Below the pieces are notes generated by a model, which saw only the letters and a program-made list of their open reading frames with translations, did no database searches and had not been told where the DNA came from. This document shows positions 1-64,000 of a stretch of DNA of 64,000 nt, piece by piece. The position numbers and the translations under genes were made by a program. The stretch lies in NCBI RefSeq assembly GCF_000003815.2, contig NC_049983.1, positions 19,806,338 to 19,870,337 on the forward strand. Reading direction: 5' to 3'. Origin of the DNA: Branchiostoma floridae (taxonomy: Eukaryota > Chordata > Leptocardii > Amphioxiformes > Branchiostomatidae). Positions within the stretch are counted from its first letter, which is position 1, and every line of letters starts with the position of its first letter.

Positions 1-1403
1 TCGCGCGATTCTTCGTGCCCCATGAAGAGAGATCCGGTGCATAAACATGAATGTAAAAGAGGTATAACCATTCTAAATTGATCATTAATGTATATGTATG
101 TAACTGTCATTTGAAATGTTTGGAAATGCACAAAATGATATTTAATCACAGGTTAATTAACATTAAGTCAAGGTAAAACAAACATGAGCACATGTGTATT
201 TAAATTTCCCTCCAGGAAATATCTTGTTTCCATTACTGTTTAACATGTTTTTTTCTTCAGGTAATTATGGTTGCGACCGAATTAGAAGAGATATTTTTTC
301 AAAGAACAATGGTTAATCTGAAGAACACCATTTCAATATTTTGTACAAACAGTGTAGTTTAAAATTGAAATGTTGTCTTTATAGATGGAAAACTGACAGT
401 ACACACATCTCAGCTCAGTGAAATAACTTTCCTTCTCTTCTTCACTTTCCTGTTTATTTCATGGCAAACTTCCTCAATAGTTTGCAGCTTGGTGTTCTTT
501 TGATCTTATGCCATCAACTGTGTCATAGAAAAGGGTACAGAATATATACAGACAGAATCAAATATTCACGTAATAACGACTGGAAATACAACTGACTAGT
601 TAAACTGTAAGTCTAAAACATGTAACGCTGGTTTTGAGATACACAAAAGATGTGTATCTGATTTATCAATTTGTCTTGTCAATTTTACATGTAGTTACAG
701 GTCGATATTCCGGGCCTCTCTACTTTCCTATTTCCTGGGAATTCTGTGCACGGAAGCTGATTTCAGTTGGTGCTAGATAGAAGTCGGCGTTCTAGCACCA
801 TATGAAATCAGTTATCGGTGCATAGGCAAGCATCTGTGTTGGCCTCCTTCCAACCTTGCCTTTCTAGATTATGAGTCTCAATCTTGCAATTTAATCTGAA
901 AAGCAATTGCTGGGTCAGGATCAAAACGTATGCAAGACTCTTTATAACTTTTTTCTTTCTACTTTTCAAATATTTCAGTGCAATAGTCTGTATGGAGAGC
1001 TCCTTTCGGTAGATCTCCTGGGTCAAAAACTACTTCTGAGAACAGCAAAACTGTGCAATCTTGTGCTTCTGACACATGAAACCAACATTTCTGTTAAATG
1101 TGGCAAGTTGATATTACAAAATAGCTGACCTTTTATCTGGGAGTCCTACAGTTTCCTTGTATGTCCAATTCAAGTGTAGATAGTGTAATTTACACATATT
1201 ATTAGGAGAAATTGTGCCATTTACATTTCATTAAGGAAAAAAGTGCCTAGCTATTGCATGCTATGCATGTCTACAGTGCTAGACCTGTACCCATCACACT
1301 TGTACTTCTTAGCATGTGGTACAGGGATGCTCAGCAGTGCAAGTGTGACAGGTATGGTGTTTCCTTCTCTACTGGACGGTTCCTTACACAACTCGACAAC
1401 AAG
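1..1403 (+). other. possible upstream exons of the coiled-coil gene
   Basis: No complete gene is visible here. Three short open stretches with plausible splice signals could be earlier exons of the gene that follows: 1-59 ending before GTATAA, 261-312 after TTCTTCAG, and 1335-1403 after CTCAG and before GTAAGG. The last ends in phase 0, which fits the next exon at 1973. It contains two cysteines (CKC) and the residues DRYGVSF. The first two agree in phase with each other but not clearly with the third. A near-perfect palindrome with 11 bp arms (AAGGAGGTTA) lies at 1470-1493, and the same core recurs near 10243-10273 and 10399, so it is a dispersed repeat. Transcript evidence would decide the exons. 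Confidence 0.35.
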
Positions 1404-1972
1404 GTAAGGGTAGTGGTAGGGACACACATTTTAGTCATCCAAAGAGGATGTAACAAGGCTGAATTACTGCAAGGAGGTTATGTAACCTCCTTGGTTATTG
1501 TAAGATATTTACAGGTACATGTAATTAGCGACAATTTACCCCTTTTAGTAAAACAAATGAAATGTGCTTGTCATCTTGTTGAAACTGTACTGACATTTTG
1601 TTCCTTTAAAAATCAGGAAAAGTTTTATCCACATGTGCAATGTATGTGAAAAAATATAGTATTGCTATGATGCATGGGAGGGGGGTTTCAAAAGGTCGAC
1701 AGACCCATTTGACTTCTAATGACTGTGGCCAAATTTTATTACAGTAATGAGGAATGAGCGAAGTGTTTTTGTCCAGAACTCAACACACTTGTTTACTTAT
1801 ATATTTATTTCAGGAGAAAAGACATTCATATGTTGAATAGATTAAGACTGTTCTAGTTACCTATTATACATATGCAAACAAAAATAGTTCATGTTGATGT
1901 TTATCTTGTAGATATACGGCTTTGGACTGACAGATGAATCAGCTTGACCGAAGCATTTTTCTTCTCCCGCAG

Positions 1973-4900
1973 TTGAAAGAAGCAAAGCGGCTGGAAAAAT
2001 TGAGTGAACAACAGAGGATTGCAGAAATAGCCAGGCAGTCCTTAGGTCTGATGACAATTTATCTTATTTCTGTACACTGTAATGTTGTTATAACAGTAAC
2101 ATTTGGCAATGCAAAAGCAGAATAACATTTACATGTTGCTTATAAAACCTTTATGATGATTTACAAGAAAACCTTTTTCACAGATGTCTTAGCTAAAAAA
2201 AGTTCACATTGTTGTTAATTGTTTTCCTCAGAGATGGATAAAGCTATAGCTAGGGAGAGAAGACAACAGGAAAAAGAACTGCAACATATGCTGCCAGAGG
2301 TTGCACAAATGGTGAGTTACTTCATGTGTTTCTTATGCTCACTACTTGATAAGAAGTCTTGCTGGATACTGAATCCAAGAAATTCCATATCTACTTGTGT
2401 AAGAATCAACAAATGAAGATATATCACAGCGTAAGACATAAAGCGGCAACTCTAACACATACAACAAAGCCAAACAAATAGACAGCTTTTGATCTCCTAT
2501 TGTAATACCCTGTTCTTGGTGCTGAACATCTTTCATATTGCCTTTGGTATCAACTGCAGTGCTGTTCTTNNNNNNNNNNNNNNNNNNNNNNNNNNNNNNN
2601 NNNNNNNNNNNNNNNNNNNNNNNNNNNNNNNNNNNNNNNNNNNNNNNNNNNNNNNNNNNNNNNNNNNNNCGGCCGTGGACGGCGTCCACAAGCCGCCTGT
2701 AGCTCCCACCAAGGATTTTTGTCCGTCAAGGTTGACGGATTGGTTTTAAAATTTTTCCGTCAGACGCAGCAAATTTCCGTCAATTGACGGAAAAACGGAC
2801 GCTGGCTAGACCCCTGAGCTAATACCTATCATACAAAAATGGCATGTTTTAAGTTTAAAGGCTGTTAACTGGATATGTGAAACAAGCACCAAAGAAAAAC
2901 AACAAAACACAAGTTTTTTCAAGTTCACTTTCGTTGTTGTGTTAGGAAGAGGAGCAGGCCGCCGGGCGTGACATGAGGACAGTTTCCTTCACCGGTCGCC
3001 CCCCTCCCGCACCCAGACATCCAGACAAAGGAAAGGAACCGTACACGGGGGACAACCCGGCTTTCAAAACAAACGAAAGTAAGTTGAAGTCAGTCGCTTC
3101 CTACAGCATATACATGTATGTAAGTGTCCAAACATTTACACCGGGCCGTTTAAGAGGAAGCTGCTTGTGAATTGCTGCAAAGAGACTAGCCTTACAATTA
3201 GTACAAAGTTGACAAAATAACAACACACTTTATTTTTTTGCAGGGATTTCAGGAGCCAACCTGCTCTGGTCTATTCTTCGTGAAGAGTCGTACCAAAAAC
3301 TATTTGAACAAGATGCACGCATCGACAGAGAACTTGTGGTAAGCTTGCTTTTGAAACGTTAAACTTCAACTGAACTAAGCATCAACTGAACAAAATGACA
3401 TACACTTGTGGTACATTTTACTACTAGATTGAATTAGGCTGAAACATTTTTTACCATCATCATTCTTTGTCATTGTCATTATGTTGGAAAAATCGTAACA
3501 ACATTCAAGGCATGGAATTCACAACCAACATTTTACTCTTCCAGAATGCCTACAAAGCCTTTACAAGGGAGAGACTGAAGAAACACAGGAAGCCGGGGCG
3601 ACTGGCTAAACGGAGCTATCCTGCACAAGATGACGTCAGTGTTTTCAACAGCTTCCTAGAACCACAATGATAAAAACTTATAGGTCAAACAGTAGAAATT
3701 GTGTGGCAAATACACATATACAGTAAGAATGTTTTATGAATTTAAAAAAGGTTGATATAGCTTTGAATTTCTGTCTGATGTAACCATATACGAACCTTTT
3801 TCAGTCTTACTGGGAAGAAATGAAAAGAGACTTCTCACTGTTGGTTATGAGAGACAAAAAGGGCAAGGTAGAAGTTATTGTGTAAAAAAAGCGTGAAAAT
3901 GGTGGTAAGGGACAACTCTAGATCTCCAGTGTCTATATCTATCTGTTGGGTTCTTCTTGGTGGATTTGATGGACAGAGTGGCTCAACTAATCTGTGAATC
4001 TAACATCTTTGTTTCAGGTATCTACTACATGTTTGTTAAGGTTCAACATGTTTGCATTTAATTATGATTTATACAAAATTGTGGACGTTTAAAAACAAGC
4101 ATCTGCTGCTTTGTGAATATTGCTATATGTGGATATTCGAAATGCAACACAAACTCCAAGAAATTTGTATTTGCAAGATTTGGGGGGACAAAACAAAACA
4201 AAACAAAACAAAGGTTTAGAATCAAATAGCAGATCTTGTTGAACTGCTAACATAAGAACACCTAAAACCTTGCAAAGAAATTGGTGTCATCTGGTGGTGA
4301 TAGGGTTCTCATAAGTTTTCTTATTAACGTTCTTCTATTAATAAACAGTACATAAAAATAATTCAAGGAATTTTTGTATCAAAGATCTAATTCTTTTGAA
4401 AATGAAATCCTTGAAAGCAATATGCTTTTAATGATTTCTAGCTGCATTATTGCATGCCATTTTTTAGTTATGTTGACTGGTGCCATGTCCAACATGTACT
4501 ACAATGGGACCTCTTCTTTTGGATCTTGGGACTAGGTTTTAGTGGAAAAACTACTCTGAAGGTGGCAAATTCAAATTTACAGCTGGTCAAATATATATTG
4601 AATAAAGAGACTCTTTTTTACACAACCAGTGCTTTATTCTCACCGACGTTTCGGTGACCGTCTGTCACCTTCTTCAGGGCAATTCTGACTGGTTCACATT
4701 GTACTGCAGGACAGGTGTCGCTGCTCACAGTTCAGATGCTAGCCTGATTAAATCTCGCTTATAGCAGCCCGCCCAACATCCGCCGGCCAACTATTAGCTT
4801 GATGGAGAATGGCCACAAGCCAGGGGAACTGGGTTTTCCATATATGGATAATGTATGTAATTGTCATCACAGCCCACCACAGCCTGGCTTTTGGTTGCTA

Positions 4901-7552
4901 GGGACTGGGTTGGGTTGCTATGTGGTGATTGACAGCATCACACCTCTTATCTGTACACATGTTGTTGATCTCTTTTTTAACATAACCTCCTTGATCTTCT
5001 GTGCCACCAGTGCTGATGGTGGGAACAGCCAACTATGTATACACAGTTCTATTGTCTTTCTGATTGTTAACTAACCGTTACACCGAAGAAGGAATGTGAA
5101 AATTGCTCTACATAGAATGGCATTCTTTTAGATAAATGTGCCTGTGGCAGAACTTTTGATGGGACAATATAATAATCTCACAACCAGGCAAAATAATAGT
5201 TCCAGGAAGCAGCGTCTGCGCTTCAAGACTCCTTCAAGTTTCTTGACCCCCCCCCCCCCCCCACACACACACACAAGATGTTGTTTTTCCAACACAACCA
5301 TGCTTCTGCTCCCATGGGACCTTCACACAGAGAACCATAGCCTGCACAGACAATGGAGAGGCATCTTGCCCGCCCACCGTCTGGGCTTTGGAGACATGCT
5401 AATTAACCGGTTTCCACGGTAATGGGGGCTTGACCAAAATCCTGGCCTGCCATTGGTGTTGTTATTTTCTACAACAGTTCCCCCAGCTTATAGCTGTTGG
5501 AGCACAAACTCCGCGGGGAGGGGCCAGTTACAGCCCTGGACAGCGGAGTTTGTGTTACACAGACTATTCAGATGCGGTCACAAAACGAAAAATATTTACA
5601 TATGTATATACAGACAGCTTTATGCACATATTTACAATGCGTTCCCAAACGTAATTGCCCTGAAGAAGGTGACAGACGGTCACCGAAACGTCGGTGAGAA
5701 TAAAGCACTGGTTGTGTAAAAAAAAGAGTCTCTTTATTCAGTGACGTACCAACCTGATGAAACTGTTCACGGATCAAATATATATTGTTTTGTGGGTTAC
5801 ATGTTAAGTTCTGATATTAATATACTGTTGTAATTTTGATCTGCAGTTTCCAGATATGCACAGACTTATGTCCAGCACTACCTACAAAGAGGCAAAGAAA
5901 AGCCACCACAAAAGGAGCCTGATGTTCCGTGCTTCCGAGCGTAACAAGAATCGCGCGGAGATCCTGATGTTCAACAATCCCCCGCCGGACTTTAACGACA
6001 CGGAGGGTTATGAAGGGCCGCTAAGATACCATCCGTCGTGGCTAGAGGACAGCCAGGTATTCATTTCATTCTGATCAGTAGTTACCACTGATTTATTGTG
6101 TACATTGTGTAACTTCAAGTACAGCCATTTTACTTCAACTTGATATCGGTTAGCCTCTCTAGTTACCGCTTGTGAGCATGCAAAAAGAATGAGCCAGCAG
6201 TAACTACAGAGGATGGTACCCAGGCTACAAGTAGATGTGCATAAAATGTCCCCCACAAATGATGCAAGACATGCCACCGCTTCCTGTTTAAACTTGACCT
6301 TATGTACTGAAAGCAGCAAGTTTTATGATTAAAATGGACAGGTTGGATGGACAACTACAGCAGAATAGGTGTAGAAAATGGAAATAAGCAAATTTGATGA
6401 AATGTGCATGGATCTAAGCAATCCAATCAAGCTGTTGCTCATGCATACTGTTATATTGAACTGCAATTTATGGCTAAACTGATGAAACAGCGTATGCATG
6501 ATTCTTTTGTTTTCCCATCTGCCATCTACAGGAGGATAATTTGGATGGAAGCTGGCCGGCTCTTCTGTCTCAAGAATCTGTGTGGCGGCATCTCGCACTT
6601 GACAAACCCTCGGATACCGTTTCCGAGCCCGACATACCCGAGGAACAGGACGACCAATCAGAGAGGAGCGCTTCGGAGCTGGGCAGGGAGATGGAGGAAC
6701 AGCTGCGGATTTCTCATGACGAGGAAGACGATAATGACGAACTCGACCTCTTCTTGAAGAAGCGGGTCAAGAAGCCGAAGTATAGGTTCTTAACAGAGGA
6801 GGATGCGAGGACGGAAGGAAGGTTCCGACTCATGTTCCAGGAGAAACGAGACCTGAAGACGGCACCAGAACCAATAATGGCACAGCCTCCGACAAGACAG
6901 GTAGTGACGGCCAGGAACAGGGGATCACAGAGAAGTAAGAAGTGTTATTTTGTTGCACAATGATGATAACTTTTCCAGTTGTACTCATTGTTCTGTATAA
7001 GATCAATGCAATTCGAAAGGCAATGGAAGTTCTATCTGTGAAATATTACTGGTTTGATGGTACTAGTACCGTAGGTTGCCTTCTTTGCTAAGTTAGTAAC
7101 CAAGTATTTACATCGTTTAAGGTGAGAAATGGTCAAATATTACAAAGCAAATTCAAATTTGAAAGTATATCATACCGGTATATATAATTCATAACTAAAC
7201 ATTATTGCAATAGAAGATCTGAGTACTATCGTATAAGAAAGCCTTTTTATCATAGTGGCTCCACTTTCTACAATACTGTACAGTACTTTTTGATAGATAG
7301 CAGAATCAATCAGTTTTCTATGATACTTAATATTTTCCTCTATTTCCAGGTTCCTCTATCCGTTCTGAGACCAAGTCTGCCCCCCCGACCCTGCTCAGCG
7401 ACCAGGGTACGAGCCACAGAACGGGATGGCAGCCGCTGAGTCTGAACGCTGTGGCAGAGTACAAGGAACAGCGGCCAGCCGTGGGGCAGGGGGAGTTCAA
7501 ATTTGGCATGCAGCCTCGATGGATTGTCGCTGATAGTGTAGCTTCGAAATGA
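1973..7552 (+). CDS. charged coiled-coil-rich protein, unrecognised, nine exons
   Basis: Exons with consistent phases: 1973-2045, 2232-2311, 2946-3078, 3244-3338, 3545-3634, 3805-3867, 5847-6056, 6532-6934, 7350-7552, giving 449 residues and a stop. The true start lies upstream. The N-terminal part is highly charged and helical (runs such as EAKRLEKLSEQQRIAEIARQ and ARERRQQEKEL), likely coiled coil. The middle is basic (KKHRKPGRLAKRSYP), followed by a conserved-looking stretch with FNNPPPDFNDTEGYEGP. The 403 bp exon carries an acidic segment (HDEEDDNDELDLF) next to a basic one (KKRVKKPKYRF). There is no signal peptide, membrane segment or catalytic motif. I do not recognise the family; a structural or cytoskeletal role would only be a guess. 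The intron after 3867 holds a 1.2 kb mobile element, and the intron after 2311 holds a 100-base assembly gap. Confidence 0.75.
2570..2669. other. assembly gap (100 N)
   Basis: Exactly 100 N, probably a placeholder for a gap of unknown size. It lies in an intron. Directly after it, 2700-2810, is a fragment with repeated CCGTCAA and TTGACGG motifs that looks like a piece of a dispersed repeat. Confidence 0.95.
4640..4682 (-). ncRNA. hammerhead ribozyme-like motif, left arm
   Basis: On the minus strand it reads stem I TTGCC, core CTGAAGA, one extra A, stem II GGTGAC paired with GTCACC, then GAAACGTC and stem I GGTGA. The ACGT between GAAA and the cleavage-site C is self-complementary, as expected for hammerheads with a minimal stem III that work as dimers. 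It mirrors the motif in the right arm. The extra A between core and stem II departs from the canonical core. Confidence 0.5.
5655..5697 (+). ncRNA. hammerhead ribozyme-like motif, right arm
   Basis: Order on the plus strand: TTGCC (stem I), CTGAAGA (core), A, GGTGAC, a five-base loop, GTCACC (six-base stem II), GAAACGTC, GGTGA (stem I, with two G-U pairs). The predicted cleavage site is after GTC at 5692. This is the type I order with a very short stem III. Activity is not demonstrated, and the extra A before stem II is a caution. Confidence 0.5.
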
Positions 7553-10500
7553 ACATTCCCTGCTACACCATCAGTGTCTTCCAGAATGGTTGTTGAAACA
7601 GTGAACAATTGTGTGTCTTTGTCTGGCCTTCTTAGCAATAGTAGACTCTGTGGGGCAGGCATTTTTGTAATGGAATATCACTTTTATTTGCCCTTGGTCA
7701 TCGTGACCTGCCACCTTTGTGGAACATTATAACAAGAGAGTGTAATACTAATAGATATAGATAACGGTAACAACAAAATTGAAAAACACATCCTTCTTGC
7801 GTGGGTTTGCAACAAACGCTACGGTAGTCTTTGTGTACTTCTGACTACAGTCAAACCTGTTTGTAATGACAACTCGTACTACTACATGTAGTATTGGTGG
7901 TCAATATGTACAAAATGTAAACAGGGTCACTGTGGCCACGTTTTGACGGGCATTTATAACTTATAAAGGCCCATCCCATCAAAAAGTGGCCACAGAGGAC
8001 AGGTGTTCCTTGTTTAGAGGTGAACACCAATACAGGGTTGACTGCACTGCAGAAGAAGATCTTGTGCTATGAATAAACAGACACAGTGAATTTCCAAAAA
8101 ATATGATAAGAATTAAGATGAAAACAATGTGCCTTGCTTGAGGTAGTGATAGAATTCTATGAGGATTCAAAATCCAAGTACTACATGCATGTGATCTGTA
8201 CAAAATACTAGTATACAACAACTATTATACTTTTTAAGTTATATCCTACTTTGGTACCTAAAATCAAAATGCCTACCTACAAAAAATAACTGCGTTGATA
8301 GTGATACCTTACTCTCAGAAGTCATACTGTACCCTCAATTGTGTGTACTATTCAAGTTGCACTTGTGTACAGATAACAATGTGTATAAATGAAACTACTC
8401 AAACTTTGCTGTTGATAGCTCCTATATCAATAAGACCTACATAAAAAAAACTCACTATAGGTACTGTTGCACTCAACTGATATTTCTACATAAGTTGAAA
8501 ATACCTAGTATATGATTGGACCAAAGCCTGCAACAACAAATAGAAATAATGATAAATTTATACAAGAATGCTCAAACACTGTGACAATGTATCATAGCCA
8601 TAACTACACAGTACATGTATAATTATGATAAATTGATATTACTGTCAAAATTCTCAATGTTGTACACTGCCATGTCTTGAATAAGTTGTATGTATCATGG
8701 TGCCACTCTGGTGTAAAATTGATTATATTTTTATTATGTTTTGAACTATTTTTATGAGAAATTTGTATACAAAAGAGACTATGTAACATTAGTTATAATC
8801 AAAATAGACTATTTTTGTTCATGTAGTAAAACATAATGTACCATTGTATTAATGGTAAGTGAAAACATAGACTGAAGATATATACATTTTGCAGAGCAAA
8901 AATCATTAGCATTTGCGTTGTAATTGTCATGAAAAAAAGATCCTCAAAGAGGTTGATTTCCAAATATTGAATGGTGCTAAATTGTAACATGTTAAATGAA
9001 TATGAAGTCTGGCTTAAGTCAAGTTAATAAGTCACTAGTGAGGTTGCACCCATTATATATTGGTAGTGGGTGTGTCCTATGTTTATGTATGTCTTTGTAC
9101 TTTTGCAGAGTTCCGTTTGAGCAATTTCTCTGTTTCTATACAACAAGTAAAGCCTGGTAACCATATCATACTGAATAGGGAACATCCTGTTATCTCAATG
9201 GTGCTGGGGTGTTGCCCACCTGTTAGTGCACAACTAGGATTTTTTACAATGTTGGTCTGAATCTATAGCACAGTAGTTGATAGGATTAGGAAGGCCGACT
9301 GGAAAGCTAGGCTGTCAGAAAAAGGTCTTAACTGGCTGTGGAGCTAGTAAGACACCCCTAAACCAGCCTGGGGAAATGGTTACCAGCCTACCATACCATC
9401 AATAGTACTTTGAATCATCAAGATGATCTCCAAGCAGATGTAGGGGTGAAAAGCTGATGTCAGATGGCTGGACTTTTCTGTCATATTACACTTTTTCACC
9501 TAACATCTGCTTGGAGATTATCCTCAAGTGCCTTGTCATGCTGCACCTTTGGACTCAAACTTTCCAATGCTACATTCTCCACACACTTCTCAAGTGAATA
9601 AAGACTATATTTTCTGTGGATGACATGGTGTAAAATCATCTTTAATGGTACCAGTATATTAAACTGTGTGATGTTACATTATATAACATCTACTATTTTA
9701 CACACAGGTGAGAACATACAATCCTCAGGATTATTCTATATTCGGACTCAGCTTTATCACTGGACTGTGACAGCAAACATAATGTACGCATGATGAATTG
9801 CACCAATAGTTACACCAAATCCCTTGAGTTTGACAATGATAACCCTACTAAAGTACATGTTTCATAGTTCATGAAGCTCAATATTAATGCATTAATACAG
9901 TTTTTAGAATTTCAACAATGATGAAATAAAATGTAGCCATGATGAAATTAACAATGATTCAAAATGGAAAACTACTGATTGGGCTACAGTCTTTAGGGGC
10001 TGTCCATACATTATGTATCATAGGGTAGGAGGGTGCTTGAACATGTTCGCATTTTTTTCGAGATTGCAGTTAACGTGGAAGACTTTGTCCTATATTATGC
10101 AGTTTTATAACATGAATCAATCAGTACACTGCATCATTTTTCCAAGTACTGTACTCATCAGATTGCAGCCCCCCCCCCTATAATTTATGATAATCTGGTT
10201 TAAGTTGAACCGAATCATGCTATTTCGTTGCTTCTAGGTACAACCAAGGAGGTTGAATAAGGGCCTCCTTGGTACAAGTACAGACCTACTTCTTTAATGC
10301 TTCTTCATAGAAATTCTGATTGACGACCATGGTCGCTCGTGGCCGTAGCCGTCATATATAAAAAAAATAATTTTCTTGACCATCGTCTTGACCGGTACCA
10401 AGGAGGTTTAAGAATTTGACCTCTTTGTCTAGACCAATTCAAAACTTGCGTTACCACAAAATACCTGATGACCTGAATCTATGTGGATAACATGCACTCT

Positions 10501-11153
10501 CAAAATGTCTGAAAAGTCAAAGTACAGTTTGACATTACATGTATACCGTATGTATATCATTTTTAAACTGTCTAGACAGACGGGAGTTTTAACAGCCCTG
10601 GGCCGGGCGGCGGCCAGACTGAAGCTGCACGGTTGCGGTCTCAGCCCGATATCTTTCAATCAACCTGCGCTAGCTACACGGCTATACCGCCTTCAAACGC
10701 TAAAATTACAACAGATAGAGTTTCCACTGACCTGGCAGTTGTAGATAGAGAGTTTGGAGCACATTTGGAGGTTATTTTGGCGCCCCGCCAGACCCGGGAC
10801 TGATGCTGATCACTCCCCCTGACATCTGCACACATTCCAGCTGATAGGGGTCAAAGGGTGAACACCATATATGGTCATATTAGAGGCTACTGAGAAGCTT
10901 TTACGCACACTAAATCTTACAATAAATACCTGTTATGTTGTTTTTAGAACTATATGTTAATTGCAAATTTATTAACAATATATTTCAATTTTTTATACAT
11001 ATAACTTCATATTTTATCGAAAATAAGACTTAATACATGTTACATTGATGAACACATAACCTACATAGGTAGCCTCTAGTTGTGACCATCCTTTTTAACC
11101 CACTTCCTGTCTAGTATCAGCCAGGTCACTTGAGTATCAGCTGAAGAGGCAAC
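7553..11153. other. intergenic, mostly featureless
   Basis: Runs from the stop of the coiled-coil gene to the start of the first GM2-activator gene. An AATAAA near 8067 could end the upstream transcript. It holds one hairpin element (9421-9528) and copies of the AAGGAGGTT palindrome near 10243-10273 and 10399. A moderately GC-rich patch lies near 10580-10650. I see no convincing exon. Confidence 0.6.
9421..9528. mobile_element. small hairpin MITE, CTCCAAGCAGATGTT family
   Basis: Inverted ends of about 30 bp (9421-9452 and 9491-9528) share the core ATCTCCAAGCAGATGT and a TTAGG/GTGAAAA extension. The spacer is about 38 bp. Related ends are found at 31068 and 57029 in this window. No coding capacity. 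Confidence 0.65.
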
Positions 11154-14100
11154 ATGGAGAGAAAGTTTGTATCTCTGTTTTTCGCGGCGATCGCCGTCCT
11201 GTTCGTCACCTCTGCTGTCAAACCGTCCGATAAGGCTTCCTTCAAGATGATCATGGATCTACTGAGGATTCCTCAAACTCCGGAAAGGTTTAAGATAGGA
11301 AACAACGAGGTAACATCAGAACTTCCCATGTGACAGTCTTGTGATCGCTCCTAGATCCTTTTTTACGTTAGACAATTTGATACCAATGATCGGAACTCCG
11401 AAGATCTTTTAATTATGTCTTTTGAGATTTATGCCATTGAGGATCGTTTGATTAAGGGTAACAAAAAGACGAAAAACGTTTTGAGCAAGAACATTAACTG
11501 ATTAACATTGATTGAATGTTAGGCATTGTTGTTGTAGTCATGTAAGACCCCATGTAACGTAATTGACAATCTCTCGAACAGCAGACAACTGCACGTAGAT
11601 GTATAAAACTGGTGCCTTTCCCGTTAATCTTGTGAGCAAATAATGTAGTAGAGACACATGTCAAGTTTACTATTTTCTATTAGTTTGTCTAGATGAAACT
11701 TAGGTTACCCCTCCCTTTTTCACAATGACCATAGATGACTCACATGAGAGCAGTCAGGTGATGTCTTTGTGCACTGTAACTTGATAGGGTGGGGTGAAAC
11801 TAGGGCCCAAAACTCTTAGTTTCTGCTTTCATTTGATCATAGCAGATGTTTGTACAGAAACAAGAACATCAGTTATCTTTTCAGTTTCAGATGTACTCTA
11901 GATAATGTTGATTTAATGAATGTCTGGATCAAAATGAAAATTGTTTGATGTTACAGAGGCTGGTTATGTTCAAACTTCAAACTCACAAATTGTTGTATAT
12001 TGATCAGGATGTATATAAGATCATACTCATAGATATGAAAGGTTTCAAAATTTGACAAAGTAAAGTCATTGATGACTTGTGAATTTTCAGTAATGTGATG
12101 ACTAATTAACTTTCAGCAAACCCATAAATCATGCCATTTACTCATTGAACCAGTGAACAAAAGGTGTCTTGTGACTTGATGATGTGAAAGGCGTGATCTT
12201 TGCATGTCNNNNNNNNNNNNNNNNNNNNNNNNNNNNNNNNNNNNNNNNNNNNNNNNNNNNNNNNNNNNNNNNNNNNNNNNNNNNNNNNNNNNNNNNNNNN
12301 NNNNNNNNNNNNNNNNNNNNNNNNNNNNNNNNNNNNNNNNNNNNNNNNNNNNNNNNNNNNNNNNNNNNNNNNNNNNNNNNNNNNNNNNNNNNNNNNNNNN
12401 NNNNNNNNNNNNNNNNNNNNNNNNNNNNNNNNNNNNNNNNNNNNNNNNNNNNNNNNNNNNNNNNNNNNNNNNNNNNNNNNNNNNNNNNNNNNNNNNNNNN
12501 NNNNNNNNNNNNNNNNNNNNNNNNNNNNNNNNNNNNNNNNNNNNNNNNNNNNNNNNNNNNNNNNNNNNNNNNNNNNNNNNNNNNNNNNNNNNNNNNNNNN
12601 NNNNNNNNNNNNNNNNNNNNNNNNNNNNNNNNNNNNNNNNNNNNNNNNNNNNNNNNNNNNNNNNNNNNNNNNNNNNNNNNNNNNNNNNNNNNNNNNNNNN
12701 NNNNNNNNNNNNNNNNNNNNNNNNNNNNNNNNNNNNNNNNNNNNNNNNNNNNNNNNNNNNNNNNNNNNNNNNNNNNNNNNNNNNNNNNNNNNNNNNNNNN
12801 NNNNNATAACTCAACTTCTTTGTCACATGCCAGACCACGAGATTCCCAGGGATGTTTATGTACATGCCGTCATCCCCAAGATAAAACAACATGTTTATGA
12901 TTCTTATTGACCATTAACAAGTCAAACTGTTTGTGAGCTGGCACTGCTGGAAAAAAATCTTTTCATTTCTGGTCCATTATTGAAAAACATCATGTTTTTC
13001 TACTCTATTACAAATCATTCTCTTGGAATAGGGGTTTGAAATCCATGCTGTCAATGAAATGAAATAAGCTAGGTTAGTAGGTCAGTGCTACACTGTACAC
13101 TATGTCACTCAAAGAACCTTTTTTTCTACCATCATAACCCCAGGTTGAGACAGTATATGATGTTAACACAACCCTTTCAAACTACTACTCATGACATATA
13201 TTTTGCATATTTTCACAGGTTGACTACAAGAGTCATGACCTTCAGGTCCTCAAGTTCAACTGGCACAACTGTGGGTCTTCTCAAGATCCTGTCAAGGTCA
13301 GGGATGTGACCTTGGTGCCTGACCCCATCAAGCTGCCAGGAGAAGTCAAGACTGGGTTCACTGCTCAGTTCCTCACTAATGTGGACTCCCCTCTGAAGGC
13401 TGCAGTGGTTATCAAGAAGAAGGTAAAGGTATTTGGTTTAGTGCCAACTCCCTTTATCTTTTTCCTGCATACCTTCTTTCAGATCCTGGTCAGAGCCTTT
13501 TAAATGATGGATTGGTGACAGAAAGCTCAATAGAATTGCATTCTGTTGACCTGATATAGTACTAGTATCTAATCTACATTACTAGTGGTATCACTTATGC
13601 ACAGTGCCTATGGCTAAAGTCAATACAATATCATTGACTCAAAGCTGACTCAGAGATAACATTATGTACATTCTAACTAGTAGAGGTCAAAGTTTGAGTA
13701 TACAGATATGGATCTCCAAACAATTCCTGAACATTTGTCTCAAAGGAACCAATTCCAAATGGAAATGTGTGTAACATTAAAAGAATATACTATTAGATAC
13801 TACTAACATCTTTTCTTGTCCACACTTCTACCAGGTGCTGTTTGCGTGGATCGAGGTCCCGTGTGTCGATAACGTGGGATCCTGCACGTACGGCGACATC
13901 TGCTCCATGATTCCTGGTGACCCGACCGACCCATGTCCGCCACCACTCAGTACATACAACATCCCCTGCCACTGCCCATTCAGGGAGGTAAGCACTGTGC
14001 ACTTATCTTTACTCTTGTCTGGTACATTTTTCTTATAAAGTGTTAGAAATAATGAAAGTTTTGCTGCTATACACCAAAAAACTACAGGCCTGAAAATATA

Positions 14101-14574
14101 TGAGAAAATATGCATGTGTAACGGGGGAAAAGAAAGTTTTATATTCTACTATGTAAAAAATACACTGAGAAAACCAATAATTTGGTACTAAGCAGTGCAC
14201 ATAAATACAGTTATATAATTGTTATTGCTATAGGGTGGGCTGCCTACTCTATCTTTGAAGCCAGGGGTTAATTATAAGAAGCTTGCAATTGGTGAGACTA
14301 AATTGCAAGTGTCTGTAATGGCAGCCTGTATTTTTGAAACAGTTGTTTTGGGATTCCTGATCAGTACCTGTACAGTGTCGCCCTCTAGTGACTTTTCTCA
14401 TGTTTGCACCCAATCCAGGGCAACTACACCTTGCCAGCCAGTACCTTTGAACTCCCCAGTGTGGGGGGCCTTCCCAGCTGGCTGGAGGAGGGAGACTACC
14501 AGGTCGAGGCCACCCTCAGTTCCAACAACACCCGACTAGCATGCTACAGGGCAGAACTCTCCCTCACTAAATAA
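11154..14574 (+). CDS. GM2A-like: ganglioside GM2 activator-like protein, copy 1
   Basis: Exons 11154-11309, 13219-13422, 13835-13987, 14419-14574, all phase 0, give 221 residues. The start is chosen for the hydrophobic signal peptide that follows (SLFFAAIAVLFVTS). The mature part matches GM2A: FNWHNC near the N-terminus, then PDPIKLPG, DSPLKAAVVIKKK, a WIEVPC...GSCTYGDIC block, a TYNIPCHCPF block, and LPSWLEEGDYQVEATL near the C-terminus. Eight cysteines sit where the four disulphides of the family lie. GM2A is a lysosomal lipid-transfer cofactor that presents GM2 ganglioside to beta-hexosaminidase A; a secreted or lysosomal lipid-binding role is expected here. The first intron contains a 597-base assembly gap. 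AATAAA signals near 15334 and 15810 suggest a long 3' UTR. A tandem paralog begins 3.5 kb downstream. Confidence 0.92.
12209..12805. other. assembly gap (597 N)
   Basis: A run of N inside the first intron of the first GM2-activator gene. Because exon phases join cleanly across it, no coding exon need be missing. Confidence 0.95.
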
Positions 14575-17500
14575 TTAACCCTAACAAGTCCACAAGTGCC
14601 TGTTTCATGTTTTTATACCAGAACTTTTCAATGATACTGGTATCTTAGTTGTTGGAGCGGTAAAGATAATGTTAGACTAGTCCACCACCTAGACAGGAGA
14701 ATGCAACACTTTGAATAGAGATAGAAGATTGATACTGACTGTACATAGAATCACATGATGCCTTTGTTGATTGATTGTACATTTGAGGAGTGCTAATCAC
14801 TTGTAACCTGTTATATGTAATCCTTGTTTCCTCATTTTTGAATTTCTCAAAATAGGAAGCTATCGTAGATGGTGCACAGTACAACAGTTCCATTTGATAC
14901 ATCTGATACAGACCCAGCAAACATTTTTATATGCCTTGGATTTTCAAAGGCTACAAATCTTGCATCGTTCCCAGTGGGTTTTTTTTACTTGCTTTTTGCA
15001 TCTGTAACCTCAAAATCGTTGTCCTTAGAAACTGTGAAATCATAACACTGTGAATATGTGTTTTGTACTACAGAATTTTAACATTAAATTGCAAACACTG
15101 TGAAAACATTCTGTCCTACAGCAAAATAGAACTACTTAAAGTTAATGCATTACATTGCTCTTTGTTGTCCTGTAAAATGTAGTGTACATGTATTCACATT
15201 TTCCTGTGTTCACAGTGGAAGCACTCTTTAACTGCACAGCACTTGCCATTTGTATACACAGATATTTTCTATATCTTAAAGTTTCTATTTTAAGTGGCTG
15301 CCATGAAGTTCTAAAAACTGAACATATTTTTGGCAATAAAGGCACAATTCTAATTCATGTAACATTCAAGTTTAAAGATTTTGAGATGACAGGATTTTCA
15401 GAGAAAACTACATGGAAAGAATGTATTTCTGTCTTTGAAGAATACATGTATTTTGAGAATCAAATCAAATTGTCAACTGTATTATAACTCATTATGCTAT
15501 TTTTAGCATTGTCAAAGTCAAAATTGTTGATTGAGTGTACCTTTATTGCTTGTTCATTTGATCCATGCTTTTGATTCTTTTTAGTGTAAGTGCATATGAT
15601 GCATTGATATGCCACAGATAGTACTATGTATATTTCTGAATGTTGGAAAAAAATTTATTGAATCAGTTGCTAAGATATACTGAGTGGCCAAACTTGCATT
15701 TCAACTCATGCTGTATTATTTGAAACTTTGATTTACCTCACCAAATGTAGTGCTATCACAGCAATCTAGCACTTCAGTTTGATTTTATGGAGCTTCACAA
15801 GAATGGAGAAATAAAGTATCTTGACATGAACATCGTGTAAAGTTTTGATGACTTTGTTCAAATATAATCATGCGTACTGTATTCCAGTCGGAGAACTCAG
15901 TAGATGAAGATGATACCATACATGACATTGATGACAACCTGTTACATTGAGCTGGAGAGCACAGTACAAAAGCGCATTCTAGCAGTCCAAAATATTACTG
16001 CAGGGGAGAAAGCCACGATGTCCCTGGAGTTAGACGGACAACCAGGTGTCCCTATTTTCACGACCACATGTTATGTATGAGAAGAAAAACGACGATTTTC
16101 TTGAAGGAAAATACATGTATTTCCAATGTTCCTATCCTTAGTATTCTGTTCATGAGATGCTGTGGGGTGTAGTCACAAACTTTCTCTGTGATCACAAAGG
16201 TTTAACTGTACACTCAGAAGTGTTTCAGTGCACGTCGTATTTTTTCTCCACGAGATCTGTCCCGGTGCGTTCCATTTGCACCAAGTTGCTAAATCCTGTA
16301 ATACTTTTACACAAACATTTATATGGTGTAAGGGACTGTCACTCAGAAAATCCCGGCCGTAATTCCGAAACTTTTTCAACCCAACTTCAGCATATTCGAT
16401 TTTCTTTGGCTATCAACTTGACCGTTCATAATCATATCATTTTTCAACAGAAAACAACATGATATAACAAGGACCAACGGTCAAGCCTACAAGGTATCTT
16501 CTAGTTAAGAAATAAGCAAGGAGGGTAAAGGGAAAAGGAGTGAATTGGGCCGAAGTTATATAAAAACGTAGTTACTAAGTTAGCCATTCAAAACGTTACA
16601 TTTTCGCGCAAGCTCAATCTAGTTGCATTTAGTAACGCTTACGTAGCAATGTTTTTCTGTGTGTTTTTTTTCGTGCCTGCAAAAACATGACCCCACTTGA
16701 GTAATTCCAAAGTTTGATGGTACCGTCTATTTGCGTAACAGTACTTTATACTTTGTGCCCCTCGACCGGCTTTCGTCCGCTGGCACTTTGACACGCGTTG
16801 CATTCAACGTCCTTGTACTTTGACACTCGCATCACTTGATCTAACCCTGTGTCCACACACACAGCTAAGTTACTAACAAATTGCTACTAGTAACCATAAA
16901 ATCATCAACTATGCTAACAACGTTATATATTATATATATATATATATTATGAAATGGAGTAACGTTGCTCAATAGGAAAGAGGCTCTCGCACTTTCGTCA
17001 TCTCCCGCCGGTGCCGTGCCAAAGATGTGGAAAGTGCAAGTGTCCTTAGTAGGGCTGGGTACCGGTACAGAAAAGTCAGGTCCAGGTCCGGTTCAGGTCC
17101 AAAGGATCAGGTCCAGGTCCGGACCTGAACCTGGACCTGATTCAGTATGACTCATACCAATGGTCCATTTCACTACAAAGAAATCTATTTGGTGGAGTAT
17201 TAGACTTACACTGGCGTTTTAAAATCCTACAACGCTAACTGCACCTGTACGATTGACTATAAAACTTGGTAGAAATTACTATAAACTCTACTCTACTTCA
17301 CTCTTGTCATTTTCTTCCAACTGCAAGCGCCAAAACGTGTGAATGCCTGATAAAATAATATGTTAATTTTCTAATCGGTCCAACATCTCAACAACATTTT
17401 CAGGTCCGGTTTTTCTGGACCGGTCCAATAAGAAAAACCGGTTTTGTACCGGTACGCTGTACCGATACCCAGCCCTAGTCCTTAGGGTTCGTCTTTTATT

Positions 17501-18120
17501 TAATGTAGACATGAACTCAATTGACCTATTGCTTCTAAATGTTCAACTTCGTGACTGTCAACAACTGATCGAGGGTGTAGGGCGAACATGACCTCTACTC
17601 TCGTACATTCACTAGTGGCTGCTCTCGGTCTCAGAGCAGTCCTTCACGTTCTGAAAAATCGGATAAACCAGTGTGATAAACCTTGATAAACCCCAATAGT
17701 GACGCGTAGCCTTCCCTTGACAAAATAGTAAAATAGAGAGTAATGCCTCAACAAGTAGGTGGAAAAAAAGGACCACCTTGATCTCAGGAAAAGAAACCGG
17801 TGCTCTCATTTTATTCTTGTTGAATGAGAACAGCAATTCGAACATCCGTTGAGGCACAGTGCGTTTTATAATTATCTTATGCAAGCGTTCGACTTTCAGC
17901 GGTGATCATCACGTGAACTGTAACATTTCTGGGTGCGCGTTAACCTTTGTGCTTACTGATAAAGTTTTGGACAACACCCCTAGACAGTTCGTATTGGTTT
18001 ATCCCTAATTAATTCAAGACCAAGAAACCTTTGTTCCCTTTTTTATCAGACGTTGGAGGACCAACCCACCTCAGAACCACAGTCGCACAAGTTCCCGAAA
18101 ACATCTACCGTACAGTCAGG
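14575..18120. other. 3' UTR and spacer between the GM2-activator genes
   Basis: The first part, to about 15.8 kb, is probably 3' UTR with AATAAA at about 15334 and 15810. A TA-rich palindromic microsatellite lies at about 16924-16947. A 428 bp hAT-like element occupies 17050-17477. The 3' part, from about 17.9 kb, should hold the promoter of the second gene; no TATA box is convincing. No other exon is seen. Confidence 0.6.
17050..17477. mobile_element. hAT-like MITE, TAGGGCTGGGTACC ends, copy 1
   Basis: Ends are TAGGGCTGGGTACCGGTAC at the left and the matching inverted sequence at the right. It is flanked by an exact 8 bp duplication GTCCTTAG (17042-17049 and 17478-17485). The interior has short CAGGTCCAGGTCCGG repeats and their inverts. 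An 8 bp duplication and a CAGGG-like terminus fit the hAT superfamily. No transposase reading frame is present. Confidence 0.8.
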
Positions 18121-20087
18121 ATGTCTACAGCTCTGAAGATTCTTGCCCTGTTCTTAGTCGCGGCGGCGGCGGCTCCTCCACCGACGCTAGAATTCAACGA
18201 CATCAACCAACTGATAAAGGCCTTGGAGATGCCGGGGGTCTTCATGAACGACAAGGTAAAGTAGCGCTCCTCTAAAACTATGTACTTTGTATTTGAAATG
18301 ATTACCAGGATATCGATATTCAATATTGTTCCTCAGTCGAGTATAACGGGGAAATGACTGGAAAAAAATCCTTGATCGAAAGAACGTTTCCCGGAGCTTA
18401 CGGATAAACTTACAAGGACTTTGTGTCTGGGCTTTTCTCTCAAGCTTCAAGTGCCAAGATTATACCAAACCGCCCTTTCTTGAATACCTCTTCTGTGAGA
18501 TTTCTCAGTACAAAGCAGATTGTACTTTTTGTATACTTGTATTATTTCAACGCCCGCTGAAATCATGGTCCCATGACAGCCACGTGAAATCATATCAAAG
18601 TGCAAGGCCTCCGCGGTTAGATGCGTATCAGCTGTACCTTGTCCCACTTGGTCCTTCGTCCGCTAGGACTTTGACACTTTACAGTTTTTATAGAGACATT
18701 GTTGAGTGATAGTTAGGCAGGCAACCAAAGCTTGTGTATTGTTATCATCGGCTACAATAATCAATAACAACCAATTGCAACGTCAGCTGCAAGTGCCCAT
18801 TATCTGAGGGAAATTTTACCCTCTCCAGTGACATTGTATAGGGTGGTCCTTGGTCTTCATGTGCAGTATACATAATTTACGTCGTATATTTATGCAGTTC
18901 AACGAAAAACCGCTGAAGGTGCGCATGTCGAAGTGGCACGTGACGGACTGCGGTATGCCCAGCGATCCCGTGAAGATTAACGGAACCCTGATGCCCGACC
19001 CTCTCAACATTAACGATGAGATCACGGGCAGCTTCAACGTCACCCCCATGGTCATGGTCAGCAGCCCTCTCAAGACCGAGGTCACCATCATGAAGAAGGT
19101 ACCTGTACTGAAATGAACCCTTTGTTGTTGATATTTTCTTTCACAAAACATTTTGATATTCTTCTGTTAGGAGCTGCCATCAAGAAATTGATTTTCTTGC
19201 CACAACACAAATGGGAAAATTAGACTTAAGTCTTAAGCTTTCTCGACTGCTTCAATTTTTTTCTGAGACGGGCGACCTTACAGGCTTTCTGAAACCTTTG
19301 CCCCCTATAAAGAGGTCACGTATCCGTATGGTAATCCTCTTTGACAAGTACTTAAATGCATAGTCCGTCGTATTGCAACATTCATACAAAGCAACGAATT
19401 ATGAATCTTGTTGCTTGTAGGTTGGCTCTGGGATGGTGAAGATCCCATGTATCAGTAACCTTGGATCCTGCAGCTACGATGACCTGTGCAGCCTCATCCC
19501 CCTGCAGCCCGGAGACCCCTGCCCCTCTCCTCTGTCCGACTACAACATCCCGTGCACGTGTCCCTTCAAAATGGCAAGTACCAAACAGAATACTTGGGAT
19601 GCCTTTGCAATGTAGGACAACAATCCTTCCATTCCTTGGTTACAATTTTGCAATTGCTTTCCCATAATTGAATTTCCAAATATGTCCGTCTTAAGTCAAA
19701 TATGGCCCATGATCTTTTTGACAGCGCCCATGGACGTAGTAACAAAATTGTTTTTTCAACGCAAAACTTGTGTCATCAAAGTTATGACATCCTTAGCGTG
19801 ATGATGGAGGTTAAGACTTAAGAAAAATAAAACACTGTAGTACATCTATTGTAGTCTTAACTAGTAGACAACAGTATTAAATCTAAATTATGAAAATGTG
19901 CAAGAACAATCATGTATATTTTTCCCTGCAGGGTTCGTATGTGCTGCCGCCGCAGTCCTTCTACCTGCCGAGCGGCATCCTGCCCAGCTGGCTGGTCACA
20001 GGAGAGTACCATGGGAAGGCCATGCTCTCGTCCAATGGGAAGGCTCTGGCCTGTAGGGAGCTTACCATGTCTGTTGTCTCCAGCTAA
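18121..20087 (+). CDS. GM2A-like: ganglioside GM2 activator-like protein, copy 2
   Basis: Exons 18121-18255, 18898-19098, 19421-19573, 19932-20087, the same phase-0 plan as the upstream paralog, give 214 residues. The chosen start at 18121 precedes a signal peptide (LKILALFLVAAAAAPPP); an in-frame ATG lies upstream, but the signal peptide supports this one. All eight family cysteines are kept (DCGMPS, IPC, GSCSYDDLC, GDPC, IPCTCPF, LACREL), as is LPSWLVTGEY. Divergence from copy 1 is high, so the duplication is not recent. The third exon ends before GCAAGT rather than GT, implying a GC-AG intron; the phase-0 join and alignment with copy 1 support this. An AATAAA near 20364 probably ends the transcript. 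The role is expected to be lysosomal or extracellular lipid presentation. Confidence 0.92.
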
Positions 20088-22256
20088 TCTGCCAACAATT
20101 TCTCTTAAAAGTGTTGGGCAAGTTTTTTTTTTACCTCTCCGGTACACGCTAACTAAAGTGTGCAGCATATGCACAGTGCGTAGTTGTAGTTTTATGCAAC
20201 AGATTGCGCAAGTAGAGTAGTTGTTGCCTACAGCTTAAACTAAGGTAAGAGAAATGCAGTTGACATGCACTGCATCTGAAACTACCTGCCTGCATCTACT
20301 CTTTGTAAGACCTGATATGTTTGGATAAAAAATATCTGATAATGCCAAGCCTTATCAAAACAAATAAAACTTTCTACTTTCAAGAGTTTTGTAAGTGTGT
20401 GTTATTCTTAAGTTGGGAGTGTTGCTATTGTTGACATGTTTACCACTTTTATCCATTTATATTGTTTCATCCTTTTATGAAATAGGATTAAGTAAAGAAC
20501 AAGTATCAACATCCACGGTCAAGGGAGAACATAATTGCTTTAATAATAGTGGCCACATTGCTTGTATGATAGGTTTACCACACAACAAGCAGGGGTTGGT
20601 GATGAAAATTGTGATTTTTACCTTCTTATTACAGGCCCTGCTTTCTGTCCACCGGCCCCAACAAACACTGCCGCATGCCACACTGTCAACAGCTGATTGT
20701 TACCTTATCGCACTTCCCTAACCTTGTATTTGGCACATGTGTAAATCATGCGGACAGAAAAGGGGTCACATACATATATCATCAGAGGTCACAATTTTCC
20801 CCACCAACCCCTGCTTGGGAGTAGGTATACAACGGCATATTGAGGACATCATGGACAGTTGTGAATTTTCCGCTTTGAAAACTTGTATGTTAAAGATTTG
20901 AAGTAGTCAGACCTTCCAAAGGAAGCAAATAGTTCTCTTGGTCTTTCCTCTTCTACTTAAGTCCATTTCAAGTCAAAATCATGTGAAGCATTACAGAAAC
21001 AATGAAAAATAAGACTAAAAAATGGGCCATATGAACAACTTTTCTTGATTATCAACAAGAAATAGTCATTTCTTTGTACTAACCATACAGGTATTTTCAT
21101 CTAACTACTAAAAACTAAAGACTAAAACTCTGTGAAGAACTCACAATAACACAAGTAACGTAGGCAGTTAATCTTAATCGTTACATATCATGAAACAAAG
21201 ACCTCAAAAGCTGTCTGGATTTAGTAATGAATGAATCTAACATGAGAGTGAACCACTGATGTAGTGTCAGGCTAAAATCCTTAAGACGTAGCCTTACTCG
21301 ACTAAGCTAAACACTATTATATCCTTCTGGATTAAACTACAATGTCCAACACAATGTCAAAATGGAATCAGATTTGCCCGATTTTTGGACGAATAGCACC
21401 ATTCTTGTCAAGCCATGAGCGATCCATTGCTTTTATGACTTTCATTCTCCCATTGTGTAGGAACTTACTAGTATGGTTAGTTTTGTTGAAGAATATGCTC
21501 TACCAACATATAGGAACTTCCAAACAGTGCTAATTATTAAAGCTAGAGATCTACAATAAGGAAAACTTATGAACCTTTGCAGGAATATGCCTATTTTTGA
21601 AAACGCAAAATGCATAATCCAAGTATTGGAACAAATGCATAATTAATCAACACCAACTAATTCCATAACTGGAATGTTTTTGGCAGACATGACAAACTCT
21701 GTTGCAGGTACACATTGGTGCCAAACAATTCACCAGTAATGTCAATCAATCCTAAACTTCAGGCCAATGACAGTCCTGCATCGAAGTGAGGGTGTAGTTG
21801 TTTGCTAACTTTAACACAACTCCTGCAGGAGTCAGCAGGACCTTGAAATAAAAGGTCTGTGTTCTGTGGCCAGTATGTTAAAAGCAAAAATTAAAAAGGT
21901 TTTCATCGATAGTTGCCAATCAGAAAAGGAAGATCCAAGATCCAAACATTGCACTATATGATATCAGGGAACTTGGAACTTCTTGGAAAATGTCATTGTG
22001 CTTATGTCTCCTTTGAGACATCTAACAACACATCTCTAAAGTTCTTCTTACACATGCAGTTGCAAGGTAAGGTAGCATCAGTACACTGTTGATTCAGCAG
22101 GATCAATTATGCCATGTGGATAGACTTTTTATACACTTCCCTGTCGCTGTAAAAAATGGTACAAAAATAAAACTGTGCTTGTGCCAACAAATAAAAAATA
22201 AAATAAACCAAAGTGAAGAAGACCACAGATATGTGTGTTCTAACTGCTCTGTGACT
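20088..22256. other. spacer between convergent genes
   Basis: Separates the 3' end of the second GM2-activator gene (+) from the 3' end of gene A (-). After the polyadenylation signal at about 20364 I see nothing but AT-rich non-coding sequence. Confidence 0.6.
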
Positions 22257-25200
22257 TCACACCAGAATGGATATGATCTCAAACCCATAATGGTTGTAGT
22301 AAACCTCCACCTTGCCGTCCCTCTCGAGAGTACGCAGGACCTGTGAGAAGGGGGTCCGTCGCCTCCTTCCATGCCACTGTGTGTACTCTTCCTCGTAGAT
22401 CATCTTCATATCTATCTTCTCCATACTCAGACTGATGTTCTGGTCCTCAACGTACTGCAAGAAGTCCCGGCCTTCAGCAACCAATGGATCTTCATAGCTA
22501 TTGTCCTGAGGGTCCATAAAATATATACATGTTGGCATATCTTATTACCTGAATGTCCAACGTACATGGATGATGTATGTTACTGAGCTTTTGTGGAATG
22601 GTAGAAAAACAACAACTTAGAATCATGATTAAGCACAACTGACAAGCATGACATGTTCCGGGACATTCTTACCTGAGAATAAGCTTCTGTGCCTGATGGA
22701 CCTTGTTGCTGTAAAAGATGAAAGAGTGTTTAAAAAAGTTGTTTAAAATACAGCTGTCCACCACATACTTCTCATGACACTGCTACATAGGTAATTTTGT
22801 CTAACTCATCAATACAAAGTAATTACAATGTGATTTACCTTAAAGACTGGATAGCAAGATCCGAGATGACCGTCCAGCTCCTCAGTGACGATGGTGACCA
22901 TCTTGCCCCCCAGGACAACCTCCGTCCTCTCTCCGCCCCCAGCGAGGAAGCAGACGGTGTACAGGGCCAGCTCGAACTCTGGGCTCGTGCCAACAAAGAA
23001 GCTGCTTACAGCATTCAATAGCTCGTGTCCTCTGTCCTTTAGGTAGCCGACATCCCAGCTGAAGTCGATCGTGAGGATCATGCGGTCATCAAAATCACAG
23101 GACTGGAATGGGCAACATATGGATTATAGATATATTACTTTTTCAGCATAGCATCAGCTTACAATAATTTTAGTTGGGATAGAGAAGGAGTCTACAGATG
23201 GCACAACTTACCTGCAAGCAGTTGTAGACTTGGACTAGCCCCTGGTACTCATCTATGTAGAGACGGAGCCAGTTTTGCAAACCCATCATGTGCTGACAGC
23301 GAGTCTCGCCCACAAAGACATGTTCAAATGCTGTGGAGAGCCTGTTGAGTTTAGCATGGACAAAAGGTTATGTTTTTACCAATGGTACATCAGTTCTTAT
23401 TAGGTGTGGGTTCCAGTATGATGTACTGGTTCAAAACCAGTTTTGCTTGTTGCACTGGTCCTAAAAAACTGGACCTGAAACAAATCAATGAACCATTGGA
23501 CCATTGTTTTGAGTATCGCCCTTTCAAAAGTTTTCACAATTAGGTCCAGGTTCAGCTCCAGACTGAGACCTGATCCTCTAAACCTGAACCATACCTGTAC
23601 CTGAATTTTCTGTACCAGTCCCCATCCTTAGTTTTTATCTATATTTGACAGCCCTTACAACAACATATGATTCCTTAAAGCGAACCAATAAACAGTGGCA
23701 CTAGCTTGGTGGACATGACTGGTCCTGCTGCATACATTATCACAAAGTAATGTCAAACAGACGCACTTTAACCTTACCCCTGCAAAAAGCACACTTACCT
23801 TTGAACCCCGTCGCTGTGAGTCCTGGTGTAGGGTGTGAACCATATCTTGTATAACAAGTCCTTGAACCCCTTTCTAGTTTCAGACACATATCCTGTACAT
23901 AATGGGATACATTTCAAGTTCTATTTGAAAAAAGATTGCAGGAAAGTTTAGCTGGTAAGTAATATAATTGAATTTGAAATTTACATTTGACAGGGTAACA
24001 CTGTAACAGCCACAAAAGTCTCAGTTGCGTTGGATCAAAAGACTAAGGCCCACTTCGAACAACACTTATATAAACTCGTATACAGAACATCCATGTTTAT
24101 CTTTAACATTTGGTAAGAGTATATGTGCCCTTTTGGCTGTTGGATGACCGAATCGAGGCGTGGATGCGGCAAGGAGAATGCCACGCTGACTGTCGCACGG
24201 ATAGAGCGTAACAGCGCGTAGCGCTTGGTGTCGTGTACGTATGGCTGACACAGGAAAAACAAATAGTTTAGTATCTTCCCAGACAAGACAACCTCAATGC
24301 TGTGAGATACAGGACACCATTCTTCATGCAGTCGCAATGTTGTACCTCGTCAGCGTGTGCAATTATGCAAGTGTTAGACTGCAACGCCCATCAATACAGA
24401 GCAAGGACCATTGCAGACTGTCAGCGTGGATGGGCGGTGTAATCTTACAGAATGTCATTTGACCCCATATTGAAGGGGTAAGACATTAAGACTGAATGGA
24501 GAATGGTGTCCCTGTATCTCACAGCATTGAGGTTGTCTTGTCTGGGAAGAAGCTGAACCTTGTTTTTCCTGTGGCAGCCATACATTCACCACACCAAGCG
24601 CTACGCGCTGTTATGCTCTATCCGTGCAGCGTGGCATTCTCCTTGCCGCATCCGCACCTCGATTCGGTCATCCAACAGCCAAAAGGGCACATATACTCTA
24701 GACTTATCAAATGTTAAAGATAAACATGGATGTTCTGTATACCAAAGATTACGTGAAAAAAAGATTGATTGAATCCTTTACACCCACACCCATAGCAGCA
24801 GGATGATACAGTGTTGACCACAAAAATTGAAATTTGGGCACTTTTTTTCGTGACCCATTGGTGTAAGTAGCCCTGATGCTCGTTTCATGAATTTATAATC
24901 ATAAGGAGTTTGATACCATATGAAAGAAAATCACACACGCTTTCTATTGATATATCACACATTAAAATTGATGCAGAAACAACGGAAATATGATCATTCA
25001 AAGTTGATATTCCAAACTTTTTGTGCCGAGTTTAGTTGTGCGACTGTTATTGTCTATCGTTGTGGACATGCGTTCAGAGTATTGCGGGACACCCGCGGTG
25101 CAGGATTCCATTGCGGTGCGTACGTGACCCACAGTGACCTCTTGCTTGCAAATTAAAATGGCGGGAGAATTCTTCATTTTCGTCGTGCAGCAGATTACTA

Positions 25201-28200
25201 TTTTTTGCTTGAAAACAAACATAGTCCACAACAAAGAATGACACAGACACGGGAAAATCTGGAATTAAACCGGGTCTTCGTGGCCGCCAGATTATCATCA
25301 AGGAATTGGGGCATGCGAAGGATGTAGCCACTGGTGGCGGGGCATTACACTGGAACAGGCAGTTTCTGATGATAAAAATACGTTTCCATCACTGACTACA
25401 TGTATGTTTAACGAGAAAATGCCTTTTCAAACAGAAAAAAACATGCTGCAGGCATATGATCCACTTCCCTCACCGGCGACAGTCTCTCTTTAGACATGTG
25501 ACGAATAGTCGCCGGCCCCCCGCTGAAGGGTTACACAATAATTCCAATAAAAACCACAACTATTTTGATCCTCTTTAGACAGCCTAAAAATATCGTCGCC
25601 CGCGACGTTGTCGACAACAACAGTCGCAAGACTATAGGGCTGTGTACCTAAATACCCGTACCTGTACCGTACCTAAAAAACTGCTTAGGTACAGGTCTGG
25701 AGCTAAACATCTGTGTACCTGCACCTGTACCTAAACAGTCCAAATTACTATTAAACACTACTTTTTAAGACTGCTGGACAAGTAAATCCGAATCAAGAAT
25801 GACAATAGTGATAATCTTGCAGTTGAAACTTCAGAAAACTTGCAAAGAAATTGTTTTGAGATTCAAATATGTAATTGCCCATACAAAGAGGACAATTTAT
25901 GACAATAAAAGACAGTTACATGTAGCTACATGTTTAACTTGCATATACTTGGTTAAACTTTTTTAGGTACAGGTGCAGGTCCGGACCTGTACCTAAACCC
26001 GCGTACCTGTACCTGTACCTGTACCTGTACCTGAAAATTTGTTAAGGTACACAGCCCTACACGACTATATAAGTGTCTGTTTGAAGTGGCCCTAAACTCT
26101 CAACAAGCTGATGATCTTACCCTCCTTAGCCAGGAACCAAAGTGCTCTCTGCATCACCTCCGTATCCAGGCAACAGTTCAGGAATGCCCGGGCATCGTTC
26201 TCTTCCTGCTGTGTCGTGTACCTAGGCAGGCCTGTGCCGTAGTTGTTCACCAAGTTCTGGAGGGCTAAACACATTTAATTAATACATACATTAGTTGATG
26301 AAGGTTAGACATCCAGGTAAAAAGATATGCCAAAAAAGCAGCTACTCAAGCAACAGTGAGTGGATATGATTTGGGAAATGGTGAGATCACTGAGATGTTA
26401 GCATCCACTATCTTTTGTCAGTGACACAGTTTTGGGTGAAATACATACACTACTTAATACATCCTTCTACATTAAACAGCAAGGCTGTAGTAGACGTGTG
26501 TTCAATATGCCGATATAGCCTGATTATTGTCCTGATATGAGGCACACCAAAACAAAGTGTGCTAGCATCCAAGGGGGGATTCATAGAATTGAAGACGAAT
26601 AAAATTCAACACTGGAACGAGAAGTTCAAGCAATTTCAAACAATATTGTCAAGGCAATATCCTCATTTTTAAGAGACAAATGACTGAATCCTTACCTGAG
26701 ATAGCACTGTTCACTGTGCTGCACCACAGTCACAGATAATAACAGGCAGGGTTCTAGCTAGTGCATTTTAGCGTAGTGGGCCACTACGCTAAAATTTGTG
26801 ACCCCTACGCTAAAAAATAGTAAAATAAGGGCCACTACGCTAATTTTTAACTAGTGTAGTGGTGCTTTGCTGTCATTTGCTTGTTCAACAAATATTATGA
26901 CTTATCAATGTCTGAAAAATGAAATATGATGATATGCCACTCAAAACTGACCCCCAAATCCTAACTTTTAACTCTATATCTTCAAATCTCTACCTGGATG
27001 GACCAAGACCCCCTTCCACACCAACCTCCTGATTAGTCGCTTCGCTACCATGCCATTCCCACTACGCTAAAATAAAATCCTAAAATGACAGGTGTATTTA
27101 AGACAGCAATAAGTTATTTTCATAAGCAGAAAATGATGGGCATAAGTGCGCAACAGCATTTGTGGTTAATTCTACATCTGTCACCTATTCAACGTTTATG
27201 TTCAGTTCACAGATGCTCTGGTCTCCAACCTGAACAATGTCAATAATTTCCATAACTTGAAAGTTTATCTGTATTGGTTCAAAAAAAGAACTTCCCCAAA
27301 TTTTCCACTGACCAACTTCAGTTTGTCATTCCTTGACACAGACTGGAGTTGATCAGTTGAAAATTTGTATGAGTCAATGTTTTTGTGTTTGGGGTTACAG
27401 ATCCAGAATAACAATATCAGGATTGTATTTTGGTGACCAAAGGATGCTAATGCTCACCTCTGTAAGTTGGGATGATTTCCAAGTTGTAACGAGCAACAAA
27501 GGGAAACAGCTTGTCACCCTATATCAAAAGTGGATAACACAAATGTAAGTAACAATGACACTTTCTCCACACTGACTCTAGCAATAGAAAAGATACTGAA
27601 CAACAAGTAACATGAATATTTGAATTCTTTGTTGGTAAAAGATTGTGTGATGCAAGTACATGACACTTACTAAGTATTCAAGTCAAAGAGTGTGCTTCAT
27701 TGAGCCTGAAACATGAAGACACAGTCAACCTAGATGAAAAATACATTTTTTTAATCATGGAAAGGCCATACGTACATAAAGATCTACTTCATAATCTTCC
27801 CCTCTCCACAGATGGTTCTGGTCAAGCATCCACAGGGTGGAACAGATGTCAGACTGCATTTTTATCTGTAAAGGGTAACATAACATTAAGACTTTAGTCG
27901 TACATTGTTTAGGGGGATGGTTTAGCCAAATGTTGGCATCATGTTGACATAACAGTTAGGGTGTTTGGCTCAGTACAAGTCCCGGTTTCAATCTACTTAC
28001 AAGCCACAAAAGATTTTACTCCTGGGAAAGGCACTTTACACAAATTTCCTCACCTCACTGAGTGGATCAAACAAATCTGTCTGGATATGCAGCTTGCACT
28101 TTTCATTGAAATGATGACTCTGAAGTACAAACCCAGTGTGTTATGCCTTGGTTGTACCCGACATGCAATACAAACAACTGAAAAGTGCTTGGTTCAAAGA

Positions 28201-29961
28201 TACATAACTTGTGCATGCCATGTGACTATCATTCATTGGTGGAGAAGTATGGTCCCATGACACAAAGATCATGTATTTCTTACTTTGTTTTTCACTTAAA
28301 ATCATCATATTTCACTACGATAAACCATCATTTTGGGGCCAAATGACTTGAAATTTAGCATAGGTGTAAAGAGTAAGAAATCATCTCAAGGTGTTTTTTT
28401 ACATCTTTCTACTCCACAAAACTGTTAATCTTTTAAGTTTTTGAGGAGTTCAATGGGAGAGACATCACTTTGTTTGAGTGCAGTAATATTGTTTTAACTG
28501 TAGTAATTTTGGGATGGAGAGGGAGTGAACTTTGCTGCACTGCCTTTCTAGTATTACCCGCTTCTGTCGGAATGTGTCTGGCCTTGCGGCAGCCCCATGG
28601 TCCTCGTGCTTTCCAACCTAAATACAGACAATATGGTACAAAAACATGATATCAATGAAAACACTGAACTTGATAGTGAGTGAAGACATATGGATGGTCA
28701 TATTTACATTAATTATCTGCAAATTTGATGGTGTCATTATGAACAAATACTTTACAAGAGCTTAGAAAGCTGTATTATTAGGCATACACAAGGAAGCACA
28801 TCATAAGTAAATCAGTCGCAACACAGAGATCGAGTGAAGAGTAAATTGTAATGGTGGTGGCACGGTGGCCTTGTGGTTAGGGTTGTTGACTCAGAACCTG
28901 GAGGTTCTCAATTTGAATCCCTGACAGGTCCCAATGTTGTGGCAGTTGTGCCCATGAGAAATGCACTTTAGTTTACAATAATTTCCTCACGCAACTCTGG
29001 GATAAAATGAGTACCGAGTTTGAGGTAGGGACGTCCTTTGTCACAAACGAAGATCATGTGTTTGACGACTACTACATGTAGTATCCTCGACACAAACCTG
29101 GTGTGTTACGCTATGAGGTGGTTAACCGGGTATAGAATACAAGCAATACAATTAAACAAGGCAGAAGAATTACTAGTAAGTGGGCCTTAGAATAGATTCT
29201 GTCCTGTTTCATCCTGTGTAGATTACATGGTATCAGTATACTATCACTGCTGAAATATTGACTTTTCAGAAGAAAGCTGAACCCTACCGTCTCTTGAGCC
29301 CTCTCAGTGCTGGTTGGTACTTTAGGAGTTGTTGCAGAAGCATCAGTCTGACTCTGAGTGTGCCTCACTGGGCCTCCCTTCACTGTGGGGTCAACACGGT
29401 GGGAGTTGTCACAATCCTGGCCGTTTTTCACAGTGTCGCTCGTCTTCTTGTCACTTGTCTGGCCGGGGACCACCTTGGGGGCCTTTGTTTTGTTCTTTGC
29501 TTCCCGGTAGCGGTCGACGATGTTCCGCAGCGTGGTGTTCTTGAGTAGTCCGTCCGCTCCAAGTGCAGGAAGCAGGAACTTGTGTCTGCAGCTGGGGCAC
29601 CGAACATGCTGCATGGAGAAAATTGTTTGTTTGCATTAGACAACAGCAAGTACACAGCTTATCCAGACCAAATTGATACCAGAACAAAAACCAATGTGCA
29701 TACTGATGTCATCTATAGTCTAGAATTGACTCACAGTGGCCATATCGACAGATATTGCTTGTTGCCATGTGTACTGTAGTAGTAGGATTACAGGTATTCT
29801 GCAATCTTCCATGTTTACGTTACCTTCTGTGCCGCACCTATCCCAACAAAGAATACGCCGGCGCACCTTTTACACAGACTGTGTGCACAGGGCAGGAGTA
29901 CCGGCTGTTCGTACAGGTCCAGGCAGACCGGACAGGTCAGTTCTTCAGCAAGGGACTCCAT
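22257..29961 (-). CDS. gene A: RING / decayed B-box / EndoU fusion
   Basis: Exons in transcription order: 29961-29824, 29608-29288, 28617-28558, 27865-27776, 27518-27458, 26264-26121, 23892-23799, 23341-23212, 23102-22839, 22708-22673, 22505-22257; 528 residues. The N-terminus is a complete RING of MID1 type ([21 protein letters not shown], then CPSCRHKF). B-box 1 has lost most zinc ligands in frame. A 20-residue exon ([14 protein letters not shown]) is half of a B-box 2. The rest is a whole EndoU domain: [44 protein letters not shown]. EndoU proteins cleave RNA at uridines using two histidines and a lysine. Here the second histidine (usual GFHNW) is glutamine (GLQNW), so activity is doubtful. 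An 83-residue C-terminal module ends the protein. Exon sizes and phases match gene C, which supports the model. Ligase activity is inferred from the RING. Confidence 0.82.
23401..23630. mobile_element. hAT-like MITE, TAGGGCTGGGTACC family, degraded copy
   Basis: Left end TAGGTGTGGGTTCCAG and right end CTGTACCAGTCCCCATCCTTA are decayed versions of the family ends. Flanks GTTCTTAT (23393-23400) and GTTTTTAT (23631-23638) form an 8 bp duplication with one mismatch. It lies in an intron of gene A. A sequence resembling its middle occurs near 38720-38810 in gene C. Confidence 0.6.
24078..24742. mobile_element. foldback element in an intron of gene A
   Basis: Two inverted arms of about 250 bp (24078-24326 and 24493-24742) are similar over their full length, with scattered substitutions and small indels. 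The spacer is about 165 bp. Both arms begin GTATACAGAACATCC when read outward-in. No transposase is encoded. No clear target duplication is seen at the ends. The two arms contain matching open stretches in mirrored frames, a by-product of the palindrome. Confidence 0.7.
25635..26059. mobile_element. hAT-like MITE, TAGGGCTGGGTACC family, copy 3
   Basis: Ends are TAGGGCTGTGTACC and GGTACACAGCCCTA. Flanks CAAGACTA and CACGACTA give an 8 bp duplication with one mismatch. The interior is rich in CCTGTACCTGTACC repeats. It lies about 60 bases into the intron after the 144 bp exon of gene A. Confidence 0.75.
26765..27070. repeat. dispersed repeat with TTTTAGCGTAGTGG palindrome
   Basis: The left part contains ATTTTAGCGTAGTGG followed by its inverse, and the right part ends with CCCACTACGCTAAAAT. 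The motif CACTACGCTAA recurs several times in either orientation. It looks like a degraded small DNA element with terminal inverted repeats; its exact ends and a target duplication are not clear. Confidence 0.5.
27961..28110 (+). repeat. probable SINE fragment
   Basis: It contains a degenerate tRNA-like head (GGCTCAGTACAAG, CCCGGTTTCAATC) followed by GGGAAAGGCACTTTACAC and ATTTCCTCAC, a body related to that of the element at 28855. It lies in an intron of gene A upstream of the 90 bp exon. Confidence 0.4.
28855..29118 (+). repeat. tRNA-derived SINE
   Basis: The head resembles a tRNA gene: A-box-like TGGCCTTGTGG at 28866-28876 and B-box-like GGTTCTCAATTTGAATCC at 28903-28920. The body has AATGCACTTTAG and ATTTCCTCACGC, a pattern common in tRNA-derived SINEs of animals. 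It does not look like a functional tRNA because the acceptor stem does not close. It lies between the first exons of gene A, on the opposite strand. Confidence 0.55.
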
Positions 29962-30900
29962 CTCGCCTTACTCAGATTCCTATAATCCAAGCCCTGATTT
30001 GTCAAAGAATTTGTGAGATTAAATGGTCACGAATGACATCATTTACATAACACAACAGTGACAACACTTCTCCAAACTACAACTGTGAACAGCCATGCAT
30101 GGCTTTGCCCAGCCTTTGTTTTGCAACAACAGCAATTATTCAAAACAGATGTCTCACACTTGAGAAGAGGTGTTATCAGATAAGAGTTACATCTTATCCC
30201 GCATGGAGACAGATTCATTTCTGTAATCAACAGTTTTCCTTTACACAATATTAAACCCTTGTTTCCTAGAGATTCCAACAACCCCATGTAACCCTAACGG
30301 TCATGAACAGCCCACCTTGCTTGGTGGAGTGAGTGCCCTATAATTTTTTCTGCAAACCCAGAACTTATAACTTGTGGGTTCGAACTTGAAAGGCTTAAAA
30401 AGACTTCTCTGTCAGGCGACGACATTCTCACCATATTCTGTTTACCCTTTATCTTCCACATTTACTCTGTTATGAAGTCTCCTTTATTAGAGTAAAACTG
30501 AAAATGAACTCGTTTGCTTGCAGCTTGGGATTTTTTCGGCGCGCCCCAACCCACGCGGGCGAAGAGAAACATCCGCCATTTTTGTTTTCCTCAGAAAATG
30601 TTGCCGAAGGCATCCAAATTTCAAGGTTACGACCTAGTCTTCTGCTTGGCAACAATACCAACTTATTTCCAAACGAATATTGATATAATTCAAGATTTGA
30701 ATGGACCACGTGAGGAGTATCTTGACATAAACACAAGCAGAGAGCACCGAGAGATAACCACCATGTCGGGACATCATCTTCTAGGTAACGTTACAAGACC
30801 CTGTAAACTACAGGAGACATCTTGAGACCAACTCTAGCGGTGAAGTGGACAAGGACATAAACAGCGACGACGACAACAACAACAAAATCATCATTCTTAC

Positions 30901-30965
30901 CTGCTTGGCGCATGAAAAACTGAGCAATGTGGTGCTCGGCTTGGGGCGATGCACTTGGGGCAACT
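30901..30965 (-). other. probable 5' non-coding exon of gene A
   Basis: A strong donor (GCAG before GTAAG) at 30901 follows sequence similar to that above the donor at 46196 in gene C: both contain AAAACTGAGC, GATTTGGG-like and TGCACTTGG motifs on the plus strand in the same order. It lies about 0.9 kb upstream of the ATG exon. The 5' limit is not defined. Confidence 0.45.
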
Positions 30966-31067
30966 CAGGACGTTTGACACCTTGGCAGTTCCGCTCTTAC
31001 TCTTAGCCAATCAGAGGACATCATGGATGCCAGGCCGTCTCCAGGGAATACATGCGGCTCCAGTGCT

Positions 31068-31170
31068 CTCCAAGCAGATGTTGGTGGGAAGACTGGGACC
31101 AATGGGTCCACCATATGAAAGATCATGGGGCAATAAGAAGGTCATAATCTTCCAAACCAACATTTGTTCG
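31068..31170. mobile_element. small hairpin element, CTCCAAGCAGATGTT family
   Basis: Begins CTCTCCAAGCAGATGTTGG and ends with CCAACATTTGTTCGGGGAG, an imperfect inverse. It is similar in size and termini to the element at 9421 and to the one at 57029. Confidence 0.5.
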
Positions 31171-32961
31171 GGGAGAAGGCTCTATGATCATCTAGGACCA
31201 ACATGACACACACCCTCCCCCGACTTCATGATGCCGAATCGTTTTGCCGATTGGCTTAGTGAACGAACTCTTGATCATTATATCCAGGTGATACTGGTAA
31301 CGTTAGTTTACTACTCAGAACTTATTAGATGTTAATAGGGCCAAATTAAAATCACATTGGTATGCAAGAGGCATTGTGGTGATTGCCGTGAAAGAAAAAC
31401 TGAACGGTAGAAAGGGAAGTGAATACACAGAGAAGCTGGAAGATACATCAACATACAGGACAGTATTCTTTTCAATCTTTCAGGATCTTTCAGCACAAGC
31501 ACGTACGTTTTTCTGTTCTTACTTACCCAATCTTTCCTGGTCAACTCCTTACACACCTGACCATTTTCTGTAAGCATGGTATAGGTAACGTAATACGCAC
31601 AAAGTTTAAGACACAAACATACTGATAGCATTAAGGAACTTTTTTTTGTTTTCCAGACACAGTGAAGTTTCCATATGTCAGCATTATCATATATCTGCTT
31701 AGCTTGGTAGGACACTGAAGATTCCTTGTCACATTTCTCTCTTACCAGGTAATGCAAAGCCTGAAAGCTGACTAAAAAGTCTAAATTTGCCTAACTCAAA
31801 CATTCAGAACGCACCATTGACTGTAATAATAGCGTGACTCTGATTGACTAAGGTAAATATCACTACATCAGGAGACCTACAACAATAGAAAATCGTCAGA
31901 ACTTAGACTTTACTTGTCCATAAACAAGAACATTATGTTAGGCATTATTCAAAGCTGTGTCATCAGGTTTACAGGAATAAAATTACGTGAACCAAAACGA
32001 CGTGTTCATCATATCATAGGAATCGGTTTCACGGAGGCTCACCAATGTTGTTTAACTGAGAGAATTCATAGACTGAAGTACATGTACAATCAAACTGACA
32101 AGACGAAATGTTTGCTACCGATACAAATAACACTCACCCATACAAAAGCACAATCAAGACTATCACGTAATGACAGGTGATCACTCAATAGGGCAAATAC
32201 AATAAAAGGCTACATTTGTTTGAGGTGTATATGCACCAACTAACTTAGCAAGACAGAAACCTGAAGAGCGAAGTTCTGCATTTTCTATATTCAATTCATC
32301 AGCGAATCCAACTCGTGCTTTCAGTTGTTCATATGATCATAGACATAGATCCTGTTAACGTTGATACAGGCTGTATGAACTACACGCATCAACATACAGT
32401 TCTGCCTAATACATGTATTTTAAAAAAAGATGAATCAGACAAACAAAATAAAGCAAAGGATTATCCGATAATATCCATAGCCTGTACATAAAATATACGA
32501 TTACACGTGAAGATATTAGTCCGATGTGATAGTACAAAGACCGATACCGACGGTGTTCTGGGTCATTCTCAAAATTCGTATTTGGATCGGACATGTGAGT
32601 TACTAAGAAATCACACAGTAAATAATCTTGGGGATAATTCACATACCCCTTTCTAGTTGACTTAGTAACCGTCACTACCTGAACTAACTTGATGAACTAT
32701 GTCATTCTATCTCAACTTAATCCAAAGTAATGAAAACATGTGTTTGCCGTACACTAGCACTTTTTGTTATTGCTAGGATGTTGATCCCCCACTCAAGGAT
32801 ACAGATAGTTACTGAATTACAAAAATGTAACAATACACAGAAAACAGCTATGGCTTCGAATTCAGATGTGCCCAACCTAAAGAGGCCACTGCAAAGCACA
32901 TAAATATAATCATGCTGTAACCCCCATGTTTATGCACTACGTACACTATCCCTGCTTAAGA

Positions 32962-35900
32962 TTACTCTAACCCTAAGGCAAGACGATCGTTATACCTATC
33001 ACGTCGACGCCCGCGCATTTGACCTCCAGCATTTGGCGCATTCGTAACAGACATGTCGTCGTCCGCCACGGCACGTGGGTATTCTGTCGCGTAACGGTTA
33101 AGTTTAGATTGGAGACCACTTTCTGTGGGAGACATGAAAACACAAAGTAAGAATCATGTGCTGGTATTTAACGAACACACCGCGGTCGTCTTTGAATGAT
33201 TTTTAGTACTCCAGACAATATCGCCATCCTTATGAAAGATGCATAAGTCTTTATTACACTATTGATCATTATTAAACCAACTTACCACCGCGTGTTGTTG
33301 TGAATTTCACAGGTTTGGAATTAGCTATTCCTGAAGCGTTGACTGAAACGACGACAACCGAGTAGGTCGTGTTCTCCTCCAGATCATGGAGTTTGTTGGA
33401 GGCGGTGGTGAAGTAAGCTGTCTGTTGCCAATCTTTAACACCCTGTTTTGCTTTTCCATACCAAATTTTGTATTTGTCAACTGGCGTGGTCCCCCCTGCA
33501 GCCCAGTACACGGTGATGTGGTCACGACCAGCCGTGCACTTGTCGGTTAGGATCCTTGGCGGTTCTGGGGCTAAACAATGGATTAAACTTCATTCATTAG
33601 TGACAATCACAACAACTGTTATTCATAACATTTCCAGAGAAACACTTCAGCTCTCCTGATCTAGTACCCAATCACCAATCAAGCATATAATCCTGCTCTT
33701 GTTTATAAAAAAAATCATACCTTGCAGAAAGTCCAGTGACGACACCTTCTGTTCCAGGTCGGAGACCTCAAGAGTGTTGTGGATGAACTTGTCGGTGGTG
33801 TTCAACTCACGTTCCTCCAAAAATTTGAAGGCAGCGATTCTGCCAATGAAAGAACACTCTTGTTGACGTAGTTCACATCAGACGTAAAATATGAAAGAAG
33901 CATTGATTATCGCAAAAGATAGAATATTTGGTCTCAGATTATTCTTACCTGTCTTCCACTGATTTGGATACCTAAAGAAAAGAAAAGAAAGGGGACTTAA
34001 TAAACATCGAATACATCTTATTTTATACATAACATTCGCATCGCATCACAATCAATCGAAATGGTTTCATTGTACGAATATGTGTTCTCTGTACATGTGT
34101 TACAAACAATGCTAACATTACGACAACTACATCATATTACGTTATCCTACGCAGTGTACTTGGGCTGACTTCCCAATATTGGAGGCGTTCTGATTCAAGA
34201 TGAGCTTGCAAGAGCATCGATATGGTACCTGTAGAAAGGTGATGGGATCCTCTTCATTCAGCAGTGCTTCAGCCTCTGTAATAGCAGCTGAGATGCCGGT
34301 CCCGGTGTTTGCCCACTGGTCCAGCTGCTGGCCCAATGTCATCAGCTTGTCATTCTTCTCCTCGTCAACCTTTGCCTGCAGCACATCTTTCCTCTTCATG
34401 ATGGCGGCAATCAGGGTTTGGGCAAACGCTTCCACTCGCTCTTTAATGTCAGAACAATTTTTCTGCATCGAAGGAAGTACAAAATACAATGTATACATTT
34501 TGATAGAAGAAATAATCTCAAATACTTAAGAATGATATTTGAAACGTCAATAATCCAAAGTATAACAGTTTCGCTTTACATACGCGTCAATTTTAACTCA
34601 TTGAGCAATGCAAATCTATATTTATACCAGCCGAAATATAAGGACAGCTTTACCTCAGCATCTGTCATCATCTGTTGGATCTTATCCACGAAACACTCTA
34701 CTTCTGCGTTTTGCTGAATCAGTCCCGCGACTCCTCCGCCAATGGATTCCTTCAAAATATCAACAAAGAAGTATGATATCAATTAAGTGACTGACATCCT
34801 GTGCCATACTGTTAACCCCACTCCACCCCCACCACATACACACACACACACACCTCACCGCCGAGTCAACCTTGCAATTGTGTCCACACCAATACCTTTA
34901 AAATGATTCTGCTTAAGTCTTATATAATTACCTTCTTCTGTTTGAATGTGTCTGACACCGCGGCGACCTCATGGTCCTTGTGTTTTCCAACCAGTTTGCA
35001 CAGAGAGCAGACAAGACACTCGTCTGTCTCACAGTACATGTTCACCTGTGAACGGAAGGTAACAAGGAATGAGAAAGTATTGAAGTACTGTCATTCTTTA
35101 TGCATGTCCAGAACAGAGGATACAAAACAAGAAGTTTCGGTGGAGTACCGAAGAAAGCAAGATGTTAGAAGATCTTAGAAGTCTTCCGAAGATCTTCCCA
35201 CGTGCCAAATCATCCATTCCTTAGTATGATATGCGCCTACGGACACACCAAAAACAATACCTCTCGTAAAACTCCCTTCCATGGGGGTAATGATAAGTAT
35301 CCGTCAAAAATCAAACCTACCTTTTCCTGTATGTGCTCTGTACACATCAGTACTTTGGGAGTTGCTGATGATGCTTCAATCAATGTGTGCCTGGCCAGCC
35401 CTGCCTTCATGGGATGGTATTTCGCTAAACATGCTTCACAATAGGAGGTGTCACAGACTAGGCAGGTTTTCACGGCATCGGCCGGTGGCTCACCGTCGCA
35501 CATCTCACACGGGACTGCCTTGGGGACCTTTGTGTTGTTCTTTGTTTCCCGGTAGCGGTCGACGATGTTCTGCAGCGTGGTGTTTTTGCGTAGCCCGACC
35601 ACTCCGAGTTCGGGAAGTTGGAACTCGTGTCTACAGGTTGGACATTCAACATGCTGCTCCTGTGCACACAAGTTATGACAAAAGTTATGTATCTGCTTTG
35701 ATAAGTTGGCTTGACGTCAGATCTTATCACCTTAGACTTACTTTGATGTTGATACAAATGACTGTGTTCATACTTCCAATATTTACGTTACCTTAGGCAC
35801 CACCCCTTGCCCAGGAGGTTGTGGATGGGGTTTCCTCAAGGCTTCAGCAAAAACGTCGCCGGCGCACCTCTTACACAGACTGTGTGCACAGGGCAGGAGT

Positions 35901-35962
35901 ACAGGCTGTTCGTATAGGTCCAGGCACACCGGACAGGTCAGTTCTTCAACAAGGGAATCCAT
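32962..35962 (-). CDS. gene B: MID1-like TRIM with truncated SPRY
   Basis: Exons in transcription order: 35962-35792, 35659-35321, 35045-34932, 34749-34654, 34462-34229, 33971-33949, 33839-33721, 33570-33286, 33122-32962; 513 residues. Order: RING ([29 protein letters not shown]), B-box 1 (CEMCD...CLVC...CEAC...H), B-box 2 ([25 protein letters not shown]), coiled coil, a COS-like helical stretch, one FN3 domain ([18 protein letters not shown]), then the first part of a SPRY (DDDMSVT) that soon meets a stop. This is the class I TRIM layout of MID1/MID2, which are microtubule-associated E3 ligases. The RING and both B-boxes keep their zinc ligands. A 23 bp microexon is shared with gene D at the same place. 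The second exon could start six bases later (35653). Neighbours A and C share its N-terminal exons. Confidence 0.85.
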
Positions 35963-38176
35963 CTCGCTTTACTGACTCCTAGGAGGGAAGAAGGACAGTG
36001 CTAAAACATGCAAAACGTCTAACACAGAGCATTGGAAACTTATTACGATACTCCAACATGTCCCTGGACAACGAAGTTCATGAGGAAGCCCTCTTTTCCC
36101 CTCCCGACCACATTCCACTTGGTCTGTGTGCAGAACTGCCACTATTGACAAAGCCCCCTTTGCCTTGGGAAGACTAACATTGTCACATGGCATTTTTCAT
36201 CGGAGTGGTCCGTAGTGCGTTTTTCTTTGTGGCCCGAACAACTACGTTTATAAGGAACTTGGACTTGCCCTAACTATGACGTAACACATCCCACCAAATT
36301 GGATAATTCGTAAAGATATTACCGTTTCTAATGCCCGGTAAGTGTACCGTACTGCAGGTGAGTGGTGTGGGGTGGGGTGTCGCCGGGTATGAAAGCCCGC
36401 CGTACAGGTGCACCTGATCAGGTTTCAGGACAAACATTCCCGGTGACGTGTAAGGTCATGTCAGGGTGTTGTGTAGTTTCGGTGGCGTCGGTACGAGTTT
36501 CAATAATCATGAATAATTGTAAAAACTTCGCGTTATCTTGTGTGACTCCGCAGTCCACTATGCACACTCTAGCACTATGAATGAAAAGTCTAGTATTCAA
36601 TCTAAGGGAATGTTTTTGTGTAAATGCTGTATTTTAGGGTATTGCTGAACATTAAAGATGGTCTGTAACGTCTTCATTCTTGATCACGGTAGTGAACAAA
36701 AATGAACATGAAATGAAACATTTGTGGCGTTGTGTTTCTGTAAATCACATCGTAAGGGATGTGCCGTTTATGTATGTAGTACGCTTAACTTGCCTTACTC
36801 CTCGTTTACTGACAAAGCCTCCGTACTTCTGTAACATACCAGCTGTATTCAACCGTTTCGCATCAATGATAACGGAACCAAGAAAAGCTTACTTCAAACC
36901 TGCGATTGTCAAGGTTGATGTTCTCCCAAAAGACGTAGCTAGTCTTTTTTAAGTCCTCCACATAACAGCACTTGATCTGAAGGAGGGTCTGAGCAATACC
37001 ACGTACACGTCGGAGTCACTTCGCTGCGGTAATGGTGAAACCGGCAAGCGTCCTTCCGCGTCTGTCCTCCTTGCCTTTCAGGGAGGTATCAGGCTGACCT
37101 GGGAACGAGCTCATATAGCTTTGCAGGTGCAGGGTAATGCCTTTTGGCATGGTCTTATTTCATTTTCGCGAACTATGTATATTGTGTCTGTTGATTTATG
37201 TTGTCTACTCTATCCAGTGATGCACCTATAATCCAAGCGTTAATAATCGCTTGAGTACGGCACCACTTTGTATTTAATTGATAAAAACGCCAAAAGACTA
37301 AAAGTAATTCTATATCATAACGAAGAAAAGGAAGTCAGATCCTGCACGTTTATACTGACTTGAAGTTGTGCACCTTCATCCCGCTGCTGCTCTGAGAACT
37401 AGTGGACTGCGCGCTGCTTGCTTTCGCGTTGTTTACCAACACTGGTAATGGGAAAAAGTGATGGCTGAGAATACGAAAAATTGTCACGATTATGTTGAAA
37501 ATTAGTACGTCAATCTGGATATTTCAAAATTCAGAATATTTACCGCAGTTTTAGCGCTTAATACAATACATTGTAGTGTGTTCTGGGAGAATACATGAAA
37601 AGGTAAGACAAGATGTCACATATATCGGCATATATCTAGTCCTCTTACCTACTGATCAACAATGCAAGATATTCAAGTCCAATCTCAATACTCATTTTGA
37701 TAGTACTGTTTATTCCGACATGAAAGGACCTATGACATATGGTTCATTTGTTTTGCTCCAAAGGAAACAAACTATTCTCTTCGTTTTCTCTTTCATCCTT
37801 TATTTCAAGTCAAAATGATGTGAATGCAAGAAATAAAGTAACGTTACATGAATTTAACTTTTTATAGATATAATGACAAACGTCACAGAAGAACTTTCAC
37901 GTCATAAAATGAGACCTACTGTCACCTACAATAAAGAAAATAACTGGAATGTTATCAATTTTCAAACCTAGTAAGCCACAGCAACAGTGGAAGTGAACAT
38001 GACTTTGCATAACAATAGAGCAAAAAATAAACATGATTCTGTATACAGTGAAAGTGAATGTACACTGTGATGCCTTTTTTAAAAATAAAGTTGCCCCCCA
38101 CCGGACCAAAAAAGCATATGAAAGTTTAAAAAAAAAACAAGACACAGATTGATCTGTCTGGGCTTTGTAATAAAGT
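35963..38176. other. spacer between genes B and C
   Basis: Upstream of gene B and downstream of gene C, both on the minus strand. The promoter of gene B should be here; I could not place a non-coding first exon like those of A, C and D. Nothing else is recognisable. Confidence 0.5.
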
Positions 38177-41100
38177 TTATTCCAGGATGGTGATGATGTC
38201 TACCCCATGATGGTTCCTGGAAACCTCCACCTTGCCATCCCTCTTGAGAGTACGCAGGACCTGTGAGAAGGGCGTGCCTGACCTTCTCCCACACGACTCT
38301 GTGTACTCTTCCTCGTAGATCATCTTCAGCTTTCTCTTCCCCATCTCTGGTCCGATGTTCTCGTCCTCAAGGTATTGTAAGAAGTCTAAGCCTTCAGCGA
38401 ACAGTGGATCTTCATCGCTATCGTCCTGAGGGTCCATAAATACATGAGGTAAACTTTCGAAAAAATAATTTGGACTGCATGCCTAAAAAGGTCCCTTGAC
38501 GGCTTTTTTGTGAACTGCAGGGGGCAATTTCACTTCAAACTTTGTTCTTATCCAGGTAAGATGATTTCCTCAAACATACATGCAAACATATACTTTTGTT
38601 TTGACAAGTTAGCTGTGATCCACTGATTAGAATATGGTATATAAAAGTATGTTTAACAGAGAGACGGGACTTAAAAATGCCAGTGGGAATAGATACTCCC
38701 TGACAGATTCCTCTCTAGCAATGGACCAAATTGTTTTGATTATTGCCCTTTCATAATTTTCCAAAGAAATCTATGTCCATACTTGAACATACTTGACCTG
38801 TACCTGAATTTGATGAAAAATTTATGCCTACAGATATCATTCTACATAAAATTAAACCTTGTTTATTTGGTGAAGATATGTGTTTGTGGAAGTTATTCCA
38901 TGATCTATTTGTGGAGATATTCGTGCCTGTTTAATTTGTATGGAGGAGAAGAAGAAGAAACTAAGCAAAAACAATATGTTTCACTACAGTAAAGGTAAAC
39001 ATAACAAAAGCAATTTAGCTGGGGGACATTGACAATTCTGGAAACCTAGGAATGTCTTACCTCAGTTTCAGATTCCGTGTCTGATTGATCTTGCTCCTGT
39101 GAAAGATGAGTATTGATATAAATACAGTTCTACTTTCATATACTTGCCATGACACGTGACACAGCTATATGGGTAAGTTTGTCTAATTTAGAAGTAATCA
39201 CTTTCAAATTACCATTAGTTGCCTTTTGTTAAAGCCAATGTAACAATCTATCTGAAATACATGTAAGTCAGCTCCACATTACCTGGAAGTGGGTGTATTT
39301 TGTTCAAACATTTTCAATTTTTTTTATCAATCTGAGATAACTAACTGAGAACTATAGACTTTCTGAATATTTTCTACTGCATCATACTACATGTTAGAAA
39401 AATTTCTAATATTTTCCACCATATTAGAAACATTTCTAATGTCTTAAGATCTATATTACAATGTACTTGAATTGGTTTCTAAACTGTTCCAACATACATA
39501 GACTCACTGTTTTGTTCTAACATATTAGAACATCTTGTATATGGGTCAGTGGGCTGGGAAGAAAGCAATTCATCCCAGCAAAGTACTGAGAATTATTTCT
39601 AGATGCCATCCATAGATGGCTTACAACGAAACAGTCATGGTGTCTGGCCGTGAAATCTAAAAATATAAGAAAGCAGACAATAGAGACAGGTTATGGGGGC
39701 AAATAATAGTTAACCCATTTTGGGAAATGTGGCAAAATGAGAATCACAGAGATGTTGGATAATTGTTCTGAATAATGAGTTTTTTGTGCAGTTACTTTCA
39801 AAATGTGCAGTTTTGTTGGCAGAATTTGATTATATCAACACACAAATTGTATTCAATTTGGGAATGTTACAATATGTAACTGAAACATAATGATTGAGAT
39901 ATAAAACAAGATGGTACTGTTCTTTTACAAGTGTCCATGGAGCAGAAAGTGGGAAGATCACAGAAACTCCAACCTTAATTACTGATCTGCAAGATCAGAT
40001 AGCAAGATCTGCCTGATTATCTTTAAACTTTGTAAGTTCTTACCTCAAAATCAGATTCCGTGTCAGACTCCTGTTTGATCCTGTTCCAGTGTCCTGTTTG
40101 ATCTTGTCCCTGTGAAAGATAAAAAGATTGTACATTTAAATACAGTTGTCCACTACAATGTGATACCACTATATGGGTAACTTTGCCTAACTAATCAGAC
40201 ACTGTATGTGTAAATTCACATGTACCTGCATGATTGGATAGCAAGATCCGATATGACCGTTCAGTTTGTAAGTGGCGATAGTGATGTTCTGGCCTCCAAG
40301 GACGACCTCCGTCTTTTCTCCGCCCCCAGCGAGGAAGCAGACGGTGTACAGGGCCAGCTCGAACTCTGGGCTCGTGCCAACAAAGAAGCTGTCCTTGGTC
40401 TGTCTTAATTCGTCTCTCCATTCAAAGTCAATGTTGAGGATCACACGGTCATCACAATCATAGCGCTGAAATGGGTAATGTTTGAATTATGCATATTTGC
40501 AGAACTGAGATACATGTGAAACATGCTCATTGCTTCCTGATGTATGAAGGCTCATAATACTTTCAGTGCATCCAGATGTTCATAGCTATTTGAATACACT
40601 GTCTGTTAATAGAGTGGCAGGAAGTGAGCTGGAAGATTATGTTGCTGCAAAGGTCAGAGCTGCAGAAGTAATAGGAAGTATCAGACATGACAAGTCTTGG
40701 GGTCATTGGAAGAGGCTTATTAAGAACTGATTGCTCTCAAGATATCTAACAGATGTTTTTTTCATACACTTGTAACATTGAAATGAATCTATGAGCTATG
40801 TTAACTATCCTCCATCCAAATATAACATCTTGAAGTTATGTAGTTAAATACACCACTCACTCTCACTCACACAGAAGATAATGTTAGCTCAAAATGACAT
40901 TCAAATATAACGTCTTGAAGTTATGTAGTTTAAAATACACCACTCACTCTCACTCACACACAACATAATGTTAGCTCAAAATGACATTATAAGCTGATAT
41001 ACACCTTGTTTACCATATTAAGGTTCATAGCAAATGGGTGCTCACATTATTTGCAACTAAATGCTGGACAGGCACTCTTTCACCCCAAATTTCAGACAAA

Positions 41101-44100
41101 CTGAAATGCATTTAATTTAGTATTTTCATATAGCCAGGCGCCGCGGACCAATCAGAAGGCCCCGTTCCACGTTGGTTATGACGCCGTAACACGTAGATTC
41201 ANNNNNNNNNNNNNNNNNNNNNNNNNNNNNNNNNNNNNNNNNNNNNNNNNNNNNNNNNNNNNNNNNNNNNNNNNNNNNNNNNNNNNNNNNNNNNNNNNNN
41301 NCCGGGGCATTAACCCTTTAATCTAGCTCTCTGTAGGTACAATGCTTACAGAATGTCACACAACTAACACAGTAGCTGTTGAGTTGGATGTTCCCCAGGC
41401 ACTCCTTGTCATAGAAACTGAGCCAGTTGTGGAAGCCCATCATGTGCTGACAGTGTGTCTCTCCCACAAAGGTGTGCTCAAATGCTGTGGAGGGCCTGTT
41501 GAATTTAGCATGGACACAAAGGTTACATTCTTCTTAGCAATAATACATCAGTTTGTTTGACAACCTGTACAATAACATGCAGCCTTGATGTGCAAAACAA
41601 AACAAAACAAAACAAGCAAACAGAATAAAACAAAACAAATAACATCTCTAACTTGGTAGCCACCATTGGTCCTACTGCCTGGTAGTGCATTGAAGGTCTC
41701 TCATTGCCACTTTTGTCAACCCTTGAGTCAGTAAAAACTAAATACACGTACCTCTTAACCCCGTCGCTGTGAGTCCTGGTGTAGGGTGTGAACCACATCT
41801 TGTATAACATGTCCTTGAACCCATTTCTAGTTTCAGGCACACATCCTGTAATACAGAAATGATGGGGCATAGTTCAAGTTCCATTTGAAAAAAAGATAGA
41901 TGAACAGGATAAAATTCAACCTTAAAGATCTAACAAGGGTAATAAAATTCGTAAAGTGTCTGTTGTATTGGATTTAAAGTCTAAAATCTTCTGAAGCTGA
42001 TTGCCTTACCCTTCTTCCACAGGAAGTTATGTGCCTCCTGCATCACCTCCGTATCAAGACAACGGTTAAGGAATGCCCGAGCATTGTTCTCCTCCTTTGC
42101 TGTCACATACTCGGGTTGGTCTTCGTCGTAGTTGTCCAGGAAGTTCAGAAAGGCTATACAAAGTGAAATAACATACATTGATTAATTTATCCTTCTATAT
42201 TAAAGAGCAAGGCTGTAGAAGTGAAGAAATATGCAAACATCGCCCACATGCCAGTAGCCAGGGGGGGTTCGGAAGAACCCCCACACCCGCTCAAAGGTCC
42301 GCTTTTTCACGCTGGAAGGTCCACTTTTTCATGTCCAAGATTTTTTTTCAAACTTTTTTGCATTTTTCACTGATAGACATTTCATTCAATCTTAGTGAGT
42401 CTATCAGCAATATTTGCCCCAGAAAGTGCAGGAAATGGCTTTTCAGTAGGTCTAGATTTCAAAATTTCCCCGGACCTTCATTGGCATCTTTAGAATTGTG
42501 GTAAACCTATTGAAATTTTTGAAAAAGACAAACTTCAATAGCCTGGGTAACGTTACCATCCAATTTCTATCGGGGCTCCTTATACTCGGACGGTACCCAG
42601 GCTAAAACTTCAAGACTGACACATGAAGAATCAAGACTTTGTTCTAATTGTCAAATTCTAACAATACTGCCAATGCACGGAATCTTTTCTTGTGCAACAC
42701 TCAATGAGCAGCACAACAGTTATCCTGATAATAACATGAGTATTAAGACAACAGTGTAGTAAATAGATGCTGACGTGACAGCATAAACAACATGTTTTCA
42801 TGTTGACATACAACTAATATTAAGATTGTATCATGGTGACTTTTTTATGTCACCACAAGACATTTCCTCATGCACACCTCTGTAAGTTGGGATTTGTTCC
42901 AAGTTGTCTCGACTCACAAAGGGGAAGAGTTTCTCGCCCTATACAAAAGTGGACAAAAGAAAAATGTAAGTACAACTTATTTCAATGCTGACTTTGTGAC
43001 AACAGCAATAAAAAGGACACTGCAAAATGCCACAAGACATTAGTAACATGAATGTATAGAGTAGTAAATTCAAGTCTCTGTTGGTAATGACACTTAAATT
43101 TGTCGAAATGGACATTTTAGTTAAGATCTTATTGAAGTCAAGAGGCTGTTTAGTTGTACCCGAAACATTAAGACAATTGACAAGATATTAACAATGAGGA
43201 AAAGTCATACGTACATATAGGTCAAGGTCATAGTCTACCCCTATCTTCAGATGGTTATGGTCAAGGGTCCACAAGGTGGAATAGATGTCAGGCTGCTTTT
43301 TTGTCTGTAAAGGATAAAGAAATGAAACAGTAAGAATAATCATATTAGTTTTGGGGGTTTGTTCACCAAAATGTCACACAGATTTGCCTGATAATGGCTG
43401 ACAATTGGTCGGTTCAAGGTAGCTTGACTTAATCATTTTGCAGTGAAGTTCAGTCACATTGTTATCTGTCAGTGGGAGTCTTTGTACATCTCTTTTTTTT
43501 AGAAATGCTACTAGTATCTTAAAATGTTCTTACTTGCTAATTTCTTTTTCAATTACCATATTTCATCCCATTTCATCATTTTGCAGCCAACTTATCACCC
43601 CTGATATTCGGTACAGTTGTTGAATAGGTAAATACCTCCAGGCACTTTTCTTCATTTCTTACTTCAGTTCAGTTCAGTTCAGTTCATCCATCAGGTGAGA
43701 CTATAAAGTTCCTCCAGACAACTCTGTTGTTCATGACAGACAGGCCTCATGCAGGCCTTTTATTGAGTTCTTTTGGAGGGCTCAATCAGAAAGATTCATT
43801 TTTCAGGGCAGAAATGTTGGAATATTCCATGTGCTGAAGTAACCAATGACATTTCAGATAACGTCCTTGAATTAACTTTGATAAAGTCCATTTTTGCATA
43901 TGGAGGGAGAGAAATATGCTGTATTCAATGTATTATTTTGCTTTTCTAGTATGACCTGCTTCTGTTGGAATGTGTCCGGCCCTGCTGCAGCCCCTTGGTC
44001 TTCGTTTTTTCCAACCTGAAAGGAAAATATGACACACACACACATCAAATCTGTTGAGGTGAGAAGACACTGTATCATGTTGATGGCCATATTTTCATTA

Positions 44101-45121
44101 ATTAATTGCAAATGTGATTGTGTAATCCTGATTACGTCTACTTGGAAAGCCATTGGATGCACATAATATTACTAGCTAAGTTATTCAGGTGCAACACTAT
44201 CACTGACACTGAGACAATGCCGAAAAATAATGGAGAAGACCCTAACTTCTACTTCCATCTTATTTTTGTCCTTTGTAAATTGCATGGTAGACTCATTAGT
44301 CGCTGTACCTGTACTAAATGTTGACTTTGCAGAGGAAGTCATACCTTCTCCATATCAGGTTGATGTTCAGAGCTTATCGGTGCTTTGGGAGTTGCTGCTG
44401 ATGCATCTGCCAGTGTATGCCTTGCTAGGCCTCCCTTCATTGGGTGGAAAGCCACCAAACACGTCTCACAGTAGGAGTTGTCACAGACCAGGCAGGTTTT
44501 CACTGCGTTGTTTGGTGGCTCTTTGTCGCACATCTGGCAGGGAACCGCTGTGTTATTCTTTGATTCCCGGTAGCGGTCGACGATGTTCTGCAGTGTGGTG
44601 TTTTTACGTAGTCCGTCCACTCTGAGGTCGGGAAGTGGGAACTCATATCTGCAGCTGGGGCACTGAATATGCTGTCGACACGGGGCATGGTTTATTTGCA
44701 TCAGGCAAAGAAAATCAGATTCAAAATTGAATGTGAAAGTGCAAAAATAAGAACAACATGGGTAAAAAAAATCCTAGATTACAAGACCATAAATGTAAAA
44801 ACAATGTAACAGGAATTGAAGCAGGAAATTCCATTACAGGCTAAACCTCTCTCCATGCACAGCCTTGGGGCTCAGAAAGCCTTGGGCCTACTGAGGTAAG
44901 CCCGCACTAGTCCACCTTTTCCGGAAACCTAGTTTCTATGTAAAACTTACCTTGGGGGCCTTCCATTCCTCAGCAGGTTGTTCAGAGGGTCTCTTCAAGG
45001 CTTCAGCAAAGAATGTGCTGGCGCATCTTTTACACAGGCTGTGTGCACAGGGCAGGAGTACCGGCTGTTCGTACAGGTCCAGACACACCGGACAGGTCAG
45101 TTCTTCAGCAAGGGACTCCAT
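38177..45121 (-). CDS. gene C: RING / B-box / EndoU fusion
   Basis: Exons in transcription order: 45121-44951, 44671-44345, 44015-43956, 43304-43215, 42938-42878, 42153-42010, 41845-41752, 41495-41369, 40465-40226, 40109-40044, 39096-39061, 38425-38177; 554 residues. RING is complete, B-box 1 is intact (CQMCD...CLVC...CETC...H), and B-box 2 is only a half exon with its histidines changed (KNEDQ). The EndoU domain is whole and keeps both histidine motifs ([17 protein letters not shown]) and [20 protein letters not shown]; a lysine sits just before SFF (TKDSFF), near the catalytic lysine of the family. Two acidic mini-exons (GQDQ..., EQDQ...) precede an 83-residue C-terminal module. RNA cleavage is plausible from the residues but untested. 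A 100-base gap lies in the intron between the EndoU exons at 41369 and 40465. The 41369 donor (GTTAGT) and the 43956 donor (GTCATA) are weak. Confidence 0.82.
40817..40987. repeat. tandem duplication, two copies of about 85 bp
   Basis: Copy 1 is about 40817-40901 and copy 2 about 40902-40987. Both begin CAAATATAAC and end AGCTCAAAATGACAT, with a few differences. It lies in an intron of gene C. Confidence 0.85.
41202..41301. other. assembly gap (100 N)
   Basis: A placeholder-sized gap in the intron between two EndoU exons of gene C. The exon just upstream (41369-41495) ends at a weak donor, so a misassembly near here could have affected the model. Confidence 0.95.
42255..42485. repeat. dispersed repeat beginning AGCCAGGGGGGGTTCGG
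   Basis: Contains a GGGGGTTC...GAACCCCC hairpin followed by repeated AAGGTCCxCTTTTTCA phrases. This looks like a piece of a dispersed non-coding repeat in an intron of gene C. I cannot assign a family. Confidence 0.4.
42539..42604. mobile_element. 66 bp inverted-repeat element
   Basis: Ends TAGCCTGGGTA and TACCCAGGCTA are inverted copies. A related GGTACCCAGGCTA is present near 6216, so the sequence is dispersed. No target duplication was established. Confidence 0.5.
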
Positions 45122-48044
45122 GATGGCATCTGGCCTCTCTCATCAGGTTCCTACATTTTACAAGCTTATTACTCCAACTGTAACTCATGACCAGCCACAA
45201 CATGCCACCCTCCCCTTGCACAGCCATGGGTTTATGGAAAAACATGACCATCTACTTTGCAATCATTTCCATATTATGGGCCCAAAGGACATGCATGGGG
45301 ATTTGGCCTCTAATGAAACTTCTTTGTTCGCCTTGAGGAGAAAGTGGGTCAATGGCAGTCCCATCCCAGCTGTGGAAAGGCTGGACTGAAGGCACACCTT
45401 AATTCTATTGGGCAGCAGTAAGGAGCAAGTCTACCAGGACTGGAAAAAAGCACATTACAAAGGAAAAAATTACATTAAGAGTACAAAAGACTATAAGGGC
45501 AGATTGCAACCAATGGATTCCCCTGAAGTAGCCACAAGCATACCCTGTTTTTCTTGAGATTCCATTAAAGGACAACACCTCCTTACATAATCTTGGGGTG
45601 ATAAACAGGGGCAGCTTCCCTTCCCAGGTAGATAGCCCAACTTTTTCAGTAAACCCGCAGCCATTCATAGTTTGCCTGATACCTGGATACCAGACCGTTT
45701 CAAGGGTATTCACAAGCCACTCCTCGGCTCTGGGGGGACACCCCTGAATTAAACCCTGAGCCAACTGGGGGAAGGGTGCCAACTCTGAAAGTGGAACATG
45801 TGCTTCTCGCCAGATTGGGATCAGTGTCACTAGCAATTCGGGCTAGTGTAATGTTTCAATAAGATGAGCCATGAGTCCAGCGGAGACATTATTGCACTAA
45901 AAGCAATAGACGTTGTAAGTAACTAATCTTCATACATTCTGATGTAACTTCTTCAAAGAAGGTAGAAGATGCGAATGAACATACAGCTTATCATATTACG
46001 GATTTCCACATGCAAAACCTGAGGCCAGGCAATGCTCTAAGTCAAAGACTGTTACCGCCATATTTGTTTTCGTCACAATGGTGCTGATGCATTCTAACGC
46101 AACATTCAGTCTGCTGCCTAGCAAGTTACAGAGAAAGTGTACCGACTGATTCCTCAACGAATGTTAATAAAATCCTCACCCTTACCTGCTTGATACATGT
46201 AAAACTGAGCTGTAAAATTGTGCAATACAGTGCTGAGCGATTTGGGACGGTGCACTTGGCTTGGGGCGGTAACACTGCTGTGACACGTACCGTGTATAGG
46301 AACTACCAGGAAGTTTTGGTACATTGACCGCTCGGCATGTAGCCAATCAGAGCGCTGCCTTGAGTGTCAGGGTTAGGCCACAGCAAGTACATTTTATGGA
46401 TGACATCAGCGCGCTCATTAATCATCGCATGATTTCAGAAAAAAACAATATTTTTTTCCTCTTCGGGGATTAGATAGACCAAAATTAGGCAAACATGTTG
46501 TGTTGTAGCCTTATAAACATACTTGTAGAAGTGTTGTAAACATTGTTGTAAAAGTGGCACCAATGTGGAAGACATGAATGTAGTTGCCAGCTTGGCAAGT
46601 GATACCAGTGTACCACAGTAGTATCACTTTTACTACACTTGGTCACTTTTTTAATACAGGAATGAATGCCTTGTTAGTTGTGATGCCACGTTTTGTCACT
46701 TCAGATCTTGTTACGACGTTTATGGTGTCTATTTTGAATATATGGCCATCTTGCAATTGGGTTTTTTACCCATCTTGTTTTTTTCCGCGCTATCTCATTA
46801 TTTTTTAACTCTGTATAACTCTCCATAAAATTTACTTGCTGTGGCCTTAGGCCATGTTGATGTCATTATATGGATGACATCCACGCGCGCGTCCGATTTT
46901 CGGCCGTTTCAAAAACTAAAGTTTCCAACCATGATGTAAATCATACAAATAGCTGCAAAATAAGCGAATGTATGCCGTAACGTTACACTTAAAACTGATA
47001 TATCGGAAAACATAATAACGTTATTAGCTAACGTTATAATGTTAATGCTACTAATGTACTTATTACCCTACTTTGTATGCTCCCATTGCCACATAACGTT
47101 AAATAACGTTCTCTAAGTGGAGATGTATAACTTCCAAAATCTCAGCGATCAACTTGATCAATTAAAAAAAAAAAATTGGACCATGCCCAGCTTCTTAACG
47201 TTACCACCGTTTAGTTCTTTGCTCCAATGAAAGCGAGGACAACAAACACACAATAAAAGACCGGCAGACGTTTTTACGTAGACACATAGGCTTTACTGTG
47301 ACATACACATCAGTTCATATCAGTGCCCCCTACAATGGTAATAACAATTAGTACATTTTCAGTACATATCAATGTTCCCTACAATACAAATAGTAACGTT
47401 ACATTTAGTAATATGTAAGCCTCAAAGATTAATTTATTTCGTAATACATGTACCAAAATATGGCCACTGGGGCCGTTTCAGGCTAAAATCTTGGTTCGTC
47501 TGATCGAGTGAAACACTGCTAAATAGTGAGATCTACAAATGAAAGCACTGAAGTACCCTACCAGGAATGTATACCCACTATTCAAACCCTATACGATTTG
47601 GTTAACAGGACAAAATTACTCCAAGCATAAAACATAATCCAGCCATTGTACAATAAATTGACAAATTAATGGTACACAGTTATCACACTTTACACAACTG
47701 TCATACAATAACAAGAAACCACCATGATCAGTAACTTTCATAGATAAAGCAAATGCAATAAAGTGCCACCTATGTGGAGTAATGTGCACCACCATACAAT
47801 GCAATTACATTAGTTGGACTCAGAGTTGGACTCAAACTAAATTCTCTCTTCACAAAACACATCATTTTAATTAGCTCAAATTTCTGCATTCCTAATTTTA
47901 TAGCAATTACGCTAAGGGGTAGAAAATTTAGAAATCCTTTTCCAGATATGCATTCAAGTTTAGAATGTGGACAAAAGACATAACGCATAGTAGTTAACCC
48001 ATCATTACCTCGTCAATTACTTCAAAACCTCAGGCCAAACACAG
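45122..48044. other. 5' region of gene C and 3' region of gene D
   Basis: Holds the probable non-coding first exon of gene C at 46196. An open stretch at 45405-45836 (-) has no domain I recognise. Between 46975 and 47215 the palindrome AACGTT/TAACGTTA recurs many times. Below about 47.3 kb is probably 3' UTR of gene D, but no clear polyadenylation signal was fixed. Confidence 0.5.
46196..46265 (-). other. probable 5' non-coding exon of gene C
   Basis: Donor GCAG before GTAAG at 46196, with upstream sequence similar to that above the donor at 30901 in gene A. The similarity suggests that the duplication that made A and C included the promoter region. Confidence 0.45.
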
Positions 48045-51000
48045 CTAGTCCTGCACCAGACTGAGGATGCCTCCCTGATCCTTCACGTCAAGACAGGGAT
48101 AAACCGGTTCGGAAAACTGTTGGGTCTGAGACTTGATGAGGTTGTGGTGCTGATCATAATACGAGATAGAACCACCATCGTAGTCAAGTACGATACCTAC
48201 CTTTGTCAATTGGCCATATGAAGGTTGCTTGGGTTGAACAGTTTGTCCTAATCCTCTATACGTCGCAGCCCCCGACGCGTACTGCTGAGATATAACGTTA
48301 CTAGTAGTAGTAACGTCGGCAAAGCTACAAGTAGCTGCAGCTGGCCTGTGAATATTCGATCCATAGACAGAAGGCATCCTCTGACTCGCTATCGCCCCAG
48401 GCGACATCGCCTTAGCCCGCAACCCAACCTGATACAAATGATCCATAGGCCCATGTGGCGACTGCATAGGAGCGCACCCGTTCATCCAAGTGCAAGAAAT
48501 TTCGTAAACATGCTCTTGGGACAAATAACATGCATACATCATGCATTGTTCCACGATGTCACAGTCATCCGTCCCAGTCCAACTGTCCTCAGGCGAGCCA
48601 CGATAGGCTACACCCAACCCAAAATTAGAGCTACCTTTTACATCTACCTCCCAATAGTGCCGCCCCTTATCAATGGCAACATTACCCAATACACCTGTAA
48701 GTGGTTGGCCTTGGCGTGTTTGGTAGTAGCCTGAGAATGATGATTGGTTGTAGCCGCGGTTGGATCTAAACCCTTGACTAACGCTTTGAGGGCAAGTGAC
48801 AGACATGCCATCATCCGCAACGACCATTGAGGGTTGATACGTATTTCTGTCAAGTTTGAACTGCAGCTGGCCTGAAATGAGATAAAATGGTCAGCATTAG
48901 CAAGCAATTTTCATGTCATCGAATGTGTACAGATAAACGTATTAAACGCCTGCTTCTGTGAAGATAATATTCATATTCAAAATTCAATTGCTAGTATTTC
49001 TCGGGAAGGGAGAGGCAATTTTGTGCCAATCTCTGTGCAAAATGATCAAACAATAATGGTTCATCATGAGTTATTGTCTGACAATCTGACTTAGGTATCA
49101 ATCAGTCAAATAAACAATATGAGATATGAATTTTACGTTTTGAGAGGGTCAATTAAAAAGAGATAGATTTTACGCACTATGAAATAGTCATGTATGGATA
49201 GCTTTGATCAGCAGCTATATGACAGTGAAATTTTTACCCAACCGACCGATTCTGAGGCAATAGTGGTTCATTTTCAGCTGGTATATTTGTATACCCTTTA
49301 CTACACTTTATGATTATTAACAGAAAGAAGCTTAAAAGGTACTACATTAGTGCACAACAGAAAAAAAAATATTATCACCACGTCTTGTTTTGATGTCCAC
49401 TCGTTGGGATGATGCGGTTCCCTTGGCGTTCTTAGCGACAACAACAACTGCATACGAGGTGTTCTCCTCCAACTTCTGAATTGCGAGAGATGTGAAAGTG
49501 GAGGAAACCGTCTGCTGCCACCCTGTGCCCTGGTCTGATTTTCCATACCAAATTTTGTACGTGTCGACAGGCGTCTTTCCCCCTGCAGCCCAGCGGACAG
49601 TGATGTAGTCACGACCAGCCGTGCACTGCTGGGTCAGGATCCTTGGCGGTTCTGGAGCTGAATGGGGAAAGTCCGCTAGCATGCTGAACCAACTTCACAG
49701 TTGTAGTAAATTGTCTATCGGACATGTAAATAGAACATTTTGCAACAATGTTGGTCAATAGGTCAATATAAAATTACAGAACAAACCTTTCATAAAGTCC
49801 AGTGACGACACCCTTTGTTCTAGGTCGGAGACCCCAAGGGTGTTGTGGATAAACTGCTCAGTGGTCTTCAGCTTGCGTTTCTCCAAGAATTTGAAGGTAG
49901 CGATCCTGGCAATACAACAACACAATTCCTCAGACCACTTTCCGTTCATGTTATTGGTATCAACTAACGATGCAAAAAAGTATAAAAAAAATCTACATAA
50001 ATCAATCTTTCATTTTGGCTTCATGGAATGAAAAGTTCTTACATGTCAAATGTCCAAACGTTGTAGGTAATGAATTGGAAACTGGTACAGTTTATCTAAA
50101 TGTAGTTATGTGTAGTCGTACGTTACGTGCTGCATAATCAATGATCTTACCTGTCTTCCACTACCTTAGATGCCTAGAAGATAAAGAGACATAAATATAT
50201 TCATCTTTCGTATTAAAAGTTTTTCATCCATTGTTTTGCATGCAAACACGCATGGTAACTTAAAATGTAATTGGTGAAAAAAAGTCACAAAATACACTTT
50301 AGTACAAGTACATGTAAGTGTAGCAGAACTATCGCTTGTATCAACCCCATTCTTACGTAACTGTGACCATTTCTAATCAATAACATATATCCCACAGTCC
50401 GTCATTTCGCATTGCATTTAATCCTGAATATTCTGAAAATGGACTTAAACCTTATTCAATGATATAATGCTTTGTAGCAGAGTGGCATAAGCAATACCAC
50501 AGTAAAACTTCTTGTACAAAATTAGCGCTCTGGTACCTGTAGAAAAGTGATGGGGTCCTCTTCATTCAGAAGTGCTTCAGCCTCTGTAATGGCAGCTGAG
50601 ATGCCGGTCCCGGTGTCTGTCCACTGGCCGAGCTGCTGGCCTAAAGTTTTCAGCTTCTGATCCTTCTCCATGGCGACCCTCATTTGGAGCTCATTTTTCC
50701 TCTTCATGATAGCAGTTGTCAGGGATTGAGCGAACGCTTCCACTCGCCATTGAATGCCAGCACAATTTTGCTGCATGATGAAAATCAAAGGGTTTAGAAG
50801 TGCATCCTCAAGCTGAAAGTAATATTTTGTTTACACTGCTGGCTTAATATATCTAACGTTTAGAGAAATACAGCAACAGACTTACCCCAGCTTTGGTCAT
50901 CGTCTCCTGGATCTTACCCACGAAACACTCGACTTCAGCGTTTTGCTGAATCAGACCCGCGACTCGTCCGCCAATAGATTCCTACACAAGGCCACAAAGA

Positions 51001-52389
51001 TGAAATTAATGGTGTGATAAAGTGATAAATTCTGTGTTATAACACCTCCCTTGTACCTGTATCATGAATACACTTGTCAGTGACTTAGATAGATATAATT
51101 ACCTTCTTATATTGGAATGTGTCATACCACCACTCATGTAGCTCGATTGCTGTTTATGACTGTAACTATTTCTACTAATCACTCAACGGTCTAATCACCT
51201 TCTTCTGATGGAAAGTGTCCGACACTGCGGCGACCTCGTGGTCCTTGTGTTTTCCAACCAGTTTGCACAGAGAGCAGACAAGACACTCGTCTGTCTTACA
51301 GTACATGTTCACCTGAGGAAAGGTAATCAGGGATGAGAATGATCCTGCTGTCGCTCTGGATGACATTTAGTAAGGAGATGTCAGTATATCATCTGAATTG
51401 ATTAGGTAAATACCGCAGGGGCAAATACAATGCAAACGCTTCGAAGTCACTAACTCTTATAAGACGAAACGAAACATTATCACAACCCATATCTATAGCT
51501 TATTGAGTTATGCTGACCAATGTATGTGGACGTACATATACAAACAGACAAACCATAAACAATATACCAATTGACTCTCGCATATTTCACGGGGGTAGTT
51601 ATGAGTTTCGTCAACCCTACCTTCTCCTGAACGTGGTCTGTACACATCAGCACTTTGGGAGTTGCTGCCGATGCTTCAATCAGTGCGTGTCTGGCGAGCC
51701 CTGCTTTCATGGGATGGTATTTCGATAAGCATGCTTCACAATAGGAGGTGTCACAGACCAGGCAGGTTTTCACGGCATCGGCCGGTGGCTCACCGTCGCA
51801 CATCTCACAGGGAACCGCTTTTGGGACCGCTGTGTTGTTCTTTGCTTTCCGGTAGCGGTCGACGATGTTCTGCAGCGTAGTGTTTTTGCGAAGTCCGTCC
51901 GCTCCAAGTCCGGGAAGTTGGAACTCGTGTCTGCAGCTGGGACACACGTGCTGTTCCTATGAGAACATGTACAAGCATGCAAAGCCGATAACATTGATGG
52001 GTGGATTGACATGACATATTTCATTTGTTTTGTTCAGGTTTATTGACATAATTCAGATACAAATGTATACATAGCTACAAATTATATATAGCAGGATGAG
52101 CGGGTACATCTTGCTTCATATTTTTGAAGTGAAATAATGAGTTGGGTTTTGGCATTCAACGTTACCCATGGTTTTGAATTAGCAAATCGTGTTGTGTTGT
52201 TATGGGAGTTATGTTCTACGTTACCTTAGGTGCCATGCCTTGCCAAGCATGTTGTGAATGGGGCTTCCTGGAGACAAAAACTTGGCCAGCACACCTCTTA
52301 CACAGGCTGTGTGCACAGGGCAGGAGTACCGGCTGTTCATACAGGTCCAGGCACACTGGACAGGTCAGTTCTTCAACCAGGGACTCCAT
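48045..52389 (-). CDS. gene D: MID1-like TRIM with FN3 and SPRY
   Basis: Exons in transcription order: 52389-52225, 51956-51621, 51312-51199, 50981-50886, 50770-50537, 50173-50151, 49905-49787, 49657-49379, 48871-48045; 730 residues. Order: RING, B-box 1 (CEMCD...CLVC...CEAC), B-box 2 ([23 protein letters not shown]), coiled coil, COS-like stretch, FN3 ([18 protein letters not shown]), SPRY ([21 protein letters not shown] ... [16 protein letters not shown]). The layout is that of MID1/MID2, RING E3 ligases that bind microtubules through COS. The SPRY holds an extra low-complexity stretch of roughly 90 residues between TGTDD and [11 protein letters not shown], all in one exon. The 23 bp microexon and all phases match gene B. 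Zinc ligands are intact. A hammerhead-bearing foldback lies in the presumed first intron. Confidence 0.88.
51098..51130 (-). pseudogene. relic of a duplicated B-box 2 exon end
   Basis: On the minus strand it reads roughly DTFQYKK followed by GTAATTAT, matching the end of the B-box 2 exon of gene B (DTFKQKK, GTAATTAT), while the live exon of gene D lies about 70 bases upstream in transcription (51199-51312). The 5' part of this copy is gone. It is an exon-duplication scar. Confidence 0.6.
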
Positions 52390-52939
52390 CTCACATTACT
52401 GATTCCTATCATCCAACATAAGGGAAAGTTTGATTTGCCAAATAATGTATGAGTTCGAACGAACATGAAATATAAGCTCATTACAGGTCTCTAGACTATA
52501 AACCAATGCGTCCAAAGGTTATGAGCTGCCCCTCCCCCTTGCTCAGACACAATTCGCGGTTTATGCATTCGAGCGTTGCACGAGACCATGAGTCCAAAGT
52601 TCGCTGTCTAGCGATGATGTTGTGCATATCGTGCACTATATCCTCCATTAGAGTAGATTATGTTCTACCCACACTCTTTACTCAACTGCTGCTAAGAATA
52701 TCAAATAGATGTTTGCTGTGTGTAACTGAACCGAAGATGCAGCTTGTTTTCTTCCGCCTGCTAAACATCCCTGTAAATGGCGGTTGCTTTCCGCTGCTAG
52801 TATTCTGAAGGCATTTCAAATTGTGATAGCCTGATTCAAAAATGAATATTGATAGAACTTTGATACGTTTGTGAAGATTATACATCCAGGAATATAATGA
52901 AAAGATGAAAGTTGAATCTCTACTTCTGGATAAATCAAA

Positions 52940-52991
52940 TTTACTTCAGACGTTTCAAACGACCTCCGTCGTTCTTCTTCAGTGAAATAAA
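52940..52991 (-). ncRNA. hammerhead ribozyme-like motif, left arm
   Basis: Mirror image of the motif at 53562-53613, on the minus strand: nine-base stem I, CTGAAGA core, stem II AACGAC/GTCGTT, GAAACGTC. Confidence 0.5.
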
Positions 52992-53561
52992 AATAAAAGT
53001 TTACAACACTGAGGAATAAAGAATACTTCTTACGTTCTAAATAAACAAAAAAGGTAACGGCTAAGGTGTTCTAAAGTAAACATGGTAGGTAACTACAGAG
53101 GTGTTCTAAACAGTGTTCTAAATAAACAAAAAGGTAACTGACAAAGGTTCTTAGATACATTCTAGCAAAATAAGAAAGGCTAAAAAGGGATATAATGATA
53201 ACAAGTGTCTATATATCAATAAAACCATCATTTACTTTAAAACATCATTCCAAGCACTGGAAAGGTCAGTTCTCAGCCCCCCCTTTCTCAGCCCCCCCTT
53301 TCTCAGCCCCCCCTTTCGATTGTGAATATCTACGATCGATCGAATGCGCTCGTAATATATATCCCTTTTTAGCCTTTCTTATTTTGCTAGAATGTATCTA
53401 AGAACCTTTGTCAGTTACCTTTTTGTTTATTTAGAACAGCTGTTTAGAACACCTCTGTAGTTACCTACCATGTTTACTTTAGAACACCTTAGCCGTTACC
53501 TTTTTTGTTTATTTAGAACGTAAGAAGTATTCTTTATTCCTCAGAGTTGTAAACTTTTATT

Positions 53562-53613
53562 TTTATTTCACTGAAGAAGAACGACGGAGGTCGTTTGAAA
53601 CGTCTGAAGTAAA
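53562..53613 (+). ncRNA. hammerhead ribozyme-like motif, right arm
   Basis: TTTATTTCA pairs with TGAAGTAAA (nine-base stem I, one G-U). Between them lie CTGAAGA, two bases, stem II AACGAC-GGAG-GTCGTT, then T, GAAA, CGTC. Predicted cleavage is after the C at 53604. Type I order with minimal stem III, as in the 5655-5697 motif, whose stems have different sequence but the same pairing; this covariation supports a selected RNA fold. Confidence 0.55.
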
Positions 53614-53677
53614 TTTGATTTATCCAGAAGTAGAGATTCAACTTTCATCTTTTCATTGATAGAACTATTACGCTTAC

Positions 53678-53750
53678 CTGTTTCATGGATGTAGAAATGC
53701 ACTACCTGTGCTTGATTTAGGACAGCGCAGTTGAAGGTAGTGACCGCTGA
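53678..53750 (-). other. probable 5' non-coding exon of gene D
   Basis: A donor ACAG before GTAAGC at 53678 follows sequence loosely similar to the first exons of A and C. It lies 1.3 kb upstream of the ATG exon. The foldback element begins about 20 bases into the intron. Its 5' limit is unknown. Confidence 0.4.
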
Positions 53751-54299
53751 ACTTTGGCTTACTTACTTATTAACTTATTACCTTACCTGTATACTTCGGT
53801 CGTTAGAATGATATCGTTACCTATAAATATCAAAAGAGTTGAGTTGTATTTCATACATGTAAGGCTTGGGTTATTGCACCTTTCCCGGCCATAGATTTCC
53901 AAATCATATTTTGAAACAAAACATATTTTGAAACTTTTATACTATAAATAAAGGCCTTGAAACATATTCATTTCAGTTAGTTTGACTTCAACAACTACAC
54001 ATCTGAACCAGGGACAGTGAAAAATTCACAAAGAATATGCATTTATTTCTTTATTGGGTGACATTGGCCGCTGTTTCAGCATATCGTGACGCCATGTTGG
54101 ATCGATGAACCCACACAGCCGTTTGTTTATTCTCCTCACCCTGAGATGACGTCGATGTCAACTGTAACCAATCAAATTCAAGCACGAAGTCAATAAACAG
54201 TTAACTTTAAGTGCGATAACAACATGGGTTGTTGTTGTCAAAATGTAAGGGGAAGCTAACAGAAGCAAAATACCAATAACACACACACACAAAAAAAAC

Positions 54300-55399
54300 T
54301 TAATTAATCGAAACTTTTGGATTTCGACATTTCAACATATTTATTGCATGGTACGTACGTCCACAAGATGCGGGTACAGGCTTCTCGGCGGAGTTACCGA
54401 AACAGCTACAAAGTTTTCCAGCACTGTCGAAGAAAAACTCGCCGTCATCATAATAATTCCCATCATGTGTGCAACCTGTCAGACAAGATGGATATGGGAA
54501 ACACGCGTCACTTTGTTCCAACATAACGCGTTCCAGCACAACAAACATGTCTCTTGTTCTGCTATCCACGATGTAACCTTCGTTGTGTTCAACTGACCTA
54601 TACATGTAGCTATCCATTATCAAATTAATGAATGCCAAAGGAAACGTTTGTAGAAGTCTGTCTACCTAGAGATACTGCATTGTTAGAATTTACACGTGTG
54701 GCCATTCCGATTGTTGGTGCGCTACAGCATCCCAAATATGGAACATTGCGTATAAATATGTACAGGTACCATATGTTGTATATTCAAGATTCACAGTGTG
54801 TATTATTATTTTTTTATTGTACATCATGATCACATCGTTTTTTCTTTCGCTGTTGGTATACGTTCACGTTAACTGCCGACAATATGCAAAACAAAAAGTT
54901 TTTAAAAAGTTACTCACAGTCATCTCCGGGTATACCGTGACCTTGAATGCCAGACGCCTCACAAGTATAGGTGCGGCCATAGCATCCTGGCTCAGAAAGT
55001 ACAACCTCTCCTGGCCGATAGTGGTTTCCCAGGTAGAAACACCCTAGTGGCGAAAAATACACACAATAAACTGTTGTACCATCTGTGAGATTATTTTTAT
55101 GCTGACCTCAATACTGACCTGGGCACATTTCTTTTTATCTTTATTTGCCGGTAGGGTCACGCCGTGTGCTCTGCATTCTGTTCATTGTATCACGATCAAA
55201 ATTACCAACAATAAATTCTCGGATGCAAGACAAATACAGTATCTATTGAATAGCAGTATCTATTTTAAGGGGGTCTCTTACCTTGCGCGGTGACCGTTGT
55301 AGACAATTTATTTGCCGGTACTGCCTTGGCAGCGGGGGCAATGCCAGGCGCGCACCAGGCAGCTGCCACCAAGGTCAGGGACAGGAGCAGACGCAGCAT
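54300..55399 (-). CDS. small secreted protein with two VWC-like modules
   Basis: Exons 55399-55282, 55043-54918, 54475-54300 give 139 residues. The first exon is a signal peptide (LRLLLSLTLVAAAWCAPG) and a short linker. The second encodes CFYLGNHYRPGEVVLSEPGC...CEASG and the third CCTHDGNYYDDGEFFFDSAG...CSCFGNS...CGRTY. Each has the CxxxGxxYxxGE opening of von Willebrand factor C modules, though cysteine spacing is not a full VWC match. VWC proteins are extracellular and often bind growth factors or matrix; secretion is well supported, function is not. All introns are phase 1, as usual for extracellular modules. It is unrelated to the neighbouring TRIM cluster. Confidence 0.75.
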
Positions 55400-57461
55400 A
55401 GTGGACAGCAGTTCTTACTACAGACAAGTACCGTGTCGTAGTTCGCTAGGTGTTCAGACTTGTTCGTGCTCATGATGTTATAAGTACGCGTCAACGCGTG
55501 GAATATACTATTATCAAGCCAGGGGGAAATCATAGCAACATTACCAAGTCACAATAAAACACAATAGGCAAAGCAACATCTATGTTTATCAACTGATATA
55601 CATCGGCAGAAATAGGTTTGAAGATCATGAAAACATTATTTTTAATTTTATTAAACTCTAAGTACCTTGTTGTTGATAGTATTCACAACTTCAAAGTGTT
55701 TGCAAGGTTTATAGTTCACATTTCTAAGTAAACGCACCAACTAGCTTTCTGTAAATAGTAGTATCGATAGAAGCAGGTGATGAAAACATAAAATTCCCAC
55801 ACTGAGGAACCTTTGAACTACATACTAAGCATAACACACGGCGACTGCTATCGTTGTTCTTTTGCGGTAAACGTTTCATTCAATTCTTAGGGTAAGGGCA
55901 AGTATATCTTGTCGTCTTGGGAGCAAACACACCGAAGGTTTCAAAAGAGAACTTAATCTCAAGTTTTAAGATGCAGCCGTCGATCTCAACACAAAGACTT
56001 ATGAATTTCAGAGTATCTTACATATATTTCTGGTCAACTAATAAAAATAAGAATGGCAAGCAGCTCATTCTAGTTCCCGCCAATCGGTTTAAATATACAA
56101 CTCACACGAGGAAACTTAAAACCTTGTCTCTCAGCAACCGCGAATCGAAAGGACGCCGGAGGAACCGATCAAATCATTATCTGTATCTGTTCAACATGTT
56201 TTGTTGTGACCTTGTAGCGAAATGTGCAATAAATGTCTTCATTTATACAGTTTTTGTTGGTGTGTGTGTGTTGAAGGAATTGCATGGACACACCCTTACA
56301 TGTTGTATGAACGTTCCCTATAGTATTATTTTCTTTTCAATAGCAGGTTGTTCACCTGATAGGTTCTTTGAAAGTTCCTCAGTGAAACTGTGTTGGCAAA
56401 TGCCCGGCCCAATCCCTTTTAAAACGCCACATGCCTCTTCCCTTGGTTCAAAATGTAACCGGTTCAACCAGTACATTAACATGCAAAAGCGTGCACCCGG
56501 CGTCTGCGAACCTTTGACACCGGTAAGTCACACGGTATGTTTGAGTCTTCAAAACATGGAGTCTGTGTTGTCATGTTTAGTACTTCAAGAAGTCTTGAAA
56601 ATATAGGCCGTTCAGTTCTTTCAGCTGTGACACTTTTCTAAAGCCTTGATAACACTTATAGTTACCTTCGCCAAGAAGGTTAGCTTTTCGGTCTGTGTTC
56701 AAGTTGTCTGTTGTTTAGTTCGCGATTTAACAGTTTTTTTATGTTGGTAAAATGTTCTTTATCTCGTCATGATCTCTCCCAAAGGCACGGTAGTAGCAGT
56801 CATTGATGCAGGCGTTACAGATAAATCACGATATTCAGTCGTGCTCAGTGATTCTAATCAGTCGACATTAGGAGAATCCCTGAGCCTCCTTGTCGATTTT
56901 ACTACCGGTAAAGTAACCCGCGGAAAAAAAAAGAGGTGTGAAAATGCGGGTCTATTAAACAGTAAATAGTAACATTTTCTTCAGTCAGATTTATCCTAAA
57001 CGCAGTCGTAGCAAGTGCTAACATCCAAGCAGATGTTGCAGGGAATCATCAAACTTCTCCACAGCCTTACAGTTGGGCCCTCACGTTACGAACTTTCAAC
57101 CCAACATCTGCTTTAAGATCAAACATTAGGTTCAACCCAAATTTGAACCCGAACGTGCCTAGCTTGGACCAAACCGTTACGTACCATTAGACACACCTTA
57201 CAGGCAGACGTGACGTAATCATGACATTGTGTCTGGTCTGTGAAGGTGAACAATGGTATCAGTTTAAATAAAATATGAGCTAATTGATATACAGGGCTGG
57301 CAATGACATCATATCTTGTACATTATTGATGATCATACTTTTGTATGTTGTATGTATATAGATTCCTCACCTTTGCTAGCCATTAACCCAGATTTTGGGC
57401 AACCCAAGGCCTGCCCTATATATAGCGGGCTTAATCCGTTCATGGTTATTTGGTAGTGTTA
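55400..57461. other. spacer between divergent genes
   Basis: Lies between the start of the VWC-like gene (-) and the start of the NWD1-like gene (+), so it should contain both promoters; no TATA box is clear. An uninterrupted 229-codon stretch at 55917-56606 (+) has no recognisable domain and a composition unlike the real exons here. A hairpin element lies at 57027-57118. Confidence 0.5.
57027..57118. mobile_element. small hairpin element, AAGCAGATGTT family
   Basis: Begins CCAAGCAGATGTTGCAG and ends CCCAACATCTGCTTTAAG, an imperfect inverse. Related to the elements at 9421 and 31068. Confidence 0.5.
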
Positions 57462-60400
57462 ATGAAAATGGAGGTGACTGCAGAGATGAGAAGTGCGCTC
57501 ATGACGGGTCGCATGACGGCCCTCCCACCTGACAAGTCGAACATCGTGCGCATCTTTATGAGCTCCACATTTTCAGGCGAGTGAAGACTCCTCTTGTTTC
57601 TTTTACATTGTTCGATGGAGATGCGATGCAGGGCTTTTTCGTCAGATCAATGATGTAGTATGTTTCACCAAGGACCATTGCGGTAAAAACTCATACAAGA
57701 AATACTTAAATACAAGGAAAATCTGTGCAATTTCGGTACAATATAGTCTGCAATATCTGATTTGCCAATCTATGTGCTGAAGTTTAAGGTCAGACGTCGT
57801 TTCTGTTCTAAACTGAAATACTCGCACCGTGCATATAACGTTACATACACAAAGATTTCATATGGCGTCATTTGCGCCATGCTGGAGCATATTGCATGTC
57901 TGTTACTCGCACCAACAAGGTGTTGATGTACTCTACATGATATGGGTTCTAGGAATCAAATCATAATCATTATGCCGTAACCTATCCGACGGGATATTGT
58001 ATATCTTATGCCCCCTCCCCCACGGCAGACATGGCGAAGGAGCGAAACATCCTCCTGCAGAAGGCGTACCCCGAGCTGCGGGAGTTCTGTCAGAAGCAGG
58101 GGCTGGACTTCCAGGTCATGGACATGCGCTGGGGCGTCCGGGACGAGGTGGTGGCTGATCACATGACCTGCGCCCTGTGTCTGATGGAGATTGACACCTG
58201 CAAGAGACTGTCGGTCGGGCCCAACTTCGTGGTGAGGCTTGTCTTTGAGAAAACAACGGACACATATAGCATGTTTTCAAATTCCCTAGGTTAAACTTTG
58301 TGCAATGTTTTGTTAAGATAATGATACTCTGTACGTTTCAGCCGTCGAAAAAATAGTTAGAGATGTCAGCACCTGACAGAAAGAAAATCAGATTCTCTAC
58401 ACGAGTAGTTTTATCTCTACATTGGCAATATTCTAAAGTAGGCGACATGCTTCTTTAAGATAATGATGATCGAAAGAAGTTGATAACTTTTGTTTCCTTT
58501 CTAGGCATTCCTTGGCAACAGGTACGGCTACCGTCCCATTCCCGCAAAGATAGAGGCAGAAGAGCTCGACATCCTCATAAAGAAGGCCGGTGAACTAGAT
58601 ATGGACACCACTGTTATCAAGGAATGGTACCTCAAGGACGACAACGCTGTCCCTGCTGTCTGTTTACTTCAGCCAATCACCAGCAAGTTTAAATACTACA
58701 CAGACATGGAGCCAACCAATGAGAGTCTCCGACAGAAAGACAGGGAGGGATGGCATCAGGTGACAGCTCAGTTGGAAAATATTCTCCGCACAGCTGTGAA
58801 GGCAGCTCACAAGGAAGGACTCGTCACTGAGGAGCAGCAACACAAGTACATCAAATCAGGTAACAGAAAGTTTGTTATACCTGCAATTATACACTACTCA
58901 ACGGTAAAAAAAACAAGCATGGAATTCGAACTTCCAATGTATATCATACGTCGTTGCCAAAATTTCGGTATAAAGCGTCAACCTTGGGGATTCTGCGCTT
59001 ATGAATTCAAAAAGTATGGGAACGAAAGAAGACCTGTTGCGAGGATTTCTGACATAAGTTTTAATACGCGTTACGACAAAACCTGTCTTCCTTCTCACAA
59101 CCACAACTGCCTCCTCCAGCTGAATTATGTCACCTACTAACAATTTTCCCTGACATGAATTTCATTCAAACGCGAAGCTGTCCGTATTTGATGATGTGTA
59201 CGCTTATTTCTAATCTTTATCTCTGTCCCTTTCTTCTAGTAACAGAAACTGAAATTAAGAGAGGTATAATGGAGTCACCTGACGCCAACCAGACAGCTGC
59301 CATCTTCATACGGAACCTGCAAAACATCGAGAAGCACGTTGGTGCAGATGCAGTCAGCGCCTACCTGGACCTGATGGACAGAGAGAAGCTGAATGAAGAA
59401 TCACAGAGACTGTTGGAAGACCTAAAGGGGAAACTGCCGTCCAAACTGAAGAATGTTCACCAGTACGAAGTGGAGTGGACCGACAAGGGGGTTAACGAAG
59501 ACGTAGAAAGTCACGCTTCATACCTGGAACAGTTTAGCGATGACTTTGTCGATGATCTGAAAACGATGATTCTCAAGAGTTTACAGAGCGAGAGTGAACA
59601 GGAACAGAATGACGATTGGTTTCTGACTGAAGTGATCTCACACTCACGTTTCTGCCAGGCTAAGTGTGAAAGTTTCTGTGGAAGACAGGAGATCTTTGAC
59701 GCCGTGTACTCGTACATGAAGGACACGGCCAAGGTCAACCATCAACCCTTTGTGATCCACGGAGCCTCTGGTAGCGGGAAGTCGTCCATCATGGCCATGC
59801 TGGCACAGAATGCAGCACAGACGTTTGGAGAAAACCTGGTGACCATCATCCGTTTTCTGGGCACGTCACCACATAGCACCCTTATCCACCCTGTTCTACA
59901 GAGCCTCTGTCTACAGATATGTGAGGTCTACGGCATCGAGTCACCTGCAGAAAGAGTTCTCAACAACTTTGCCGAAATCGTCCAATACCTGTCTACACTT
60001 CTGGACAAGGTGTCAGAGAAGGACCGGCCACTTCTCATCCTCCTGGACTCCTTGGACCAGTTGTCGTCTGTGGACCGAGCCTACAGCCTGACCTGGCTGC
60101 CCAAGTCCCTCCCACCGAACGTCCACATCGTGGTCTCCACCCTGCCTGAGGAGTTTGATCTGCTGAAGACTCTGAAACGCACGATACGCAGCGACAACAG
60201 CTACATCCAGGTGCCCACACTGTCAGAACAGGTGGGAAGTGAGATTCTGGACACGTGGCTCGCTCGGATCCAGCGATGTCTCACAGACAAACAGAGGGAA
60301 GTCATCTTGTCAGCGTTCTCACATTGTCGGCAGCCGTTGTTTCTGAAAGTGGCATTCGACGAAGCTCGAAGGTGGAAATCATACACACCAGAATCAGAAC

Positions 60401-63400
60401 TACGGATTGCCCAGTCAGCACGGGCAGCCATCAACCTGCTGTATGAGAGACTGGAGGTTCAACATGGAACCATCTTTGTGTCACACACGATGGGATACAT
60501 TGCAGCTACCAGGTAGGAAAATTCAGCAAAGCATCTGAAATGTTATACTTCTCTTGAGCGCAATGTATCCAACTTACATCTAAACATCTCTACGAAGGGC
60601 ACGATACTTCAAGCTGCAATGAAATGTTTTGCAATTTCTAGTGGTAATGCCTGCCTACACTGTAGTCATTGCTTCTTCACGTCAATGTTCAACTATGCAC
60701 AGCAATTATTGCAAGACCCCAAACTGGGCCAAAGCCGTTAGCGCCATTCTGTCATACCATACCTGTATGATCACTGCTTGATAACAGGAAAGGGATATCA
60801 GAACACGAGTTAGAGGATGTCCTCTCCCTGGATGACGAAGTGTTGGATGACGTGTACCAGTACTGGTCTCCTCCCAACAAGGACCTGGTGCGCATCCCTC
60901 CTCTCATCGTCACCCGCCTCAAGTACGACATCATGGAGTACCTCGCAGAGAGGCAGGCAGACGGGAAGAGGGTCCTGCAGCTGTTTCACAGGTACCCCAC
61001 TGTCCACTGTCACAAACTTATAACCACCTGCAACCAACAGGCAAAGTGATTGGCTGGTAACTTTTTCTCCAACAACAACAGACCGGGTTATCTGATTGGC
61101 TGACGGATGACAAGCATGTGCCAATTAATGCAATATAGATTGAAAGGGTGAAAAAAAGAAGTATTGCGCTGATTTTATTTGTTACTTTTACACACAGAGA
61201 CGAATGTAATGACAGCGAGGAAGATGGCCAAAGGCAATGGTGGCACTGATAATCTTTGTTCTCTTGAACATATGAACAGACAGTTCATAGAGTGTGCACA
61301 GGAGCGCTACCTGGCGGGAGACAACAACAGAGCACGTCACCACATCCTGGCTGACTTCTTCCTCGGCACGTGGAGCTACGGTCGCAGGAAGGAGATCACC
61401 ATGGACGTCAACGGGAAGCAGGAGTATTACAACGCCGACCGTAACGTCGTTCCCCAGCCCATGAAGTATGACGACAACGTCTTCAACCGGCGCAAACTGA
61501 ACGAGGTGACCTTTCACCTTCTCCATGCAGGCAGGATGGACGACATCTTTGAACACACTCTGGGTAAGGATGACTCGATTTATCAACATGTGTTTATTTC
61601 TGCATGACAACTATATCATCTAATGACATAACCCCCGTCGTAAAAGTTGACTCTGAACGATAACACTTCATTTAGAGGGTTAGAGACTACACTGGGTAAC
61701 TGTTACATATCATATGGTACATGCATACTGCACACACACAGACACACACACACAGCAATAAGAGGTTCATAATGACGACTAATTCTGCACTGTAGATCTA
61801 TTTCAAATCAGTAGATACAACTACATGATTTTCTTTCAGGTAACCTGGATTTCATGAACACCAAGATCGACGCCTTCAGTGTGAAGGACCTGATAGAAGA
61901 TTACAACATGGTGCTTCAGGTTCAGGATAACCTGGAAATCAGGCTTCTCAGGGACGCACTGAGGCTCATCAAACCTACATTGGAGTTTAAAGGTATTTAT
62001 GAGACATTTCTTTACTGCGTTGCTTTGATATTGCCTATACGGCGATTTTAAGGTTTTACCATAGATAAATGACTATTTCGAACATTAAGTTAATAATTGT
62101 TTCTTTTTGATATCTCAGAGCTAAAGGTATACTGTAGTTGAAGTGCATGCGTACCTTTCAAAATCGGCTTTACGAAATCTGGAATGCAGTTTTAGATTGG
62201 AATTTTGTTTCTACTGCACCATATCGTAACGTTCTAACACTCTTTGACCCCAATCAGGTGGCGTACCAAGCTATCTGGCATTAGAGCTGATTGGACGGCT
62301 GGTACCGTTTGAACGTCAATCTCGACCAATCATAGACAGCCTTCTGGAGCAGTCGCGGGCCTGGTGTAAAACATTTTGCGATCACGTGACGCGACGTCCA
62401 TTTTTGTTGCCCCGCAGCACGTGCATCTATCCGCCAGGTATTCATTATTCAAATAACAAAAATACTTCAAACTTGATGATTTTATGCTCAGTGCTTTAAA
62501 CTTTAAACAAGATATTATCCTGTAACAAGCCTATTTCGAACACATGGGCAGCACATGGTATTACGAATAAAAGTTTGTTGTGTTGCTCTGGTTGTGTTCA
62601 AACTATATTTCTAGTCTCCGGTATAAAATATCAACCATGAATATGTGCGATATGAATATCAAGAGCAGTCAAATTAGTGATGAATAGAGACTAATATCAT
62701 ATACGTGTGAAACTTTTCTATCGTCCCTACTTTAACAGGCGGTCCCCTGCGGACGACCCTGGCCCATCACAGAGCCGGCATCACGTCCATCGCCATGACC
62801 CCAGACGGAGGCTACATGGTGACCGCTGCACGGGACTGCACCATCCGCATCTACGAGAACGAGTCGGACGTCATGGAACTGGAGAGGACACTGACGGGAC
62901 ATACAGGTGGTTTGTTTCAATGTAAACATTCTAACAGTATACAGGCTTTTCACACTAGTTACCATTCATGCGTGGGTTAAAGGAATTCTTGGTAATATGT
63001 CGAAGTTGAAGGCACCCAGACATCAACAGTCTCGTCTCTACCATTGTTTCGATTTGTGTAACAATGACGTCATGATAATTATAATTTGAATCCCCCGACC
63101 ACTATGCTGGCGTGTAATTGGATCAAGCAGTAGCATCTTCATGTGGTTTATCGACGTACACTGCGCATGTAATTCAACATGCCGCAAATGACGCCAAATG
63201 AAAAACCTTTATACCATTCACACAGCTAGCACAATGATCGTATTTGGCAACGCCAAAGGGCAAAGCCCGTTTGGTGATTTTCATTGGAAGCTATAATAAG
63301 TACGACAGACAAGCTCGTGTTACCACATACACCACTGGACTTGTCCCGGGATACACAGCCAATTTGTTGACAAAAAAATATACATGTTCCACACCAATTG

Positions 63401-64000
63401 CATTTATTTGGCTAGGGAGTGGAAACATTCCTTCACTTCTATACAGGTTACAAATACAGAAAAGTATACATCACTTACATTATAATTTTTCATGGCAGCT
63501 GCTATTGAGGTCCTGTCTGCAGCCCCCAACAATGAGCTGCTGGTGTCCGGCTCGCTGGACAACACCCTAAAGGTGTGGAACCTGGAGACGGGGCGGCTGG
63601 TCATCACCATGGAGGAGGACCACGCCCACTACCAGCACCACGCCCTGCTGACCACCACCATGGACTCCCGCAAGGTGGTCTCACCTGCTGGGAAAGTGGT
63701 GAGTAGGAGAAAGCTGCTCTGTCATTGCATTATGAACTGTGCTGTTGATGATCTAATAACATAGAGTTCCACTATCCCACAGCTTTAACTTCATAGATAG
63801 AAGTGATGTGGAAACATCACAAAGGGATTTGAAACTGATAATTATTTCATATTGACATCTAAAAGATTAATGCTTCGAGGGACTTCTCTTCTTTATATCT
63901 TAGGTCAATGTCTGGGACATAGAGTCTGGCCAGCTGCAGTTCACCTTGAAGGGGCACGAGGGAGCTGTTTCCTGTCTGGCAGTTTCCCATGACAACCAGT
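57462..64000 (+). CDS. NWD1-like: NWD1-like DUF4062 / NACHT / WD40 protein, 3' end missing
   Basis: Exons 57462-57576, 58029-58231, 58505-58859, 59240-60512, 60788-60991, 61280-61563, 61840-61992, 62258-62437, 62739-62906, 63499-63698, 63904 to the window end; about 1077 codons, no stop reached. The N-terminus is a DUF4062-type fold (VRIFMSSTFSDMAKERN, DMRWGVRDE, FLGNRYGYRPIP). The large exon carries the NACHT NTPase: Walker A GASGSGKSS at about 59761-59787 and Walker B-like LLILLDSLDQL at about 60031-60063. A helical linker (HRQFIECAQERYLAG, LADFFLGTWSYG, HLLHAGRMDDIFE) is followed by WD40 repeats from 62739 (HHRAGITSIAMTPDGGYMVT, LLVSGSLDNTLKVWN, VNVWDIESGQLQF). Proteins of this type are STAND NTPases that oligomerise on nucleotide binding. 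The first intron appears to begin GC (CAG before GCGAGT). Confidence 0.9.

What the first reader, a model, noticed from the sequence alone, without database searches (positions are those of the whole stretch)
22257..45121. RING/B-box proteins fused to a complete EndoU ribonuclease domain
Genes A and C each place a MID1-type RING and B-box in front of a whole EndoU domain (LWxLDxNHL, FEHx[29 protein letters not shown]) and an unrecognised C-terminal module. Two paralogs with the same exon sizes and phases argue against a chance gene-model join. I know of TRIM fusions to SPRY, FN3, NHL, bromo and other domains, but not to EndoU. A ubiquitin-ligase-like protein with a uridine-specific RNA-cleaving domain would be a natural RNA sensor or antiviral effector; that role is inference.
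Basis: partly seen in the sequence, partly recalled or inferred. Interest (0 to 1): 0.88.

Follow-up and report, generated by a model that had tools for sequence, protein, structure and literature searches.

The report
Ubiquitin-ligase head fused to RNA-binding domains
In an amphioxus-like genome, two neighbouring genes appear to join the front of a ubiquitin-tagging (TRIM) protein to an RNA-cutting-type domain that has probably lost its cutting residues and to a piece of the antiviral protein MOV10, suggesting an RNA-reading ubiquitin ligase, although no transcript proves it yet.

Summary
The fusion is there at sequence level and is richer than reported. Gene C (45121..38177, minus; 12 exons, 554 aa) reads RING - B-box1 - EndoU - MOV10_N; the "unrecognised" C-terminus is the N-terminal domain of the MOV10 helicase. 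Gene A (29961..22257; 528 aa) is its duplicate, but its B-box is gone. Neither EndoU is complete: the catalytic Lys (XendoU K224) is replaced in both and A lost the second His; the unfused relatives that could be read keep the Lys. The junction is legible: exon 3 of A and C is the 3' half of the B-box2 exon of the neighbouring ordinary TRIMs, spliced in phase 0 to an EndoU-MOV10_N gene whose unfused relative (C1:8.82 Mb) starts with its own Met. C has lost that Met. Both halves of C look constrained (dN/dS about 0.3); A looks relaxed. Best reading: a TRIM-derived E3 ligase whose substrate-reading half was replaced by RNA/RNP-binding modules, EndoU binding rather than cutting. No RNA data were available; one transcript, RNA binding and ligase activity are inference. 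Lancelets gain domain pairs quickly, so this is striking but not without precedent.

The parts
44951..45121 (-). Gene C exon 1: start codon and first part of RING (C3HC4)
44345..44671 (-). Gene C exon 2: end of RING, linker, B-box1 (best solved relative: Midline-1), degenerate start of B-box2
43956..44015 (-). Gene C exon 3: 60 nt, remnant (3' half) of the TRIM B-box2 exon; last TRIM-derived exon
   Evidence: neighbours' exons read
43305..43955 (-). Gene C intron 3: the TRIM/EndoU fusion intron; similar to A intron 3 only at its ends; one AATAAA at 43764
43215..43304 (-). Gene C exon 4: first EndoU exon; no Met where the unfused relative starts
40226..42938 (-). Gene C exons 5-9: rest of EndoU (both catalytic His kept; catalytic Lys replaced by Arg or Gln, depending on alignment)
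39061..40109 (-). Gene C exons 10-11: acidic linker
38177..38425 (-). Gene C exon 12: MOV10_N domain and stop codon
29824..29961 (-). Gene A exon 1: start codon and first part of RING
29288..29608 (-). Gene A exon 2: end of RING; B-box1 ligands lost
28558..28617 (-). Gene A exon 3: TRIM B-box2 exon remnant (60 nt)
22839..27865 (-). Gene A exons 4-9: EndoU (start Met of the unfused relative kept; second catalytic His is Gln; catalytic Lys region replaced by an insertion)
22257..22708 (-). Gene A exons 10-11: linker and MOV10_N domain with stop codon
48045..52389 (-). Gene D: ordinary TRIM (RING, B-box1, B-box2, FN3, SPRY over cut-off; TRIM coiled coil below cut-off); the type of gene from which the RING/B-box half derives
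33278..35962 (-). Gene B: sister TRIM of D by tblastn (RING, B-boxes, coiled-coil exons, FN3; no match to the SPRY exon of D)

Best explanation
The 5' end of a class-I-like TRIM gene (exons 1-3) became joined, by a phase-0 intron, to a complete EndoU-MOV10_N gene. The result, gene C, encodes RING - B-box1 - EndoU - MOV10_N, and gene A is its duplicate. I propose that it works as an RNA- or RNP-directed E3 ubiquitin ligase: the EndoU fold, having lost its catalytic Lys, binds (U-rich) RNA instead of cutting it, MOV10_N (a predicted winged helix) adds a second RNA or RNP contact, and the RING ubiquitinates proteins on the bound RNP. Shown by sequence: exon chain, domains, shared duplication, replaced catalytic residues, constraint on both halves of C. 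Inferred: a single transcript, RNA binding, ligase activity, any antiviral role. Gene A is probably relaxing: B-box lost, second His lost, dN/dS not separable from 1.
For: Gene models, splice sites and phases. Pfam on spliced products. Exon 3 aligns with the last 20 codons of the B-box2 exon of neighbours D and B (exons read). Unfused EndoU-MOV10_N relative at C1:8817564-8820215, intron positions alike, with a Met in its first coding exon, and no match to the RING/B-box of A or C at E<=0.05 in the 20 kb fetched around it. Gene C has no Met between residues 164 and 274; EndoU exons start at residue 187, so the first Met lies about a third of the way in. Away from its ends, intron 3 is not similar between A and C, nor to 7.6 kb upstream of the C1 gene, at E<=0.1, so no conserved alternative first exon is seen there. 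A-C dS is alike for exon 3 (0.38), EndoU (0.38) and MOV10_N (0.41), and close to B-D dS over exons 1-2 (0.41): fits one duplication of a TRIM + fusion pair. C-branch dN/dS 0.30 for RING/B-box (10 of 1000 bootstraps with dN>=dS) and 0.32 for EndoU-MOV10_N (2 of 1000). Lys at W+5 kept in 7 of 7 copies outside the window whose exon the pattern found (one has Cys for the Trp), not in A or C. Mutation of H162, H178 or K224 abolishes XendoU catalysis (PMC5282483, passages).
Against: No transcript evidence at all. A two-gene arrangement would also duplicate together, and dN/dS below 1 on both halves would also be seen with two separate functional genes. A 51-nt stretch in intron 2 (C 44126-44076, A 28737-28687) is 82% identical between A and C, matches neither B nor D, and is unexplained; it could mark a regulatory element or another first exon in front of exon 3. 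The last 70 nt of intron 3 are about 70% alike in A and C. AATAAA lies in intron 3 of C at 43764 (3 in 5280 nt of C introns, 0 in 6118 nt of A introns), and none is found within 500 nt after the stop of A. Gene A keeps the EndoU Met, so A could be two genes. In front of C exon 3 the unspliced frame is open for 51 codons with Mets, though A has an in-frame stop right there. Exon 2 could also splice straight to exon 4. A-C dS of exon 2 (0.59) and exon 1 (0.30) and B-D dS of exon 3 (0.20) depart from the common value. Arg, or a Lys two residues on, might stand in for the catalytic Lys. MOV10 residues 1-100 alone neither bound a viral nucleoprotein nor inhibited its RNP (PMC7746268, passages), and residues 99-400 mattered most against HSV-1 (PMC8880913, passages), so MOV10_N alone may not carry MOV10's antiviral activity.
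Confidence: 0.53

Rival explanations
1. Two separate genes: a truncated TRIM (RING/B-box only) followed by an EndoU-MOV10_N gene with its own promoter, duplicated together; the joined model is a tandem-gene artefact.
For: Gene A retains the Met of the unfused relative; AATAAA at 43764 in intron 3 of C and a conserved, unexplained 51-nt stretch in intron 2; an unfused EndoU-MOV10_N gene exists elsewhere; the region is a tandem array of TRIM-like genes.
Against: C has lost the EndoU start Met and has none from residue 165 to 273; intron 3 is similar between A and C only at its ends; exon 3 keeps an AG acceptor and a GT donor in both copies and is TRIM-derived; phases fit across the junction.
Confidence: 0.22
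2. A catalytically active fusion: a RING-coupled U-specific RNase, with Arg or the shifted Lys doing the work of K224.
For: Both His, the FEHxFVGE motif and GSCYP are kept in C; an Arg aligns with K224 in the solved-structure alignment and a Lys lies a few residues on.
Against: K224 mutation abolishes XendoU activity; the copies outside the window that could be read keep the Lys; the duplicate A has lost Lys and one His yet keeps an open frame.
Confidence: 0.17
3. Both fused copies are decaying by-products of local duplication without function.
For: A-branch dN/dS 0.85 (EndoU-MOV10_N; 261 of 1000 bootstraps with dN>=dS) and 0.53 (RING/B-box; 74 of 1000); B-box and catalytic residues lost in A.
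Against: Frames and splice sites intact in both; C-branch dN/dS about 0.3 in both halves.
Confidence: 0.08

Closest known systems
Class I TRIM proteins (MID1-like: RING, B-box1, B-box2, coiled coil, FN3, SPRY); genes B and D of this window
   Same: RING and B-box1, layout of exons 1-3, genomic neighbourhood; the B-box matches Midline-1 best among solved structures
   Different: B-box2 broken; no FN3 or SPRY in the Pfam scan and no relative of D's coiled-coil exons in A or C; C-terminal half replaced by EndoU-MOV10_N
Eukaryotic EndoU ribonucleases (XendoU, ENDOU, DendoU)
   Same: Domain match E 2.7e-64 in C; E 2.9e-44 to the structure 2c1w
   Different: Catalytic Lys replaced in both, second His replaced in A; N-terminal RING and C-terminal MOV10_N
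MOV10 helicase
   Same: N-terminal domain PF21632, over cut-off in C; MOV10-type genes of the same genome lie on the same chromosome, three beta-barrel matches about 130-175 kb from the EndoU cluster
   Different: No MOV-10 beta-barrel match in the window and no helicase family in the Pfam scan of A or C
Roquin (RING protein with ROQ winged-helix RNA-binding domain)
   Same: Analogy only: RING plus RNA-binding winged helix in one chain; ROQ chains head the fold matches of the MOV10_N model (TM about 0.61, E 0.02). That Roquin is a RING E3 is recalled
   Different: Weak fold match (0 matches at E<=0.001; other winged helices score alike); no homology in arrangement
Fish TRIMs with replaced C-terminal domains (e.g. 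ftr52, RanBD/cyclophilin)
   Same: TRIM N-terminus with a newly acquired C-terminal domain (PMC3137616, passages)
   Different: Other domains; not EndoU or MOV10

Membership tests
TRIM (RBCC) | RING finger | tested here: met
   RING_UBOX 36.7 bits in C and 35.7 in A, cut-off 25.2
TRIM (RBCC) | At least one B-box, gene C | tested here: met
   ANCHR-like B-box 31.9 bits, cut-off 27; the classical zf-B_box model stays below its cut-off (14.5 against 24.1)
TRIM (RBCC) | At least one B-box, gene A | tested here: not met
   no B-box family at E<=1
TRIM (RBCC) | Coiled coil following the B-box | tested here: not met
   no TRIM_CC match in A or C, and tblastn of gene D finds its coiled-coil exons in B and D only; no coiled-coil predictor was run
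TRIM (RBCC) | E3 ubiquitin ligase activity | not testable with these tools
   needs biochemistry
EndoU ribonuclease | XendoU domain | tested here: met
   217.3 bits in C, 184.1 in A, cut-off 32.3
EndoU ribonuclease | Catalytic H162 | tested here: met
   (FEHxFVGE in both)
EndoU ribonuclease | Catalytic H178, gene C | tested here: met
   (FHNW)
EndoU ribonuclease | Catalytic H178, gene A | tested here: not met
   (LQNW)
EndoU ribonuclease | Catalytic K224 | tested here: not met
   C: Arg, Gln; A: insertion without Lys at the place
EndoU ribonuclease | U-specific, Mn2+-dependent cleavage | not testable with these tools
   needs biochemistry
MOV10 | MOV10_N domain | tested here: met
   C 34.8 bits over cut-off 27.4; A 23.4, below it, but 68% identical to C
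MOV10 | Helicase core and beta-barrel | tested here: not met
   none of 5 beta-barrel places lies in the window; no helicase family in A or C

The most novel reading that the evidence does not exclude
A new class of RNA-directed ubiquitin ligase: a TRIM that traded its coiled coil and SPRY for a dead RNase fold used as an RNA sensor plus the MOV10 winged helix, in a lineage where EndoU and MOV10_N had already fused, duplicated as a TRIM/fusion gene pair and possibly serving RNA-virus or transposon defence.
Probability: 0.3. Interest if true: 0.75.

Novelty: new variant of a known kind. Interest (0 to 1): 0.52.

Why it matters
If transcribed as modelled, this joins three families linked to RNA and immunity (TRIM, EndoU, MOV10) in one chain, with a readable record of how it arose (TRIM exon 3 cut short, EndoU start codon lost) and a pseudo-RNase that makes a testable prediction: binding without cutting. 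It also offers a natural contrast set in one genome: EndoU genes without the fusion, an EndoU-MOV10_N gene without the RING, a constrained fused copy and a relaxed fused copy.

Tried and rejected
Chance gene-model join: judged unlikely for C, open for A. Assembly error at the junction: rejected, no N run there. RING/B-box in front of other EndoU genes: 200 kb around the other EndoU places were fetched (11,631 of these bases are N); tblastn of the A and C RING/B-box at E<=0.05 hit only the window's four genes. In the genome-wide RING/B-box search (152 matches, not all listed; 150 of 380 candidates scored, so a lower bound) the listed places near an EndoU locus are those four genes; the next nearest is about 450 kb off (C1:9.27 Mb). 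Further EndoU-MOV10_N genes: only C1:8.82 Mb found (lower bounds). Solved relatives of MOV10_N by sequence: none convincing (best E 0.023). MOV10_N in phage records: no match (uninformative). The intron-2 island was compared with B, D and the C1 upstream region: no match at E<=0.1. Literature (open-licence library only): 'amphioxus'+'TRIM'+'EndoU' 0 papers; 'EndoU'+'B-box' 0; 'MOV10'+'EndoU' 3, not about such a fusion by title and start of abstract; 'EndoU'+'RING finger'+'fusion' 19, 18 listed, none about it by title, of which passages of PMC3482391 and PMC3710099 were seen and name no EndoU fusion in Branchiostoma. Searches were listings used to pick papers. No other Branchiostoma genome could be searched.
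Full report
Setting. The window is G000:C5:19806338-19870337 in a 513-Mb genome of 431 contigs. Four minus-strand genes with very similar RING exons stand in tandem: D (52389-48045), C (45121-38177), B (35962 to about 33278) and A (29961-22257). D is an ordinary TRIM: RING, two B-boxes, FN3 and SPRY over cut-off, TRIM coiled coil below its cut-off (16 against 30 bits). B matches D by tblastn up to FN3, not in the SPRY exon.

Gene models. Seven of the 11 shared exons have identical lengths; C has an additional 66-nt exon; phases agree. DNA similarity between the two loci lies mostly in islands over the exons, with a few intronic and upstream stretches as well.

Domains. In C: RING, B-box1 (ANCHR-like model), EndoU and MOV-10_N pass their Pfam cut-offs. 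In A: RING and EndoU pass; MOV-10_N scores 23.4 bits against 27.4; no B-box is found. RING zinc ligands are intact in both by eye. So the 'unrecognised C-terminal module' is the MOV10 N-terminal domain. The family search finds MOV-10_N at five places of the genome: two MOV10-type genes (C5:21.58 and 23.30 Mb, exons confirmed), C, A (just below cut-off) and C1:8.82 Mb. A protein search adds weaker relatives at C5:23.28 and 23.31 Mb, in the stretch where MOV-10 beta-barrel matches also lie (in its controls that model also gives one match below cut-off in Bacillus subtilis). The helicase core of these genes was not searched. An AlphaFold2 model of the MOV10_N exon from two sequences (mean pLDDT 85; the five models 85, 83, 81, 54, 54) has the order helix-strand-helix-helix-strand-strand, a winged-helix order. 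Its best fold matches are ROQ domains of Roquin, TM about 0.61, E 0.02, with none at E<=0.001; this is a lead only.

Anatomy of the fusion. Exon 3 of A and C ([20 protein letters not shown] and [20 protein letters not shown]) aligns with the last 20 codons of the B-box2 exon of D and B ([40 protein letters not shown]). The acceptor has moved into the exon. The EndoU-MOV10_N half has a relative without RING at C1:8817564-8820215 (344 aa), with like intron positions and a Met in the first EndoU exon; that this Met is its start is inferred. At the same place A keeps Met and C has Lys; C has no Met from 165 to 273. No match to the A or C RING/B-box lies in the 20 kb fetched around the C1 gene. Away from its ends, intron 3 is not similar between A and C or to the C1 upstream region at E<=0.1; its last 70 nt are about 70% alike in A and C. 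A 51-nt stretch of intron 2 is 82% identical in A and C and matches neither B nor D; I cannot explain it. I take the whole as good but indirect evidence that C is one gene.

History and selection. A-C dS is 0.38 (exon 3), 0.38 (EndoU), 0.41 (MOV10_N), 0.30 (exon 1) and 0.59 (exon 2); B-D dS is 0.41 over exons 1-2 and 0.20 for exon 3. This fits one duplication of a TRIM + fusion pair only roughly: exons 1 and 2 of A-C and exon 3 of B-D are off. With C1 or D as outgroup, the C branch has dN/dS 0.32 (EndoU-MOV10_N; dN>=dS in 2 of 1000 bootstraps) and 0.30 (RING/B-box; 10 of 1000); the A branch 0.85 (261 of 1000) and 0.53 (74 of 1000). These are simple counting estimates on 342 and 145 codons.

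Active site. Point mutation of XendoU H162, H178 or K224 abolished catalysis; in an alignment of over 700 homologs they are invariant, but that set had been filtered for them (PMC5282483, passages). C keeps both His; its residue at K224 is Arg or Gln, depending on the alignment. A has Gln for the second His and an insertion at the Lys. The 7 copies outside the window whose exon the pattern found keep Lys at that place (5 at C5:23.4 Mb, one at C2:1.95 Mb, and C1). The pattern missed C5:10.5 Mb and C2:11.7 Mb; tblastn alignments show the Lys in the two C5:10.5 Mb copies, and the C2:11.7 Mb exon was not seen.

Mechanism. What remains of the TRIM is the RING and B-box1; the parts by which TRIMs dimerise and choose substrates (from established knowledge of the family) have been replaced by EndoU and MOV10_N, so recognition most likely goes through RNA or RNP. 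MOV10's N-terminal region restricts a bunyavirus without the helicase, but residues 1-100 alone neither bound nor inhibited (PMC7746268, passages); against HSV-1 residues 99-400 mattered most (PMC8880913, passages). So an antiviral role is only a suggestion.

Novelty. Two searches combining the terms found no paper and a third found three on other matters, in a library of open-licence papers only. TRIMs with new C-terminal domains are known in fish (PMC3137616, passages), and lancelets were estimated to gain over 10 domain pairs per million years (PMC4284660, passages). Hence: new variant of a known kind.

Noticed in passing
window 24078-24742 (intron 6 of gene A): A long inverted repeat (five pairs of arms of 40-73 nt, 80-98% complementary, 118 nt between the innermost arms), like a fold-back element.
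   Followed up: partly
window 44126-44076 and 28737-28687 (intron 2 of C and A): A 51-nt stretch 82% identical between the two fused genes, absent from TRIM genes B and D; function unknown.
   Followed up: partly
window 59065-60516 (+): A 483-codon open frame with a P-loop (GASGSGKSS) that looks like a STAND/NACHT-type ATPase; another open frame lies at 58505-59140. Named by eye; no family search done.
   Followed up: no
G000:C5:23.27-23.52 Mb: Three MOV-10 beta-barrel matches (23.27-23.31 Mb) lie about 130-175 kb from a cluster of EndoU genes (23.44-23.52 Mb): a possible birthplace of the EndoU-MOV10_N fusion.
   Followed up: partly
window 29961-29844, 45121-45004, and from 35962 and 52389: The first 34 RING residues are nearly identical in all four genes while exon 2 has diverged (A-C DNA identity 93% over 118 nt of exon 1 against 69% in exon 2), suggesting gene conversion or strong constraint.
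   Followed up: no
window 35962-33278 (gene B): No match to gene D's SPRY exon was found in or after gene B, so B may be a truncated TRIM.
   Followed up: partly
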